Assembly (NCBI GenBank): GCA_963971285.1
Contig: OZ020257.1
Span: 10,368,602-10,432,601, forward strand
From: Astropecten irregularis
Lineage: Eukaryota; Echinodermata; Asteroidea; Paxillosida; Astropectinidae
Length of the DNA: 64,000 bases
Direction of reading: 5' to 3'
Positions 1 through 64,000 of this stretch are shown one piece after another. The translations under genes and the position numbers were made by a program. Position 1 is the stretch's first letter. The number at the start of each line of letters is the position of its first letter. The notes beneath the pieces were generated by a model. That model saw only the letters and a list, made by a program, of their open reading frames with translations, was not told where the DNA came from and made no database searches.

Positions 1-1543
1 TCACCAAATATCAATGGTAGGCAAGGTCTTTCTTTGTGACACATACATATTTAGGTGTAATGTTGCATGGATTCATAAATTAATTTTAAAAACATTGAGC
101 GGAAAAGCCCTATGCTCTGTTGCAGACAGACAAAGATCTCTAGTTTGTTTACTTTTTGTCAGTGGAGTAGCAACTTCCCACTGCTATCAGTACACTATCC
201 GATTATCACAGAGCCCAAGTGGGCAGGCACCTTTTCCTGTCCCAAAGGCTGACTACCTTGTAAAAATAATAGGCATAACTGATCTTAACTTCCAATGAAT
301 GGGCCTTATTCATGGCGCATCCATCTTGTCACCTTCCTTGTTCTAAAAGTACTAAAGAGAATGAATAATCATATTCCAACAAGCCAACATTTGCTTTCTC
401 TGTAAGAACAAAACTGTAAACTGGCCTTTCTCATCAGTACCACCAGATATCACTGGTTTGGCCACATTCGAATTTAACAGGACTGCCTGGCCAATCAACT
501 GTTAAATTCTCTTAACAGAATAAACAATTCACTCTCCTGAGGACAAACAGAGCACACTGTTCAGAACGTCGAGATAATACCACCGGTTCTTCTCAGAACC
601 ACACACCCTCACAGAAGAGATTACATGGTGTCTCCGCAAACCTACCTTCTTTTAGTACTTCCACCATGCATAGCTTCAAGTCTTACCGTAGAATAAACAA
701 TCTACTCCATCCCACCAGAACATTCCTCTGATAGCCCATTTGATGACCAGTGTGAATAGCTACATGTATAGGATCATCATGTTTTCCATCCAATTACTGC
801 GTATCGGATGTTTTTATCCAACATAACTGATACATGTAGGAATTTTGAGAAGGTGCCTATGCAACCATGTATTGACTGTAACCATCCTGAATCAGCTACA
901 ATCCATTTCAAGTATTCTCATAATGCTACATCATCACTTTATATATACATGTACATGTAAGAACTCTGCGGTTCAGATCAGCTTGTGACATCATTGTACA
1001 TTTATTCATTTTTCAACTGTTCATACACGAGAGATGACATACTGAATTTATGACCATTGAGCTATTTATGGTTCACCTAATGACACTGAAACTGTATACT
1101 GTAGTTACAGATATGTATTTCAGACGACTAAATTTGGTCTACCCTGTGATCCATGGTGTTGATACACTTTGTATTCCTTACTCTGAAGTATGCAGTGTAT
1201 GACTGGTTTGCTTCATTATAAGCCTCACACACGAGGGGGTAAGGGGTTGGGTGGCAGGAGTTAATATTCAACTTGTCATTTAGGCCTATTGTTACTCCAA
1301 ATGCAAATATCAACAGTGTGACCTCTCTGATGTACTTTGTACTTTTTCCAAATTGACCTTTAGAAGGCTTTCATATCCCTTTGTAGAAAAACAACCCAAA
1401 ACTGGCTTATGACAGCTTAACAAAAGCCATCAATGACTATTACTTATAGTTTGCTAATTTTGTTAAGATTTTATCATTTGAGCAAGGTTTTTGTATTAGA
1501 CATCGATGTGCATGGATTGAGATTATTGTTTTTTTCATTTCAG
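1..1543. other. No recognised gene; one MITE-end fragment
   Basis: I see no convincing exon here on either strand; the short open frames have no family features. Bases about 303-335 (starting CCTTATTCA and running to a GCATCCATCTTGTCACC-like stretch) match one end of the inverted-repeat element at 12731-12877, so a fragment of that family lies here. The rest is AT-rich unique-looking DNA, possibly intron of the gene ending at 1620. Confidence 0.4.
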
Positions 1544-1620
1544 CTGTCGGATCCAAGCGACTGAAACTGTCACAGGCTTTGAGTAAAAACAACTCTGCAA
1601 GTTCATCCGGTCAGACATAG
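1544..1620 (+). CDS. Candidate terminal coding exon of an unidentified gene
   Basis: A T-rich tract followed by CAG at 1541-1543 is a good splice acceptor. After two bases completing a split codon, the frame reads VGSKRLKLSQALSKNNSAS and a few more residues before TAG at 1618-1620. The peptide is basic and serine-rich, with no domain I recognise. An AATAAA at 2181-2186, about 560 bases downstream, could be the polyadenylation signal. No matching upstream exon was found in the window, so the rest of the gene would lie in or before 1-1543. The call rests on splice-site quality and an in-frame stop only; it could be chance. Confidence 0.3.
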
Positions 1621-2269
1621 GCAAAAAGTCGGTCCTTCAGTTTGCAAATGATGAGGGTCCAAATGAACGAAATGATCACCATCACCAGCAATCTTAATCT
1701 GATGAACATGGACTATAAAATGCCAACATATACATATACACCCTGTGAAAATACTATGACTTATTCATGTTGATGTTAAGCACATTTCAGCATGTGAGGA
1801 TTATTTACAAACTGAAGACAACATGACATCATGATTGACTTAACAATCCACATCAAGTGTAAATTCTCAGGCTGACACATCAAATTGTACTGCATTATAC
1901 TTGCCTAATATCACTAATTAGAACTTGGAAGTGTATCTAGAAATTATCATCGCCTAAGTGAGCTCAGCAACCGATTGAAGAAATGATTTGATTCAATTTT
2001 GCTATTCCCATGTCATGGTTAATTATGTAAAGTACTTGAATATTGAGAGTATAACATTTTTATGAATTCATGAATGCAATATTCAGATGTTGATTGAATA
2101 TTTTATATTTCATTCATCAATCTGTATTCTATGTACATTCTATCAACTCAGGCTTATTTAATTTAATTTGTATTAATCTGAATAAATGAATTAATTGGTA
2201 AAATTGGAAATTGGTCACACAAGGTTTCAATTTGTTTGATTGTTTATTGGGGTGCGTGTTTGCTTGTTT
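1621..2269 (+). other. Possible 3' UTR, no gene seen
   Basis: AT-rich DNA with no open frame of note. AATAAA at 2181-2186 makes this a possible 3' untranslated region of the exon above. Nothing else is recognised. Confidence 0.25.
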
Positions 2270-2431
2270 TTAAAATTACTATCATATTTTTCACAGATTT
2301 ACCTAGAACTTACAGGGTATAAAGATGGAGATTAGAAACATACTGTTAAAATGTTTCTGCCCGGAATGCTGTTTTTATCCAAAATTATGTTTGATCTTTT
2401 AAAGATAAAAAATAAAAGAAAAAAGACTTAA

Positions 2432-2791
2432 AGGTATAATACATGATTGGTAAAGGTCACGGAACAGCACTCACACCTTGTCTAATCCAACATGTACATG
2501 TAATGATAAACCTGTGAACATTTGAGCTCAATCAGACATCTGAGTCATGAGAAAACAGCGAAAACCCGACTAAATATTTCCTCATAAAACATAAAGAATG
2601 TTTTTGATCTTACCCCGAGATCAAAATTGTTTTCAGCCTTTGTCTTACCAATTTCTGGATGAATACAGCATTTCAGGCGGAAATATTTTGACAGTATGTT
2701 TCTACCAGCACCATCTTCATAGCTTGAAATTTATATGTAAATCTGTGAATATTTCTGTTTTGGTATGTTACCAATCCTGTACTGTACCTTT
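2432..2791 (-). repeat. TTAA MITE, family 2
   Basis: Inverted ends AGGTATAATACATGATTGGTA / TACCAATCCTGTACTGTACCT are flanked by TTAA on the left (2428-2431). On the right the TTAA is split by the next insertion. The interior shares stretches with family 1 (the motif around the block CTTACAGGGTATAAAGATGG, here reversed), so the two families are related. No transposase is encoded. TTAA target duplication is characteristic of piggyBac and Kolobok transposons; which of these mobilised it is not determined. Confidence 0.65.
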
Positions 2792-2792
2792 A

Positions 2793-3297
2793 GGGGCCGT
2801 CCATAAAGTACGTACGCACGAAGGGGGGGGAGGGGGGGTTGTTACCGATGCGTACGCCATGCGTACAGGGGGGGAGGGGGGGTTAAGGCCAATGCGTACC
2901 GTACGCAAACGAAAAATTTGCATAGCATTATCGCGCGAAAAGAGAGGTAAAAAACGTGAAAAAAGCACCGGGATTGTTTTGTTTTTCCTTTGTTTTCTTA
3001 TTCAACATGGTAAAAAATAGTAAAATCCATCTGTAAATGTATAAAAACCTGTTAAACTTTAGTCATTCATTTCAGAATTTGAAAGTGAGGTCCCAATAAC
3101 GGTACCGGCCCGGATTACGGTGACATTTTAATGATGCTAAAGCAAGGGACCACGAGAAGTGAAAAACCTAATGTGGAATGCGTATGCGTACAGGGGGGGA
3201 GGGGGGGTTGGGACCACTGCGTACGCCATGCGTACAGAGGGGGAGGGGGGGTCAAAAAAGTCGGCATTTCGTGCGTACGTACTTTATGGACGGCCCC
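2793..3297. mobile_element. GGGGCCGTCC inverted-repeat element with TTA duplication
   Basis: A 505-bp non-autonomous element. Its termini GGGGCCGTCCATAAAGTACG and CGTACTTTATGGACGGCCCC are perfect inverted repeats that extend to about 30 bp. It is flanked by TTA on both sides, the 3-bp target duplication expected of PIF/Harbinger elements. The interior carries G-rich blocks alternating with TGCGTACGCCATGCGTAC-like words. Open frames through it are low-complexity glycine/arginine translations, not genes. Confidence 0.75.
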
Positions 3298-3455
3298 TTA
3301 AGAAATACTGTGGCTTTTTTCACTGTTTTCTCAAAAAGCGGGCACCGTATGGGACTGAAATTTTCACAGATGACTGTTACTGTATCTTCCTTGATATTTT
3401 TGCCCATGAATCTGCCTTTCTTTGACAAATACCTAAGTATGAGATTACCTTTAAA

Positions 3456-4180
3456 ACAACTACTGTACATTGATCAACTGATAATATTCAGGTAACTCAA
3501 TACTGTAACACTCTAGAAAAACATCAAGAAATGGCTTCAATTAGTCTTTGTGGATTTTTAGTACATTGATATAAATATATGTATCAAATGTTCTGCATAC
3601 AAATATTCAAGCAGTCCTATGCGTAGTTAGGTTATTTGGATTCACGGTTGACTGATCAGTAGTTTGGAGTTTGATCTCCAGATGAAATAACTACGCCACA
3701 CTGAGGTCAAATCAGTCTGAAAAAGGTCACAAAACTCGCATTTGTTGCTCGGCAGCATTGTAAGCTCACAGAATATGTTATGTTCATTCACGCAATTTTG
3801 CACAATGACAGCTAGACGATAGAGAAAAAAGTTCATAATTGAAAATTCCCGTAAACGAGTAAAACTTTATGATTTCACTGAGTCAGTTCAGCCCAAACTG
3901 ACTGTGACGCTGTGTGGTAGGCCTACTGTACTACAAGCTCTGAAGCATTCATAGTTGGAGTTGAACCGCCCAAGGTAGGTGTAATTCCAATACAGTCAAC
4001 ACGAGATACATGTATTAACTGGGAAAACGGGGTGTATTATATATACATGTATTACCGATTGTGAGGTTTGCGAGATGTTGAGGGGAAGTACAGTGTACTA
4101 TCAATAAACACATTCGTGCCCCGGCAGACTGCCTACTATAGGGCAAGGCCTTCATTGTTCATCTATGGTCTCTGTACTTT
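3456..4180. other. No gene recognised
   Basis: Unique-looking AT-rich DNA between two transposon copies. No exon, RNA gene or repeat was recognised. Confidence 0.4.
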
Positions 4181-4533
4181 AAAGGTACTATATCATACTT
4201 CGATCGGTAGCATACCGAAACAGAAATCTTCACAAATTTACCTATAAAAATGGTGATGGTAGAAACATACTGTTAATATATTTCTGCCTGAAATATGCTA
4301 TGCTGTATTTACCCAGAAATGACTAAAACCAATGAGCAAAAACAATCTTGACCTTTTAAAGATCAAAACGGTGAAAAAAAAAATACTGTGCGCGTTCGTC
4401 ACTGTTTTCTCAAAAAGTGGGCATCGTATTGGACTGAAATTTTCCAAGATGACTGTTATTGTATCTTCCTTGATATTTTTGCCCATGAATCTGCATTTAT
4501 TTGACAAAAACCAAAGTATGATATTACCGTTAA
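4181..4533 (+). repeat. TTAA MITE, family 1
   Basis: Begins AAAGGTACTATATCATACTT and ends CCAAAGTATGATATTACCGTT, with the family core (CAAAAAGTGGGCATCGTATT) at about 4412-4431. It lies about 360 bp upstream of the start codon of the S28 protease gene, within its likely promoter region. Confidence 0.75.
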
Positions 4534-4892
4534 AGATAGCCTTATTATTATTTTTTTCTGGTTTATATTGCTCTGTTTTGGAAGGGAGTATAGTTAATTA
4601 TTCTTGGCTGCTCACTCCCATAGACTAAGTGCACCTAATTAGTACTATATCCGAGGACGATTCTGAACACAAGAAGAACCGTTTCGAGGACAAGATTGGT
4701 TTCAGTGTATTTCCTTTTCATCACCCCGTCTCCGATCCGATGCAATTCGCACAGTGGCTATTATGTTTGTGAAGACAGCTATTAATGAATATTTCCCGCC
4801 AAAAAAGTTAATTTTTTTACATTCTTGGTCTGATTTGAAAAAATGGCAAGTAATTCACATTTTGGAATGTTTGAATCAGGATAAAGACCTAC

Positions 4893-7800
4893 ATGATGAT
4901 GAGAGCGTACCTGTCGATAGCTGCTGTGCTGATGGTTGTGAGTTATGGTGCTGACGGCAATGCAGAAACCAAATCAGGTTTGACTTGAATCCTTATTATA
5001 AAACAATGTCCAATGAATTATAACGACTATTATGGAACACCATTCTATGTTTTTAACTTGATGATTAGTTGATTACATGTAATCCATTATCAGATTTTCA
5101 GTATTTCTGCATTTTGACAGACCCAATTAAAGGTACAGTACGGGATTGTTTTATAAGAAAAAAAAGTTGTTTTTCTCTCTCAGATGTTCGATTGAGCTCA
5201 AATTGTAACAGCTGGCTTCGGTACATTAGACAAAGTGTGGGTGCAGCAATGCTGTTCTGTGACCATTAACAATCATGTATTATACCTTTAAGTGTTTTCA
5301 GTTTAAATTCAAACCACAAATACTCTACGATATCCAAGGAATCACACAGATAACTGTACCGGACGTACTAGGCCAACGATCCTTTGACCGTTTTTTTTTT
5401 TTTGCGTACTTTTCATGATGATCATTCATTGATTCATTATGGCTTATATTGTGCTAATTACGGCCACTACTATAGGCGTGAAATCTATTTCATGGAATCC
5501 GTGAGCAAGACTTTCGGTTAGCGAAGAATTTCTAATGATTATTTTCTGCTTTCGCGGTATCATATGCATTCTGCAAAAAGTGTTTGCTTAGCGTTCCGAG
5601 AAAGAAAACTAGCTTTCTAATGAAACACGCTAACCGTAAGAAAAACTTGAAAAAGTCTGCTACCGCAAGCGGAGAATTGTGGCTAACGTTAACGGATTCC
5701 ATGACATTGAATTGGGCCCCGATATTTCTTTCATGCAGACAACAATTACATTCTTCAGCATCATAAAAGATACTGGGATCGTTTGGAGGATGGTGAGATC
5801 TCCAAGATTGGAATGAAAATGCGAACTCCAGAGGCCAAAGAGTTTTACCTGACTCAGCCACTTGATCACTTTGAAGTGCTAACAAAGAGAACGTATGAGC
5901 AAAGGTATCTAGTGGTTGACCGATACTGGACACAACCAGACGGCCCAGTGTTCCTGTACATAGGAGGAGAATGGACACTGTCACAACACGAAGTTACAAA
6001 CGGTAAACCAAAAATATCCAATGAGTTGGCTTGTTTCTGAGTATACAATGTACTGACAAAAATAATTTCAAATAATAATAATATAGGTTTTCCCGGTCAT
6101 TTTCGGCAAATGAGCGGACAATTTAAACGCTGCGTCATTCCATTTCGCGTGAAACTGCAAGGCACCTCAAAATAGTCATTCGATTTCATTTTATGTGCAA
6201 GCAAATGTTCACAAGGGTCAAGCGATTAAATAGAATCGCCTTTCAATTAAAAATTCCATTCGAACAGCATTCAAATTCGCAACGGCTTTTGGCAGTGTGC
6301 GCTTATAGTCATTCGAATTCGTATTGGGGCAGGCATTTCTGCGAATTGTTCAGCGAATTTAGCGTTCTGTCTGAAATTATGAATGTACCGCAAGAATAAA
6401 AATGGTATAGAATGGTTCACTTCTTGTATGGAAACCACTTATGTGATGTCCCCTGACGACAATTGTTTGTAATTGAAAAATCCTCGAAAATACTGGCAGC
6501 TTTCGGTCGCTGTACGAGAGAATATCTAATGTTGACGGTTGATTGATGCATTCGAATGATTTAGATTACATTGAGCTTGCAGTCTGATTTGAACATCAAC
6601 ACCATGATTTTCAATACACATCCATGGCACCAATCCTCTCTTGAGAATAAAAAATAACAAATCAAAGAAATATAGAAATTCATGGAAAGGGAAAATGACA
6701 CAAGATACAAAGAAATAAACAGGTGTAAAAGGGTTTGCATTTGTTTGCTTATGTTGCATTGTCGCAACGTATTTGAGATCCGGGCGAAGAGAGAGGTTGG
6801 TCAGAGGAGGGGCTATTCATTTCAAAATGGATGATAAGATGCGACACCGTTTTGCAATACACTGCAGTTAAGGGGTTTGCATTTGTTTGCTCATTTTCCG
6901 AAATTGGTTGTCTCAAAACGAAAACGTAAGGAACGATCTGGTATAAATGGTTGTTTGCGGTTACTCTGCTAAATTGAATGCCGATTTTGCATCGCTAAAC
7001 TGAACGACAGTTGAATTTAATTGAATGCTATGCTATATAAATACGGATGCATCAAAGTGAAATCGAGTGACGGTTTCAACCGAGGAGGCAAAATCACGTC
7101 AACACGAATGCGTCAGGCGCGGTTCTACGGGGGGCTAGGGGGGGCTGTAGCCCCCCCCCCCCAAATTTTGTCTAGCCCCCCAAAAAAAATGCAAGTGAAA
7201 AAAAAAAAATTGAAAATACTGGATTTTTTCAGTTATAAAGCGCCAATTGCATAAAAAAACGCGTTGCGTGGGCTATGATGTGCATGTTTTTCGACCCCTT
7301 ATAAGACATAGCAGAAGCGAGTGTTGGAAGAACCCAAAATATTGAGTCTTCTAGCCCCCCCCAAAATAATGGGTCTTCTAGCCCCCCCAAAATTTTGACT
7401 CTAGAACCGCGCCTGGAATGCGTGAAACTGAAATTGGCCGCTCATTTGCCGGAAATGACCGGAAAAACCTATAATAATAATTATTATCCCCTGGTCATGG
7501 GCTATACATGATTAAACATTCCTGAAACCATCTCAACTCCCTGGGGAGTATACAGCCCCGACTGCTATAAGCGCACAAAGGCTAATCAAGCACACAAACT
7601 CTACCCTCACATGCACCCATTTACCCCTGGGTGGAGACTGGAGAGGAGAAATATTATGTGACAAAGCATCTTGCCCAAGGATGCAAGCACCACCGACCCA
7701 TGGCTGGACTGGAACCCACAATCTGTAGATTGACCACAAGATCTTGAGTACGACACGCCAGACCACTAGGCCACAGCACCCCGAAATTATGATACATATC

Positions 7801-10800
7801 ACTCACCACTGTCAAATAAGACTTTTCTCACGATTGCACTGGCTGAAAACCTTCTCAAAAAGTTGTCTTATCGGTTCATTATTTTCAGCCAATTGTGATG
7901 CGAAGTGAATTTTGGGTCACAACAATCAGTACGCGTTGTTTTCTACTTTTGTGATGCAAGAATATTCGTTTCGCTTCGCGCGCAAATCGCATGAAGTATT
8001 GAACCGGAATTTTGTGTTAAGTACTGAAAGTTTTCTAGCAGGTTTTAATTATTAGGTGAATAAGATTTAATGCTTTGTCGAGGAAAAAAGTCACCCTGGA
8101 AAACACATTACCATGTTATTAAAATAATTATTGTCTTAACAATGTATGTTACCGAATAGCTGTTTATTCTTTGCCGAAGGTCTCATCGCTGATGTAGCCG
8201 AGAAGGAGGGCGCCCTCATTCTTGGAGTGGAGCACAGGTTCTATGGCAACAGTCTGAACGTTGATGGACTAGAACTTGATCAGCTCAACTACTTATCTAG
8301 TCACCAAGCGTAGGGAAAACGTTCCTAAATTTCTTAAAAGAATAATGAAGGAGAAATTAAAATGAAATTTTGCAAATTTCAAATCAAGATACAGTATAAT
8401 CAAAATAGTTTATAACGACGAATGAAATTTAAAGGCATTGCATACGTTTGGTAATGACTCTGACAATTTATGGCAATAAAAACTTACTTGGTGAAAAGTA
8501 CAGCTGCTTTGGATAGTATAATGCATATCGAGAAACGTTCAATTCGAAGTACCGCGGTTATGGAAAAATATGTCACTTTTTATCTCCAAAAATTATGAAT
8601 CTGAGAAGCGTTATGGCCGTAACGCTTCTCAGCTATTGACTAACTGTTCTCTGGCGTGAAATAACCGCTCTAGTTTGTCGCCAAAATCTCAAAAAACGCT
8701 ACCACCTTTTAAATTGAAACTTTCACAGGTTAGTTTTATGGTATATATACAATTATATTGGTTTGAAACAAACAGTAGGCACAAATTACCAAACGTATGC
8801 AATCCCTTTAAAGGTAGTATACTTTGGTAGCATACCAAAACAGAAATGTTAACAGATTTACTTATAACTTACAGGGTGTAAAGATGGTGCTGATAGAAAT
8901 ATACCGATAAAATGAAATGCTGTATTTATCAGGAAATTGGTAAAAGCAACTATCAAAAATAACGAAGAAAAGATTAAAGAAATTCCGTGGGCGTTTTTCA
9001 ATGTTTTCTCAAAAAGTCGGCACCGTATGGGACTGAAATTTTCACAGATGACTGCTACTGTATCTTACATGATGTTTTTGCCCATGAATCTGCATTTCTT
9101 TGACAAAAAACAGTGTGATATTACCTTTAACAGCATTCATTTTGGTATTTTTCTATAGCCTAGCAGACCTTGTTTCCTTCCATGGTTTTGCTATGAAGAC
9201 GTTTAATCTCACAGAGAGGAATCTATGGATAAGCTTTGGCTGTTCCTACCCCGGAGCGCTAACGGCTTGGTTCAGGCTCAAGGTATAGTCTTTGAGATTT
9301 TGTTAAATTCTACTTAAGGCCGGTTTCTTTTTATAATTAGATCCAAATCAAAATACAAAATACGATGATGATAGGTTAAAAAAGGATTTTTTTCCCGCTG
9401 TTATCTCTTTTAATCAAATAAACACAAGGGAAACGGACTTGATTAATAATAAGTCATTAAAAAGTGAAGAAAGAACAATTGACTGGAGCGGGATTGGAAC
9501 CATCAACCTCTGGCATACCGTACCGAATGCTCGTACATTGTTTTCTCCGGTACGGTATTCCGGAGGTCACTGGTTCGAGTCCCACTCCTGTCAATTTTCA
9601 TTCATTTACTTTTCAATGACTTGTAATCTCTTTTAAATGTTTCTTGACATAATTATATTTATATGAAATATCAGACAACAAAGTTTTGTTTTCCCCCATG
9701 AAAAGTTCATAATATAATGGGCCTGTTTGTTTCACGCAAAGGATCATGAATCCTTCGGATCCGGATCCCATTTTAGCGTACCCCGCATAGGAGGTGGATC
9801 CGAAAAATGGGATCCGGATCCGCAGGATTCGTCCGAAACAAACAGGCCCTTTGTTTCATTAAAAAAAAGGTTGATATCATTTGTATCACATGCCATTTAT
9901 ACAACACATGAATCTTTGTAGGTCTGATTCATTGAATGACGGTCCTTTGTTTCTTGTCTGTGTATAATATAATAATAGTACCCTCACCTAGTGCATGGTT
10001 CGATCTCATCGTCTGCACCGGTGCGTGCTAAGGTCAACTTTCAGGCCTACAATGAAGTGGTGACCACTGCATTTGGAGATCCAATAGCTATTGGATCCAA
10101 ACAAGTACGTGAGTTCTAAAATCCGGAGCAAAAGTCAAACAAAAACCGTAGGTACAGTACGGGATTTGTAAATTACCCAAACTGTTCACATATTTAGTAC
10201 CTGTATAATTAACTTTCAGGATATGAAGATGGTGCTGTTAGAAACATACCGTTGAAATATTTCCACCTGAAATGCCGTATTTATCAAGAAATTAGTCAAA
10301 CAAAGACCGAAAACAGTTTTTGATCTCGGGTGAGATCAAACCATTCTTTATGTTCTATAAGAAAAATTGAGTCGGGTTTGCGCTATTTTCTCGTTACTCA
10401 GATGTCCGATTGACCTCAAAATTAATACAGGTTTATTATTTCATGTACATGCTGGATCAGACAATTGATGTGAGTGCTGTTCTGTGACATTTACCAATCA
10501 TGTATTGTACCTATATAGCTATAAATGAGGGATCCGAAATATACCTGTAGAATTTCCACCTTGAATATGCCTCTTTATACATGCATTTAAACCAACATAA
10601 TAACTGTACATGTATAGTTGACAATATTTTATATTCATCGTTCGTTGTTGGTTCTTTGTTTCCTGCAGTGTGTTACCCGGATAACTGAGGCATTTGACAC
10701 GATCAAAGTCATGCTGAAGAATGAACAGTTTTCCGATCTTCAGCAAGCCTTCAATGTGTGTCAACCACTGACAGTCACCAACGACAGGAAGTTTTTGGCA

Positions 10801-13800
10801 AGTTCCTTGCAAAATCTATTCATGAGCGCTGTACAGTATAACACTGTTCAACAGGACCAGTCAGATATTGGTGATATCTGTAACATTATGACCAATCAGA
10901 CGGCATTTCCAGACCCATTTGATGCTCTAACGGAACTAGTTTACGTGAGTACAATAGAAGGCATTTTCAGTAGAATACAGTACAAAATGAACATTATAAC
11001 GAAACACATAGGCATGTACTATGTAAAGTTTTCACTTGTTTAAAGGTACTATATCATACTTTGGTAGGAAACCAAAACAGAAATTTTCACAGATTTACGT
11101 ATAACTTACAGGGTATAAGACTGGACCTGGTACAAACATACCGTTAATTTTTTTTCCCGCCTGAAATGCTGCATTCATCCAGATTTGAGTCAAACAAAAG
11201 ACCAAAAATAATTTTGATATCCAAGATAAAAACCTCATAAGTACATGCATTTCCATTACAGTTTCGCGTAACAATTGCAACTTTCGTTTTGCTGTTTCCT
11301 GCTGTTTCCAATTATCAATTGAGCTCAAAAATTCACTGGCGATTTGTTTTTATTTCCTGACAAACCAAATTATGAACATATCGCAGCTGTTTTATCAACT
11401 TTACAAATCTGATACTACCTTTAAGTGCTTGTATGTGGAGGAATGATTATTTTTCTAAAATGTGCAGAGCAATTTTAAATTTAGTTTTGGAAACAGAGAC
11501 GGTTGTTTTGATTTTTCCTGTTTTGTTTTAAATTTATTTAATCCATTGAATTACTTTTTTATTGGACATTTTTATGTTTATAAAATGCGACTTCTATCCT
11601 TTATCAAGCTGATGAAGACACTAAATTTTTTGTTCTCAATTTATATCAATGCTTGGTTTTTGATGTGTTGGGTCTTGGTCCTTGACCGGATGCCCAAGTG
11701 TCTTTGTCGGCTTGAGAAAGGCTAGCAGTCTGTAGCCGTAACGTGGCTATACCTTTCAGCCAGCTTCGTAAGCCATCCAACACCTATAACTTCTTTCAGT
11801 GTTTGCCATGATGAACAACCTCTTCTCAAGTATGAATTATCTTCAAGTTATTCTAGTTGTATTATGCATATTTTGTTTGTTTGTCCGTGTTTATGAAGGG
11901 TTATGGTGCCTGCATTGATGTATCCTATGATAACACAGTCCAATACTACCGCAATACATCATTTGCTCATGCTTCAGGGGATATGAGAGCTTGGATGTAT
12001 CAAACATGCACACAGTTTGGCTATTGTAAGTGGTTGGTTTGATTTCTTGTAAGCATGCTCATCTTGTTTGTCTGTTGTTTTTTTGGGGGGCTGGCTTTCT
12101 TTTTCACCTGCAGGGTGCACCCACTCCCACTCGCTTTGCTACTGCATTAAATAATTGTTATCTTTGTTTGGTTGTGTTTGTTGCATCTTTGCGTTTGTTC
12201 GTCTGCCTGCGTCATTTTACTTCGATTGGCCGTAATCGCATTAAAAGCAGTACAAGTCATTACAGTGCCATCAGGGGCCAATTTCACGGCGCTGCTTAGC
12301 ACAAAAATTGCTTAGCACAAAAATGTCTTGCCCAATTAAACAAACCACCATTAAAAATTACATTTGATATTCCTGGTCAGTGAACAACAGCCAAAGAACA
12401 ATCACAAGTGATACAAAACACATGGACATTAAATGTTGTCAAATGTTGGTTGTTTATCCTATATTTATTAAGACAGAAAATGTCATTCTTAGCAAATTTT
12501 AGTGCTAAGCAGCGCCGTGAAATTGGCCCCAGACCTGCATCTTTTATTAACATCACTCATTTTAAGTAATAAATTCATAGTGATTTTGTCACACATTCAT
12601 AGTATAATGCTATTGGCATTGTATGCCTTTAATATTCACCATCACCCCAGGAAAAAAACCCATACAGCACCTGCACACAACGGCAGTATTTATAGCATTT
12701 GGCATAACTCTACCATGGCTGGGCTATGGACCTTATTCACGATGCATCCATCCTACATTCGAAGCAGTGCAATTAAACCGAGGCTGGTAGTCTGGTACCC
12801 ATTTTCTTTATAATTGATGTTATCGTTTCCCACGGGTATACAAGGAATGTGACAAGATGGATGCGACGTGAATAAGGCGAATTGCAAACCATCATTTCCA
12901 CTCATGAACAGTGGATACGTTATGCTGGAAAAGTTTGCTTGATTGTAAAATAACACGGAAAGAGCGCCCCCACCGATGCAGTGTTTGAATGGGCGTTTTT
13001 TTTGTATTCTTTGACAGTTCGTACGGCACAACTCACAATTGAGAATATCAGGCACTTTAAACTTTCAAACCCTATACTTTAATCTTGACAGATCAGACAT
13101 GTGATATTGGGACTAGCTGCATGTTTCTGGACCTGGCAGATGTTGATATCTGGCTTCAGTTCTGTAATGATGTATATGGAGTTGATAGTCAGAAAGTGGC
13201 AGACTATGTCGACTTCTCCAACTTGGTGTATGGAGCGGATCAACCATGGGGCTCCAGGATATTGTTTGTCAATGGTAAATTTGGCTAAGTTTGGCGAACT
13301 ACTCTAAGCCTGTTTATAGGCACATTTGGAACATTAGGAACACAATACGCACAGCAGACATGAGAAGAAAATATTTGCATTTTTAATGCTTTCCCCTCTC
13401 AATTTACTTTACTAAAGGTAAAATCATACTTTGGTTTTGTCAAAAAAAAAATGCAGATTCATGGGCAAATTATATCAAGACAGATGCAGTAAAAGTCATC
13501 TGTGAAAATTTCAGTCCCATACGGTGCCCACTTTTTGAGAAAGCATTGAAAAACTCAAACGGATTTTTTTCCTTTCAAAAAATTAACAGTAATGTTTCTA
13601 CCAGCACTGTTTTTATTCCCTGTAAGTTATAGATAAATATGTGAAGATTTCTGTTTTGGTTTCCTATCAAAGTATGATACTACCTTTAAGAACGCGTGAC
13701 TGTGGTCAGTGGCGCACTCGGGGGGGGGGGGGGGGATGGCTCGGGGGGCTTGAGCCCCCCCCCCAATAGTGTCCCTAAAAAAAATGGGGAACAAATGGGG

Positions 13801-15340
13801 GAGAGGGGGAGGAGGGGGAGGGGGGGGGGAGTCACAAAATGTTTGTTGGGCGTTTTGTTGGAGAAAAACATTTCTTTGAGCCCCCCCCCCCCAAGACAAA
13901 ATCCTGGGTGCGCCGGTGACTGTGGCCCCTTTTAAAGAAAACAAAACCCAAAATAATTATGGACGTTACAGTGCACTTATTTTGGGGAAATCGATGATTT
14001 GATGTTGAACATAAGGCCGTTTTCCAAATCTCGGCTCCGGCTCAGGCTCCGGCTCCGGTCTTTTCATCCATGTGGTGAAAGTAATGTTGTGGTTTTTCCT
14101 TGAAGCCCTGTTTCATTTTTTTCCTCTACTTCATTATTTTAGGTGATCTTGATCCATGGCATTCACTAGGCATCAAGTCAACATTATCTGATTCTATGCA
14201 AGCAGCCATGATCCGTGGTGGCTCTCATTGTCAAGAAACAAGAATTCCAACTGACTTTGATTCAATCCACCTCAAGACAGCACGAGTGGTATGTGTTTCA
14301 ATGTATGGAAGGCAAGAAGTTTAGAATCTAAGAACAAGTTCAGTTAAGAAAGAATGTTGAACAAAGTCTCTGAAGACTAATCGCGTACATATTCTTTGGT
14401 TACAGGAAAATGTCCCTTAATCAGACATTGAACCGAACTTATACCTACCTAGCCCTACAAGGATTATGTACTTATGACATAAAAATGATAACACCATTGC
14501 TTGAGCTGGCGGGAAAATGTCCATAATTATAAATTATGATAGCAGAAAGAATGAATGGTAAGGGTGGACCCCATCATTGTAAAACAGTTTTTCTCTATTC
14601 ACCTTTCAATGCTTTAAAATGCAGTCAGTTGTGGTTACGTGTATTTGACGATTATTGAATAAAAAGATGTATCCTCTTTGAGTGATCCCCCATGTACTGT
14701 TTCTCAGGTTTCAGCATTGCTAATGTTACCTGTATCCATAATGATCCTTGGGATATAGCAGTATGTGAGTGGTTTTATGGCTTCTGACTGCCAAGCGAAC
14801 AAAGATAATTGACTATAGGGACACCACCAACATAGGGCTGGATAGCTCAGTTGGTAGAGCGCCTGTACGGTATTCAGGAGGTCACCGGTTCGAATCCCGC
14901 TACAGTCAATTTTCTTTGTTCAACTTTCAATGATGTATCATGATGATTAGATTATAACCTAAAAATACAATCCATTCATAACATGAGAAGATGGTCAAGC
15001 TATACGTTGCGAAATAAAATGCAGAGATCCTAAAATTTCAATCTCAAAACTGCCAAAATAGAGTCCAACAGTGTACCTTTTCCCGAACTCCAATGGTCAC
15101 TTCAAGCAATAAGCTTGTGGATTGGGGGTGTATTAACTGTGATGTACCCGTATGAGATGCATCTTTCTCTTAACTATTCTCCATTTTATACTACAGGCTG
15201 TGGAAGATGAAGTCAATAAATGGCTACAAAGTCCACGTTTCTACCGAGACGAATGCCAACCACCAGTGAGCGATACTGCGAGTCATTCCTTCCAGCCTAC
15301 AATCCTAGTGATAAGCATCATTCTGGGTTTGTGCATGTAA
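4893..15340 (+). CDS. PRSS16-like: S28 serine protease, thymus-specific serine protease (PRSS16) type, ten exons
   Basis: Secreted or lysosomal serine carboxypeptidase-like protease, 534 aa. Exons, with splice phases that agree throughout: 4893-4977, 5739-6002, 8180-8309, 9159-9282, 9979-10104, 10669-10944, 11899-12025, 13092-13274, 14143-14288, 15197-15340 (TAA). Residues 1 to about 20 form a signal peptide (three Met, then SIAAVLMVVSYGA). The N-terminal S28 signature is GPVFLYIGGEWTL in exon 2. The nucleophile is Ser189 in GCSYPGAL. Asp442 lies in NGDLDPWHSLG and His467 in GGSHC. N-glycosylation sequons occur at 176, 319 and 354. The last 13 residues are hydrophobic (TILVISIILGLCM) after a Ser/Thr-rich stretch, which suggests a GPI signal or short anchor, unusual for soluble S28 enzymes. 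The first of three adjacent ATGs is chosen. Length matches PRSS16-type proteins. S28 enzymes act on proline-rich peptide ends; the exact substrate here is unknown. Confidence 0.9.
5131..5288 (+). repeat. Short family-2 TTAA MITE in intron 1
   Basis: Starts AGGTACAGTACGGGATTG after AATTAA and ends AATCATGTATTATACCTTTAA. It has the same ends as the 10149-10512 copy but is under half as long, so it is an internally deleted derivative. Confidence 0.6.
6083..7472. mobile_element. 1.4-kb inverted-repeat element in protease intron 2
   Basis: Termini ATAGGTTTTCCCGGTCATTT and its inverse at 7453-7472 match over about 40 bp with few differences, flanked by AATAATAATA-like sequence. The interior is AT-rich with no coding frame I recognise. 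It contains a doubled motif (GGGTTTGCATTTGTTTGCT at about 6730 and 6874). A hAT MITE (7114-7415) is inserted near the right end. The superfamily is not determined; it appears non-autonomous. Confidence 0.65.
7114..7415. mobile_element. hAT-type MITE with perfect 8-bp duplication
   Basis: Inverted ends CAGGCGCGGTTCTA / TAGAACCGCGCCTG are flanked on both sides by GAATGCGT (7106-7113 and 7416-7423). The 8-bp duplication and CAG...CTG ends are hAT hallmarks. The interior has C-runs and repeated AGCCCCCC blocks and encodes nothing. Confidence 0.85.
7530..7790 (-). mobile_element. tRNA-derived SINE in intron 2
   Basis: Read on the minus strand, the region has an A-box-like TGGCCTAGTGGTCTGGCG and a B-box-like GGTTCCAGTCCAGCC, followed by a body with GGGTAAATGGGTGCATGTG. 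This is the layout of a tRNA-derived SINE. Boundaries are approximate. It is antisense to the protease gene. Confidence 0.6.
8811..9128 (+). repeat. TTAA MITE, family 1, in intron 3
   Basis: Starts AAGGTAGTATACTTTGGTAG and ends GTGTGATATTACCTTTAA, with the usual core (CGGCACCGTATGGGACTG). Its right end is only about 30 bp from the first base of protease exon 4 (9159), so the branch point and pyrimidine tract of that acceptor must lie in the remaining gap or in the element itself. Confidence 0.75.
9405..9640. mobile_element. Fold-back made of two SINE 3' ends
   Basis: The left half, in minus sense, carries the SINE tail and B box (TTGACTGGAGCGGGATTGGAACC). The right half carries the same parts in plus sense (CACTGGTTCGAGTCCCACTCC...TTTTCAATGACTTG). 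Together they form an inverted repeat of about 60 bp arms around a short centre. The source is the SINE family seen at 14645-14945. Confidence 0.65.
9719..9849. repeat. 131-bp fold-back MITE in intron 4
   Basis: Ends GGGCCTGTTTGTTTC and GAAACAAACAGGCCC are inverted repeats, and the inner arms with GGATCCGGATCCCATTTT also pair. No coding content. It could form a long hairpin in the pre-mRNA. Confidence 0.75.
10149..10512 (+). repeat. TTAA MITE, family 2, in intron 5
   Basis: Starts AGGTACAGTACGGGATTTG and ends CAATCATGTATTGTACCT. The interior has the family signature GATGTCCGATTGACCTCAAA. It is full length for family 2 (about 360 bp). Confidence 0.65.
11042..11422 (+). repeat. TTAA MITE, family 1, divergent, in intron 6
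   Basis: Starts AAAGGTACTATATCATACTTTGG and ends CTGATACTACCTTTAAG. Its left half matches family 1; its right half diverges from the other copies. The remaining intron sequence to 11898 shows nothing else recognisable. Confidence 0.65.
12274..12530. repeat. 257-bp MITE in intron 7 (GGGGCCAATTTCACGG ends)
   Basis: Perfect terminal inverted repeats GGGGCCAATTTCACGGCGCT / AGCGCCGTGAAATTGGCCCC continue into GCTTAGCAC. There is no coding content. The ends resemble the Harbinger-type GGGGCC termini at 17666, but no clear target duplication could be fixed. Confidence 0.7.
12731..12877. repeat. 147-bp MITE in intron 7 (CCTTATTCACG ends)
   Basis: CCTTATTCACGATGCATCCATC pairs with GATGGATGCGACGTGAATAAGG in inverted orientation. 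A fragment of the same family lies at about 303-335. Confidence 0.6.
13414..13688 (-). repeat. TTAA MITE, family 1, in intron 8
   Basis: Reverse-oriented copy: starts AAAGGTAAAATCATACTTTGG and ends CAAAGTATGATACTACCTTT. Core motifs are in reverse complement (CCCATACGGTGCCCAC). It is shortened internally. Confidence 0.75.
13707..13918. mobile_element. hAT-type MITE with C/G runs in intron 8
   Basis: Ends CAGTGGCGCAC and GTGCGCCGGTG are flanked by ACTGTGGT and ACTGTGGC, a near-perfect 8-bp duplication typical of hAT. Long G and C runs inside give spurious proline- or glycine-rich frames. Confidence 0.7.
14645..14945 (+). mobile_element. tRNA-derived SINE in intron 9
   Basis: The tRNA-like part is at about 14836-14906: A box TAGCTCAGTTGG, B box GGTTCGAATCC. 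It is followed by a tail ending near CTTTCAATGATG. About 190 bp upstream of the tRNA part (from ATCCTCTTTGAGTGATCCCC) is also shared with the copies in the C1q array, so the conserved element starts well before the Pol III boxes. The anticodon arm does not fold as a normal 7-base loop, so this is not a functional tRNA gene. Confidence 0.7.
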
Positions 15341-15899
15341 CTCAACGGGGCACCAATTTGCATTTATTAATGACTCATTAATGCTATATAATTAGCCAAC
15401 AGTACGGATGATAGTTTATCGAGAGTACTTACTGCTTTGTATAATGGTTACCAACTTAACATACTCATGATCGCGATTTGCATAGTACATCTGAAAGTAT
15501 GACATCAGTTTCAATATGGGGAACAAAATCTGGGAAAAGAAAGGTATGATATGAAATAAAGCATCAGTTTTCACGGCCAAGACCTAGTATTGTTCTTTAG
15601 ACGAATGATTAGGCTTTCACGTTAGATAATAAATGTGAATAGGCCTATACATGACTTGTGTAGTATTTACTATTAATTTTGGAATGTGTGTTTGAGATGT
15701 GAAATTGTTTCTCTCATTCTATACATGTTACTTCTAGTTCTGGTTGAAACAATTAATCACCTGATAGCTACGTAGTCTGAGTATAGTCCTTTCTACTCCG
15801 TGCTACACTAGGTAATAACTTCTGATAATTGTCATGCGCGCAAAGCATTACATCAGCCAATCAGATTTCCTATAACATTTTAGACCTAGACTATAGTTC
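15341..15899 (+). other. Protease 3' flank, probable 3' UTR
   Basis: Follows the protease stop codon. AATAAA within GAAATAAAGC (about 15555) is a possible polyadenylation signal. No other feature seen. Confidence 0.4.
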
Positions 15900-16184
15900 A
15901 AAGGTGATATAATACTTTGGTTTTTGTCAAAGATATACAGATTCATGGGCAACAATATCAAGAAAGATACAGTAACAGTCAATTCACAGTCCAAACATCT
16001 TTTCACCATTATTTTTTTTATCTTTAAAAGATAAAAACAAAATTATGATTGGTTTTACTCTTTTCATTGATAAATGTTACCGGTATCTTTGTACTATCAT
16101 CATCTTTGTATATATATCATATAAAATTTATGGAGATTTCGGTTTCGGTATGCTACGCGGCAAGCATAGTATGGTATTACCTTT
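15900..16184 (-). repeat. TTAA MITE, family 1, internally deleted
   Basis: Reverse copy starting AAGGTGATATAATACTTTGG and ending AGTATGGTATTACCTTTAAG. The central part is reduced compared with full-length copies. Confidence 0.65.
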
Positions 16185-16185
16185 A

Positions 16186-17031
16186 AGCCGCTTTTCTGCC
16201 AAAGGAACATTGAAACTTAATGTTTTTGTACTATTAGCATTACAATATGCTAAACTACGTAGACAGAATATGTTATGTCATGTTCAAAATTCCAAGCTTT
16301 TTTCATTCTTGTCACTCACTAATGCGCAGTGTAACTGCGTATGGCCACGGTGTATACAGCGCATGTAATTAATTGCAGCCAACAAGTAAGTTGGAAATCA
16401 AAGGTTACATTATCCTCTTCCACTAACTTTAAATTTATAAACATTGATCGTAAGTAAAAGGCAATCAATCTTAAGCTAAGATTAAGTTTATCAAATACAG
16501 TTTCACAATCAATTGTGGCATAGGATTGATTTAGACTTTAAGTTGAAAGAAAAGATTGTTTGTTTGGCAATGTTTATGAAACACCCAGGCTATTTTGAGA
16601 ACATTTCCGTCTGGATTGTGACGGTGGCCGAGGATGTTGATTGGTGAAATCTAGCGGCCTGTTCTGGATTGGCTCGCTTAATTAATAAGGAAATCGGCAA
16701 GCATTATGATAGCTGCGGAGTTTTTAGCAAAGAATTGCTGGAATTCCAATTTTTAAATGTGTACAAATGAATTGCTTGTTACTTAATTTTCAGGTTATAT
16801 GTACGGAGTAAGTACATAAAGTAAAAGGTTTGCGGTATAACACCATGGTTGTATCCCGACTTTATCAGTTTTATTTTCCCCAACAACTGTGTATAAACGG
16901 CTGACTGTTGCCAATAATCATTGTAAGTCATCAGTGTTCTACTAAACCCCGTTGCGTGTCATGGGAGAATTTCTCTCATGATGCCAAGGTCTCCTATCGA
17001 TATGCGTTATACGTCAATGGGAGACTTCGAA
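16186..17031. other. No gene recognised
   Basis: AT-rich DNA without a supported gene or repeat. The open frame near 16045-16368 mostly overlaps the preceding MITE and is not credible. Confidence 0.4.
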
Positions 17032-17143
17032 GAAGCGGTCTTCAAGTCAACAGCGCACGCTCACGCAATTGTGAGTACGCGCGCGTTGTTTTGCGCATGC
17101 GTACGCGTGTATGCGCGTGCGCTGTTGACTTGAAGACCGCTTC
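17032..17143. repeat. 112-bp hairpin with perfect 29-bp arms
   Basis: Arms 17032-17060 and 17115-17143 are exact reverse complements (GAAGCGGTCTTCAAGTCAAC and onward). The loop is rich in alternating purine-pyrimidine CG (GTACGCGCGCG, GCGCATGCGTACGCG), with Z-DNA-like character. Probably a fold-back MITE. Confidence 0.7.
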
Positions 17144-18312
17144 GGTTGAAAACCGCTAGTCTGGTTCCCTGCGCAAAGATTCCCTGACGACTCTTATTAA
17201 AAATCTTAGGTCAGGTATCGGCTACGGTTAAAAATAGAACATGACACAGCTGTCATGTCTGCGCAGGTGCGGAAGCTAGTTTTAGAGTTTAGCGAGATTC
17301 CATTTTAGCATTCATTTTTGCAATTTTGTAAGCACATGCAATTTTATCTGGGCAGAATAAGAATTCAAAGAGTGGGAAAACAACATACAACAAACTCCTC
17401 AAAAGTGCATAATAGGAGAGTGCTCTGTTGTATGTGGACAATAATTATGCTCTATTTTGGCTAACTGTAGCACGGGTGAAACATTTATACACGACTTGTC
17501 TTGTACTGTGCATGACCTCGCGTGACCTGTCGAAAAAAGCCGACAGTCCACGTAAGTATCCGAAGTCTGGCGAAACGGAGTTCGTAAAGTTTCGGATAAA
17601 TCCGTAAAAAGACAAAAATTGACTTTTTTGGTCACGTGACCCTCCAGTGAATTTACCCGATACCAGGGGCCGATTTCACGAAACTCGTCTTATTTTAGGA
17701 TCGATCTTTTGACTTAGGACGAGTCCTAGCTGTAAGATCGATCTTAGCTATGACGCGTCCTAGGATCGATTTCACCAAACGCATCTTAGCCAAGATCAGT
17801 CCGTCATGCTGATAAATAAATTGAAATTTATTGGACGAGGATGGCCTTTCCGAATACAACGGCTGCACCATGCAGAGTTGATACAGTTGAACGAATACAT
17901 GCAACAGTCGTTGTTTTATGTACGCAGCAGAAAGTAATTCAAGATGGCTGATTGGTCGTCAGTCCGGGTGAAAATTTTGTCTGCTAAAATCGTCTGCTAG
18001 CCCGTAACTATGTAAGTATGATATATGTCAGCTTTTGATAACAAGTAGGCCTATGCACAGTGTTCGAGAAAATAGTTGGAAGTCACTCAAGAGTTAAAAT
18101 AATCCCAACTTCGACACGATATTGTACGTGTACCGGTATTTGTTGTTCTACTTCGTAGTGTCACTGTCAGTGAGTGTGACTGTAGGCTACAGCTGTATCG
18201 TTAGTAGGCCTAGTACCGTGTACGTCGCGTCGAGCGTGTGTACGTTTTCGGTTTGGTTCATATTTTCAACAAGAGTTAGTTAGGCCTAAGACCAAGGAAG
18301 AGCCTGCAAAAC

Positions 18313-18649
18313 ATGGATGTAGGCATAGGCCTAAGTCCCGTAGGGCAGATGCTGACTCAGTCTCAGTCTCAGAGCAGCAATGCCATTGAAAGTGGGAGAT
18401 CAAGTAATTGGTCTCACGAAGAAATATGCATTCTAAGTGAATTTGTGAGAGTTCATAAGTGCCAGCTCATGGGCACAAGCAGCAAATCAACAGTGAATGT
18501 AGAGAAAGTAAAAATTCACTATTGGAAAGAGGCAGGACGAGTCCTGGTGCAAAATGGAGGGGTGGAACGACCTTGGAAAAAAATAAGAAAAAAGTGGCAA
18601 GCCATCGCAAGCCAAGCACGGTCATACCGTAGAGATTGTTGCAGAACTG
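18313..18649 (+). CDS. Harbinger Myb/SANT-like DNA-binding protein, first exon
   Basis: ATG at 18313 opens a frame of about 112 codons. After a Ser/Gln-rich leader comes a Myb/SANT-like (trihelix) domain: NWSHEEICILSEFV, a helix with VEKVKIHYWKEAG, then RPWKKIRKKWQAIASQARS. It ends at a good donor (ACTG|GTAAGT, GT at 18650-18651); read-through stops at 18676-18678. Harbinger elements encode such a protein, which partners the transposase for DNA binding and nuclear import. A downstream exon is not evident, so the product is probably incomplete. Confidence 0.6.
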
Positions 18650-18958
18650 GTAAGTTCGCTGCAGTATTCTACTGCTAGGCTCTAGTTATTAATTATTATT
18701 ATTAATACAGCTCCTAAGAATTTGTGTAAAAGGCATCGTTGCGATTAGTTGCACGGTGATCGTAACCCTAGGTCTGACATGGGGACTTGGACATAGGACC
18801 CAGTCCCCATGTCAGTTAAAATCTTTATAAAAATATCCATTGCTCTACTCGGTGGGATTGAGAAGGTTTCCAAACTGTCAACGAGATTCAGGTTTGAAAA
18901 CAAAGTTAAATTGTTTGTTTTGGGCTAATTGGCTACTCGGCCTGCGTAGACCTATTAT

Positions 18959-19092
18959 TGGGTGCATTCGTTTAGCTCCCCCGGGTCGACAGCAGTCAAC
19001 CTCGCCCCCCCATTCTCTCGCTTGTTTTGTGCAGTATAGCACGACCATTCCCAGCCTTACGGGCTGACCCGTGTTTGCTAAACGAATGCACC
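18959..19092. repeat. 134-bp MITE (GGGTGCATTCGTTTAGC ends)
   Basis: Ends GGGTGCATTCGTTTAGCTCCC and GCTAAACGAATGCACCC are inverted repeats. A second copy lies at 46616-46752 in the C1q array. Here it is nested in the Harbinger remnant. Confidence 0.75.
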
Positions 19093-19307
19093 CATAGCAT
19101 TGGATATGGATAGAACGATCTTGGTTATTTGCCTGCCGAAAGAGGGCGTAAAGTTTACTGAGTACGGGTTCGGCCGGGTTCACCACACTAATCGGCTCCA
19201 ACCTCCGTCCCCACCATAACTAGGCCTACCCACCCGGTCACGGTATAATTATTAGCATTTAACTTTGGCAGAGCGTACTACTATTATAGGCCTAGTACTA
19301 TAAAGTA

Positions 19308-19502
19308 TCATACCCGCGTCTGAGGTTGCAAGTCGTCCGTGATTCTTTCTAGAACTTTCACTACACCACGCCTTGTAAATCTATATCTTGAGTAGATTTC
19401 GCTGTCAGTTAAACTGTCAAGCGGATTATTTCTATCCCGAAAAAGGCGCTCGCGCCTTAAGGCCCTTTGAGCTTCACGTTCGGCGAGCAGCATTAACGCC
19501 AT
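19308..19502 (-). CDS. HARBI1-like transposase, N-terminal exon only
   Basis: Starting at ATG 19500-19502 (minus), the frame reads a basic N-terminus, then RLFRDRNNPLDSLTDSEIYS and RYRFTRRGVVKVLERITDD. This matches the conserved N-terminal pattern of Harbinger/HARBI1 transposases (RNPLD...RYRF). The frame meets TGA at a possible donor (CGG|GTATGA). The remaining transposase, including the DDE nuclease, is missing. Confidence 0.6.
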   Translation of the reverse strand: MALMLLAEREAQRALRRERLFRDRNNPLDSLTDSEIYSRYRFTRRGVVKVLERITDDLQPQTRV

Positions 19503-19717
19503 TTTCCTTTACTCAATGTAAAACGTACGTATTTGTATTTCCTAGGACGACCCTCGGACACGTCCGTAAGTTAAGACGAGTTCAGCCGCGTTGCTATGGA
19601 AGTTGAGATGCGTTGAACGCGTCTTAACTTTGGTGAAATCGATCCTAGGACGCGTCCTGACTTAGGACGAGTAACCCTTCCTAAGACACGTCTTAGCGTT
19701 TCGTGAAATCGGCCGCT

Positions 19718-19998
19718 GGGGCCGATTTCACGAAACTCTTCTTATGTTAGGATCGATCTCAGGACTTAGGACGAGTCCTAGCCGTAAGATCGATCTTAGC
19801 TATGACGCATCCTAGGATTGATTTCACCAAACGCGTCTTAGCCAAGATCAGTCTGTCATGCTGATAAATAAATTGTACTTTCTTGGACGAGGATGGCCTT
19901 TCCAAATACAACGGCTGCACCATGTTTACTTGATTCAATCGGAGCGAGTGCATGCAACAGCCGTAGTTTTATGCTTGCGGTATACGCGCGCAGCATGA
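19718..19998 (+). mobile_element. Second Harbinger 5' end, truncated
   Basis: Repeats the first about 280 bp of the 17666 element almost exactly (GGGGCCGATTTCACGAAACT, then the GATCGATC blocks and GGACGAGGATGGCCTTTCC). It begins within two bases of the end of the first element and is cut off by the inverted-repeat element at 19999. The two Harbinger copies are therefore end to end. Confidence 0.7.
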
Positions 19999-20478
19999 GG
20001 GTGCACCCAAGTAAATAGGGCCAAAATCCGTCCGCCGAGCTCATTAATAAAAGTTAAGCACTCAATATATTTTAAATAAGAGAGTTGTGAGAGCTATGAA
20101 AATGAAGGATTGGAGAAATATGGCACTGGACCTCCTGCCTGGACTCTGGGCTTCCATTTGTGACCATTTTTGATGCAATTGGGTGAGAAAGTGGGTCTAT
20201 TTCAGCCGCTTTGCAGAGGGATGTTTTTTTGAAAATGGCTTCTTTGACTGGAGTGATCCATACCTTGTTTTAGGGGTGTTCAGCTGAGAATGAGTATATC
20301 TCAAAAATTCAATGGTCACCCTACCATAAATTGAAAAGAAAATGAAAGGTGACATGTTGGTCATCATTTTTCTGTGTAACTTGAACAGCTGTGAGAGTTC
20401 TGTATATTTTTAAATGATTTTTGAAGTTTGATGATTTATCACTGTTGTCTATGGGAGTTTATTTACTTGGGTGCAACC
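19999..20478. mobile_element. 480-bp inverted-repeat element (CACCCAAGTAAATA ends)
   Basis: Left TGCACCCAAGTAAATA and right TATTTACTTGGGTGCA are inverted. The interior has no coding frame. Superfamily not determined. Confidence 0.55.
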
Positions 20479-21031
20479 TATAGTGCAGAATGGTGGCGTC
20501 CATTTTGTTTTGGATGGTGATATGTAAACATGTGTTTTTTTTGCTGCTGTCTCTCTATAACAGGCTCCAAAAAGACATAAAACTGGAAATGACATGAAAA
20601 ACAGGCTTTTGGCATGTTGTATCTCTGGGTTTTCAGTGTTTTATTTAAAAAAAGCACAGTGGAGTAAACATTTTGTCAGAAGTGTCAACGACTGCACAAA
20701 GTAAACACAGGGTACATGTGTAAGGCAATTGGATGGAATCAAAACATGGTATGTAATGCACAGAAAATGGTGTGTTTTTTCTGTAGTTTTGATATTTTCT
20801 GTGGGTGGAAATAATCTTGGACTGTAGTACACCTAGGGTGTGTTACTCCATACATGTATTTCACTACTAGGCTGTCTAAAAGAGATCACCTTGTGCATTA
20901 AATGAGTGTGTGTCCTCAAAATCTTTGACAAGCCCCCCCCCTTCCATCCTTTATCCACCCCCAAAGTGGGACCCCAAAGTGGCTATCCACTGCAAAATGA
21001 TCCCAGATGAACACATGAAGCAAGAAATTTG
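20479..21031. other. No gene recognised; left flank of the C1q array
   Basis: Unique-looking sequence with a C-run near 20933. Homology to the array units begins at about 21032 (GTAAGAAGCCTAACTT), so this is the pre-array flank. Confidence 0.45.
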
Positions 21032-21387
21032 TGTAAGAAGCCTAACTTAAATGACAACTATAATCAACAATAAGGCTCCGCCCTCAAGCTATTTATAGAA
21101 CACCCCCTTTCTATTTACAGCCATAGTTACCCGGATGTTCGGCCTATGCGTCAAGCGAAATAAACAACCCCTGTGACTTGATTATAATACACGATTATAT
21201 AGCACTGTTACAAATAAATCACCAAAAATAATTTATATAGGCCAATTGTTTTGTTCGTTTCTTTTTTTTTCTGCAAGTGACATATATAGACTAGATTATA
21301 TGGAATGCATGCTTTTTACTTTTGCATATTGACCTATTCCCTCTAGTATTGAGAATCGCTCAGGATGGTTGTAGTATTTCGTTTTGT

Positions 21388-22194
21388 CTATTCGTAAAGT
21401 AAGAATCCACTGAATGTACCGTGGTAGGGATACACCTTCCCGAGAACTGTCAAATACACCTCGTCCTCATCTTGGAGGACAACCAACGCACTACTAGATA
21501 CCTGTTCGTATTCATCTGATGTAGAACTGAAGGCTATGGCAATATAGACACCATTTCTTTCAAGACGTACAAAGAGCCGATTACCAGGATACTTGGTCAA
21601 AGAGAACATAAAGACGTAGGTGCCCGGGATACTACATGTGAAGGCACCCGTCTCAAGACTGATGTTAGTACCCGGCGCAAGCATCAATGTACTATCGAAG
21701 GGCAAACGGGCATAGCTACTAGACTCGAAAACCGAAGTGTGCTGCATTGTAAAAGCTACTCGGCGGTTGGTGGGTGCTTCCCCTCGGTTCCCCTTCTCAC
21801 CCTTCAGACCAATTCCCCCAGTTGCTCCAGCTAATCCTGGTGGACCGAGTGGACCCATCTTTCCGGGCACGCCCATGCCATCTTCTCCTTTAGGTCCAGG
21901 GTTCCCGGGCTCTCCTTGCTCACCCACGGCTCCAGTCTCCCCTCTGTCACCTTTGGGCCCTAGTAGACCAATTTCACCCTTTGGACCCACTGGTCCATAG
22001 GGTCCTGGTTGGCCTGGTATACCGGGGATGCCTGGTACTGCAGCAGGTCCCTGGCAGCACATTTCACCACACTCTGGAGCAGCAGGATTCATATCACTAT
22101 CTGCGGGAACAGTGTCGGTAATAGCAGCTTGTAGCTTGAGTAAATCGCTTGTCAGGATGGAGACAACGAGGAGAAATGTCAGTCGCTTATGCAT
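21388..22194 (-). CDS. Secreted collagen-C1q domain protein, array gene 1
   Basis: 268 aa, one coding exon. Residues 1-23 form a signal peptide ([19 protein letters not shown]). A short linker holds three cysteines (C42, C46, C47), probably for interchain disulfides. A Gly-X-Y collagen stalk spans about 55-139 (some 29 triplets, one imperfection at GMGVPG). A C1q head (about 145-268) carries the family pattern [16 protein letters not shown] and ends FSGFLLYE. There is a sequon at N177. The family forms trimeric, often multimeric, pattern-recognition lectins or complement-like molecules. ATG is immediately preceded by an acceptor-like CTTCAAATTTAG, so an untranslated upstream exon is likely. 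Fifteen residues differ from gene 2, twelve of them in the head. Confidence 0.9.
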
Positions 22195-23213
22195 CTAAAT
22201 TTGAAGGGAATGTGGAGAACAATGTGCAGGGTTTGAAAGTTAAATCCGGTAAGAAATTAGTCAGCTATAAACAGAAAACGAAGGCGGTAATCCAATCATA
22301 TTATAACCCGTGTGGCGGATCTCCGTTCAGGAGCAAACTAAAGTTGTTATTTATATCACTAAGTATGGAGATACGAAAAAGGGACGACCTGCAAATTATT
22401 AAAGGGGCATTATAAGATTTGCAAAGATATGCGTTTTGGCTGAATTTGGTACTTAAAAAGAACGTTCGTCTGAACAATTTAGTAGCATTTCAAAAGGGTG
22501 GTGTAACTGTGAAGGAATCGAAGGGGACAAGGTTATTTCGGCGGTATTTCTTCTTTCCAGATGAACGAAGTGTAACAAGGTACATGAAACAATGTCTGTA
22601 AGGAAGTTTAAGACCTTCACTTCTATTTAAAAGACACTCAATCTTGATTTCCTTGAAAAACCCAGCATCTGATGAACCAAGATATTCCATTGTGAATGTT
22701 TCCAATGTTTACGAACTGTTGAGTCCATTTCCTGTCTCAAACTCAATTAATTTTGTTGGAGGCCTTGCAAATCCTGTACGCTGCCTTTAATTCCTGTATT
22801 TCTTCAAACCAGTGTTTTCATTATTTCCATTTTTTTGTTCAACGAAGAATGAGTGGCCATGTCCAAATTCATTCTAGCTTCATTCTGTACGCCTCTCGAG
22901 CATTTTCAGGATTACAAACCTAATACAATGATCGACGGATAATGATTACATGATAATCGTTAAAGGTCTATCTCCCAACGACGGAAATGTTGGTCACTTG
23001 TTAATGGAACAAAATGTATAGATCCGCCCTACGCACGCGCTTTGTGGAATGGGATCCAATCGTTGCATCTTATAACAATTGAAAAGAGAATTTAATGCAG
23101 CAATTTCCCCAAATTTTATGATTAGTTACTGAGCCTTTGCGATATTGGAAAGATTAAACCGCTGACGTGACCCCAGCTAGCTTGATGGGGTCTAGTGACA
23201 TGACATCTGCATT
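22195..23213. other. U1 upstream region of C1q gene 1, no gene
   Basis: Likely promoter or intron region of gene 1, strongly conserved with the other units. It includes a 60-codon open frame (22419-22601) that I reject as coding. Nothing else recognised. Confidence 0.5.
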
Positions 23214-23568
23214 AAAGGTAGTATCATACTTTGGTAAGACACCAAAACAGAAATGTTAACAGATTTACGTATAACTTACAGGGTATGAAGATGGCCGGTG
23301 GTAGAATCATACCGTTAAATTGTTTCCGCCTATAATGGTGTGTTTATCCTGAAAATAGTAAAACAACGACCGAAAATATTTTTGATGTTTTAAAAGATCA
23401 AAAATAAAAGAGAAATTCACTGGTCGTTTTTTTTTCACTGTTTTCTCAAAAAGCGGGCACCGTATGGGACTGAAGTTTTCCCACATGACTATTACTGTAT
23501 CGTCCTTGATATTTTTGCCCATGAATCTGTATTTCTTTGACAAAAACCTAAGTATGATATTACCTTTA
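23214..23568 (+). repeat. TTAA MITE, family 1 (U1 copy)
   Basis: Complete inverted ends. The copies at the same unit position in U2, U3 (truncated) and U4 show it was inserted before the array duplicated. It is followed by a B-box-like GTGGTTTCTAATCCCACC piece of an older tRNA-SINE. Confidence 0.8.
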
Positions 23569-23794
23569 ATAAGCAGGAGGTCGTGGTTTCTAATCCCACC
23601 CGAGCCGGCATATGAATTGTCAATGAATGTGCACTCAAAATGCACTGAACACCCAATGCTGATACACGTCAATGAAGAACTCAACTAATTTGAATAATTC
23701 TATCACCCCGACGTCTTAGTAACAATGATAATTATTGCTGCGGTTTTGACTTTGCGAATTCTATATAATAAATTCAATACTTTTCTTAATCATG

Positions 23795-24090
23795 AAATAA
23801 CCACACGGGAAACTGTCTGAATTAATTTGAAGAGGCTAATGAAAAGAGAACAAACAAGCGGCGCACTGAACACCGATTACCAGCGCATGAGCTACCAAGC
23901 ACTGTGTTGTTGGTCTCCATACATGTAGTCAATTATAGTATCTCTTTTCGTTTGGCAGTTAGAAGCCAGAAACCACTCCCAAGGATCATTGAAGATACGT
24001 ATACGCAGCATTAACAATGCAACAACCTAAGGAAACGCTACACGAGGAATTACTCAAAGAGGATATGGCTTTTTTTATATAATCAATATA
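23795..24090 (-). mobile_element. tRNA-derived SINE (older, shared copy, U1)
   Basis: Minus-strand copy with tail GGTTATTTCAT at the left. The tRNA part contains GGTAGCTCATGCGCTGG, and the upstream part ends at the AGGATATGGC motif. Orthologous copies are in U2 (32264-32610), U3 (truncated) and U4. Compared with U2, part of the B-box region is lost. Confidence 0.65.
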
Positions 24091-24375
24091 TAATCATTGA
24101 AAAGTGAACAAAGAAAAATTGACTGGAGCGGGATTCGAACCGGCGACCTCCTGAATACCGTACAGGCGCTCTACCAACTGAGCCATCCAGCCCTATGTTG
24201 GTGGTGACCCCAATAGTCAACTATCCTTGTTCGTTTGGCAGTCAGAAGCCATGAAACCACGCACACACCGCCACACCCCAGGGATCGTTTCAATGATACA
24301 CGCAACAATGCTGCAACCTGGGAACGGTACATGGGGGATCACTCAAAGAGGATACGGCTTTTTTATATAACTTAC
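24091..24375 (-). mobile_element. tRNA-derived SINE (second copy, private to U1)
   Basis: Sits directly beside the older SINE. From the minus strand: upstream part, then A box TGGCTCAGTTGGTAGAGC, B box GGTTCGAATCCCGC and tail TTCACTTTTCAATGA. U2 and U4 lack it. It closely matches the copy at 14645-14945. Confidence 0.7.
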
Positions 24376-26268
24376 AATCATTTACATGTCATTTCAGTAC
24401 TGTGGGAAGCTTTGGAATGCTTGAATAAAACCTGAGATAAAGATTTCAAAAGATTTTAAGATTGAGATTTCAAAACTGTATGACGGTTTCATCTTCTTGA
24501 TATAACAATAGTACACAACATTTAAAAATATTTTAATAAACATAAAGAACTGTAAGTTGAATATTTATTTGAATTATCATACTGAAGAAAAGAAGAGGGA
24601 ACGAAACCTAAAAAGCGCACGCCTGTGTTAGGATAGCCCACTGAAGAAACAATGCAGTAAAAGCTACATATGTGTACCTTACAAAAAAATACAGACAAAA
24701 TAAATGAAATGTATAATAGTGCACAGAGACCGAAAACAGATTAAATTATCAGGATGGAAAGTGCAATGGATTGGTGCATTGTAAGTGGTATCGTTTAAGT
24801 TGACTTTTCAAACTATTGTAAGATATCGATTCGCTGAGAGCCAGTGGCAGAGTGTTCTATAGTTTGGGTTCAGTAAATCTAGTCAAGAATCAGATGCCCT
24901 GTGTTGAGGAATGTGAACGAGTAGGTTAATTAAGACTTGGTTATTGTACAAACATTTACATAATAGACTGAGTAAGCAACTTTCAGTAGTATTTACAGAT
25001 AGAATGAGGCTCTTTTTTCACATTTCTCAAGATTAGTTGGCTATAAACCATGGACGATGCGTTTCTTGTAATTCATCGACCATTTTTTTCGCAAGACAGT
25101 CGATTTATCTAAATTCGTTCGAAATTTCCCCACTCAATATTACAATATATGGATAGTAAGAGAGCTTGAGTACTAGCGAAGAGTAAAATTTGGCAGTGAG
25201 TGATTGGTTACCAGCGCTGTCAATCAAATATCCCGTACGGTGATCATAAACACATTAGAACAGTGACTTGTATTTCACTGACAGATCATAATATTCACGT
25301 TAATGTAAGATGCAAGTAGCACGTACCATTGACTTACAGGTCATTACCATAAATTATGTAAACGTATGGTATATAATACATCCACCAGTTACTTGATTGA
25401 CAGATGACAATGAATATGCATTAAGCAGTGTATATAACAGTGGTTTTGATTGGATGGCATTTATAGACACACGTTAACTCAGTCTATGCATGCTTTGAGT
25501 TGTACTCTATACACTTGTCGTAATAAGGAAATATTCCGATCTTATCGATAGACAATGTATAAAGCAACCGTAGATCCATACAGCAGTGCCTGTAAACTAA
25601 ACATTGTACAAACCAATTTGTAGTCTATTCTGGAAACGTGACCATAGTTATGTCAATTCAAGTTTGTTTGGTTTTCAGTCACCGACATCGATTGGGTTCG
25701 TGTAATTGATTTATTGTGGAATTATGATAACCAGTTAACCTTGGGATTTTGTGATTCTACCTTTTTGACTCGATATACAGTCGGTTTAAATGACTCCATT
25801 GGCCTTCAAAGTGGAGGGACGCTTCCTAAAAAACTTACGGCTTGGATAAAACATATTTGGTTTTTTTTTCTTGGGGTGATTAGCAAATGTTCTTATCGGC
25901 AAACTATTAAAAATTGTAACGTGTTTCAATGATTGAGATTTAAAGTAGAATTCTCAGTATTGTTTCCAAAGATGAGAGACTCCCGGTTGGTGTAGTGCCA
26001 CTGCTAAGTTTGTGGATTTTAACTCGATGGTCAAATATTTTATTGAGTTTGGCGCACCCATATAAAATGGCAGCGCCATCCGTAGCAATCGTCGTCATAG
26101 CGCCACCACTCAGTATGAATAGAAAGATCAGACAGAGGCTGTAAAACCTATTTCCTTTTCTAGAGATAATGTTAAATGTTTGCTGTAAACGTCATTTCTA
26201 GGGCACTTAACACCCGGTATTACATTTATACTGCATGTAGTTTCTTATCCCGAGCCTGTGGCGTGCGC
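24376..26268. other. U1 inter-gene DNA, no gene
   Basis: Array DNA conserved with the other units but without a supported gene. U1 lacks the 311-bp TTAA insertion (empty site GTTAATTAAGAC near 24934) and the splice-donor segment found in U2 and U4. Confidence 0.5.
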
Positions 26269-26379
26269 GTTTGGAACGCGTTTGCCAAGTTGTCGACAAA
26301 CTGCCGCGCATTTTCCCACATGCGCAGTTTGTCGACAAAATTAATTCCACGCATTGTGATTATCCAATGCGTTGCAAAC
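26269..26379. repeat. 111-bp fold-back (U1 copy)
   Basis: Outer arms GTTTGGAACGCG and GCGTTGCAAAC are inverted; inner arms TTGTCGACAAACTG and CAGTTTGTCGACAA pair perfectly. It occurs in U3 and U4 at the same place and truncated in U2. Probably an old MITE. Confidence 0.65.
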
Positions 26380-27119
26380 TCATGGTGGCGCACTATTGTG
26401 AATCGGCCGTATTCGAATTAACCCTCTTCCCAAAATGTCTGACCCCAGCCCGACATTAATATAACCCAAACTCTCACATTATATACACCCAGCCCAGCCG
26501 CAGTTTTAACCCTTGTTCGTTAACATCACATCCCCTGTCTTAACCTTAGCCCCAGCCCTAACCATACAAGTCCCATGCCATAATCCTCAAAGATAAAAAC
26601 CTTGCCACAAACAACCCTTTATTCTTCTGAGGTGTCAACCTTGCCTTTGCATTGTTTTCCCATATACCAGCTGACCCCCTGTTGTTGATTAATTGTATAA
26701 TCTGTGATAGTTCCGGAAATATTTCATCAAAGAGGCATGTATAAAGGAATTTTGTGTATGGAATGTTGGGATAAAAGTTTGGACTTTTCCATGGAATGTA
26801 CGTGCATATTCATGTCATCTAGAGATGTTTGTATCAGTACATTTGCATATGCATCATCCCTGACTGTCCTGAGTTGTAATGAAGGTTGCGTCTGTGAGTT
26901 CCAGAGACGTCTGTTAGTTCCCGATAGCGAATCATACCAGTTGAGACGGTGAGGGCGATGAACTCCCCATTCTGCAGCCCCGAGTCCAATCGAACGGCGG
27001 TTTTTTTATATATATTTTTTTTTTAATATTATTTCATTACATTTGCCATTTATTCATACCGTCTCATCTTCAGACAAAATTCCTTATGTATCATTAATTG
27101 TCCAAGTTTGTTTGTAAAT
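26380..27119. other. U1 array DNA with CCCAGCCC/AACCCT-rich stretch
   Basis: C-rich low-complexity sequence (ACCCAGCCCAGCC, TTAACCTTAGCCCCAGCCC) followed by AT-rich DNA. A GTG-initiated 82-codon frame at 26704-26952 is conserved among some units but is not credible as a gene. Confidence 0.4.
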
Positions 27120-27420
27120 AAAATATCATTGTCTCATGTTCTCCCAGTATATAAACGTATCTGCCTGATACTGTGCTATTGTCTGTTGCTGGTTTCCCTC
27201 ATTATCAGAGTCATATCCCTTTTCCTGTAGGTTTCTGCCTAATTGCGCTTGACTATTGGACTTATTGCCTGTAAGTTTTACATACGTAACACAGGATATA
27301 TTTTCAGCATTCACTGTGGTGACTTTAAAGACGGATATGTAGGGTCTTAAGGGTCGCAATATTGATCCTGATTTGACAAGGGCAACCGACAAAATAATGT
27401 GGACCATATGTCATTACGGA
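27120..27420 (-). pseudogene. Relic exon pair of an unidentified host gene (U1 copy)
   Basis: In minus sense an acceptor-like tract precedes DQYCDP and KVTTVNAE-like coding sequence. A second acceptor-like TTACAG is followed by KGYDSDNEGNQQQTIAQYQA, which looks like a polar cytoplasmic tail. U1 has a stop after DQYCDP and a shifted frame. The family is not recognised. The U2 copy is the only one open across the first block. Confidence 0.3.
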
Positions 27421-28406
27421 TTATTGCTTAAGTGAGGGCGCCCAAACGAAACAAGCGGACTTGATAAGCACAGGAGTAGAACTTGGGACAAGTCTACTAG
27501 TTTCGGTGGAAACAATACAAAAAGACAAATCAGAATGCATGTCAACCTGACACTGCGTCTGCAAGAATATTACTTCAAGTAAACTATTTAGGAAAGTAGT
27601 CGTATACAGGATTAAGACTAGACTGAAAGTCTGCTTGCGGTCACTGGAAGGATAATTAAGATGAAGTTTGTCTACCTGACAAATGTAGAAAATGCTTCAA
27701 GAAAGTGGATGAGCAACTAAACATGAACAAACCAGTAAATGCATGCAGTTACAACTTAAGAAAAGATAGATTTTTGAAACATTTACATGTGAAATCAGAG
27801 GCGTAGATAACGGGGTCGTACGTCTCCAGAATTTCTTGTCACATGAAACGTGCACAATCGTACTATAAACTTACGACCAAGCTAGAGGATCACCCCCAGG
27901 TCTGAAGACTTGTCTATACGCCACTGTGTGAAATGGAGATTGTGAAGACCGAATGGGAAAATTTTGAGACGTTGGCGGCAGCAGACCGGAGTCTCATTTT
28001 TGCTTGCTCTGGGCATGCGCGCACAATTAATTGTGAGCATGCGTGCGCAATCAAATTGAAGACCCAGTTCCAAAGTCTCCCATTGTACGAATCTTCTTGG
28101 GTTTTTACAAAGACTGGATTGTGACCCATCGCAACGAGTGAATTTATAACATAATTTACTGAAAATGATAATCAAAATGCGGATGAATAGGGTGAACAAG
28201 AAATAGTGTAGTATTTTTTTCGGAATATGGCCACAATTTATTTCTTTTATATTGAATGTTTTAAAACAAAATACATTTACCAAACATGTTTCCACAGATG
28301 GTTGCAAAGATTATAAGATAATTGGAAGTTTATCAGGTGGCATGTCAATTAAAAGAATTGTTCATAATTCCACTTTAGCATTATACGTTGTTTCAGGTAA
28401 AATCAT

Positions 28407-28533
28407 ATGGTGGCGCAGGAGGGACATCGCACATCACAAATATCTGCAAACATATTTGTGATGTACGACAGTCGTACATCACAAATATGTTTGCAGATAT
28501 TTGTGATGTGCGATGTCCCTCCTGCGCCACCAT
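28407..28533. mobile_element. 127-bp perfect palindrome, private to U1
   Basis: Two 63-bp arms, exact reverse complements around a single A. Each arm itself contains ACATCACAAATAT in both orientations. Flanking TAAAATC is doubled. U2 (about 39139) and U3 (about 48845) show the uninterrupted empty site GGTAAAATCAGCAAATC. This is a recent insertion of a fold-back element. Confidence 0.85.
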
Positions 28534-29435
28534 AAAATCAGCAAATCTACTCATTATACTAAACCATCAATAAGATAGTTCGATGGGCTGTTATTTTTGA
28601 ATAAGGGTTCCATGCATTTTAATATTTATATCAGTCACAATTTCGGCAACTGGGTTCACTCTCATTCTCAAACCTCGTAAGAAAGGCCAACAGATACAAA
28701 GAATAGGAAATCAGCGATATAAACATGAAATGCCAAAAATGTAACATCATTAAATTAAAGTATTGGTTTTAATGTGTTCGGGCATGTTTTCTGCTCTGAA
28801 AAATTTGTTTTAAAGTATTTTCTAATAATGTGTATCGATACCAGTACCTGTCATAATTTATTTATACCACGTAAATGTTATTATTATTGATAAAGAATAA
28901 TTAAAATATTTTAATCATCTTAAAAACAAGTTTCTGATTTCGCAATTCCTTGTCTATTCGTTAATTACTCACAACCATTAGCCGGAACAGATATAATGCA
29001 TTGATTAGAAATTCTGCACTTACCATGTGATGGTTTTAACCAGGTCAATCGTTGCTTTTATCTAGGGCTGATATTTTAATTGATCTAGAATCTAGAATTT
29101 CTTTGTTGTCAACAATCCCCTCTAACTAAATGAAGGAATGTATGATTGAAGTATGATTATTGTCAGGAATGTGATGCCTTCTGTAAATGTGTAATTTGAT
29201 ACCATGTGGTGTAATCACAACCTTCATGATATCTTGATCCTCTCAATTGTTTCTTCCTTTTCAGCAAATCATCATAACAGCTGGTTTAATCATTTTACTT
29301 TCAGACATTATCATGCTAATTCGAACTGAACCGAACTTCACATAGATGTTTTACCAAACAAATCTCATAATTTTGTGTGAAAACGAACAGTTTATGCGAA
29401 ACCACAATTTAAGAAGTTTGTCTCAAATTTCAATT
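28534..29435. other. U1 right end, no gene
   Basis: AT-rich array DNA, conserved with U2 (39150-40027) and U3. No gene or repeat recognised. Confidence 0.5.
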
Positions 29436-29828
29436 TCCGTAAGAAGCCTAACTTGTATGACAACTATAACCGACAATAAGGCTCCGCCCTCAAGCTATTT
29501 ATAGAACACCCCGTTTCTATTTACAGCTATAGTTACCCGGATGTTCGGTGAAATTGCACAATGTTTTACGTATACTAAGAGCCTATGCGTCAAGCGAAAT
29601 AAACAACCCACGTGACTTGATTATAATACACGATTATATAGCACTGTTACAAATAAATCACCAAAAATAATTTATATAGGCCAATTGTTTTGTTCGTTTC
29701 TTCTTTTTTTTCTGCAAGTGACAGATATACATTAGATTATATGGAATGTATACTTTTTACTTTTGCATATTGACCTATTCCCTCTAGTATTGAGAATCGC
29801 TCAGGATGGTTGTAGAATTTCGTTTTGT

Positions 29829-30635
29829 CTATTCGTAAAGTACGAATCCACTGAATGTACCTTGGTAGGAAGACACCTTCCCGCCAACTGTCAAATACAC
29901 CTCGTCCTCATCTTGGAGGGCAACCAACGCACTACTAGATGCCTGTTCGTATCCATCTGATCTAGAACTGTAGGCTCTGGCAATATAGACACCATTTCTT
30001 TCAAGACGTACAAAGAGCCGATTACCAGGATACTTGGTCAAAGAGAACATAAAGACGTAGGTGCCCGGGATACTACATGTGAAGGCACCCGTCTCAAGAC
30101 TGATGTTAGTACCCGGCGCAAGCATCAATGTACTATCGAAGGGCAAACGGGCATAGCTACTAGACTCGAAAACCGAAGTGCGCTGCATTGTAAAAGCTAC
30201 TCGGCGGTTGGTGGGTGCTTCCCCTCGGTTCCCCTTCTCACCCTTCAGACCAATTCCCCCTTTTTCTCCAGCTAATCCTGGTGGACCGAGTGGACCCATC
30301 TTTCCGGGCACGCCCATGCCATCTTCTCCTTTGGGTCCAGGGTTCCCGGGCTCTCCTTGCTCACCCACGGCTCCAGTCTCCCCTCTGTCACCTTTGGGCC
30401 CTAGTAGACCAATTTCACCCTTTGGACCCACTGGTCCATAGGGTCCTGGTTGGCCTGGTATACCGGGGATGCCTGGTACTGCAGCAGGTCCCTGGCAGCA
30501 CATTTCACCACACTCTGGAGCAGCATGATTCATATCACTATCTGCGGGAACAGTGTCGGTAATAGCAGCTTGTAGCTTGAGTAAATCGCTCGTCAGGATG
30601 GAGACAACGAGGAGAAATGTCAGTCGCTTATGCAT
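29829..30635 (-). CDS. Secreted collagen-C1q domain protein, array gene 2
   Basis: 268 aa with the gene-1 architecture. It differs from gene 1 at 15 positions: one in the linker (P37H), two in the stalk (GATGG becomes GEKGG) and twelve in the C1q head. Eleven of those lie in residues 219-265, the predicted distal strands and loops. The acceptor-like AG directly before ATG is kept. The reading frame is intact, with signal peptide, linker cysteines and N177 sequon, so it is presumably functional. Confidence 0.9.
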
Positions 30636-31681
30636 CTAAATTTGAAGGGAATGTGGAGAACAATGTGCAGAGGTTAGAAAGTTAAATCCGGTAAGAAATT
30701 AGTCAGCTATAAACAGAAAACGAAGGCGGCAATCATGATCATATTATAGCCCGTGTGGCGGATCCAGTTGGGATGCACACCCCCCGTTTAGCCGCAGACT
30801 AATGCTGTTATTTATATCACTAAGTATGGAGATATGAAAAAGGAACGACCTGCAAATTATTAAAGGGGGCATTATAAGATTTGCAAAGATGTGCGTTTTG
30901 GCTGAATTTGGTACTTAAAAAGAACGTTCGTCCGAAAGATTTAGTAGCATTTCGAAAGCGTGGTGTAACTGTGAAGGATTCGAAGGGGACAAGGTTATTT
31001 CGGCGGTATTTCTTCTATCCAGATGAACGAAGCGTAACAAGATACATGAAACAATGTCTGTAAGGAAGTTTAAGACCTTCACTTCTATTTATAAAAAGAC
31101 ACTCAATCTTGATTTCCTTGACAAACCCAGCATCTGATGAACCAAGATTTCCCATGGTGACTGTTTGCAATGTTTACGAACTGTTGAGTCCATTTCCTGT
31201 CTCAAACTCAATGAATTTTGTTGGAGGCCTTGCAAATCCTGTACGCTGCCTTTAATTCCTGTATTTCTTCAAACCAGTGTTTTCATTATTTCCAATTTTT
31301 TGTTCAACGAAGAATTAGTGGCCATGTCCAAATTCATTCTAGCTTCATTCTGCACGCCTCTCGGGCATTTTCAGGATTACAAACCTAATACAATGATCGA
31401 CGGATAATAATTACATGCTAATCGTTATAGGTCTATCTCCCAACGACGGAAATGTTGGTCACTTTGGAAAGCAACAAATGTATAGATCCGCCCTGTAACG
31501 CACGCGCTTTGTGGAATGGGATCCAATCGTTGCATCTTATAACTATTGAAAAGAGAATTTAATGCAGCAATTTCCCCAAATTTTATGATTAATTACTGAG
31601 CCTTTGCGATATTGGAATAGATTTAACTCGCTGACGTGACCCCAGCTAGCTTGATGGGGTCTAGTGACATGACATCTGCAT
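30636..31681. other. U2 upstream region of C1q gene 2, no gene
   Basis: Conserved 5' flank with the 60-codon frame at 30881-31063 (rejected as coding). No other feature. Confidence 0.5.
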
Positions 31682-32036
31682 TAAAGGTAGTATCATACTT
31701 TGGTAAGACACCAAAACAGAAATGTTCACAGATTTACGTATAACTTACAGGGTATGAAGATGGTGGTGGTAGAATCATACCGTTACAATTTTTTCCGCCT
31801 ATAATGGTGTGTTTATCCAGAAATTAGTAAAACAACGACCGAAAATCTTGTTGTTCTTTTAAAAGATCAAAAATAAAAGAGAAATTCACTGGTCGTTTTT
31901 TTTGTACTGTTTACTCAAAAATTGGGCACCGTATGGTATTGAAATTTTCCCAGATGACTATTACTGTATCGTCCTTGATATTTTTGCCCATAAATCTGTA
32001 TTTCTTTGACAAAAACCAAAGTATGATATTACCTTT
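31682..32036 (+). repeat. TTAA MITE, family 1 (U2 copy)
   Basis: Ortholog of 23214-23568 with complete ends, followed by the same B-box-like remnant (GTGGGTTCTAATCCCACC). Confidence 0.8.
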
Positions 32037-32263
32037 AATAAGCAGGAGGTCGTGGGTTCTAATCCCACCGAGCCGGCATATGAATTGTCAATGAATGTGC
32101 AATAAAAATGCACTGAGCACCCAATGTTGATACACGTCAATGAAGGACTCAACTAATTTAAATAATTCTATCACCCCCAACGTCTTAGTAACAATGATAA
32201 TTATTGCTGCGGTTTTGACTTGCGAATTCTATATAATAAATTCAATACTTTTCTTTATCATGA

Positions 32264-32610
32264 AATAACCACACGGGAAACTGTCTGAATTATATTTTAG
32301 GCTAATGAAAAGAGAACAAAGAAACAATGACTGGAGCGGGATTCAAACAAGCGGCGCCCGGAACACCGATTACCAGCGCATGAGCTACCAAGCACTGTGT
32401 TGTTGGTCTCCATATACATGTAGTCAATTACAGTATCTCTTTTCGTTTGGCAGTTAGAAGCCAGAAACCACTCACATACCACTATATCCCAAGGACCATT
32501 GAAGGTACGTATATACGCAGCATTAACAATGCATCAACCTAAGGAAACGCTACACGAGGAATTACTCAAAAGAGGATATGGCTTTTTATAATTATAATCA
32601 ATATATTATC
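32264..32610 (-). mobile_element. tRNA-derived SINE (U2 copy, most complete)
   Basis: Tail GGTTATTTCAT at left. B-box region GACTGGAGCGGGATTCAAAC and A-box region in reverse (ACCAGCGCATGAGCTACCAAG) are followed by about 180 bp of upstream body to AGGATATGGCTTTT. TTATCAT occurs at both edges and may be the target duplication. Confidence 0.65.
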
Positions 32611-32772
32611 ATTTACATGTCATTTCAGTACTGGGAAGCTTTGCAATGTTTGAGTAATACCTAAGATATAGATTTCAAAAGATTTTAAGATTGAGATTTC
32701 AAAACTGTATGACGGTTTCATCTTCTTGATAAAACAATAGTACACAACTTTTAAAACAAATTTAATAAACAT

Positions 32773-33879
32773 TGTCACAAGGTGATCATAATTATTTTAA
32801 TCGAAGTGACTCTTTAAATGAAAGACTAAAATTTAATTTGGGCGACCTACAATTCCTGAGTTTAGTTTGATGCAGGGGTGGTGATAAACGAGATTTATTT
32901 TCCTGTGGGCCGCCGCACCCAACTGGTGCAGAAGTTAGTGAACCGTTAAAGAATGGGGTCGTGTATATAGTGTAAAGTTGTCATTGGCTGGCGAGCCTGT
33001 AGTATGCATAAATTTGCATGTTGAAAAGATATTTTGGGTCTCGATGCCTTTACTGAATTCTTGGACCACAGTATGGGTCATTGCAAAAATTCTCACTTAG
33101 GGTGTGTTGGAGATTTTGGAGATGAGATTCCGTGGAGAGGGTTGCAACCAGCCAAGATGCATTGAGGTGTTATTTTTTAGGAAAATTGAAGTAGCACAGA
33201 GAAGCTAAGGAGAGGGCACAGCAAGCCAGCCTTAGGCAACCTAATTTAAGCGGGCCATTTTGAAGGCAAATCCGCCGATGGGACAAACAAACTAGGAACA
33301 CCGGAAATCCTGTAAGTTTAATAAAAATGAATTATCTTGTTTGTTTAAAATGTATTAACCATTGTATTTGATTTTCGGAGATTTTCAAATCAACTATACT
33401 TGCTCGACCCAGATCGATAAAATGTATGTTATTAATGTCTGATTATAAGTTAATTTCATGGCGACTAAGAAAGAATACGTCGTGCTAAAATTACTGTTTG
33501 GTTGACCCACCTAGAACTATTAGTGGAAATGTGATTTAAATTATATTTTCAGAGCTTTTGGGGTTGAGAGACGAGTACGTCCACTGACCACAAATGACAG
33601 GGCCGGATCGCAGCGGCGAACTAGGGACCGCCACCGTAGCTTATGGAACCCCCCCCCCCCCATTGCGTCAGGACCACAGAAAACCCGAGACGATTGACGT
33701 AGGCCATAAATCTAGTAGATTATAAATGTTAGTATTTGATTGATTGAACTGTAAATAAATTGTATAAATTGTAATATAGTCAGAAGGATCCACTGTGTTT
33801 TATTTCATCTTGTGTTCCGGGACTCGGTTGGGCTACCGAAGGTCCATCTTTTGGGTTGTGCCAACCCTGGGATGTGACA
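32773..33879. mobile_element. Solo LTR of an LTR retrotransposon (U2 copy)
   Basis: 1107 bp beginning TGTCACAAGG and ending GGGATGTGACA, so TG...CA with short inverted ends. It is flanked by the 5-bp duplication AACAT (32768-32772 and 33880-33884). U1 and U4 show the empty site. No internal coding region is adjacent. The TGTCAC/GTGACA ends suggest Ty3/gypsy-type, but the family is not proven. It is a fossil shared with U3 at the same site. Confidence 0.8.
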
Positions 33880-33884
33880 AACAT

Positions 33885-34259
33885 ATAATATGTAAATTGA
33901 ATGTTTAATTGAATTATCATACTGAAGAAATGAAGAGGGGACAAAACCTAAAAAGCGCACGCCTGTGTTAGGATAGCCCACTGAAGAAACAATGCAGTAA
34001 AAGCTACATATGTGTACCTTACAAAAAAATACAGACAAAATAAATGAAATGTATAATAGTGCACAGAGACCGACAACAGATTAATTGTTGGATTGGTGCA
34101 TTGTAAGTGGTATCCTTTAAGTTGACTTTTCAATTAAACTACTGTAAGATATCGATTCTCTGAGAGCCAGTGGTAGAGTGTTCTATAGTTTGGGTCCAGT
34201 AAATGTAGTCAAGAATCAGATGCCCTGTTTTGAGGAATGTGAACGAGTAGGTTAATTAA
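33885..34259. other. U2 array DNA, no gene
   Basis: AT-rich unit DNA matching U1, U3 and U4; no feature recognised. Confidence 0.45.
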
Positions 34260-34570
34260 ATCACACAGTATAATGGTGATGAGAGGAGAAAATATCCCAT
34301 GACATGTTTTGTCTGAAATGCCATATTCGTTCAGAAATAAATGAAACTATTTTCCGATCGGAATAAATCGCTTCGATGCGTTTTATTCATTCGTTGAAAT
34401 GTGTACAGTTTTCTGTACACGGGTTTTCACTATTTTCTCGCGACCCAGATGGCTGATTGACCTCAAACTTCTACAGGTTTGTCAAATAAGGTATATGAAT
34501 GATGGGTTACATAACGTGCTTTCACTGTCAGCAACGGGTTTGTCGCAAAAACCAGTTCTGTACCATCCCT
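34260..34570 (-). repeat. 311-bp TTAA insertion related to family 2 (U2 copy)
   Basis: Flanked by TTAA on both sides (34256-34259, 34571-34574). The interior carries GATGGCTGATTGACCTCAAA, close to the family-2 motif. U1 and U4 have the intact empty site GTTAATTAAGAC; U3 has the insertion (44267-44587). Confidence 0.75.
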
Positions 34571-34865
34571 TTAAGACTCGGTTATTGTACAGACACTTTG
34601 CATAGTAGACTGGGTAGCATTTTTCAGTATATAGTATTTACACATGGAAAAAGGCTCTTTTTCAAATTTCTCAAGATTGGTTGCATGGCTATGAGTCATG
34701 GACGATGCGTTCGTTATAATATTCATCCAACAATCCATTTTTGCAAGACAGTCGATGTATCTAAATTCATTCGAAATTTCCCCACTCAACATTACAATAA
34801 TGGATAGAAAGGGAGTACTAGCGAAGAGTATAGAGTTTGAAGAACTTTGAAAGGAACTTTATGTT

Positions 34866-35227
34866 TAAAGGTAGTATCATACTTTGGTAAGAAACCAAAA
34901 CAGAAATGTTCACAGATTTACGTGTAACTTACAGGGTATGAAGATGCTGCTAGTTGAAACCTACCGTTAAAATTTCTCCGCATGAAATGGTGTATTTGTC
35001 CAGAAATTATTAAAACAATGACCGAAAATCTTTTTATCTTTTAAAAGATCAAAAATAAAAGAGAAAAGACTTAAGAAATACCATGGTCGTTTTTCACGAT
35101 TGTCTCAAAAAGTGGGCACCGTATGGGTTTGAAATTTTCACAGATGACTGTGACTGTATCTTTCTTTATATTTTTGCCCATGAATCTGTACTTCTTTGAG
35201 AAAAACCAAAGTATGATACTACCTTTA
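34866..35227 (+). repeat. TTAA MITE, family 1 (extra copy, U2 only)
   Basis: Full-length copy with both ends. U3 at the matching place has ordinary sequence instead, but the junctions are not a clean insertion, so some flanking bases were replaced. Confidence 0.7.
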
Positions 35228-35653
35228 TCCTATAGAATTTTACCGGATACTTCATCGATGTGAAACTTTCATAATTTTTCATCAATAACTGAACCCAGAA
35301 ACTTACACTTGTTAAGTATTTTGAGAAATACAGGCAAACTGCTCATCAACCAAAATACTGAGCTAAAATACATAACATGCTTGGAAATAGGAGGAACTAT
35401 AGGCCTACGTCTGGATCCCTATTAATGACGAGAGGTTGAAAAGAAAAAACAATGTTCTAGTCATTTTAAACTGACTCTTAGAATGTTTCTGCTTTTAGGA
35501 TCAAAACGTCAAGCCCTCCCAACTCCAAGTTAAAGAAAAAATGTTTTATCTAACACAATATCGATATTAACGGACGGATTACCGTGTTGTTTAAATACTA
35601 AATCTGGAGGCTCATATTGAGCCATTGACTTGTTTCAAACTTGAAGATCACTT

Positions 35654-35903
35654 ACCTTGCTAGAAATTGTCTTTCTTGATAATTGTACTCTTTCTCAATC
35701 ACCCTCTCTTTGTAGAATGATCTGCAAAGGTGAGATGGGATGTTTCTTGTGAACCAGGGAGCGGCCGCCTCAGCTTTTAAACTCACCACTGATTTCCTGA
35801 GCAGTGATCGAGTCAATTTGACAGTGTATGATTGGTTACCAGCGCTGTCAATCAAATATCGCGTACGGTGATAATAAACACAGAACAGTGACTTGTATTT
35901 CAC
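35654..35903 (-). other. Segment with strong splice donor, candidate upstream exon (U2)
   Basis: In minus sense an open stretch ends TATCAAGAAAGACAATTTCTAGCAAG and then GTAAGTG, an excellent donor. It lies about 5 kb upstream of C1q gene 2, whose ATG directly follows an acceptor, so it could be its 5' exon. U4 keeps it (54253-54400); U1 and U3 have deleted it. Expression is unknown. Confidence 0.25.
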
Positions 35904-37639
35904 TGACAGATCATAATATTCACGTTTATGTACGAAGCAAGTGCATCCGCCATTGACTTACAGGTCATTACCATACATTATGTTAACGTATGGTATATAA
36001 TGCATCCACCAGTTACTTGATTGACAGATGATAATGAATATGCATTAAGCAGTGCATATAACAGTGGTTTTGATTGGATGGCATTTATAGACACACGTTA
36101 ACTCAGTCCATGTATGCTATACACTTGTCGTAATAAGGAAATATTCCGAACTTGTCGACAGACAATGTATAAAGCAACCGTAGATCCATACAGCAGTGCA
36201 TGTAAACTAAACTTGTACAAACTAATTTCTGATCTTGCGAAAATAACTATAATGTCAATTCAAGTTTGTTTGGTTTTCAGTCACCGTCATCGATTGGGTT
36301 CGTGCAATTGATTTATTGTGGAATTATGATAACCAGTTAACCATGGGATTTTGTGATTCTACCTTTTGACTCGATATACAGTCGGCTTTAAATGACTCCA
36401 TTGGCCTTCAAAGTGGAGGGACGCTTCCTGAAAACTTACGGTTTGGAAAAACATATTTGGTTTTTTTTTCTTGGGGTGATTAGCAAATTTTCCTATCGGC
36501 AAACTATTAAAAATTGTAACGTGTTTCAATGATTGAGATTTAAAATAGAACTCTCAGTATTTTTTCCAAACATGAGAGACTCCCGGTTGGTGTAGTGCCA
36601 CTGCTAAGTTTGTGGATTTTAACTGGATGGTCAATAAGTTTATTTAGTTTGGCGCACCCATATAAAATGGCAGCGCTATCGGTAGCAATCGTCGTGATAG
36701 CGCCGCCACTCAGGATGAATACTAAGGTCGGACAGAGGCTTTAAAACCTATTTCATTTCTCTAGAGATAATGTTCAATGTTTGCTGTAAACGTCATTTCT
36801 AGGGCACTTAACACCCAGTATTACATTTATACTGCATGTAGTTTCTTATCCCGAGCCTGTGGCGTGCCCGTTTGCAACGCGTTGGCCAAGATGTCGACAA
36901 ACTGCCGCGCATTTTTCCACATGGGCAGTTTGTCGACAAAATTAATTCCACGTATTGTGCCCTTACATTATATGCCCCAGCCCAGCCGCAGTTTTAACCC
37001 TTGTTCGCTAACATCACATCCCTTGCCCCAGCCTCAACCTTAGCCCCAGCCCTAACCATGCAAGTCCCATGCCATAATCCTCAAAGATAAAAACCTTGCC
37101 ACAAACAACCCTTTATTCTTCTGCGGTGTCAACCTTGCCTTTGCATTGTTTTCCCATACCAGCTGACCCCCCCCCCCCCCGTGTTGTTGTTGATTGATTG
37201 TATAATCTGTGAAAGTTCCGGAATTATTTCATCAAAGAGGCATGTATAAAGGGATTTTGTGTATGGAATGTTGGGATAAAAGTTTAAACTTTTCCATGGA
37301 ATGTACGTGCATATTCATGTCATCTAGAGATGTTTGTAATAGTACATTTGCATATGCATCATCCTTGACAGCTGTCCAAGGTTGTAATGACGGTTGCGTC
37401 TGTGAGTTCCAGAGACGTCTGTTAGTTCCCGATAGCGAATCATACCAGTTGAGACGGTGAGGGCGCTGGACTCCCCATTCTGCAGCCCCGAGTCCAATCG
37501 AACGACGTTTTTTTATTTTTTTATTTTTTTATTATTTCATTACATTTGCCATTTATTAATACCGTCTCATTTTCAGACAAATTTCCTTATGCATCATTTG
37601 TCCAAGCTTGTTTAAAATAAAATATCATTGTCTGTCTCA
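35904..37639. other. U2 array DNA, no gene; truncated hairpin
   Basis: Conserved with the other units. The GTTTGCAACGCG fold-back is present but loses its right outer arm near 36957. A C-run lies near 37168-37180. No gene. Confidence 0.45.
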
Positions 37640-37915
37640 TGTTCTTCTAGTATACATGTATCTGCCTGATACTGTGCTATTGTCTGTTGCTGATTTCCCT
37701 CATTATCAGAGTCATATCCCTTTTCTTGTAGGTTTCTGCCTTGCGCTTGACTATTGGACTTGAGCCTGTAAGTTTAACATACGTAACAAAGGATATTATT
37801 TCAGCATTCACCGTGGTGACTTTAAAGACGGGATTTGTAGGGTCTAAAGGGTCGCAATATTGATCCTGATTTGACAAGGGCAACCGACACAATAATGTGG
37901 ACCATATGTCATTAC
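37640..37915 (-). pseudogene. Relic exon pair of an unidentified host gene (U2 copy)
   Basis: Minus-strand frame through SNQDQYCDPLDPTNPVFKVT is open here, unlike the U1, U3 and U4 copies, which have a stop after DQYCDP. The downstream block retains the KGYDSDNEG-type tail in another frame. No ATG start and no family match known to me. It may be an exon remnant captured when the unit formed. Confidence 0.3.
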
Positions 37916-38044
37916 GGATTATTGCTTAAGTGAGGGCGCCCAAACGAAACAAGCGGACTTGATAAGCACAGGAGTAGAACTTGGGACAAGTCTACTAGTT
38001 TCGGTGGAAACATCACAAAAAGACAAATCAGAATGCATGTCAAC

Positions 38045-38292
38045 CACTGATCTATACAAACTGGATAGGTCGCGGGTGCAGTGATTAGACGGCGAGCCGT
38101 GAAGTCACCAGCGGCCATGTTAGGATATTCAGCACAATACTCATTGCACTGCATGACTGCACAGCAAGCAGTGCAGCAATTCTTTGTATACGCCGGCCTA
38201 CGGGCCTGCCAATGTATTGAATATCCCAAAATGGCCGCACGGATGCTTCACCTGCAGAGCAGCGCGACCTATCCAGTTTGTATAGATCAGTG
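38045..38292. mobile_element. hAT-type MITE private to U2
   Basis: 248 bp with inverted ends CACTGATCTATACAAACTGG / CCAGTTTGTATAGATCAGTG. A perfect 8-bp duplication ATGTCAAC flanks it (38037-38044, 38293-38300). U1, U3 and U4 have the empty site ATGTCAACC. Non-coding. Confidence 0.9.
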
Positions 38293-38300
38293 ATGTCAAC

Positions 38301-40027
38301 CTGACACTACGTCTGCAAGAATATTACTTCAAGTAAACTATTTAGGAAAGTAGTCGTTCAGGATTAAGACTAGACTGTAAGTCTGCTTGCGGTCACTGGA
38401 TAAGGATAATTAAAATGAGGTTTGTCTACCTGACAAATGTAGAAAATGCTTCATGATAGTGGATGAGCAACTAAACATGAACAAACCAGTAAATGCATGC
38501 AGTTACAACTTAAGAAAAGATAGTTTTTTTGAAACATTTACATGTGAAATCAGAGGCGTAGATAACGGGGTCGTACATCCCCAGAATTTCATTTCACATG
38601 AAACGTGCACAACCGTACTATAAACTTACGACCAAGCTAGAGGATCACCCCCAGGTCTGAAGACTTGTCTATACGCCACTGTGTGAAATGGAGATTGAGA
38701 AGACCGAATGGGAGAATTTTGAGACGTTGGCGGCAGCAGACCGGAGTCTCATTTTTGCTTGCTCTGGGCATGCGCGTACAATTAATAGTGAGCATGCGTG
38801 CGCAATAAAATTGAAGACCCAGCTCCAAAGTCTCCCATTGTACGAATCTTCTTGGGTTTTTACAGAGAATGGATTGTAACCGATCGGAACGAGTGAATCG
38901 TAACATAATTTACTGAAAATGATAATCAAAATGCGGATGAATAGGGTGAACAAGAAATAGTCTCGTATATTTTCCGGAATATGGCCACAATTTATTTCTT
39001 TTAGATTGAATGTCTTAAAATAAAATACATTCACCAAACATGTTTCCACAGATGGTTGCAAAGATTATAAGATAATTGGAAGTTTATCAGGTGGCATGTC
39101 AATTAAAAGAATTCCACTTTAGCATTTTAAGTTGTTTCAGGTAAAATCAGCAAATCTACTCATTATACTAAACCATCAATAAGAGAATAGTTCGATGGGC
39201 TGTTATTTTTGAATGAGGGTTCCATGCATTTTAATATTTATATCAGTCACAATTTCGGCAACTGGGTTCACTGTCATTCTCAAACCTCGTACAAAAGGCC
39301 AACAGATACAAAGAATAGGAAATCAGCGATATAAACATGAAATGCCGAAAATGTAACATCATTAAATGAAAGTATTGGTTTTAATGTGTTCGGGCATGTT
39401 TTCTGCTTTCTGAAATTTTTTTTTAAAAGTATTATAATGATGTGGCTCGATACCAGTACCTGTCATAATATATTTATACTACGCAAATGTTAATATTAAT
39501 ATAGAAATATTAAAATATTGTAATTATAGTGTCGGAATTCGCAATTCCTTGTCTATTATTTCCTTACTCACAACCATTAGCCGGAACAGATATAATACAT
39601 TGATTTGAAATTCTGCACTTACCATGTGATGGTTTTAACCAGGTCAATCATTGCTTTTATTAAGGGCTGATATTTTAATTGATCTAGAATGATAGTTTCC
39701 TTATAGATTTGTCAACACTCCCCTCTAACTAAATGAAGGAATGTAAGATTGAAGTATGATTATTGTCAGGAATGTGATGCCTTCTGTTAATGTGTAATTT
39801 GATACCATGTGATGTAATCACAACCTTCATGACATCTTGATCCTCTCAATTGTTTCTTCCTTTTCAGCAAATCATCATAACAGCTGGTTTAATCATTAAC
39901 TTTCAAACATTATCATGTTGATCCGAACTTCACGAAGATATTTTACCCCGAAAATCTCACAATCTTGTGAGGAAACGAACAGTTTATCCGAAACCAAAAT
40001 GTAAGAGGTTTGTCTCAAAATTGTAAA
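38301..40027. other. U2 right end, no gene
   Basis: Array DNA matching U1 and U3, including the empty site of the U1 palindrome near 39139. No supported gene. Confidence 0.5.
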
Positions 40028-40466
40028 CTCCATAAAAAGCCTAACTTGTATGACAGCTTTAACCGACTATAGGGCTCCGCGCTCGAGCTATTAATAGAAC
40101 ACGCCCTTTCTACTATAGTTTATGTTCGGACAAATTCAGTGCATAACGTTTTATACGTGTACTAAGTTGGGTATATGACGTACACTGACGTAATGGAAGA
40201 TGGAACGAATCTTTATTTAAATTCAGTCTAATTGATGTAAATAGAGCCTATGTGTCAAGCGAAATAAGCACTGTTAAACAAATCACCACAAATATAATAT
40301 TGTTTGGCTCGTTTTGTTTTCTGCAAGTGACAGATATATACAATATTATAATGGAATACATGTTTTTTTACGCTTTTTCAAATTTCAATGTTAAACAATA
40401 TCATCATTTTCCCACAGACCTATTCCCTCTAGAATCGCTCAGGATGGTTGTAGTATTTCGTTTTGT

Positions 40467-41279
40467 CTATTCGAAAAGTAAGAATCCACTGAATGTACCG
40501 TAGTAGAAGCCATACACTTTCCCGTTGACATGCAAATACACCTCGTCCTCATCTTGGAGGACAACCAACGCACTACTAGATACCTGTTCGTATTCACCTG
40601 ATCTAGAACTGTAGGCTATGGCAATATAGACACCATTTACTGCAAGACGTACATAGAGCTGATCACCAGGATACTTGGTCAAAGAGAACATAAAGACGTA
40701 GGTGCCCGGGATACTACATGTGAAGGTACCCGTCTCAAGACTGATGTTAGTACCCGGCGCAAGCGTCAATGTACTATCGAAGGGCATACCGGTCAGGCTA
40801 CCGTGAGAATCAAAAACCGAAGTACGCTGCATTGTAAAAGCTACTCGGTGGTTGGTGGGTGCTTCCCCTCGGTTCCCCTTCTCACCCTTCAGACCAATTC
40901 TCCCAGTTGCTCCAGCTAATCCTGGTGGACCGCGTGGACCCATCTTTCCGGGCACGCCTATGCCATCTTCCCCTTTAGGTCCAGGGTTCCCGGCCTCTCC
41001 TTGTTCACCCACGGCTCCAGTCTCCCCTCTGTCACCTTTGGGCCCTAGTAGACCAATTTCACCCTTTAGACCCACTGGTCCATAGGGTCCTGGTTGGCCT
41101 GGTATACCGGGGATGCCTGGTACTGCAGCAGGTCCCTGGCAGCACATTTGACCACACTCTGGAGCAGCAGGATTCATATCACTATCTGCGGGAACAGTGT
41201 CGGTAATAGCAGCTTGTAGCTTGAGTAAATCGCTCGTCAGGATGGAGACAACGAGGAGAAATGTCAGTCGCTTATGCAT
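40467..41279 (-). CDS. Secreted collagen-C1q domain protein, array gene 3
   Basis: 270 aa, intact, same architecture as gene 1. The head belongs to a second type shared with gene 4: SVFDSHGSLTGMPFDSTLTL instead of the gene 1/2 ESSSYARLP form, and LHVNGKVYGFYYGTFSGF near the end, which adds two residues. The stalk has several non-standard X/Y residues (GLK, GEA, GIG, GPR, GRI) compared with the other copies, although the Gly register is kept. The final residues are LLFE instead of LLYE. Acceptor-like AG precedes the ATG. Fifteen residues differ from gene 4 by eye. Confidence 0.9.
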   Translation of the reverse strand: MHKRLTFLLVVSILTSDLLKLQAAITDTVPADSDMNPAAPECGQMCCQGPAAVPGIPGIPGQPGPYGPVGLKGEIGLLGPKGDRGETGAVGEQGEAGNPGPKGEDGIGVPGKMGPRGPPGLAGATGRIGLKGEKGNRGEAPTNHRVAFTMQRTSVFDSHGSLTGMPFDSTLTLAPGTNISLETGTFTCSIPGTYVFMFSLTKYPGDQLYVRLAVNGVYIAIAYSSRSGEYEQVSSSALVVLQDEDEVYLHVNGKVYGFYYGTFSGFLLFE

Positions 41280-42261
41280 CTAAATTTGAAGGGAATGTGG
41301 AGAACAATGTGCAGGGTTAGAAAGTTAAATCCGGTAAGAAATTAGTCAGCTATAAACAGAAAACGAAGGCGGCAATCAAATAATATTATAGCCCGTGTGG
41401 CGGATCTAGTTAGGATGCATACCCCCCGTTCAGCAGCAAACTAATGTTGTTATTTATATCACTTAGTATGGAGATGTGAAAAAGGCACGACCTGCAAATT
41501 ATTAAAGGGGGCATTATAAGATTTGCAAAGATGTGCGTTTTGGCTGAATTTGGTACTTCAAAAGAACGTTCGTCCGAACAATTTAGTAGCATTTCGAAAG
41601 CGTGGTGTAACTGTGAAGGATTCGAAGGGGACAAGGTTATTTCGGCGGTATTTCTTCTATCCAGATGAACGAAGTGTAAAAAGGTACATGAAACAATGTC
41701 TGTAAGGAAGTTTCAGACCTTCACTTCTATTTAAAAGACACTCAATCTTGATTTCCTTGAAAAACCCAGCATCTGATGAACCAATATTTTCCATTGTGAA
41801 TATTTGCAATGTTTACGAACTGTTGAGTCCATTTCCTATCTCAAACTCAATGAATTTTGTTGGAGGCCTTGCAAATCCTGTACGCTGCCTTTAATTCCTG
41901 TATATTTTTCAAAACAGTGTTTTCAAAATTCATTCTAGCTTCATTCTGTACGCCTCTCGAGAATTTTCAGGATTACAAACCTAATACAATGATCGACGGA
42001 TAATAATTAGGTCCCATCTCCCAACGACGGAAATGTTGGTCACTTGGGAAAGCAACAAATGTATAGATCCGCCCTGTAACGCACGCGCTTTGTGGAATGG
42101 GATCCAATCGTTGCATCTTATAACTATTGAAAAGAGAATTTAATGCAGCAATTTCCCCAAATTTTATGATTAATTACTGAGCCTTTGCGATATTGGAATA
42201 GATTTAACCCGCTGACGTGACCCCAGCTAGCTTGATGGGGTCTAGTGACATGACATCTGCA
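41280..42261. other. U3 upstream region of C1q gene 3, no gene
   Basis: Conserved 5' flank, including the rejected 60-codon frame at 41523-41705. Confidence 0.5.
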
Positions 42262-42483
42262 TTAAAGGTAGTATCATACTTTGGTAAGACACCAAAGCAG
42301 AAATGTTCACAGATTTACGTATAAATTACAGGGTATGAAGATGGCCGGTGGTAGAATCATACCGTTAACATTTTTCCGCCTATAATGGTGTGTTTATCCA
42401 GAAATAAGTAAAACAACGACCGAAAATCTTGTTGATCTTTTAAAAGATCAAAAATAAAAGAGAAATTCACTGGTCGTTTTCTT
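42262..42483 (+). repeat. TTAA MITE, family 1, truncated (U3 copy)
   Basis: The left two thirds are present. The sequence jumps from GTCGTTTTCTTTT to the SINE body (ACCACTATATCC), so the right end and the SINE tRNA part are deleted relative to U2. Confidence 0.75.
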
Positions 42484-42625
42484 TTACCACTATATCCTAA
42501 GGATCATTGAAGATACGTATACGCAGCATTAACAATGCAACAACCCAAGGAAACGCTACACGAGGAATTACTCAAAGAGGATATGGCTTTTTATATAATC
42601 AATATATAATCATTTACATGTCATT
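42484..42625 (-). mobile_element. Truncated tRNA-SINE body (U3 copy)
   Basis: Only the part upstream of the tRNA boxes remains (GATACGTATACGCAGC to AGGATATGGC). The tRNA-like portion was lost in the same deletion that cut the neighbouring MITE. Confidence 0.6.
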
Positions 42626-42771
42626 TCAGTACTGGGAAGCTTTGCAATGTTTGAGTTTACCTGAGATAAAGATTTCAAAAGATTTTAAGATTCAGATTTC
42701 AAAACTGTATGACGGTTTCATCTTCTTGATATAACAATAGTACACAACTTTTAAAAATTCTTAATAAACAT

Positions 42772-43889
42772 TGTCACAAGGTGATCATAATTATTTTAAT
42801 CGAAGTGACTCTTTAAATGAAAGACTTAAATTTAATTTGGGCGACCTACAATTTCTGAGTTTAGCTTGATGCAGGGGTGGTGATAAACGAGATTTATTTT
42901 CCTGTGGGCCGCCGCACCCAACTGGTGCAGAAGTTAGTGAACCATTAAAGAATGGGGTCGTGTATATAGTGTAAAGTTGTCATTGGCTGGCGAGCCTGTA
43001 GTATGCATAAATTTGCATGTTGAAAAGATATTTTGGGTCTCGATGCCTTTACTGAATTCTTGGACCACAGTATGGGTCATTGCAAAAATTCTCACTTGGG
43101 GTGTGGTGGAGAATGTTGGAGATGAGATTCCGTGGAGAGGGTTGCAACCAGCCACGATGCATTGAGGTGTTATTTTTGAGGAAAATTGAGGTAGCACAGA
43201 GAAGCTAAGGAGAGGGCACAGCAAGCCAGCCTTAGGCAATTCCTAATTTAAGCGGGCCATTTTGAAGGCAAATCCGCCGATACCCTATCGGACAAACAAA
43301 CTAGGAACACCGGAAATCCTGTAAGTTTAATAAAAATGAATTATCTTGTTTGTTTAAAATGTATTAACCATTGTATTTGATTTTCGGAGATTTTCAAATC
43401 AACTATACTTGCTCGACCCAGATCGATAAAATGTATGTTATTAATGTCTGATTATAAGTTAATTTCATGGCGACTAAGAAAGAATACGTCGTGCTAAAAT
43501 TACTGTTTGGTTGAACCCACCTAGAACTATTAGTGGGAGTGTGATTGAAATGATATTTTCAGAGCTTTTGGAGTTGGGAGACGAGTACGTCCACTGACCA
43601 GAAGTGACAGGGCCGGATCGCAGCGGCGAACTAGGGACCGCCACCGTAGCTTCTGAAACCCCCTCCCCCCTATTGCGTCAGGACCAAAGAAAACACGAGA
43701 CGATTGACGTAGGCCATAAAGCTAGTTGATTATAAATGTTAGTATTTGATTGATTGAACTGTAAATAAATTGTATAAATTGTAATATAGTCAGAAGGATC
43801 CACTGTGTTTTATTTCATCTTGTGTTCCGGGACTCGGTTGGGCTACCGAAGGTCCATCTTTTGGGTTGTGCCAACCCTGGGATGTGACA
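42772..43889. mobile_element. Solo LTR (U3 copy)
   Basis: 1118 bp, TGTCAC...GTGACA, flanked by AACAT on both sides at the same site as the U2 copy. Internal alignment by eye shows only scattered differences from U2, so both descend from one insertion copied with the unit. Confidence 0.8.
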
Positions 43890-44266
43890 AACATATAATA
43901 TGTAAATTGAATGTTTAATTAAATTATCATACTGAAGAAATGAAGAGGGGACAAAACCTAAAAAGCGCACACGCCTGTGTTAGGATAGCCCACTGAAGAA
44001 ACAATGCAGTAAAAGCTACATATTCGTGCCTTACAAAAAAATACAGACAATAAAATGAAATGTATATAGTGCACAGAGACCGAAAAAAAATTAAATTGTT
44101 GGATTGGTGAATTGTAAGTGGTATCCTTTATGTTGACTTTTCAAACTAATGTAAGATATCGATTCTCTGAGAGCCAGTGGTAGAGTGTTCTATAGTTTGG
44201 GTTCAGTAAATCTAGTCAAGAATCAGATGCCCTGTTTTGAGGAATGTGAACGAGTAGGTTAATTAA

Positions 44267-44587
44267 ATCACACAGTATAATGGTGATGAATTCTGATGCT
44301 AGGAGAAAATATCCCATGACATGTTTTTGTCTGAAATGCGATATTCGTTCAGAAATAAATGAAACTATTTTCCGATCGGAATAAATCGCTTCGAAGCGTT
44401 TTAATCATTCGCTGAAATGTGTACAGTTCTCTGTACACGGGTTTTTACTATTTCTCGCGACCCAGATGGCTGATTGACCTCAAACTTCTACAGGTTTGTC
44501 AAATAAGGTATATGAATGATGGGTTACATAATGTGCTTTCACTGTCAGCAACGGGTTTGTCGCAAAAACCTGTTCTGTACCATCCCT
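44267..44587 (-). repeat. TTAA insertion related to family 2 (U3 copy)
   Basis: Orthologous to 34260-34570, flanked by TTAA. Slightly longer (321 bp), with a small insertion near its left end. Confidence 0.75.
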
Positions 44588-46292
44588 TTAAGACTCGGTT
44601 ATTGTACAGACACTTTGCATAGTAGACTCGGTAGCAACTTTCAGTAGTATTTACACATGGAAAAATGCTCATTTTCAAATTTCTCAAGATTGGTTGGCTA
44701 TGAGTCAGGACGATGCGTTCGTTATAATATTCATCCAACAATCCATTTTTACAAGACAGTCGATGTATCTAAATTCATTCGAAATTTCCCCACTCAACAT
44801 TACAATAATGGATAGAAAGGGAGTACTAGCGAAGAGTATAGAGTTTGAAGAACTTTGAAAGGAACTTTATGTTTAAGCTAATAACTCCATTATTTATCCT
44901 ATAGAACTTTACCGGATACTTCATCGATGTGAAACTTTCATGATTTTTCATCAATAACTGAACCCAGAAACTTACACTTGTTAAGTATTTTGAGAAATAC
45001 AGGCAAACTGCTCATCAACCAAAATAATGAGCTAAAATACATAACGTGTTTGGAAACAGGAGGAACTATAGGCCTACGTCTGGATCCGTATTAATGACTA
45101 TAGAGGTTGAAAAGAAAAACAATGTTCTAGTTATTTAAACTGACTCTTAGAATGTTCCTGCTTTTAGGATCAAAACGTCAAGCCCTCCCAACTCCAAGTT
45201 AAAGAAAAAATGTTTTAAACTCACCACTGATTTCCTGAGCAGTGATCGAGTCAATTTGGCAGTGTGTGATTAGTTACCAGCGCTGTCAATCAAATATCGC
45301 GTACGGTGATCACATACACATTACTGGAACAGTGACTTGTATTTCACTGACAGATCATAATATTCACGTTTATGTACGAAGCAAGTGCATCCGCCATTGA
45401 TTTGCAGGTCATTGCCCATAAATTATGTTTATGTATGCCATAATATATATCCACCAGTTACTTGATTGACAGATGATTATGTCAATGCATTAAGCAGCGC
45501 ATATAACAGTGGTTTTGATTGGATGGCATTTATAGACACACGTTAACTCAGTCTATGCATGCTTTGAGTTGTACTCTATACACTTGTCGTAATAAGGAAA
45601 TATTCCGAATTTGTCGACAGACAATGTATAAAGCAACCGTAGATCCATACAGCAGTGCCTGTAAACTAAACATTGTATAAACCAATTTGTAGTCTATTCT
45701 GGAAACGTGACCATAGTTATGTCAATTCAAGTTTGTTTGGTTTTCAGTCACCGACATCGATTTGGTTAATGCTATCAATTTATTGTGGAATTACGACAGG
45801 TTATTAACCAGTTAACCTAGGGATTTTGTTATTCAATCTAAATTTTGTCTCGATATACAGTCGGCTTTAAATGGACTTCATTGGCCTTCGAAGTACAGGG
45901 ACGCTTCCTGAAAAGTAACGGTTTATTGGATTTATTGGTGATTAGAAAACCATTTTATCGGCAAACTATTACAAATTGTAAGTTTCTATCGTGTTTCAAT
46001 GATTGAGATTTAAAGTAGCATTTTCAGTTTTGTTGCAAAACTGGTGTTTTTTACTGTATGGTCAATTATTTTATTCAGTGTGGTGCACCCATATCAAATG
46101 GCGGCGCCATCAGTAGCGATCGTCGTGATAGCGCCACCACTCAGTATGAATAGAAAGATCAGACAGAAGCTGTAAAACCTATTTCTCAAGCAAAATTGTT
46201 AATTTGCTGAACACATCATTTCTAGGGCACTTAACACCCAGTATTACATTTATACTGCATGTAGTTTCTTATCCCGAGCCTGTGGCGTGCGC
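44588..46292. other. U3 array DNA, no gene
   Basis: Conserved unit DNA. The splice-donor segment of U2 and U4 is deleted (about 45210), and the family-1 MITE of U2 is absent. Confidence 0.5.
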
Positions 46293-46402
46293 GTTTGCAA
46301 CGCGTTGGCCAAGTTGTCGACAAACTGCCGCGCATTTTCCCCCATGCGCAGTTTGTCGACAAAATTAATTCCACGCATTGTGATTGCCAATGCGTTGCAA
46401 AC
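46293..46402. repeat. 110-bp fold-back (U3 copy)
   Basis: GTTTGCAACGCGTTGG / CCAATGCGTTGCAAAC outer arms and TTGTCGACAAACTG inner arms are intact. Confidence 0.7.
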
Positions 46403-46615
46403 TCATGGTGGCGCACTATTGTGAATCGGCCGTATTCGAATGAACCCTGCCCCCAAAATGTCTGACCCCAGCCCGACATTAATATAACCCAAACCCTTAC
46501 ATTATATACACCCAGCCCAGCCTCAGTTTTAACCCTTGTTCGCTAACATCACATCCCTTGCCCTAGCCTTAACCTTAGCCCCAGCCCTAACCATACAAGT
46601 CCCATGCCTAATCCT

Positions 46616-46752
46616 CTTAGGGTGCATTCGTTTAGCTCCCCCTGGTCGACACCAGTTAACCTCGTCCCCATTCTCTCGATTGTTTTGTGCAGTATATCAC
46701 GACCATTCTCAGTAAGGGCTGACCCGGGGGAGCTAGACGAATGCACCCTAAG
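46616..46752. repeat. MITE with GGGTGCATTCGTTTAGC ends, private to U3
   Basis: Ends CTTAGGGTGCATTCGTTTAG and its near-inverse TCTAGACGAATGCACCCTAAG-type arm. Same family as 18959-19092. The other units lack it, so it entered after the U3 lineage separated. Confidence 0.75.
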
Positions 46753-47009
46753 ATGAAAACCTTGCCATAAACGACCCTTTTTTCTTCTGCAGTGCCAACC
46801 TTGTCTTTCCATTGCTTTCTCATACCAGCTGACCCCCTCTTGTTGATTGATTGAATAAATATAGGCCTATCTGTAATAATTTGGGAATCAGTTCATCAAA
46901 ACTAGGCATGTAAGTATCTTTGTGTATGGAATGTTCTGATAAAAGGTCCGACTTTTCCCATGGAGTGTACATAATGTCATGCAGGGTCGTTGCATACATT
47001 TGCATAGGC

Positions 47010-47325
47010 ATCACAGGTCAGTGCCCCCATACACTTCATCTTGCAGTAGTCAAACGCCATTAAAATGTTTTTATGTTTTCACATAATTAGGACAGCGACA
47101 TTGGTCTCCACATTATAGCCTAAATGATTATTTAAAGAAATTGTCGGTCCTTATAATGTGCACTATTTTAGCCCAATGACAACATTTTGTTTTTACAATT
47201 TTAAAACTATTTTTAATGTTCCTATTTACAGGTTGCGCATTCTCGCTATATTGGGGTTCTGTGCTTCAACACTTTGACTTGCTGTTCGGGCTGTGTGACT
47301 GTGGCCGTTCTTTCTGGTGATCCCT
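47010..47325. other. Extra segment of about 310 bp found only in U3
   Basis: Between GCATAGGCATCACAG and the GTTGTGATGACGG block, U3 carries sequence the other units lack. No inverted ends or clear duplication were found, so it may be an insertion, or ancestral DNA deleted from the others. Minus-strand frames are open through it, but none is recognised. Confidence 0.45.
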
Positions 47326-47584
47326 GGCTGTCCGAGGTTGTGATGACGGTAGTGTGTGTGAGTTCCAGAGACGTCTGTGAGTTCCTGGCACCGATGAAAT
47401 CCCGGTTGAGGCGGTGGCAGCGCTGACATATTCTCCATCCCCAAGTCGAATCAAACGGCGATTTTTTTTTATTATTTCATTGCATTTGCCAATTAATTAT
47501 ACCGTCTTATTAATTATCTTCGGACAAATTTCCTTATGTATTATTTATGAAAGTTTTGTTTCTAAATAAATATCATTGTTTCAT

Positions 47585-47870
47585 GTTCTTCCAGTATATG
47601 TGTACCTGCCTGACACTGTGCTATTTTGTCTGTTGCTGGTTTCCCCTCATTATCAGAGTCATATCCCGTCTTTTAGGCTTCTGCAATGCGCTTGACTATT
47701 GGACTTGAGCCTGTAAGTTTAACATACGTAACACAGGATATATTTCAGCATTCACTGTGGTGACTTTAAAAACAGGATATGTAGGGTCTTAAGGGTCGCA
47801 ATATTGATCCTGTTTTGACAAGGGCAACCGACAAAATAATGTGGACCATTATGTCATTATGGATGATTGC
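47585..47870 (-). pseudogene. Relic exon pair of an unidentified host gene (U3 copy)
   Basis: Same blocks as in U1 and U2. The first block has the DQYCDP stop but otherwise stays in frame through VFKVTTVNAEI. The tail block is more eroded. Confidence 0.3.
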
Positions 47871-49726
47871 TTAAGTGAGGGCGCCCAAACGAAACAAGCA
47901 GACTTGATAAGCACAGGAGTAGAACTTGGGACAAGTCTACTAGTTTCGGTGGAAACAATACAAAAAGACAAGTCAGAATGCATGTCAACCTAACACTGCG
48001 TCTGCAAGAATATGACTTGAAGTAAAGTATTTAGGAAATTAGTCGTACAGGATTAGGACTAGACTGAAAGTCTGCTTGCGGTCACTGGATAATGATAATT
48101 AAGATGAAGTTTGTCTGCCTGACAAATGTAGAAAATGCTTCATGATAGTGGATGAGCAACTAAACATGAACAAACCAGTAAATGCATGCAGTTACAACTT
48201 AAGAAAAGATAGTTTTTTTTGAAATATTTACATGTGAAATCAGAGGCGTAGATAACGGGGTCGTACATCCCAGAATTTCATTTCACATGAAACGTGCACA
48301 ACCGTACTATAAACTTACGACCAAGCTAGAGGATCACCCCCAGGTCTGAAGACTTGTCTATACGCCACTGTGTGCAATGGAGATTGTGAAGACCGAATGG
48401 GAGAATTTTGAGACGTTGGCGGCAGCAGACCGAAGTCTCATTTTTGCTTGCTCTGGGCATGCGCGCACAATTAATTGTGAGCATGCGTGCGCAATCAAAT
48501 TGAAGACCAAGCTCCAAAGTCTCCCATTGTACGAATCTTCTTGGGTTTTTACAGAGAATGGATTGTGACCGATCGCAACGAGTGAATCGAAACATAATTT
48601 ACTGAAAATGATAATCAAAATGCGGATGAATAGGGTGAACAAGAAATATAGTCTAGTATATTTTCCGGAATATGGCCACAATTTATTTCTTTAAGATTGA
48701 ATGTCTTAAAACAAAATACATTCACCAAACATGTTTCCACAGATGGTTGCAAAGATTATAAGATAATTTGGAAGTTTATCAGGTGGCATATCAATTTAAA
48801 GAATTGTTCATAATTCCACTTTAGCATTATACGTTGTTTCAGGTAAAATCAGCAAATCTACTCATTATACTAAACCATCAATAAGAGAATAGTTCGATGG
48901 GCTGTTATTTTTGAATGAGGGTTCCATGCATTTTAATATTTATATCAGTCACAATTTCAGCAACTGGGTTCACTGTCATTCTCAAACCTCGTACAAAAAG
49001 CCAACAGATACAAAGAATAGGAAATCAGCGATATAAACATGAAATGCCGAAAATGTAATATCATTAAATGAAAGTATTGGTTTTAATGTGTTCGGGCATG
49101 TTTTCTGCTTTCTGAAAATTTTGTTTTAAAGTATTATAATAATGTGTCTCGATACCAGTACCTGTCATAATTTATTTATACTACGCAAATGTTAATATTA
49201 ATATAGAAATATTAAAATATTGTAATTATAGTGTCGGAATTCGCAATTCCTTGTCTTTTATTTCCTTACTCACAACCATTAGCCGGAACAGATATAATAC
49301 ATTGATTAGAAATTCTGCACTTACCATGTGATGGTTTTAACCAGGTCAATCATTGCTTTTATTAAGGGCTGATATTTTGATCCAGAATGATAGTTTCCTT
49401 ATAGATTTGTCAACACTCCCCTCTAACTAAATGAAGGAATGTAAGATTGAAGTATGATTACTGTCAGGAATGTGATGCCTTCTGTTAATGTGTAATTTGA
49501 TACCATGTGGTGTAATCACAACCTTCATGACATCTTGATCCTCTCAATTGTTTCTTCCTTTTCAGCAAATCATTATAACAGTTGGTTTTATCATTAACTT
49601 TCAAACATTATCATGTTGATCCGAACTTCACGAAGATATTTTACCCCGAAAATCTCATAATCTTGTGAGGAAACGAACAGTTTATCCGAAACCAAAATGT
49701 AAGAGGTTTGTCTCAAAATTGTAATC
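47871..49726. other. U3 right end, no gene
   Basis: Array DNA matching U1 and U2. No supported gene; it contains the empty site of the U1 palindrome at about 48845. Confidence 0.5.
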
Positions 49727-50164
49727 TCCATAAAAAGCCTAACTTGTATGACAGCTTTAACCGACAATAGGGCTCCGCGCTCGAGCTATTAATAGAACAC
49801 GCCCTTTCTACTATAGTTTATGTTCGGACAAATTAAGTGCACAACGTTTTATACGTGTACTAAGTTGGGTATATGACGTACACTGACGTAATGGAAGATG
49901 GAACGAATCTTTATTTAAATTCAGTCTAATTGTTGTAAATAGAGCCTATGTGTCAAGCGAAATAAGCACTGTTAAACAAATCACCACAAATATAATATTG
50001 TTTGGCTCGTTTTGATTTCTGCAAGTGACAGATATACACAATATTATAATGGAATACATGTTTTTTTACGCTTTTTCAAATTTCAATGTTAAACAATATC
50101 ATCATTTTCCCACAGACCTATTCCCTCTAGAATCGCTCAGGATGGTTGTAGTATTTCGTTTTGT

Positions 50165-50977
50165 CTATTCGTAAAGTAAGAATCCACTGAATGTACCGTA
50201 GTAGAAGCCATACACTTTCCCGTTGACATGCAAATACACCTCGTCCTCATCTTGGAGGACAACCAACGCACTACTAGATACCTGTTCGTATTCACCTGAT
50301 GTAGAACTGTAGGCTCTGACAATGTAGACACCATTTATTACAAGACGTACATAGAGCTGATCACCAGGATACTTGGTCAAAGAGAACATAAAGACGTAGG
50401 TGCCCGGGATACTACATGTGAAGGTACCCGTCTCAAGACTGATGTTAGTACCCGGCGCAAGCGTCAATGTACTATCGAAGGGCATACCGGTCAGGCTACC
50501 GTGAGAATCAAAAACCGAAGTACGCTGCATTGTAAAAGCTACTCGGTGGTTGGTGGGTGCTTCCCCTCTGTTCCCCTTCTCACCCTTCACACCAATTCCC
50601 CCAGTTGCTCCAGCTAATCCTGGTGGACCGAGTGGACCCATCTTTCCGGGCACGCCCATGCCATCTTCCCCTTTAGGTCCAGGGTTCCCGGGCTCTCCTT
50701 GTTCACCCACGGCTCCAGTCTCCCCTCTGTCACCTTTGGGCCCTGGTAGACCAATTTCACCCTTTGGACCCACTGGTCCATAGGGTCCTGGTTGGCCTGG
50801 TATACCGGGGATGCCTGGTACTGCAGCAGGTCCCTGGCAGCACATTTGACCACACTCTGGAGCAGCATGATTCATATCACTATCTGCGGGAACAGTGTCG
50901 GTAATAGCAGCTTGTAGCTTGAGTAAATCGCATGTCAGGATGGAGACAACGAGGAGAAATGTCAGTCGCTTATGCAT
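50165..50977 (-). CDS. Secreted collagen-C1q domain protein, array gene 4
   Basis: 270 aa, intact, with the same head type as gene 3 (SHGSLTGMP, HVNGKVYGFYY). It differs at strand/loop positions such as RLVINGVYIVRAYSSTS against [17 protein letters not shown]. The stalk is closer to the consensus than gene 3 (GPK, GLP, GEP). A Cys replaces Ser16 within the signal peptide and should be harmless. Linker cysteines, N177-type sequon and the LLYE C-terminus are kept. The start codon again follows an acceptor-like AG. Confidence 0.9.
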   Translation of the reverse strand: MHKRLTFLLVVSILTCDLLKLQAAITDTVPADSDMNHAAPECGQMCCQGPAAVPGIPGIPGQPGPYGPVGPKGEIGLPGPKGDRGETGAVGEQGEPGNPGPKGEDGMGVPGKMGPLGPPGLAGATGGIGVKGEKGNRGEAPTNHRVAFTMQRTSVFDSHGSLTGMPFDSTLTLAPGTNISLETGTFTCSIPGTYVFMFSLTKYPGDQLYVRLVINGVYIVRAYSSTSGEYEQVSSSALVVLQDEDEVYLHVNGKVYGFYYGTFSGFLLYE

Positions 50978-51973
50978 CTAAATTTGAAGGGAATGTGGAG
51001 AACAATGTGCAGGGTTAGAAAGTTAAATCCGGTAAGAAATTAGTCAGCTATAAACAGAAAACGAAGGCGACAATCAAATCATATTATAACCCGCGTGGCG
51101 GATCTAGTTGGGATGACCCCCCCCCCCCCCCGTTCAGCAGCAGACTAATGTTGTTATTTATATCACTAAGTATGGAGATATGATTTTGGCTGAATTTGGT
51201 ACTTAAAAAGAACGTTCGTCCGAACGATTTAGTAGCATTTCGAAAGCGTGGTGTAACTGTGAAGGATTCGAAGGGGACAAGGTTATTTCGGCGGTATTTC
51301 TTCTATCCAGATGAACGAAGCGTAAAAAGGTACATGAAACAATGTCTGTAAGGAAGTTTAAGACCTTCACTTCTATTTAAAAGACACTCAATCTTAATTT
51401 CCTTGAAAAACCCAGCATCTGATGAACCAAGATTTCCCATGGCCATGGTGACTGTTTGCACTGTTTACGAACGGTTGAGTCCATTTCCTGTCTCAAACTC
51501 AATGAATTTTGTTGGAGGCCTTGCAAATCCTATACGCTGCCTTTAATTCCTGTATTTTTTCAAACCAGTGTATTCATTATTTCAAATTTTTCGTTCAACA
51601 AAGAATTAGTGGCCATGTCCAAATTCATTCTAGCTTCATTCTGTACGCCTCTCGAGCATTTTCAGGATTACAAACCTAATACAATGATCGACGGATAATA
51701 ATTACATGCTAATCGTTATAGGTCTATCTCCCAACGACGGAAATGTTGGTCATTTAGGAAAGCAACAAAATGTATAGATCCGCCCTGTAACGCACGCGCT
51801 TTGTGGAATGGGATCCAATCGTTGCATCTTATAACTATTGAAAAGAGAATTTAATGCAGCAATTTCCCAAATTTTTATGAATAATTACTGAGCCTTTGCG
51901 ATATTGGAATAGATTTAACCCACTGACGTGACCCCAGCTAGCTTGATGGGGTCTAGTGACATGACATCTGCAT
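50978..51973. other. U4 upstream region of C1q gene 4, no gene
   Basis: Conserved 5' flank with a C-run at about 51117-51131 and a deletion of the AAAGGCACGACC part seen in U3. No gene. Confidence 0.5.
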
Positions 51974-52330
51974 TAAAGGTAGTATCATACTTTGGTAAGA
52001 CACCAAAGCAGAAATGTTCACAGATTTACGTATAACTTACAGGGTATGAAGATGGTGGTGGTAGAATCATACCGTTAATTTTTTTCCCGCCTATAATGGT
52101 GTGTTTATCCAGAAATTAGTACAACAACGACCGAAAATCTTTTTGATATTTTAAAAGATCAAAAATAAAAGAGAAATTCACTGGTCGTTTTTTGTCTTTA
52201 CTGTTTTCTCAAAAATTGGGCACCGTATGGAACTGAAATTTTCCCAGATGACTATTACTGTATCGTCCTTTATATTTTTGCTCATGAATCTGTATTTCTT
52301 TGACAAAAACCAAAGTATGATATTACCTTT
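51974..52330 (+). repeat. TTAA MITE, family 1 (U4 copy)
   Basis: Ortholog of the U1 and U2 copies with both ends, followed by the B-box-like remnant. Confidence 0.8.
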
Positions 52331-52549
52331 AATAAGCAGGAGGTCGTGGTTTCTAATCCCACCCGAGCCGGCATATGAATTGTCAATGAATGTGCACTCA
52401 AAATGCACTGAGCACCCAATGTTGATACACGTCAATGAAGGACTCAACTAATTTGAATAATTCTATCACCCCGACGTCTTAGTAACAATGATAATTATTG
52501 CTGCGGTTTTGACTTTGCGAATTCTATATAATAAATTCAATACTTTTCT

Positions 52550-52940
52550 TTATCATGAAATAACCACACGGGAAACTGTCTGAATTAATCGTCAGGCTAA
52601 TGACAAGAGAACAAAAAAAATCTACTGGAGCGGGTGAATCCCGCTCCAGTAGATTGTTCTACTTTGTTTGAATAACAATTGTTTGAATAACCGGTGTTCC
52701 GGCGCCCGGAACACCGATTACCAGCTCATGAGCTACCAAGCACGGTGTTGTTGGTCTCCATATACATGTAATCAATTACAGTATCTCTTTTCGTTTGGCA
52801 GTTAGAAGTCAGAAACCACTCACATACCACTATATCCCAAGGAATCATTGAAGATACGTATACGCAGCATTAACAATGCAACAACCTAAGGAAACGCTAC
52901 ACGAGGAATTACTCAAAGAGGATATGGCTTATGTTATAAT
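52550..52940 (-). mobile_element. tRNA-SINE rearranged into two palindromes (U4 copy)
   Basis: The B-box region is replaced by two inverted duplications: TCTACTGGAGCGGG (52621-52634) with CCCGCTCCAGTAGA (52640-52653), and CGGTGTTCCGG (52692-52702) with CCGGAACACCG (52706-52716). Between them GTTTGAATAA is repeated. U2 has the simple SINE sequence here. Confidence 0.65.
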
Positions 52941-53661
52941 CAATATATCATCATTTACATGTCATTTCAGTACTGTGGGAAGCTTTGCAATGTTTGAGTA
53001 ATACCTGAGATAAAGATTTCAAAAGATTTAAAGATTGAGATGAACTGTATGACAGTTTCATCTTCTTGATTTATACAACTTTTCAAATTATTTTAATAAA
53101 AATAAAATGTATAAGTTGAATGTTTATTCCAATTATCATACTGAAGAAAAGAAGAGGGAACAAAACCTAAAAAGCGCAGGCCTATGGTGTTAGGCTAGCC
53201 CACTGAAGAAACAATGCAGTGCAAGCTACAATAGTTTATGAACTTTACAAAAATTGCAGAAAAAATGAATGAAATGTATGTAGTGCACGGAGACTGACAA
53301 CAGATTAAAATAATTATCAGGATGGAAAGTGCAATGGATTGGTGCATTGTAAGTGGTATAATTTATGTTGACTTTTCAAACTAATGTAAGATATCGATTC
53401 GCTGAGAGCCAGTGACAGGGAGTTCAATAGTTTGGGTTCAGTAAATCTAACAAAGAATTAGATGCCCTGTTTTGAGGAATGTGAACGAGTAGGTTAATTA
53501 AGACTCAGTTATTGTACAAACATTTACATATATAGACTGAGTAAGCAACTTTCAGTAGTATTTACACATGGAATGAGGCTCTTTTTTTGCACATTTCTCA
53601 AGATCAGTTGGGTATAAACCATGGACGATGCGTTTGTTATAATTCATCGACTATTTTTTTT

Positions 53662-53761
53662 CAGTCATTGAAAAGTGAACAATCCCGCTCCAGTCAATTT
53701 TTGTTTGTTCACTTTTCAATGACTTAAAATAACTCAGTCAGTTTCCCTTGTGGTTATTTCA
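53662..53761 (+). mobile_element. 100-bp SINE-tail insertion with 14-bp target duplication (U4 only)
   Basis: Flanked on both sides by CGACTATTTTTTTT (53648-53661, 53762-53775); U1 has a single copy of the site. The insert has a 20-bp inverted start (53663-53682 against 53705-53724) and then the SINE 3' tail ending GTGGTTATTTCA. The long duplication points to LINE-mediated retrotransposition. Confidence 0.75.
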
Positions 53762-53775
53762 CGACTATTTTTTTT

Positions 53776-55519
53776 GCAAGACAGTCGATTTATCTAAATT
53801 CGTTCGAAATTTCCCCACTCAATATTACAATATATTGATAGTAAGGGAGCTTGAGTACTAGCGAAGAGTAAAGAGTTTTAAGAACTTTGAAACGAACTTT
53901 ATGTTTAACTGTGTGTTAATTATTTTGAGAAACAAGTAAACTGCCGCAAACTGCTCATCGACCAAAATAATGAGCTAAAATACATAGCATGCTTGGAAAC
54001 AGGAGGAACTATACATTTGGACCCCATAGCAAGAAAGAACATGTTCTTGTAATCTTGTCGTTTTAGACTAACTCTTAGAATGTTCCTGCTATAGGATCAA
54101 AACGTCAAGCCCTCTTAACTCCAAATTTTCGGGGAAAAAAGAAGTTTTATCTAACACAATATCGAGATTTGACGGACGGATCACCGTGTTGTTTTAATAC
54201 TAAATCTGGAGGCTGTTGAGCCATTAACTTGTTTCAAACTTGAAGAGCACTTACCTTGCTAGAAATTGTCTTTCTTGATAATTGTACTGTCTCTCAATCA
54301 CCCTCTCTTTGTAGAATGATCTGCAAAGGTGAGATGGGATGTTTCTTGTGAACCAGGAAGCGGCCGCCTCAGCTTTTAAACTCACCACTGATTTCCTGAG
54401 CAGTGATCGAGTCAATTTGGCAGTGTGTGATTGGTTACCAGCGCTGTCAATCAAATATCGCGTACGGTGATCACAAACACATTAGAACAGTGACTTGTAT
54501 TTCACTGACAGATCATAATATTCACGTTTACGTACGAAGCAAGTGCATCCGCCATTGAAGTAGCAAGTAGCACGTACCATTGACTTACAGGTCATTACCA
54601 TAAATTATGTTAACGTATGGTATATAATGCATCCACCAGTTACTTGATTGACAGATGACAATGAATATGCATTAAGCAGTGTATATAACAGTGGTTTTGA
54701 TTGGATGGCATTTATAGACACACGTTAACTCAGTCCATGTATGCTTTGAGTTGTACTCTATACACTTGTCGTAATAAGGAAATATTCCGAACTTGTCGAC
54801 AGACAATGTATAAAGCAACCGTATATCCATACGGCAGTGCCTGTAAACTAAACATTGTACAAACCAATTTGTAGTCTATTCTGGAAACGTGACAATAGTT
54901 AATATGTCAATTCAAGTTTGTTTGGTTTTCAGTCACCGACATCGATTGGGTTCGTGCAATTGATTTATTGTGGAATTATGATAACCAGTTAACCTGGGAA
55001 TTTTGTGATTCTACCTTTTTGACTCGATATACAGTCGGCTTTAAATGACTCCATTGGCCTTCAAAGTGGAGGGACGCTTCCTGAAAAACTTACGGCTTGG
55101 AAAAAACATATTTTTTTTTCTTGGGGTGATTAGCAAATGTTCTTTTCGGCAAACTATTAAAAATTGTTACGTGTTTCAATGATTGAGATTTAAAGTAGAA
55201 TTCTCAGTATTGTTTCCAAACATGAGAGTCTCCCGGTTGGTGTAGTGCCACTGCTAAGTTTGTGGATTTTAACTCGATGGTCAAATATTTTATTTAGTTT
55301 GGCGCACCCATATAAAATGGCAGCGCCATCCGTAGCAATCGTCGTCAAAGCGCCACCACTCAGTATGAATACTGAGATCGGACAGAGGCTGTAAAACCTA
55401 TTTCATTTCTCTAGAGATAATGTTAAATGTTTGCTGTAAACGTCATTTCTAGGGCACTTAACACCCAGTATTACATTTATACTGCATGTAGTTTCTTATC
55501 CCGAGCCTGTGGCGTGCGC
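53776..55519. other. U4 array DNA, no gene; keeps the splice-donor segment
   Basis: Conserved unit DNA. The minus-strand donor segment ending TCTAGCAAG|GTAAGTG is at 54253-54400, as in U2, and is a candidate 5' exon for C1q gene 4. Nothing else recognised. Confidence 0.4.
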
Positions 55520-55630
55520 GTTTGCAACGCGTTGGCCAAGTTGTCGACAAACTGCCGCGCATTTTTCCACATGCGCAGTTTGTCGACAAAATTAATTCCA
55601 CGCATTGTGATTGACCAATGCGTTGCAAAC
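55520..55630. repeat. 111-bp fold-back (U4 copy)
   Basis: Complete outer (GTTTGCAACGCGTTGG) and inner (TTGTCGACAAACTG) arms. Confidence 0.7.
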
Positions 55631-56374
55631 TCATGGTGGCGCACTATTGTGAATCAGCCGTATTCGAATTACCCCTCTCCCCAAAATGTCTGACCCCAGC
55701 CCGACATTAATATAACCCAAGCCCTTACATTATATACACCCAGCCCAGCCGCAGTTTTAACCCTTGTTCGTTAACATCACATCCCTTGCCCTAGCCTTAA
55801 CCTTAGCCCCAGCCTTAACCATACAAGTCCCATGCCCTAATCCTCAAAGATAAAAACCTTGCCACAGACAACTTCCCTTTATTCTTCTGCGGTGTCAACC
55901 TTGCCTTTGCATTGTTTTCCCATACCAGCTGACCCCCTGTTGTTGTTGATTAATTGTATAATCTGTGATAGTTTCGGAAATATTTCATCAAAGAGGCATT
56001 TATAAAGGAATTTTGTGTATGGAATGTTCGGATAAAAGTTTAAACTTTTCCATGGAATGTACGTGCATATTCATGTCATCTAGAGATGTTTGTATCAGTA
56101 CATTTGCATATGCATCATCTCTGGCAGCTGTTCTAGGTTGTGACGACGGTTGCGTCTGTGAGTTCCAGAGACGTCTGTTAGTTCCCGATAGCGAATCATA
56201 CCAGTTGAGACGGTGAGGGCGCTGCGGCTGGACTCCACATTCTGCAGCCCCGAGTCCAATCGAACGGCGTTTTTTTATTATTTCATTACATTTGCCATTT
56301 ATTCATACCGTCTCATCTTCAGACAAATTTCCTTATATATCATTTGTCCAAATTTGTTTGTAAATAAAATATCA

Positions 56375-56660
56375 TTGTCTCATGTTCTTCCAGTATACAC
56401 GTATTTGCCTGACACTGTGCTATTGTCTGTTGCTGGTTTCCCTCATTATCAGAGTCATATCCCTTTTCTTGTAGGTTTCTGCCTTGCGCTTAACTATTGG
56501 ACTTGAGCCTGTACGTTTAACATACGTAACACAGGATGTATTTCAGCATTCACTGTGGTGACTTTAAAGACGGATATGTAGGGTCTTAAGGGTCGCAATA
56601 TTGATCCTGATTTGACAAGGGCAACCGACAAAATAATGTGGACCATATGTCATTACGGAT
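56375..56660 (-). pseudogene. Relic exon pair of an unidentified host gene (U4 copy)
   Basis: Shares with U1 both the DQYCDP stop and the one-base loss in the following block, and has a further stop in the tail block. Grouping with U1 agrees with the insertion pattern. Confidence 0.3.
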
Positions 56661-57104
56661 TATTGCTTAAGTGAGGGCGCCCAAACGAAACGAGCGGACT
56701 TGATAAGCACAGGAGTAGAACTTGGGACAAGTCTACTAGTTTCGGTGGAAACAATACAAAAAGACAAATCAGAATGCATGTCAACCGGACACTACGTCTG
56801 CAAGAATATTACTTCAAGTAAACTATTTAGGAAAGTAGTCGTACAGGATTAAGACTAGACTGAAAGTCTGCTTGCGGTCACTGGATAAGGATAATTAAGA
56901 TGAAGTTTGTCTACCTGACAAATGTAGAAAATGCTTCATGATAGTGGATGAGCAACTAAACATGAACAAACCAGTAAATGCATGCAGTTACAACTTAAGA
57001 AAAGATAGATTTTTTGAAATATTTACATGTGAAATCAGAGGCGTATAACGCGGGGTCGTATACATCCCCAGAATTTCATTTCACATGAAACGTGCACAAC
57101 CGTA

Positions 57105-58004
57105 TAGACCACGGGGCATGCCCGATTATTTTGCAGTTTCGTGACGCATATCACAGATCTACGTAAATTATACCTTAAACTACTCCAGAGGATGTCCCAA
57201 GACTCGCACATAAAATCCACAGTTGAGTGTTTTGCCAGTTTAAGCAAAAATAGCCATTTTACGTTCAAAATTTCGCTTTAAGAAACGGAGAAAAAACCAT
57301 TGCTTTTTAATGGCCAATCAACGAGGCCCTTATTACATCATGCATATTCAATAGGTAGTGGACCAATAGCAAAGCCCGTAAGAGAGAGCGTAGGCACCGC
57401 TGTTCGTGACAAGATATAGATGGCGGTGTCCACGAGCTCCTCGGACGCGGAATGAAGCCACGGTGGTTTCTGAAAGCTCTGGATTTTTTTTCTGTGAAAT
57501 TTTACATGATTTAGTCATTTTAGTGAGGCATTTATTTCTCACTTTGGTTTTTTTTTGTGGTATGAATAAAGCTGGAAAGGTGAAACTTCTTGATTGAAAT
57601 AGACCCCCACCCTGAGGCTGCGGATGGTTTAGAATCAAGGTTTCTGAATCTTAATAGGTCTGAAATTTATTTCAAATTACTTGACATTGCTTCAAACGTC
57701 ATATTTTGGTCGTAATAGTTTCCTTTTCCCGAGTCACACCTTTGAAGAATCTCAGCAACAAGGAATATTATCCCATTCACTTTGTACACGATTGGCCAAT
57801 TCCCGCCAATAGAGGGCGCTGTTTTTCAAAGGGGTAATTAAAATGGAAATATTTAATTAACTGGCAAATTTGGGATTGTGGATTTTGGTTTTTAATGATC
57901 CCTGAGGTTTTACCTATCAGTCTGTGGTGTTTCCACTTAGTTCCCAGGGGTGCGCCAAGAAACTTGTTTTCTGAGCACATTTTGAAGCCATGCCCTGTGG
58001 TCTA
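57105..58004. mobile_element. 900-bp inverted-repeat element at the U4/U5 junction
   Basis: Ends TAGACCACGGGGCATG and CATGCCCTGTGGTCTA are inverted with one difference. If TA is the target duplication this fits a Tc1/mariner-like non-autonomous element. It joins unit position about 48307 (U3 numbering) directly to the collagen part of a C1q gene, so about 2.4 kb of array DNA is missing around it. No transposase recognised. Confidence 0.65.
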
Positions 58005-58436
58005 GCCCTGGTAGACCAATTTCACCCTCTGGACCAAAGATCATATAGCGCTACGCGCAAGATGGATAACTGATCATAGGGCGCGTGGTAATTAGTATGG
58101 AAGTCGCCATTCTCCATACAAATTATACACGATCCTCCATTTTGGTGTGCAAATAGCGAGTAGTTTGTACACGGGACATATGGGAGCTGGGAGATTTATC
58201 AAAGAAAAGTGAAGTGTTAGGCAAAATGTTGGCCCGGATTAAAACCTATTGTTTATTGTAAATAGAAATCTTTGACATTGGTGTGAAGCAGCTGAACATG
58301 AAAACGGCGATTGTTGGTTAGTTGACCACACTCTGGAGCAGCAGCACTATCTGCGGGAACAGTGTCGGTAATAGCAGCTTGTAGCTTGAGTAAATCGCTC
58401 GTCAGGATGGAGACAACGAGGAGAAATATCATCTAA
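58005..58436 (-). pseudogene. Fifth C1q-collagen gene, fragment
   Basis: Only about 30 bases of the collagen stalk (58005-58034) and the signal-peptide and linker region (58321-58436) remain. The intervening 286 bp are unrelated, and the whole C1q head is gone. The signal-peptide end is itself shortened: the sequence jumps to CATCTAAATTTG without the MHKRLT start. Not functional. Confidence 0.8.
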
Positions 58437-58677
58437 ATTTGAAGGAAAATGTGGAAAACAAAGTGCAAGGGTACAAAAGTAAGGTCACCAAAAAAATAGT
58501 AAGCTTTAAACAGAAAACAAAGGCGACAATCAAATCATATTATAGCCGCGATCTATAGGCGGATATAGTTGGGATGCACCCCCCCCCCCCTCCGTTAAGG
58601 CACATCCTGGAAACCATTAAAGGGAGCTTATAGGATTGGCAAAGATGAGCGTTTTGGCTGAATTTTGTAAACAGAAG

Positions 58678-58830
58678 TGAAGGTCTTAAACTTCCTTACA
58701 GGCGTTGTTTCATGCACATGTACCTTTTTACGCTTTGTTCATCTGGATAGCAGAAATAGAATCCTTCACGGATACACCACGCTTTCGAAATGTTACTAAA
58801 TCGTTCGGATGAACGGTCTTTTTAAAAGAC
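58678..58830 (-). repeat. Inverted copy of the C1q 5'-flank block
   Basis: Reverse complement of the block at about 22450-22620 in U1 (and equivalents), containing CCTTACAG...GTTTCATG...TTCATCTGGATA. It is in the opposite orientation from its neighbours, which remain in array order: a local inversion. Confidence 0.7.
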
Positions 58831-59066
58831 ACTAAATCTTGATAATGACTTGATTTCCTTGAAAAAAAAAAGTCATCCGATTAACGAAGATTTCCCATGG
58901 TGACTGTTTGAACTGTTTAGGGCCTTCGATCTGTTGAGTCCATTTTCTGTCTCAAACTCAATAAAAAAAATGTTGGAGGTCTTCCAAACCCTGTACGCTG
59001 CCTTTATTTCCTGTATTTCTTCAAACCAGTGTTTTCCAATTTTTTGTTCAACGAAGAATTAAACAG

Positions 59067-59350
59067 GCACGTTCACACACACCAAAAAAGCGCGACTATT
59101 TGGGTATAGTCTCCCTTGCTGTTTGAACGGTGCACCAAAAAATACCGGTTTTTTATATTCCATCATGCAAGGCGGGCCCGCGAGTTTAGCACAGGATGCA
59201 TGCCAACTTCACGCTTCACTGCGTACGCGTAGTTTGATAGAAATCGTACCGGTACGATTTGGGTCGCGCTTTTTGGCCTGTGGGAACACGACAAAAAGCG
59301 CGACTAATTCGGTCGCGATTAGTCGCGCTTGTTGGTGTGTGTGAACGTGC
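59067..59350. repeat. 284-bp MITE in U5
   Basis: Ends GCACGTTCACACACACCAA and TTGGTGTGTGTGAACGTGC are perfect inverted repeats that continue into AAGCGCGACTA. Non-coding. Confidence 0.8.
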
Positions 59351-59559
59351 TTATTATGTTAGTCCCTCGACCATTTTGATCGACGGATAATCACATGCTT
59401 ATCGTTATATGCCAACGACGGAAATTTTTACCACTTGCGAAACCAACAAACTAAATTGGGATCCGCCCCTGTAATTACGCACGCCCTTTATCGAATGGCA
59501 TCATCCAAACGTTATATTGAAAAGAGAATTAAATGCTACGGTGTTCCATTTGTGCCGTC

Positions 59560-59700
59560 ATCGCGTCGCATTTCTTTCTTTCTTTTTTTGCCGTCGCCTT
59601 TTTTTTTTTGCCGTTGCATTTTGTTTTGCCGTCGCATTTTTTTGCGTCGCATTTTATTTTTTTGCCTCGCATTTTCTTTTTGCCGTCACATTTTTTCCGG
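59560..59700 (+). repeat. T-rich GCCGTCGCAT simple repeat
   Basis: Irregular repetition of TTTTTTTGCCGTCGCAT-like words. The open frames through it are low-complexity. Confidence 0.7.
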
Positions 59701-60360
59701 TGATAATATGCCGAGCCCTTTATTTTTATCCTTTTATTGGAGGCTCAAAACATAATTTCCTGGTTTTTTGTTATTAAACAATTTTAAAAATTCAATAAAG
59801 TTGTTCTCACACTAAAAGGTTTTTTTCATCACACGGTCCTGTTTCCTTCTTGCTAACGTTACATTAACATATTCAATTCAATTCAATTCAATTCAATAGC
59901 ACATTTATTTCAAACTCTGTAACGTGACATCACAATACGGGCGTTTCACAATTAAGAGCGCCACCAAGAGGGCAGCAGGGAGAGGCCGATTTACGAGGTG
60001 CATGATGGGAAATTGTCAACATTGGAAATTTCCCCCTATGCGTTCAATTGTCTTCGCCATTTAACCCACCGTATATCTTTCATCCATAGGTATTTCTCAA
60101 TGTTTTCCAGTTTGGATGTGTGTGTTGTGCATCCGAAAGATTCGCAAACATAAACCATTGTGATAACACGTGAAATAAACGCACAAAACGACCCAAGAAT
60201 TAGCAATAACGTTGAACGTATAGGGGAAAAATCTCCAATGTTTCCAAAAGGTTACAGTCAATAAAAGAACATACATAAAGGAAAAAAGAACTATGATCGG
60301 ATGGCAACTTTAGAGCTCCGTACAATTGAATCGTTATTTTAGATTTATCTTAAAAACAAT
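59701..60360. other. No gene; (ATTCA)n microsatellite
   Basis: An ATTCA tandem run at about 59870-59898 leads into AGCACATTTATTTC, which resembles the end of a LINE, but no coding part is seen. The rest is unrecognised. Confidence 0.4.
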
Positions 60361-60502
60361 AGGCCGTGTCCCAATATTATTATCTGGCTGCGACTGCAAA
60401 TTACGCATGTACCTATGGCAGCCACTGGCCAGTGACTGCAGCCGCTTCCATAGACGTTTGTGTTATTTGCGGTCGCAGCCAGAGAATTTGAACACGGCCT
60501 TA
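60361..60502. repeat. 142-bp MITE (AGGCCGTGT ends)
   Basis: AGGCCGTGTCCCAATATTATT... pairs imperfectly with ...GAATTTGAACACGGCCTTA, and TCTGGCTGCGAC / GTCGCAGCCAGA pair inside. Confidence 0.65.
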
Positions 60503-61361
60503 TGCTATTGGAATGAATAATGAGGAGCAAAGGGGCAATTTTCAAGACAATTTGTGATGATGTCATTCGGAACATTTTACTTGATTTTTCTTTTGCGTGC
60601 AATTTAAAATTAGAGGGTCTATACTCTTTAGAAGTGTTTGAGGGCGCTAAAACCACTAAGACCAAGGCAAGTACTTTAAACCAGTGCAGGACTGTGGATA
60701 CTTCGAAATGAAGTGGGCCTAGGAAACAAGTGAATGTACCGGCGGTAACTGGTACTCAAATTTGTCAGCGAACGCACAGATGTATGCTTAGTCTGTGATG
60801 GGAGTTTGTTAAATACAGGCAAGTTACAAAAGACAATGCATTGTCCTTGTTAAATAAACATTTATGTTTGGATTTGCTTTTAATGTTCCTGTTATTGTTC
60901 CCTTTCACGCCTTGCATGTCTTAAAATTTGACCTTTATATTAAACGGAATTTAGATTTATATCTGGATTACCTGATTGAAACGCTTTTGATTGATCTCTT
61001 TCGGGGTGAAAACAATCATATTTAACGATGAACAAAATGTTTTACCAAGTGCAAAGATGGATTGCTTTTATAGAGAGGATGGTAGTTTACTCGTAATGCA
61101 CGTTTAAGTTGTAAATCAATAATACTGTAAAAAGAAATTCTATGAATGTTGTCGTAATTCATCACAGTGAAAGACTTTTGTATAAGAAACAGGCAATTGT
61201 CAATTCTTAAATTTGCAATAACACATGTACATGGAGAGTATTCTTATACTGAATATCATATGCATAACGATTGGTTAAGAGCAAACTATATATACACATC
61301 AGAATCCTAGATTGTAATATGACCTTTACGTATTTGTTGCCATGGTTTCTTGGGTTTTTTG
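60503..61361. other. No gene recognised
   Basis: AT-rich DNA. The block GATGGCAACTTTAGAGCTCC (60299 onward) recurs at about 62302, so part of this region belongs to a dispersed repeat. Confidence 0.4.
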
Positions 61362-61505
61362 TGAACTGAAAATGGCAACTAATATCTTTTTTTTTCATTG
61401 CGCTGTTTCCCTGGCAGGCTCCAAACAATTTTCGGTTGTCAGAAAAAGGGTCAGAAAAATTGCCGATTTCTATTTGCTGAATTATTGCCAAGCTTCTAGC
61501 AATGC
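61362..61505 (+). repeat. Dispersed repeat, copy A
   Basis: GAAAATGGCAACTAATA, CGCTGTTTCCCTGGCAGGCTC and TCAGAAAAATTGCC occur in the same order at 62929-63062. The family is unknown to me; no protein is evident. Confidence 0.6.
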
Positions 61506-61631
61506 TTCTGAACAAACGAACGGGCGTGGCAAACATTACAAATACTGTGCGTATAGCCAGATGCTGTATTTACTGTTATAGGCGTTTCCTAGGCAACGTG
61601 GACGCCAAACAATGAGGCTAGCTACTTCTAT

Positions 61632-62093
61632 TTGGCAGAATGTTCGCATTCTGGAAGTGAGCGTAGTTATTAATAAAATATTGCCTCTATTAAGTGGCAC
61701 AGCAATAAATTCGCTATGACGTTCACTATCAATTATAAATATTAAGTGCTTGGAGATAGGAGGGTCTGACGCGTTTCGATCCCAGTTGGCAGGGTGTTCA
61801 CATTCTGGAAGTGAGCGTAGTTATTAATAAAATGTTGCCTCTATTAAGTGGCACAGCAATAAATTCGCTATGACCTTCACTATCAATTATAAATATTAAG
61901 TGCTTGGAGATAGGAGGGTCTGACGCGTTTCGATCCCAGTTGGCAGGGTGTTCAAATTCTGGAAGTGAGCGTAGTTATTAATAAAATATTGCCTCTATTA
62001 AGTGGCACAGCAATAAATTCGCTATGACGTTTACTATCAATTATAAATATTAAGTGCTTGGAGATAGGAGGGTCTGACGCGTTTCGATCCCAG
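61632..62093 (+). repeat. Tandem repeat, three copies of 154 bp
   Basis: Identical spacing of CTGGAAGTGAGCG at 61651, 61805 and 61959 gives a period of 154. Copies start TTGGCAGGGTGTTC (first: TTGGCAGAATGTTC) and end CGTTTCGATCCCAG. Only a few substitutions separate the copies, so the duplication is recent. Confidence 0.9.
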
Positions 62094-62928
62094 CAGGATC
62101 TTTATCGAGGGCGAAATGACAAGAGAACAAAAGAATGCAAATGAAGATACAGTGAAGATGTCGACATTTTCCGATAATTTATCATGGGTTGAAGTTATCA
62201 TCATGGGATGACGAAATCCTAAAAATTCGGATGTCGACATCGCGCCCGTAATAATGATGTCGTCGTCCCGAGATAATTTATCTCAGGATTTCAACCAGTC
62301 GGATGGCAACTTTAGAGCTCCGTACATTATGTATATAAAGTTAATTTCAAAACAAGGAGACCTACCATGTTGCTTGTCAGTGCTATGACAGTAATGCTAA
62401 GGATTTCCTTATTAAAAATCCGTAATCTAACAAAAAATAAATGTAATTTTAATTGTCTAATTATTATCGCTAATTTACTGTTCTCTTGTCATGTTTAACT
62501 TGCCGTAAAATGATTGATCATTGAGATAAATAAATTACGGAAACAGACGAACAGTGTTTCATCTTCAATTTCTGTACAGTAGTCGAAGTGACACACATTT
62601 TGAGTAAAAATAACCCAAATAATGAGTAAAATATGTGACACAACGGCATTGTGTACAAAGATACAGGTGTTTAAAATGTGGTCTTCAGTTGCGTTAAATT
62701 TGACACAACAAAGTTGGGTAACAATGTTGACGTCGTTGTTTGGTAAATGTTTTGCGCAATAATTTATTAAAACTTGACACAACCACTCTTGTGTATAATT
62801 ATAGCATTTGACGCGGCAAACGACCATGTTCCCTTTTTACTACCACAAAGGGTAAGATTTATAACGCAATGTTGGGTCTTTTTTTAGTGTGAATGGTTTC
62901 TTGTTTTCTTTTTGTGTGAACTAGGGTG
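62094..62928. other. No gene recognised
   Basis: AT-rich DNA with several ATAATTTATC-type inverted words (62160-62290). The minus open frame 62495-62827 shows no family features. Confidence 0.35.
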
Positions 62929-63062
62929 ATGAAAATGGCAACTAATTTTTTTTCATTACGCTGTTTCCCTGACAGGCTCCGAACAATATTGGGCTGTCAG
63001 AAAAAGGTTCAGAAAAATTGCCTATTTGTATTTGCTCGATATTGCCACGCTTGTAACAATAT
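62929..63062 (+). repeat. Dispersed repeat, copy B
   Basis: Second copy of the 61362 repeat (GAAAATGGCAACTAAT...CCTGACAGGCTCCGAACAAT). Confidence 0.6.
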
Positions 63063-63684
63063 TATAAGACATAGTATATGTGGACACTTTCAGAAGCCGT
63101 GGCTTGTATTGAAAGTGTCGTAAACAAAAGGCAATATGCCTATACGTAGATATTTAATTAACAAAAGATATGTAAATTCAGGACTTCTTAGGACAAAACA
63201 GACAAAAGAAGACAAAGGACGACCAGATGAACAAACACTTTATCACTGAGACAAAGCCATGTGGGCAAAGCCATGTGGATCGGCCCGCCGAAAAACAACG
63301 CAAGCGGGGAGTCACCAAGTGTCTCCATGACCGCGCCAGGGGCGTAGCTAACCCCCCCCCACCCCCCCCCCCCCCCTAGGCCGCGGTGCACGGCCACCGA
63401 GAGACGACATGTGCATGCCGTTATCACAGCCAACGGGTACCCACCACCCTTCATCCGGCGTGCTTCGAGGCCCAGGACAAGCACTGAAACCGAGTAGTTT
63501 GAGAGCGAGGTGGGTTTTAATCATAATATTGACTGAGTACAAAAGGTTTGAGTGCATATTTCTATTGGATTTAATGTATACGAATGAGAGAACGGGCGTC
63601 TTAAGTTGCACATCCCTGGGCTTTGGCCCCCTAGGCACCAAAGTTGCCCCAAATATCGATTTATTTCTAACTTTTGAGTACAAC
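63063..63684. other. No gene; long C-run near a hAT-like end
   Basis: CAGGGGCGTAGCTAACC at about 63338 followed by a C-run to 63377 resembles the left end of a hAT-type MITE, but no matching right end was found. Confidence 0.35.
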
Positions 63685-63775
63685 CATGAAATAATAATGA
63701 AAATGCGGATGAATAGGGTGAACAAGAAGTAGTCTAGTCATGTTTTCCTGAATGTGGCCACAATTTGTTTTTTTA
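63685..63775. repeat. Fragment of the C1q array unit
   Basis: GAAAATGCGGATGAATAGGG...GAACAAGAAGTAGTCTAG...TGTGGCCACAATTTG matches unit sequence at 28164-28250, 38920-39005 and 48605-48700. In U1-U3 this block lies about 1.5 kb before the next C1q gene. Confidence 0.75.
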
Positions 63776-63782
63776 GATTAAA

Positions 63783-64000
63783 GAAAATTAGGGAGCACTT
63801 AAAGACTAACTATGAGGAAAACTATACATAAGCTTTCGTAATAACCACTATCTCATCAGATGTAATGAAATGGAGCATCCTCAACATGAGGTTATATAAA
63901 CTGGTATAAAGCAATGAAGCATGTCCAAACAAAAGGGAGCATGATGAGTCATAACTGGGAGTAGTAGTGGGACATGAAACCACGGTCCCTATTTTTGCTG
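63783..64000 (-). mobile_element. Possible Penelope-like element end
   Basis: GACTAACTATGAGGAAAACT, CATAAGCTTTCGTAATAACC and ATCTCATCAGATG resemble the conserved ends of Penelope-like elements, which carry hammerhead ribozymes. On the minus strand CTGATGA (63853-63859) and CGAAA (63834-63838) match a hammerhead core. The element runs off the window. Confidence 0.4.

Follow-up and report, generated by a model that had tools for sequence, protein, structure and literature searches.

Four intact collagen-C1q genes lie in tandem on the minus strand of the DNA analysed here (the window, 64,000 nucleotides of contig OZ020257.1 of Astropecten irregularis), with a decayed fifth copy on the same strand. 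They probably represent a small family of secreted C1q-like proteins encoded in tandem, shaped by repeated duplication of the unit, exchange among units and weak diversifying selection on the outer loops of the head. The best reading of the locus is a small tandem array of C1q-like lectins, of a kind with the tandem C1q clusters with diversifying heads already published for an oyster. The genes and the relic are located as follows.

21388 to 22194, minus strand: G1, collagen-C1q gene, head type A, 268 amino acids (open reading frame and Pfam)
29829 to 30635, minus strand: G2, collagen-C1q gene, head type A, 268 amino acids (open reading frame and Pfam)
40467 to 41279, minus strand: G3, collagen-C1q gene, head type B, 270 amino acids (open reading frame and Pfam)
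50165 to 50977, minus strand: G4, collagen-C1q gene, head type B, 270 amino acids (open reading frame and Pfam)
57994 to 58586, minus strand: decayed fifth copy, comprising signal peptide and linker together with the near 5′ flank (58319–58586, about 80% identical), and a stalk fragment (57994–58035)
58665 to 59536: pieces of the relic's upstream region homologous to the 5′ flank, one of them inverted (58665–58825)

Successive start codons from G1 to G4 are separated by 8441, 10644 and 9698 bp. Each CDS is a single exon and none contains a stop or frameshift. An earlier note had proposed four intact minus-strand genes at 8.4–10.6 kb spacing with a common N-terminal, linker, stalk and C1q layout, and the open reading frames and Pfam bear this out in all four. 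The proteins begin with a signal-peptide-like start (read by eye), followed by a CGxMCC linker, a Gly-X-Y stalk and the C1q head. Pfam places C1q (PF00386, E 4e-20 to 1e-18) at the C-terminus and Collagen (PF01391) ahead of it in every gene; the search covered G1–G4 plus 16 further open reading frame stretches, a part of those in the window. The four copies retain every one of the 29 register glycines of the stalk, with a single interruption after the 18th (register read by eye). The predicted head resembles C1q folds, the best match being Caprin-2 (Foldseek E 5e-8, with a model mean pLDDT of only 56). G1–G4 thus most likely encode secreted C1q-like proteins, as judged from their domains. One kind of C1q chain is present in the window.

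The region directly upstream of the ATG is alike in the four genes and the relic and is likely to contain the 3′ splice site of a 5′UTR intron.

22195 to 22250 (G1 coordinates), minus strand: pyrimidine-rich stretch ending TTTAG, adjoining the ATG

RNA folding at the start of the 3′UTR gave nothing notable (z 1.2), and a search of gene 1 against viral contigs found no related loci. A repeat taken from the window had no match among viral or genome contigs. An Rfam histone stem-loop at 580–624 (34.3, threshold 34) was taken as a chance match; no histone was seen by eye in the frames of 1–800 (plus strand) and 1–1400 (minus strand).

The relic shows that copies in the array can die. A head of the fifth copy was not detected within 56501–58600. 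The end point given earlier for the array, 59535, is reached by homology, but only in the form of the decayed copy and of fragmented upstream homology to 59536. The repeat units were delimited as follows.

21026 to 29431: repeat unit 1 (limits approximate)
29432 to 40065: repeat unit 2 (unit comparison)
40066 to 49763: repeat unit 3 (limits approximate)
49764 to 57104: repeat unit 4 (limits approximate; homology with the other units stops near 57.1 kb)

The copies are a few per cent apart in many parts, and G3 and G4 are 96.6% alike over 3.2 kb. Divergence of a few per cent falls within the heterozygosity of some marine invertebrates. Such values are what would be expected if heterozygous haplotypes of a shorter array had been joined head to tail in the assembly, some copies then being alleles. 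Against this, there is no single pairing along the units. A 2.4-kb block of unit 2 (32477–34868) is 95% identical to one in unit 3; within it, two 300-bp tiles (33032–33631) have no match in units 1 and 4, where other tiles find partial matches. Unit 1 is nearest to unit 4 in six of eight tiles (25226 to 27326), and the pairing 1-2 and 3-4 is found in the 3′ gene block. The units are further distinguished by large indels, and the assembled sequence has no N runs. An assembly artefact is, in our view, unlikely. The repeat units are mosaics, to judge from these alignments, after sequence exchange.

Genes 3 and 4 do carry a second head type, as had been claimed. The two types (A in G1 and G2, B in G3 and G4) are real, yet they are not confined to the head. 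The 5′ half of the units has no preferred pairing, with an upstream divergence of 3.7–5.6% for all six pairs, whereas the 3′ blocks (head, 3′UTR and flank) fall into two distinct types. From −2300 to CDS +109, 3 of 16 informative sites back the grouping of G1 with G2 and G3 with G4; between +129 and the stop codon the count is 28 of 30. The switch between +109 and +129 was reached by none of 5000 permutations. Silent and noncoding sites alone give 3/15 before the breakpoint and 5/5 after it.

28704 to 30506, minus strand: type block as in unit 2, from CDS +129 through stalk, head and 3′UTR to about 1.1 kb past the stop, over which A and B differ

Only two of the 27 informative sites of the head conflict with the types, at codons 221 (ATA/AGA) and 226 (ACA/AGA), where both states are present in both types. 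The pattern of a constant front and a variable head has a second cause beyond selection, namely exchange among units. In the strongest form of this idea, recombination itself would make a constant/variable system: gene conversion would copy the 5′ half (5′ flank, signal peptide and linker) across all units, the 3′ head and 3′UTR blocks would be kept apart or moved as cassettes, and short conversion tracts would shuffle loop residues between cassettes, as the shared states at codons 221 and 226 would suggest. We consider this distinctly doubtful.

The residue changes were then compared between head and stalk. G1 and G2 differ at 15 residues, 12 of them in the head and 11 of these at residues 220–265 in the proteins' own numbering, which reproduces the count of the earlier note (219–265). 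The more general claim, a constant stalk and a varying head, fits this pair but not G3 and G4, whose 15 changes are divided into two in the signal/linker, seven in the stalk and six in the head (head versus rest, Fisher p 0.60). Replacement changes are enriched in the head in five of the six gene pairs. Over the four genes, 32/129 head columns vary compared with 12/141 elsewhere (p 0.0004). When the comparison is restricted to non-glycine positions of the stalk (9/59), the contrast is not significant (p 0.18). Head changes do not cluster in 20-column windows (permutation p 0.88), and the longest invariant run in the head is 20 columns (186–205, p 0.07); both of these tests, like the p values for single pairs, used 130 head columns, and the other head counts 129.

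In a codon test on the four genes, dN/dS is 2.77 for the head (p 0.014), 0.99 for the stalk and 1.81 for the whole CDS (p 0.055), the p values being nominal and five overlapping regions having been examined. The head p value is 0.022 when multi-nucleotide changes are allowed and 0.060 after dropping the seven codons that vary at more than one position. The difference in omega between head and signal-to-stalk gives p values of 0.096 and 0.088. Among 200 neutral one-ratio simulations, the omega was matched in one, and the test value together with an omega above 1 in two. A site model comparison on the head (M1a vs M2a, 2dl 26.8) was set aside, as its signal comes from codons that changed more than once; 2dl is 4.0 without them. 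The expected head dN/dS above 1 is thus found, but it weakens when multi-change codons are masked, and the head–stalk difference is marginal (p 0.09–0.10). We regard the evidence for selection in the head, which comes from codon comparisons, as marginal.

These values have to be weighed against relaxed constraint, under which young redundant duplicates drift, head residues are freer than stalk glycines, few silent CDS changes inflate dN/dS, and the head types are an old divergence that has survived by chance. The stalk omega near 1, the non-glycine stalk comparison and the relic, which shows that copies die, are all consistent with such drift. So is the G1–G2 head dN (4.6%), which shows no excess over the 5′ flank (5.3%); the dN/dS of this pair is high because silent changes are few. 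On the other hand, all four genes are without stops or frameshifts, and CDS alignment gaps are limited to two intervals of 3 bp each, as compared to 18 gap intervals of 1–115 bp in the upstream 1.4 kb. Replacement variation in the head also exceeds upstream noncoding variation over the four genes (37 variable nucleotides per about 294 replacement sites, by approximate classing, vs 90/1122, p 0.02), and the variable columns are concentrated in loops. Drift as the whole explanation is somewhat unlikely.

In the reliably modelled part of the head, 9 of 22 columns of the CD, EF and GH loops vary and none of the 10 columns of the opposite BC, DE and FG loops (p 0.03). The bias has its limits: the outer loops compared with all other modelled columns give p 0.09, and variation extends to 13 of 53 columns in the strands. 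Head residues 1–47 are unreliable in the model, and the loop count leaves out 10 variable columns in 142–184 because they fall in this region. The CD, EF and GH loops are presumably the outer ones and the others the base loops, a naming based on jelly-roll topology, with the chain ends at the base, and on the strands of the low-confidence model (pLDDT 56); a literature search on loop nomenclature turned up no C1q paper. Two of the CD/EF/GH loops align with receptor-binding residues of cerebellin-1. Columns 226, 228 and 229 align with D145, D147 and V148 of Cbln1, and columns 206/207 follow the residue aligned with R124. The Cbln1 Y122A/R124A/D147A mutant does not bind GluD1.

The suggestion of a recognition locus that varies its binding face while keeping its stalk is supported in part. 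The head changes in five of six pairs, the head dN/dS and the outer-loop bias favour it; the G3–G4 stalk variation, the masked p value of 0.060 and the G1–G2 dN no higher than the flank do not. Ligand recognition may be expected from the C1q fold. The function would most likely be to bind glycans or proteins, of microbes or of self, in innate immune recognition. Among solved structures, the closest heads are Caprin-2, C1q-like, cerebellin and C1QTNF5 domains, while complement C1q ranks lower. This ranking would suit extracellular matrix, egg-coat, adiponectin-like or synaptic-type C1q proteins, not immune lectins, with the head types serving different partners in one body. Tandem near-identical C1q genes are published for lectin-like C1q families, according to the excerpts available of PMC6835236, but this does not discriminate between the two. 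A non-immune role is rather unlikely in our estimate. It overlaps with the preferred lectin reading, as does relaxed constraint, and the probabilities given to the readings need not sum to one.

To our knowledge, the Sp185/333 family of the sea urchin is unrelated to C1q. It is likewise a cluster of diversifying immune genes, for which the title of PMC3091723 names microsatellite-mediated diversification, but the protein family is different and C1q is unmentioned in the part of that account available. The tandem C1qDC clusters of the Eastern oyster (PMC6835236, in excerpt) are closer. They consist of same-strand paralogues, as here, some above 90–95% alike, with unequal crossing over proposed; in our array, exchange among units is indicated by the breakpoint and mosaics. 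Positive selection was reported there on 4–11 head sites per cluster, more frequently in the hypervariable, gap-rich C-terminal part. The oyster proteins are mostly coiled-coil or head-only, in a genome in which no collagen-stalked (type I) gene was found, whereas all four genes here are collagen-stalked with a one-exon CDS and a recombination-defined type block. The OXYL lectin of a crinoid and its paralogues are secreted, with several close intronless copies, but are head-only and have no collagen stalk, and the word "tandem" is absent from the available part of the OXYL account (PMC6409975). Proteins with both a collagen and a C1q domain are listed for vertebrates, cephalochordates, urochordates, hemichordates, echinoderms, molluscs and annelids (PMC11312191, in excerpt); the domain pair is alike, but an array and head typing are absent from that excerpt. 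A search of the literature at title and abstract level did not find a tandem array of collagen-stalked C1q genes that fall into head types.

For the preferred reading, we propose that the array arose by repeated duplication of a 7–11 kb unit. The proteins would trimerise through stalk and head, and the cysteines of the N-terminal CGxMCC would cross-link trimers into lectin-like particles with several heads. The 5′ flank, signal peptide and linker, which make up the 5′ half, may have been mixed among units by unequal crossing over or gene conversion, leaving no lasting pairing there, and two 3′ blocks with different heads would persist. Weak diversifying selection would act on the outer loops of the head.

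A collagen-stalked C1q is the architecture of vertebrate C1q. If real and expressed, the array would be a compact example, for this architecture, of one assembly stalk being kept while the binding head varies. As it has only four intact genes, the roles of exchange and selection could be separated.

Four intact genes (G1 to G4) lie on the minus strand, and a decayed fifth copy follows them. The common layout described in the earlier note was confirmed by ORFs and by Pfam, with collagen and C1q matches in all four.

21388-22194, minus strand: G1, ORF of 268 residues
29829-30635, minus strand: G2, ORF of 268 residues
40467-41279, minus strand: G3, ORF of 270 residues
50165-50977, minus strand: G4, ORF of 270 residues
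58.0-58.6 kb: relic retaining the linker, signal peptide and 5' flank (~80% identical) plus a short stalk fragment

Each CDS is one open frame. The product begins with a hydrophobic, signal-peptide-like N-terminus, followed by a CGxMCC linker, the collagen stalk and, from residue 142, the C1q head. The stalk has 18 + 11 glycine-led triplets with a single interruption between them, and its 29 register glycines (register assigned by eye) are preserved in the four copies. No head was detected in the relic at 58.0-58.6 kb. In the four genes and the relic, TTTAG abuts the ATG and is preceded by a pyrimidine-rich stretch, which suggests that a 5'UTR intron has its 3' splice site here. The first 47 alignment columns past the stop are near-invariant in G1 to G4 (1/40 ungapped sites variable and one 7-bp gap), with no RNA fold seen there in G2; beyond them the 3'UTR becomes type-specific.

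The S28 exons, transposon-like repeats and collagen-C1q genes make the window look like animal genomic DNA. Its other features are as follows.

5711-14321, plus strand: Peptidase S28 gene exons (three ORFs match PF05577, E 2e-12, 1e-7 and 3e-9)
14836-14908 and 24120-24192, opposite strands: tRNA-Thr(GGT) pair
18280-18678: Myb/SANT-like domain (PF13873, E 4e-9) in an ORF that may derive from a transposon
23214-23567, 31683-32036, 34867-35226 and 51975-52330: foldback element copies
42264-42427: partial foldback copy
4178-4531 and 13413-13687: sequences related to the foldback element
61632-62093: three tandem copies of a 154-bp unit, 97% identical

The foldback element (~355 bp) has terminal inverted repeats TAAAGGTAGTATCATACTTTG and often adjoins TTAA; each intact gene has a copy ~1 kb upstream of it (the partial one for G3). 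Both tRNA genes are embedded in ~290 bp of matching sequence, the 24120-24192 copy being within unit 1 of the array.

The heads fall into type A (G1 and G2) and type B (G3 and G4). The earlier note proposed a constant stalk with a varying head and counted 15 changes between G1 and G2, 12 of them in the head and 11 in one C-terminal stretch. Our recount matches (one in the linker, two in the stalk and 12 in the head, with 11 of the head changes at 220-265), and in cross-type pairs the head holds 25-28 of 30-37 changes. The pair absent from that note, G3 and G4, does not follow the pattern, its 15 differences comprising two in signal/linker, seven in the stalk and six in the head. Over the four genes, 32/129 head columns vary versus 12/141 elsewhere (p 0.0004); against non-glycine stalk positions alone (9/59), p is 0.18.

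The genealogy changes along the unit. The upstream 1.4 kb favours no pairing. Informative sites back the pairing by type at 3/16 from -2300 to +109 and at 28/30 from +129 to the stop, a contrast attained in 0/5000 permutations. As it is present at silent and noncoding sites alone (3/15, then 5/5), residue selection does not create the switch. CDS 1-423 holds three type-supporting sites and CDS 424-813 holds 25; a further 52 lie in the 287 alignment columns that follow, where the alignment is partly uncertain. Divergence of G2 from G3/G4 in the 3' flank is 10-37% in seven of eight 150-column windows (3-5% in the other) to ~1.1 kb past the stop, after which it drops to 0-8%; between G3 and G4 it stays at 0-4% as far as ~2 kb. 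Units 2 and 3 have a 2.4-kb block in common (95% identity), unit 1 has its nearest counterpart in unit 4 in 6/8 tiles across 25226-27326, and units 3 and 4 are alike in the gene and its 3' side (96.6% over 3.2 kb). The units are mosaics. This speaks against haplotypes mis-assembled into an apparent array, which is unlikely, as does the lack of N runs in the window. With the switching pairings, exchange among units is the simplest account, and it explains part of the constant-front, variable-head pattern.

Replacement changes predominate in the head (Nei-Gojobori: 13 replacement and no silent for G1-G2, six and one for G3-G4). A dN/dS above 1 there, which the earlier note named as a result that would support its reading, is suggested but not established. 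One-ratio codon models were fitted to five overlapping regions, with uncorrected p values: the head gives an omega of 2.77 (p 0.014) and its C-terminal half 3.67 (p 0.013), the entire CDS 1.81 (p 0.055), the stalk 0.99 and the stretch from signal to stalk 0.86. In 200 neutral simulations (omega 1), an omega of 2.77 was reached once, and the observed test value was reached twice in runs whose omega exceeded 1. The head estimate stays at 2.77 when multi-nucleotide changes are permitted (p 0.022) but falls to 2.53 (p 0.060) without the seven codons having at least two variable positions, and its difference from signal to stalk gives p 0.096 and 0.088. Upstream noncoding divergence is 3.7-5.6% in all six pairs; head dN is 4.6% and 2.0% inside types and 10-12% between them, exceeding the flank only there. 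Evidence for diversifying selection is weak.

The predicted head (four-sequence alignment input, mean pLDDT 56, first 47 residues unreliable) matches C1q heads, Caprin-2 best. Mapped on this model over columns 185-269, variable columns favour the CD/EF/GH loops (9/22) over the BC/DE/FG loops (0/10; p 0.03), but less clearly so against all other columns (p 0.09), the strands varying at 13/53. In a profile alignment with Cbln1 numbering set by fitting to Y122/R124/D147, columns 226, 228 and 229 lie opposite D145, D147 and V148, and 206/207 come after the position aligned with R124. According to PMC13018601, the Y122/R124/D147 triple mutant is unable to bind GluD1; part of the head variation therefore sits where a homologous head contacts its partner.

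From its sequence, the array appears to be a young tandem family of putative secreted, collagen-stalked C1q-like proteins with two head types, whose units have exchanged sequence. An Eastern oyster study (PMC6835236) describes tandem C1q clusters with head diversification, positive selection being commoner in the head's C-terminal part; it reports no collagen-stalked gene found, whereas all four here have the stalk. The array belongs with such oyster-type clusters but has a different stalk, and by family the likeliest role would be immune recognition.
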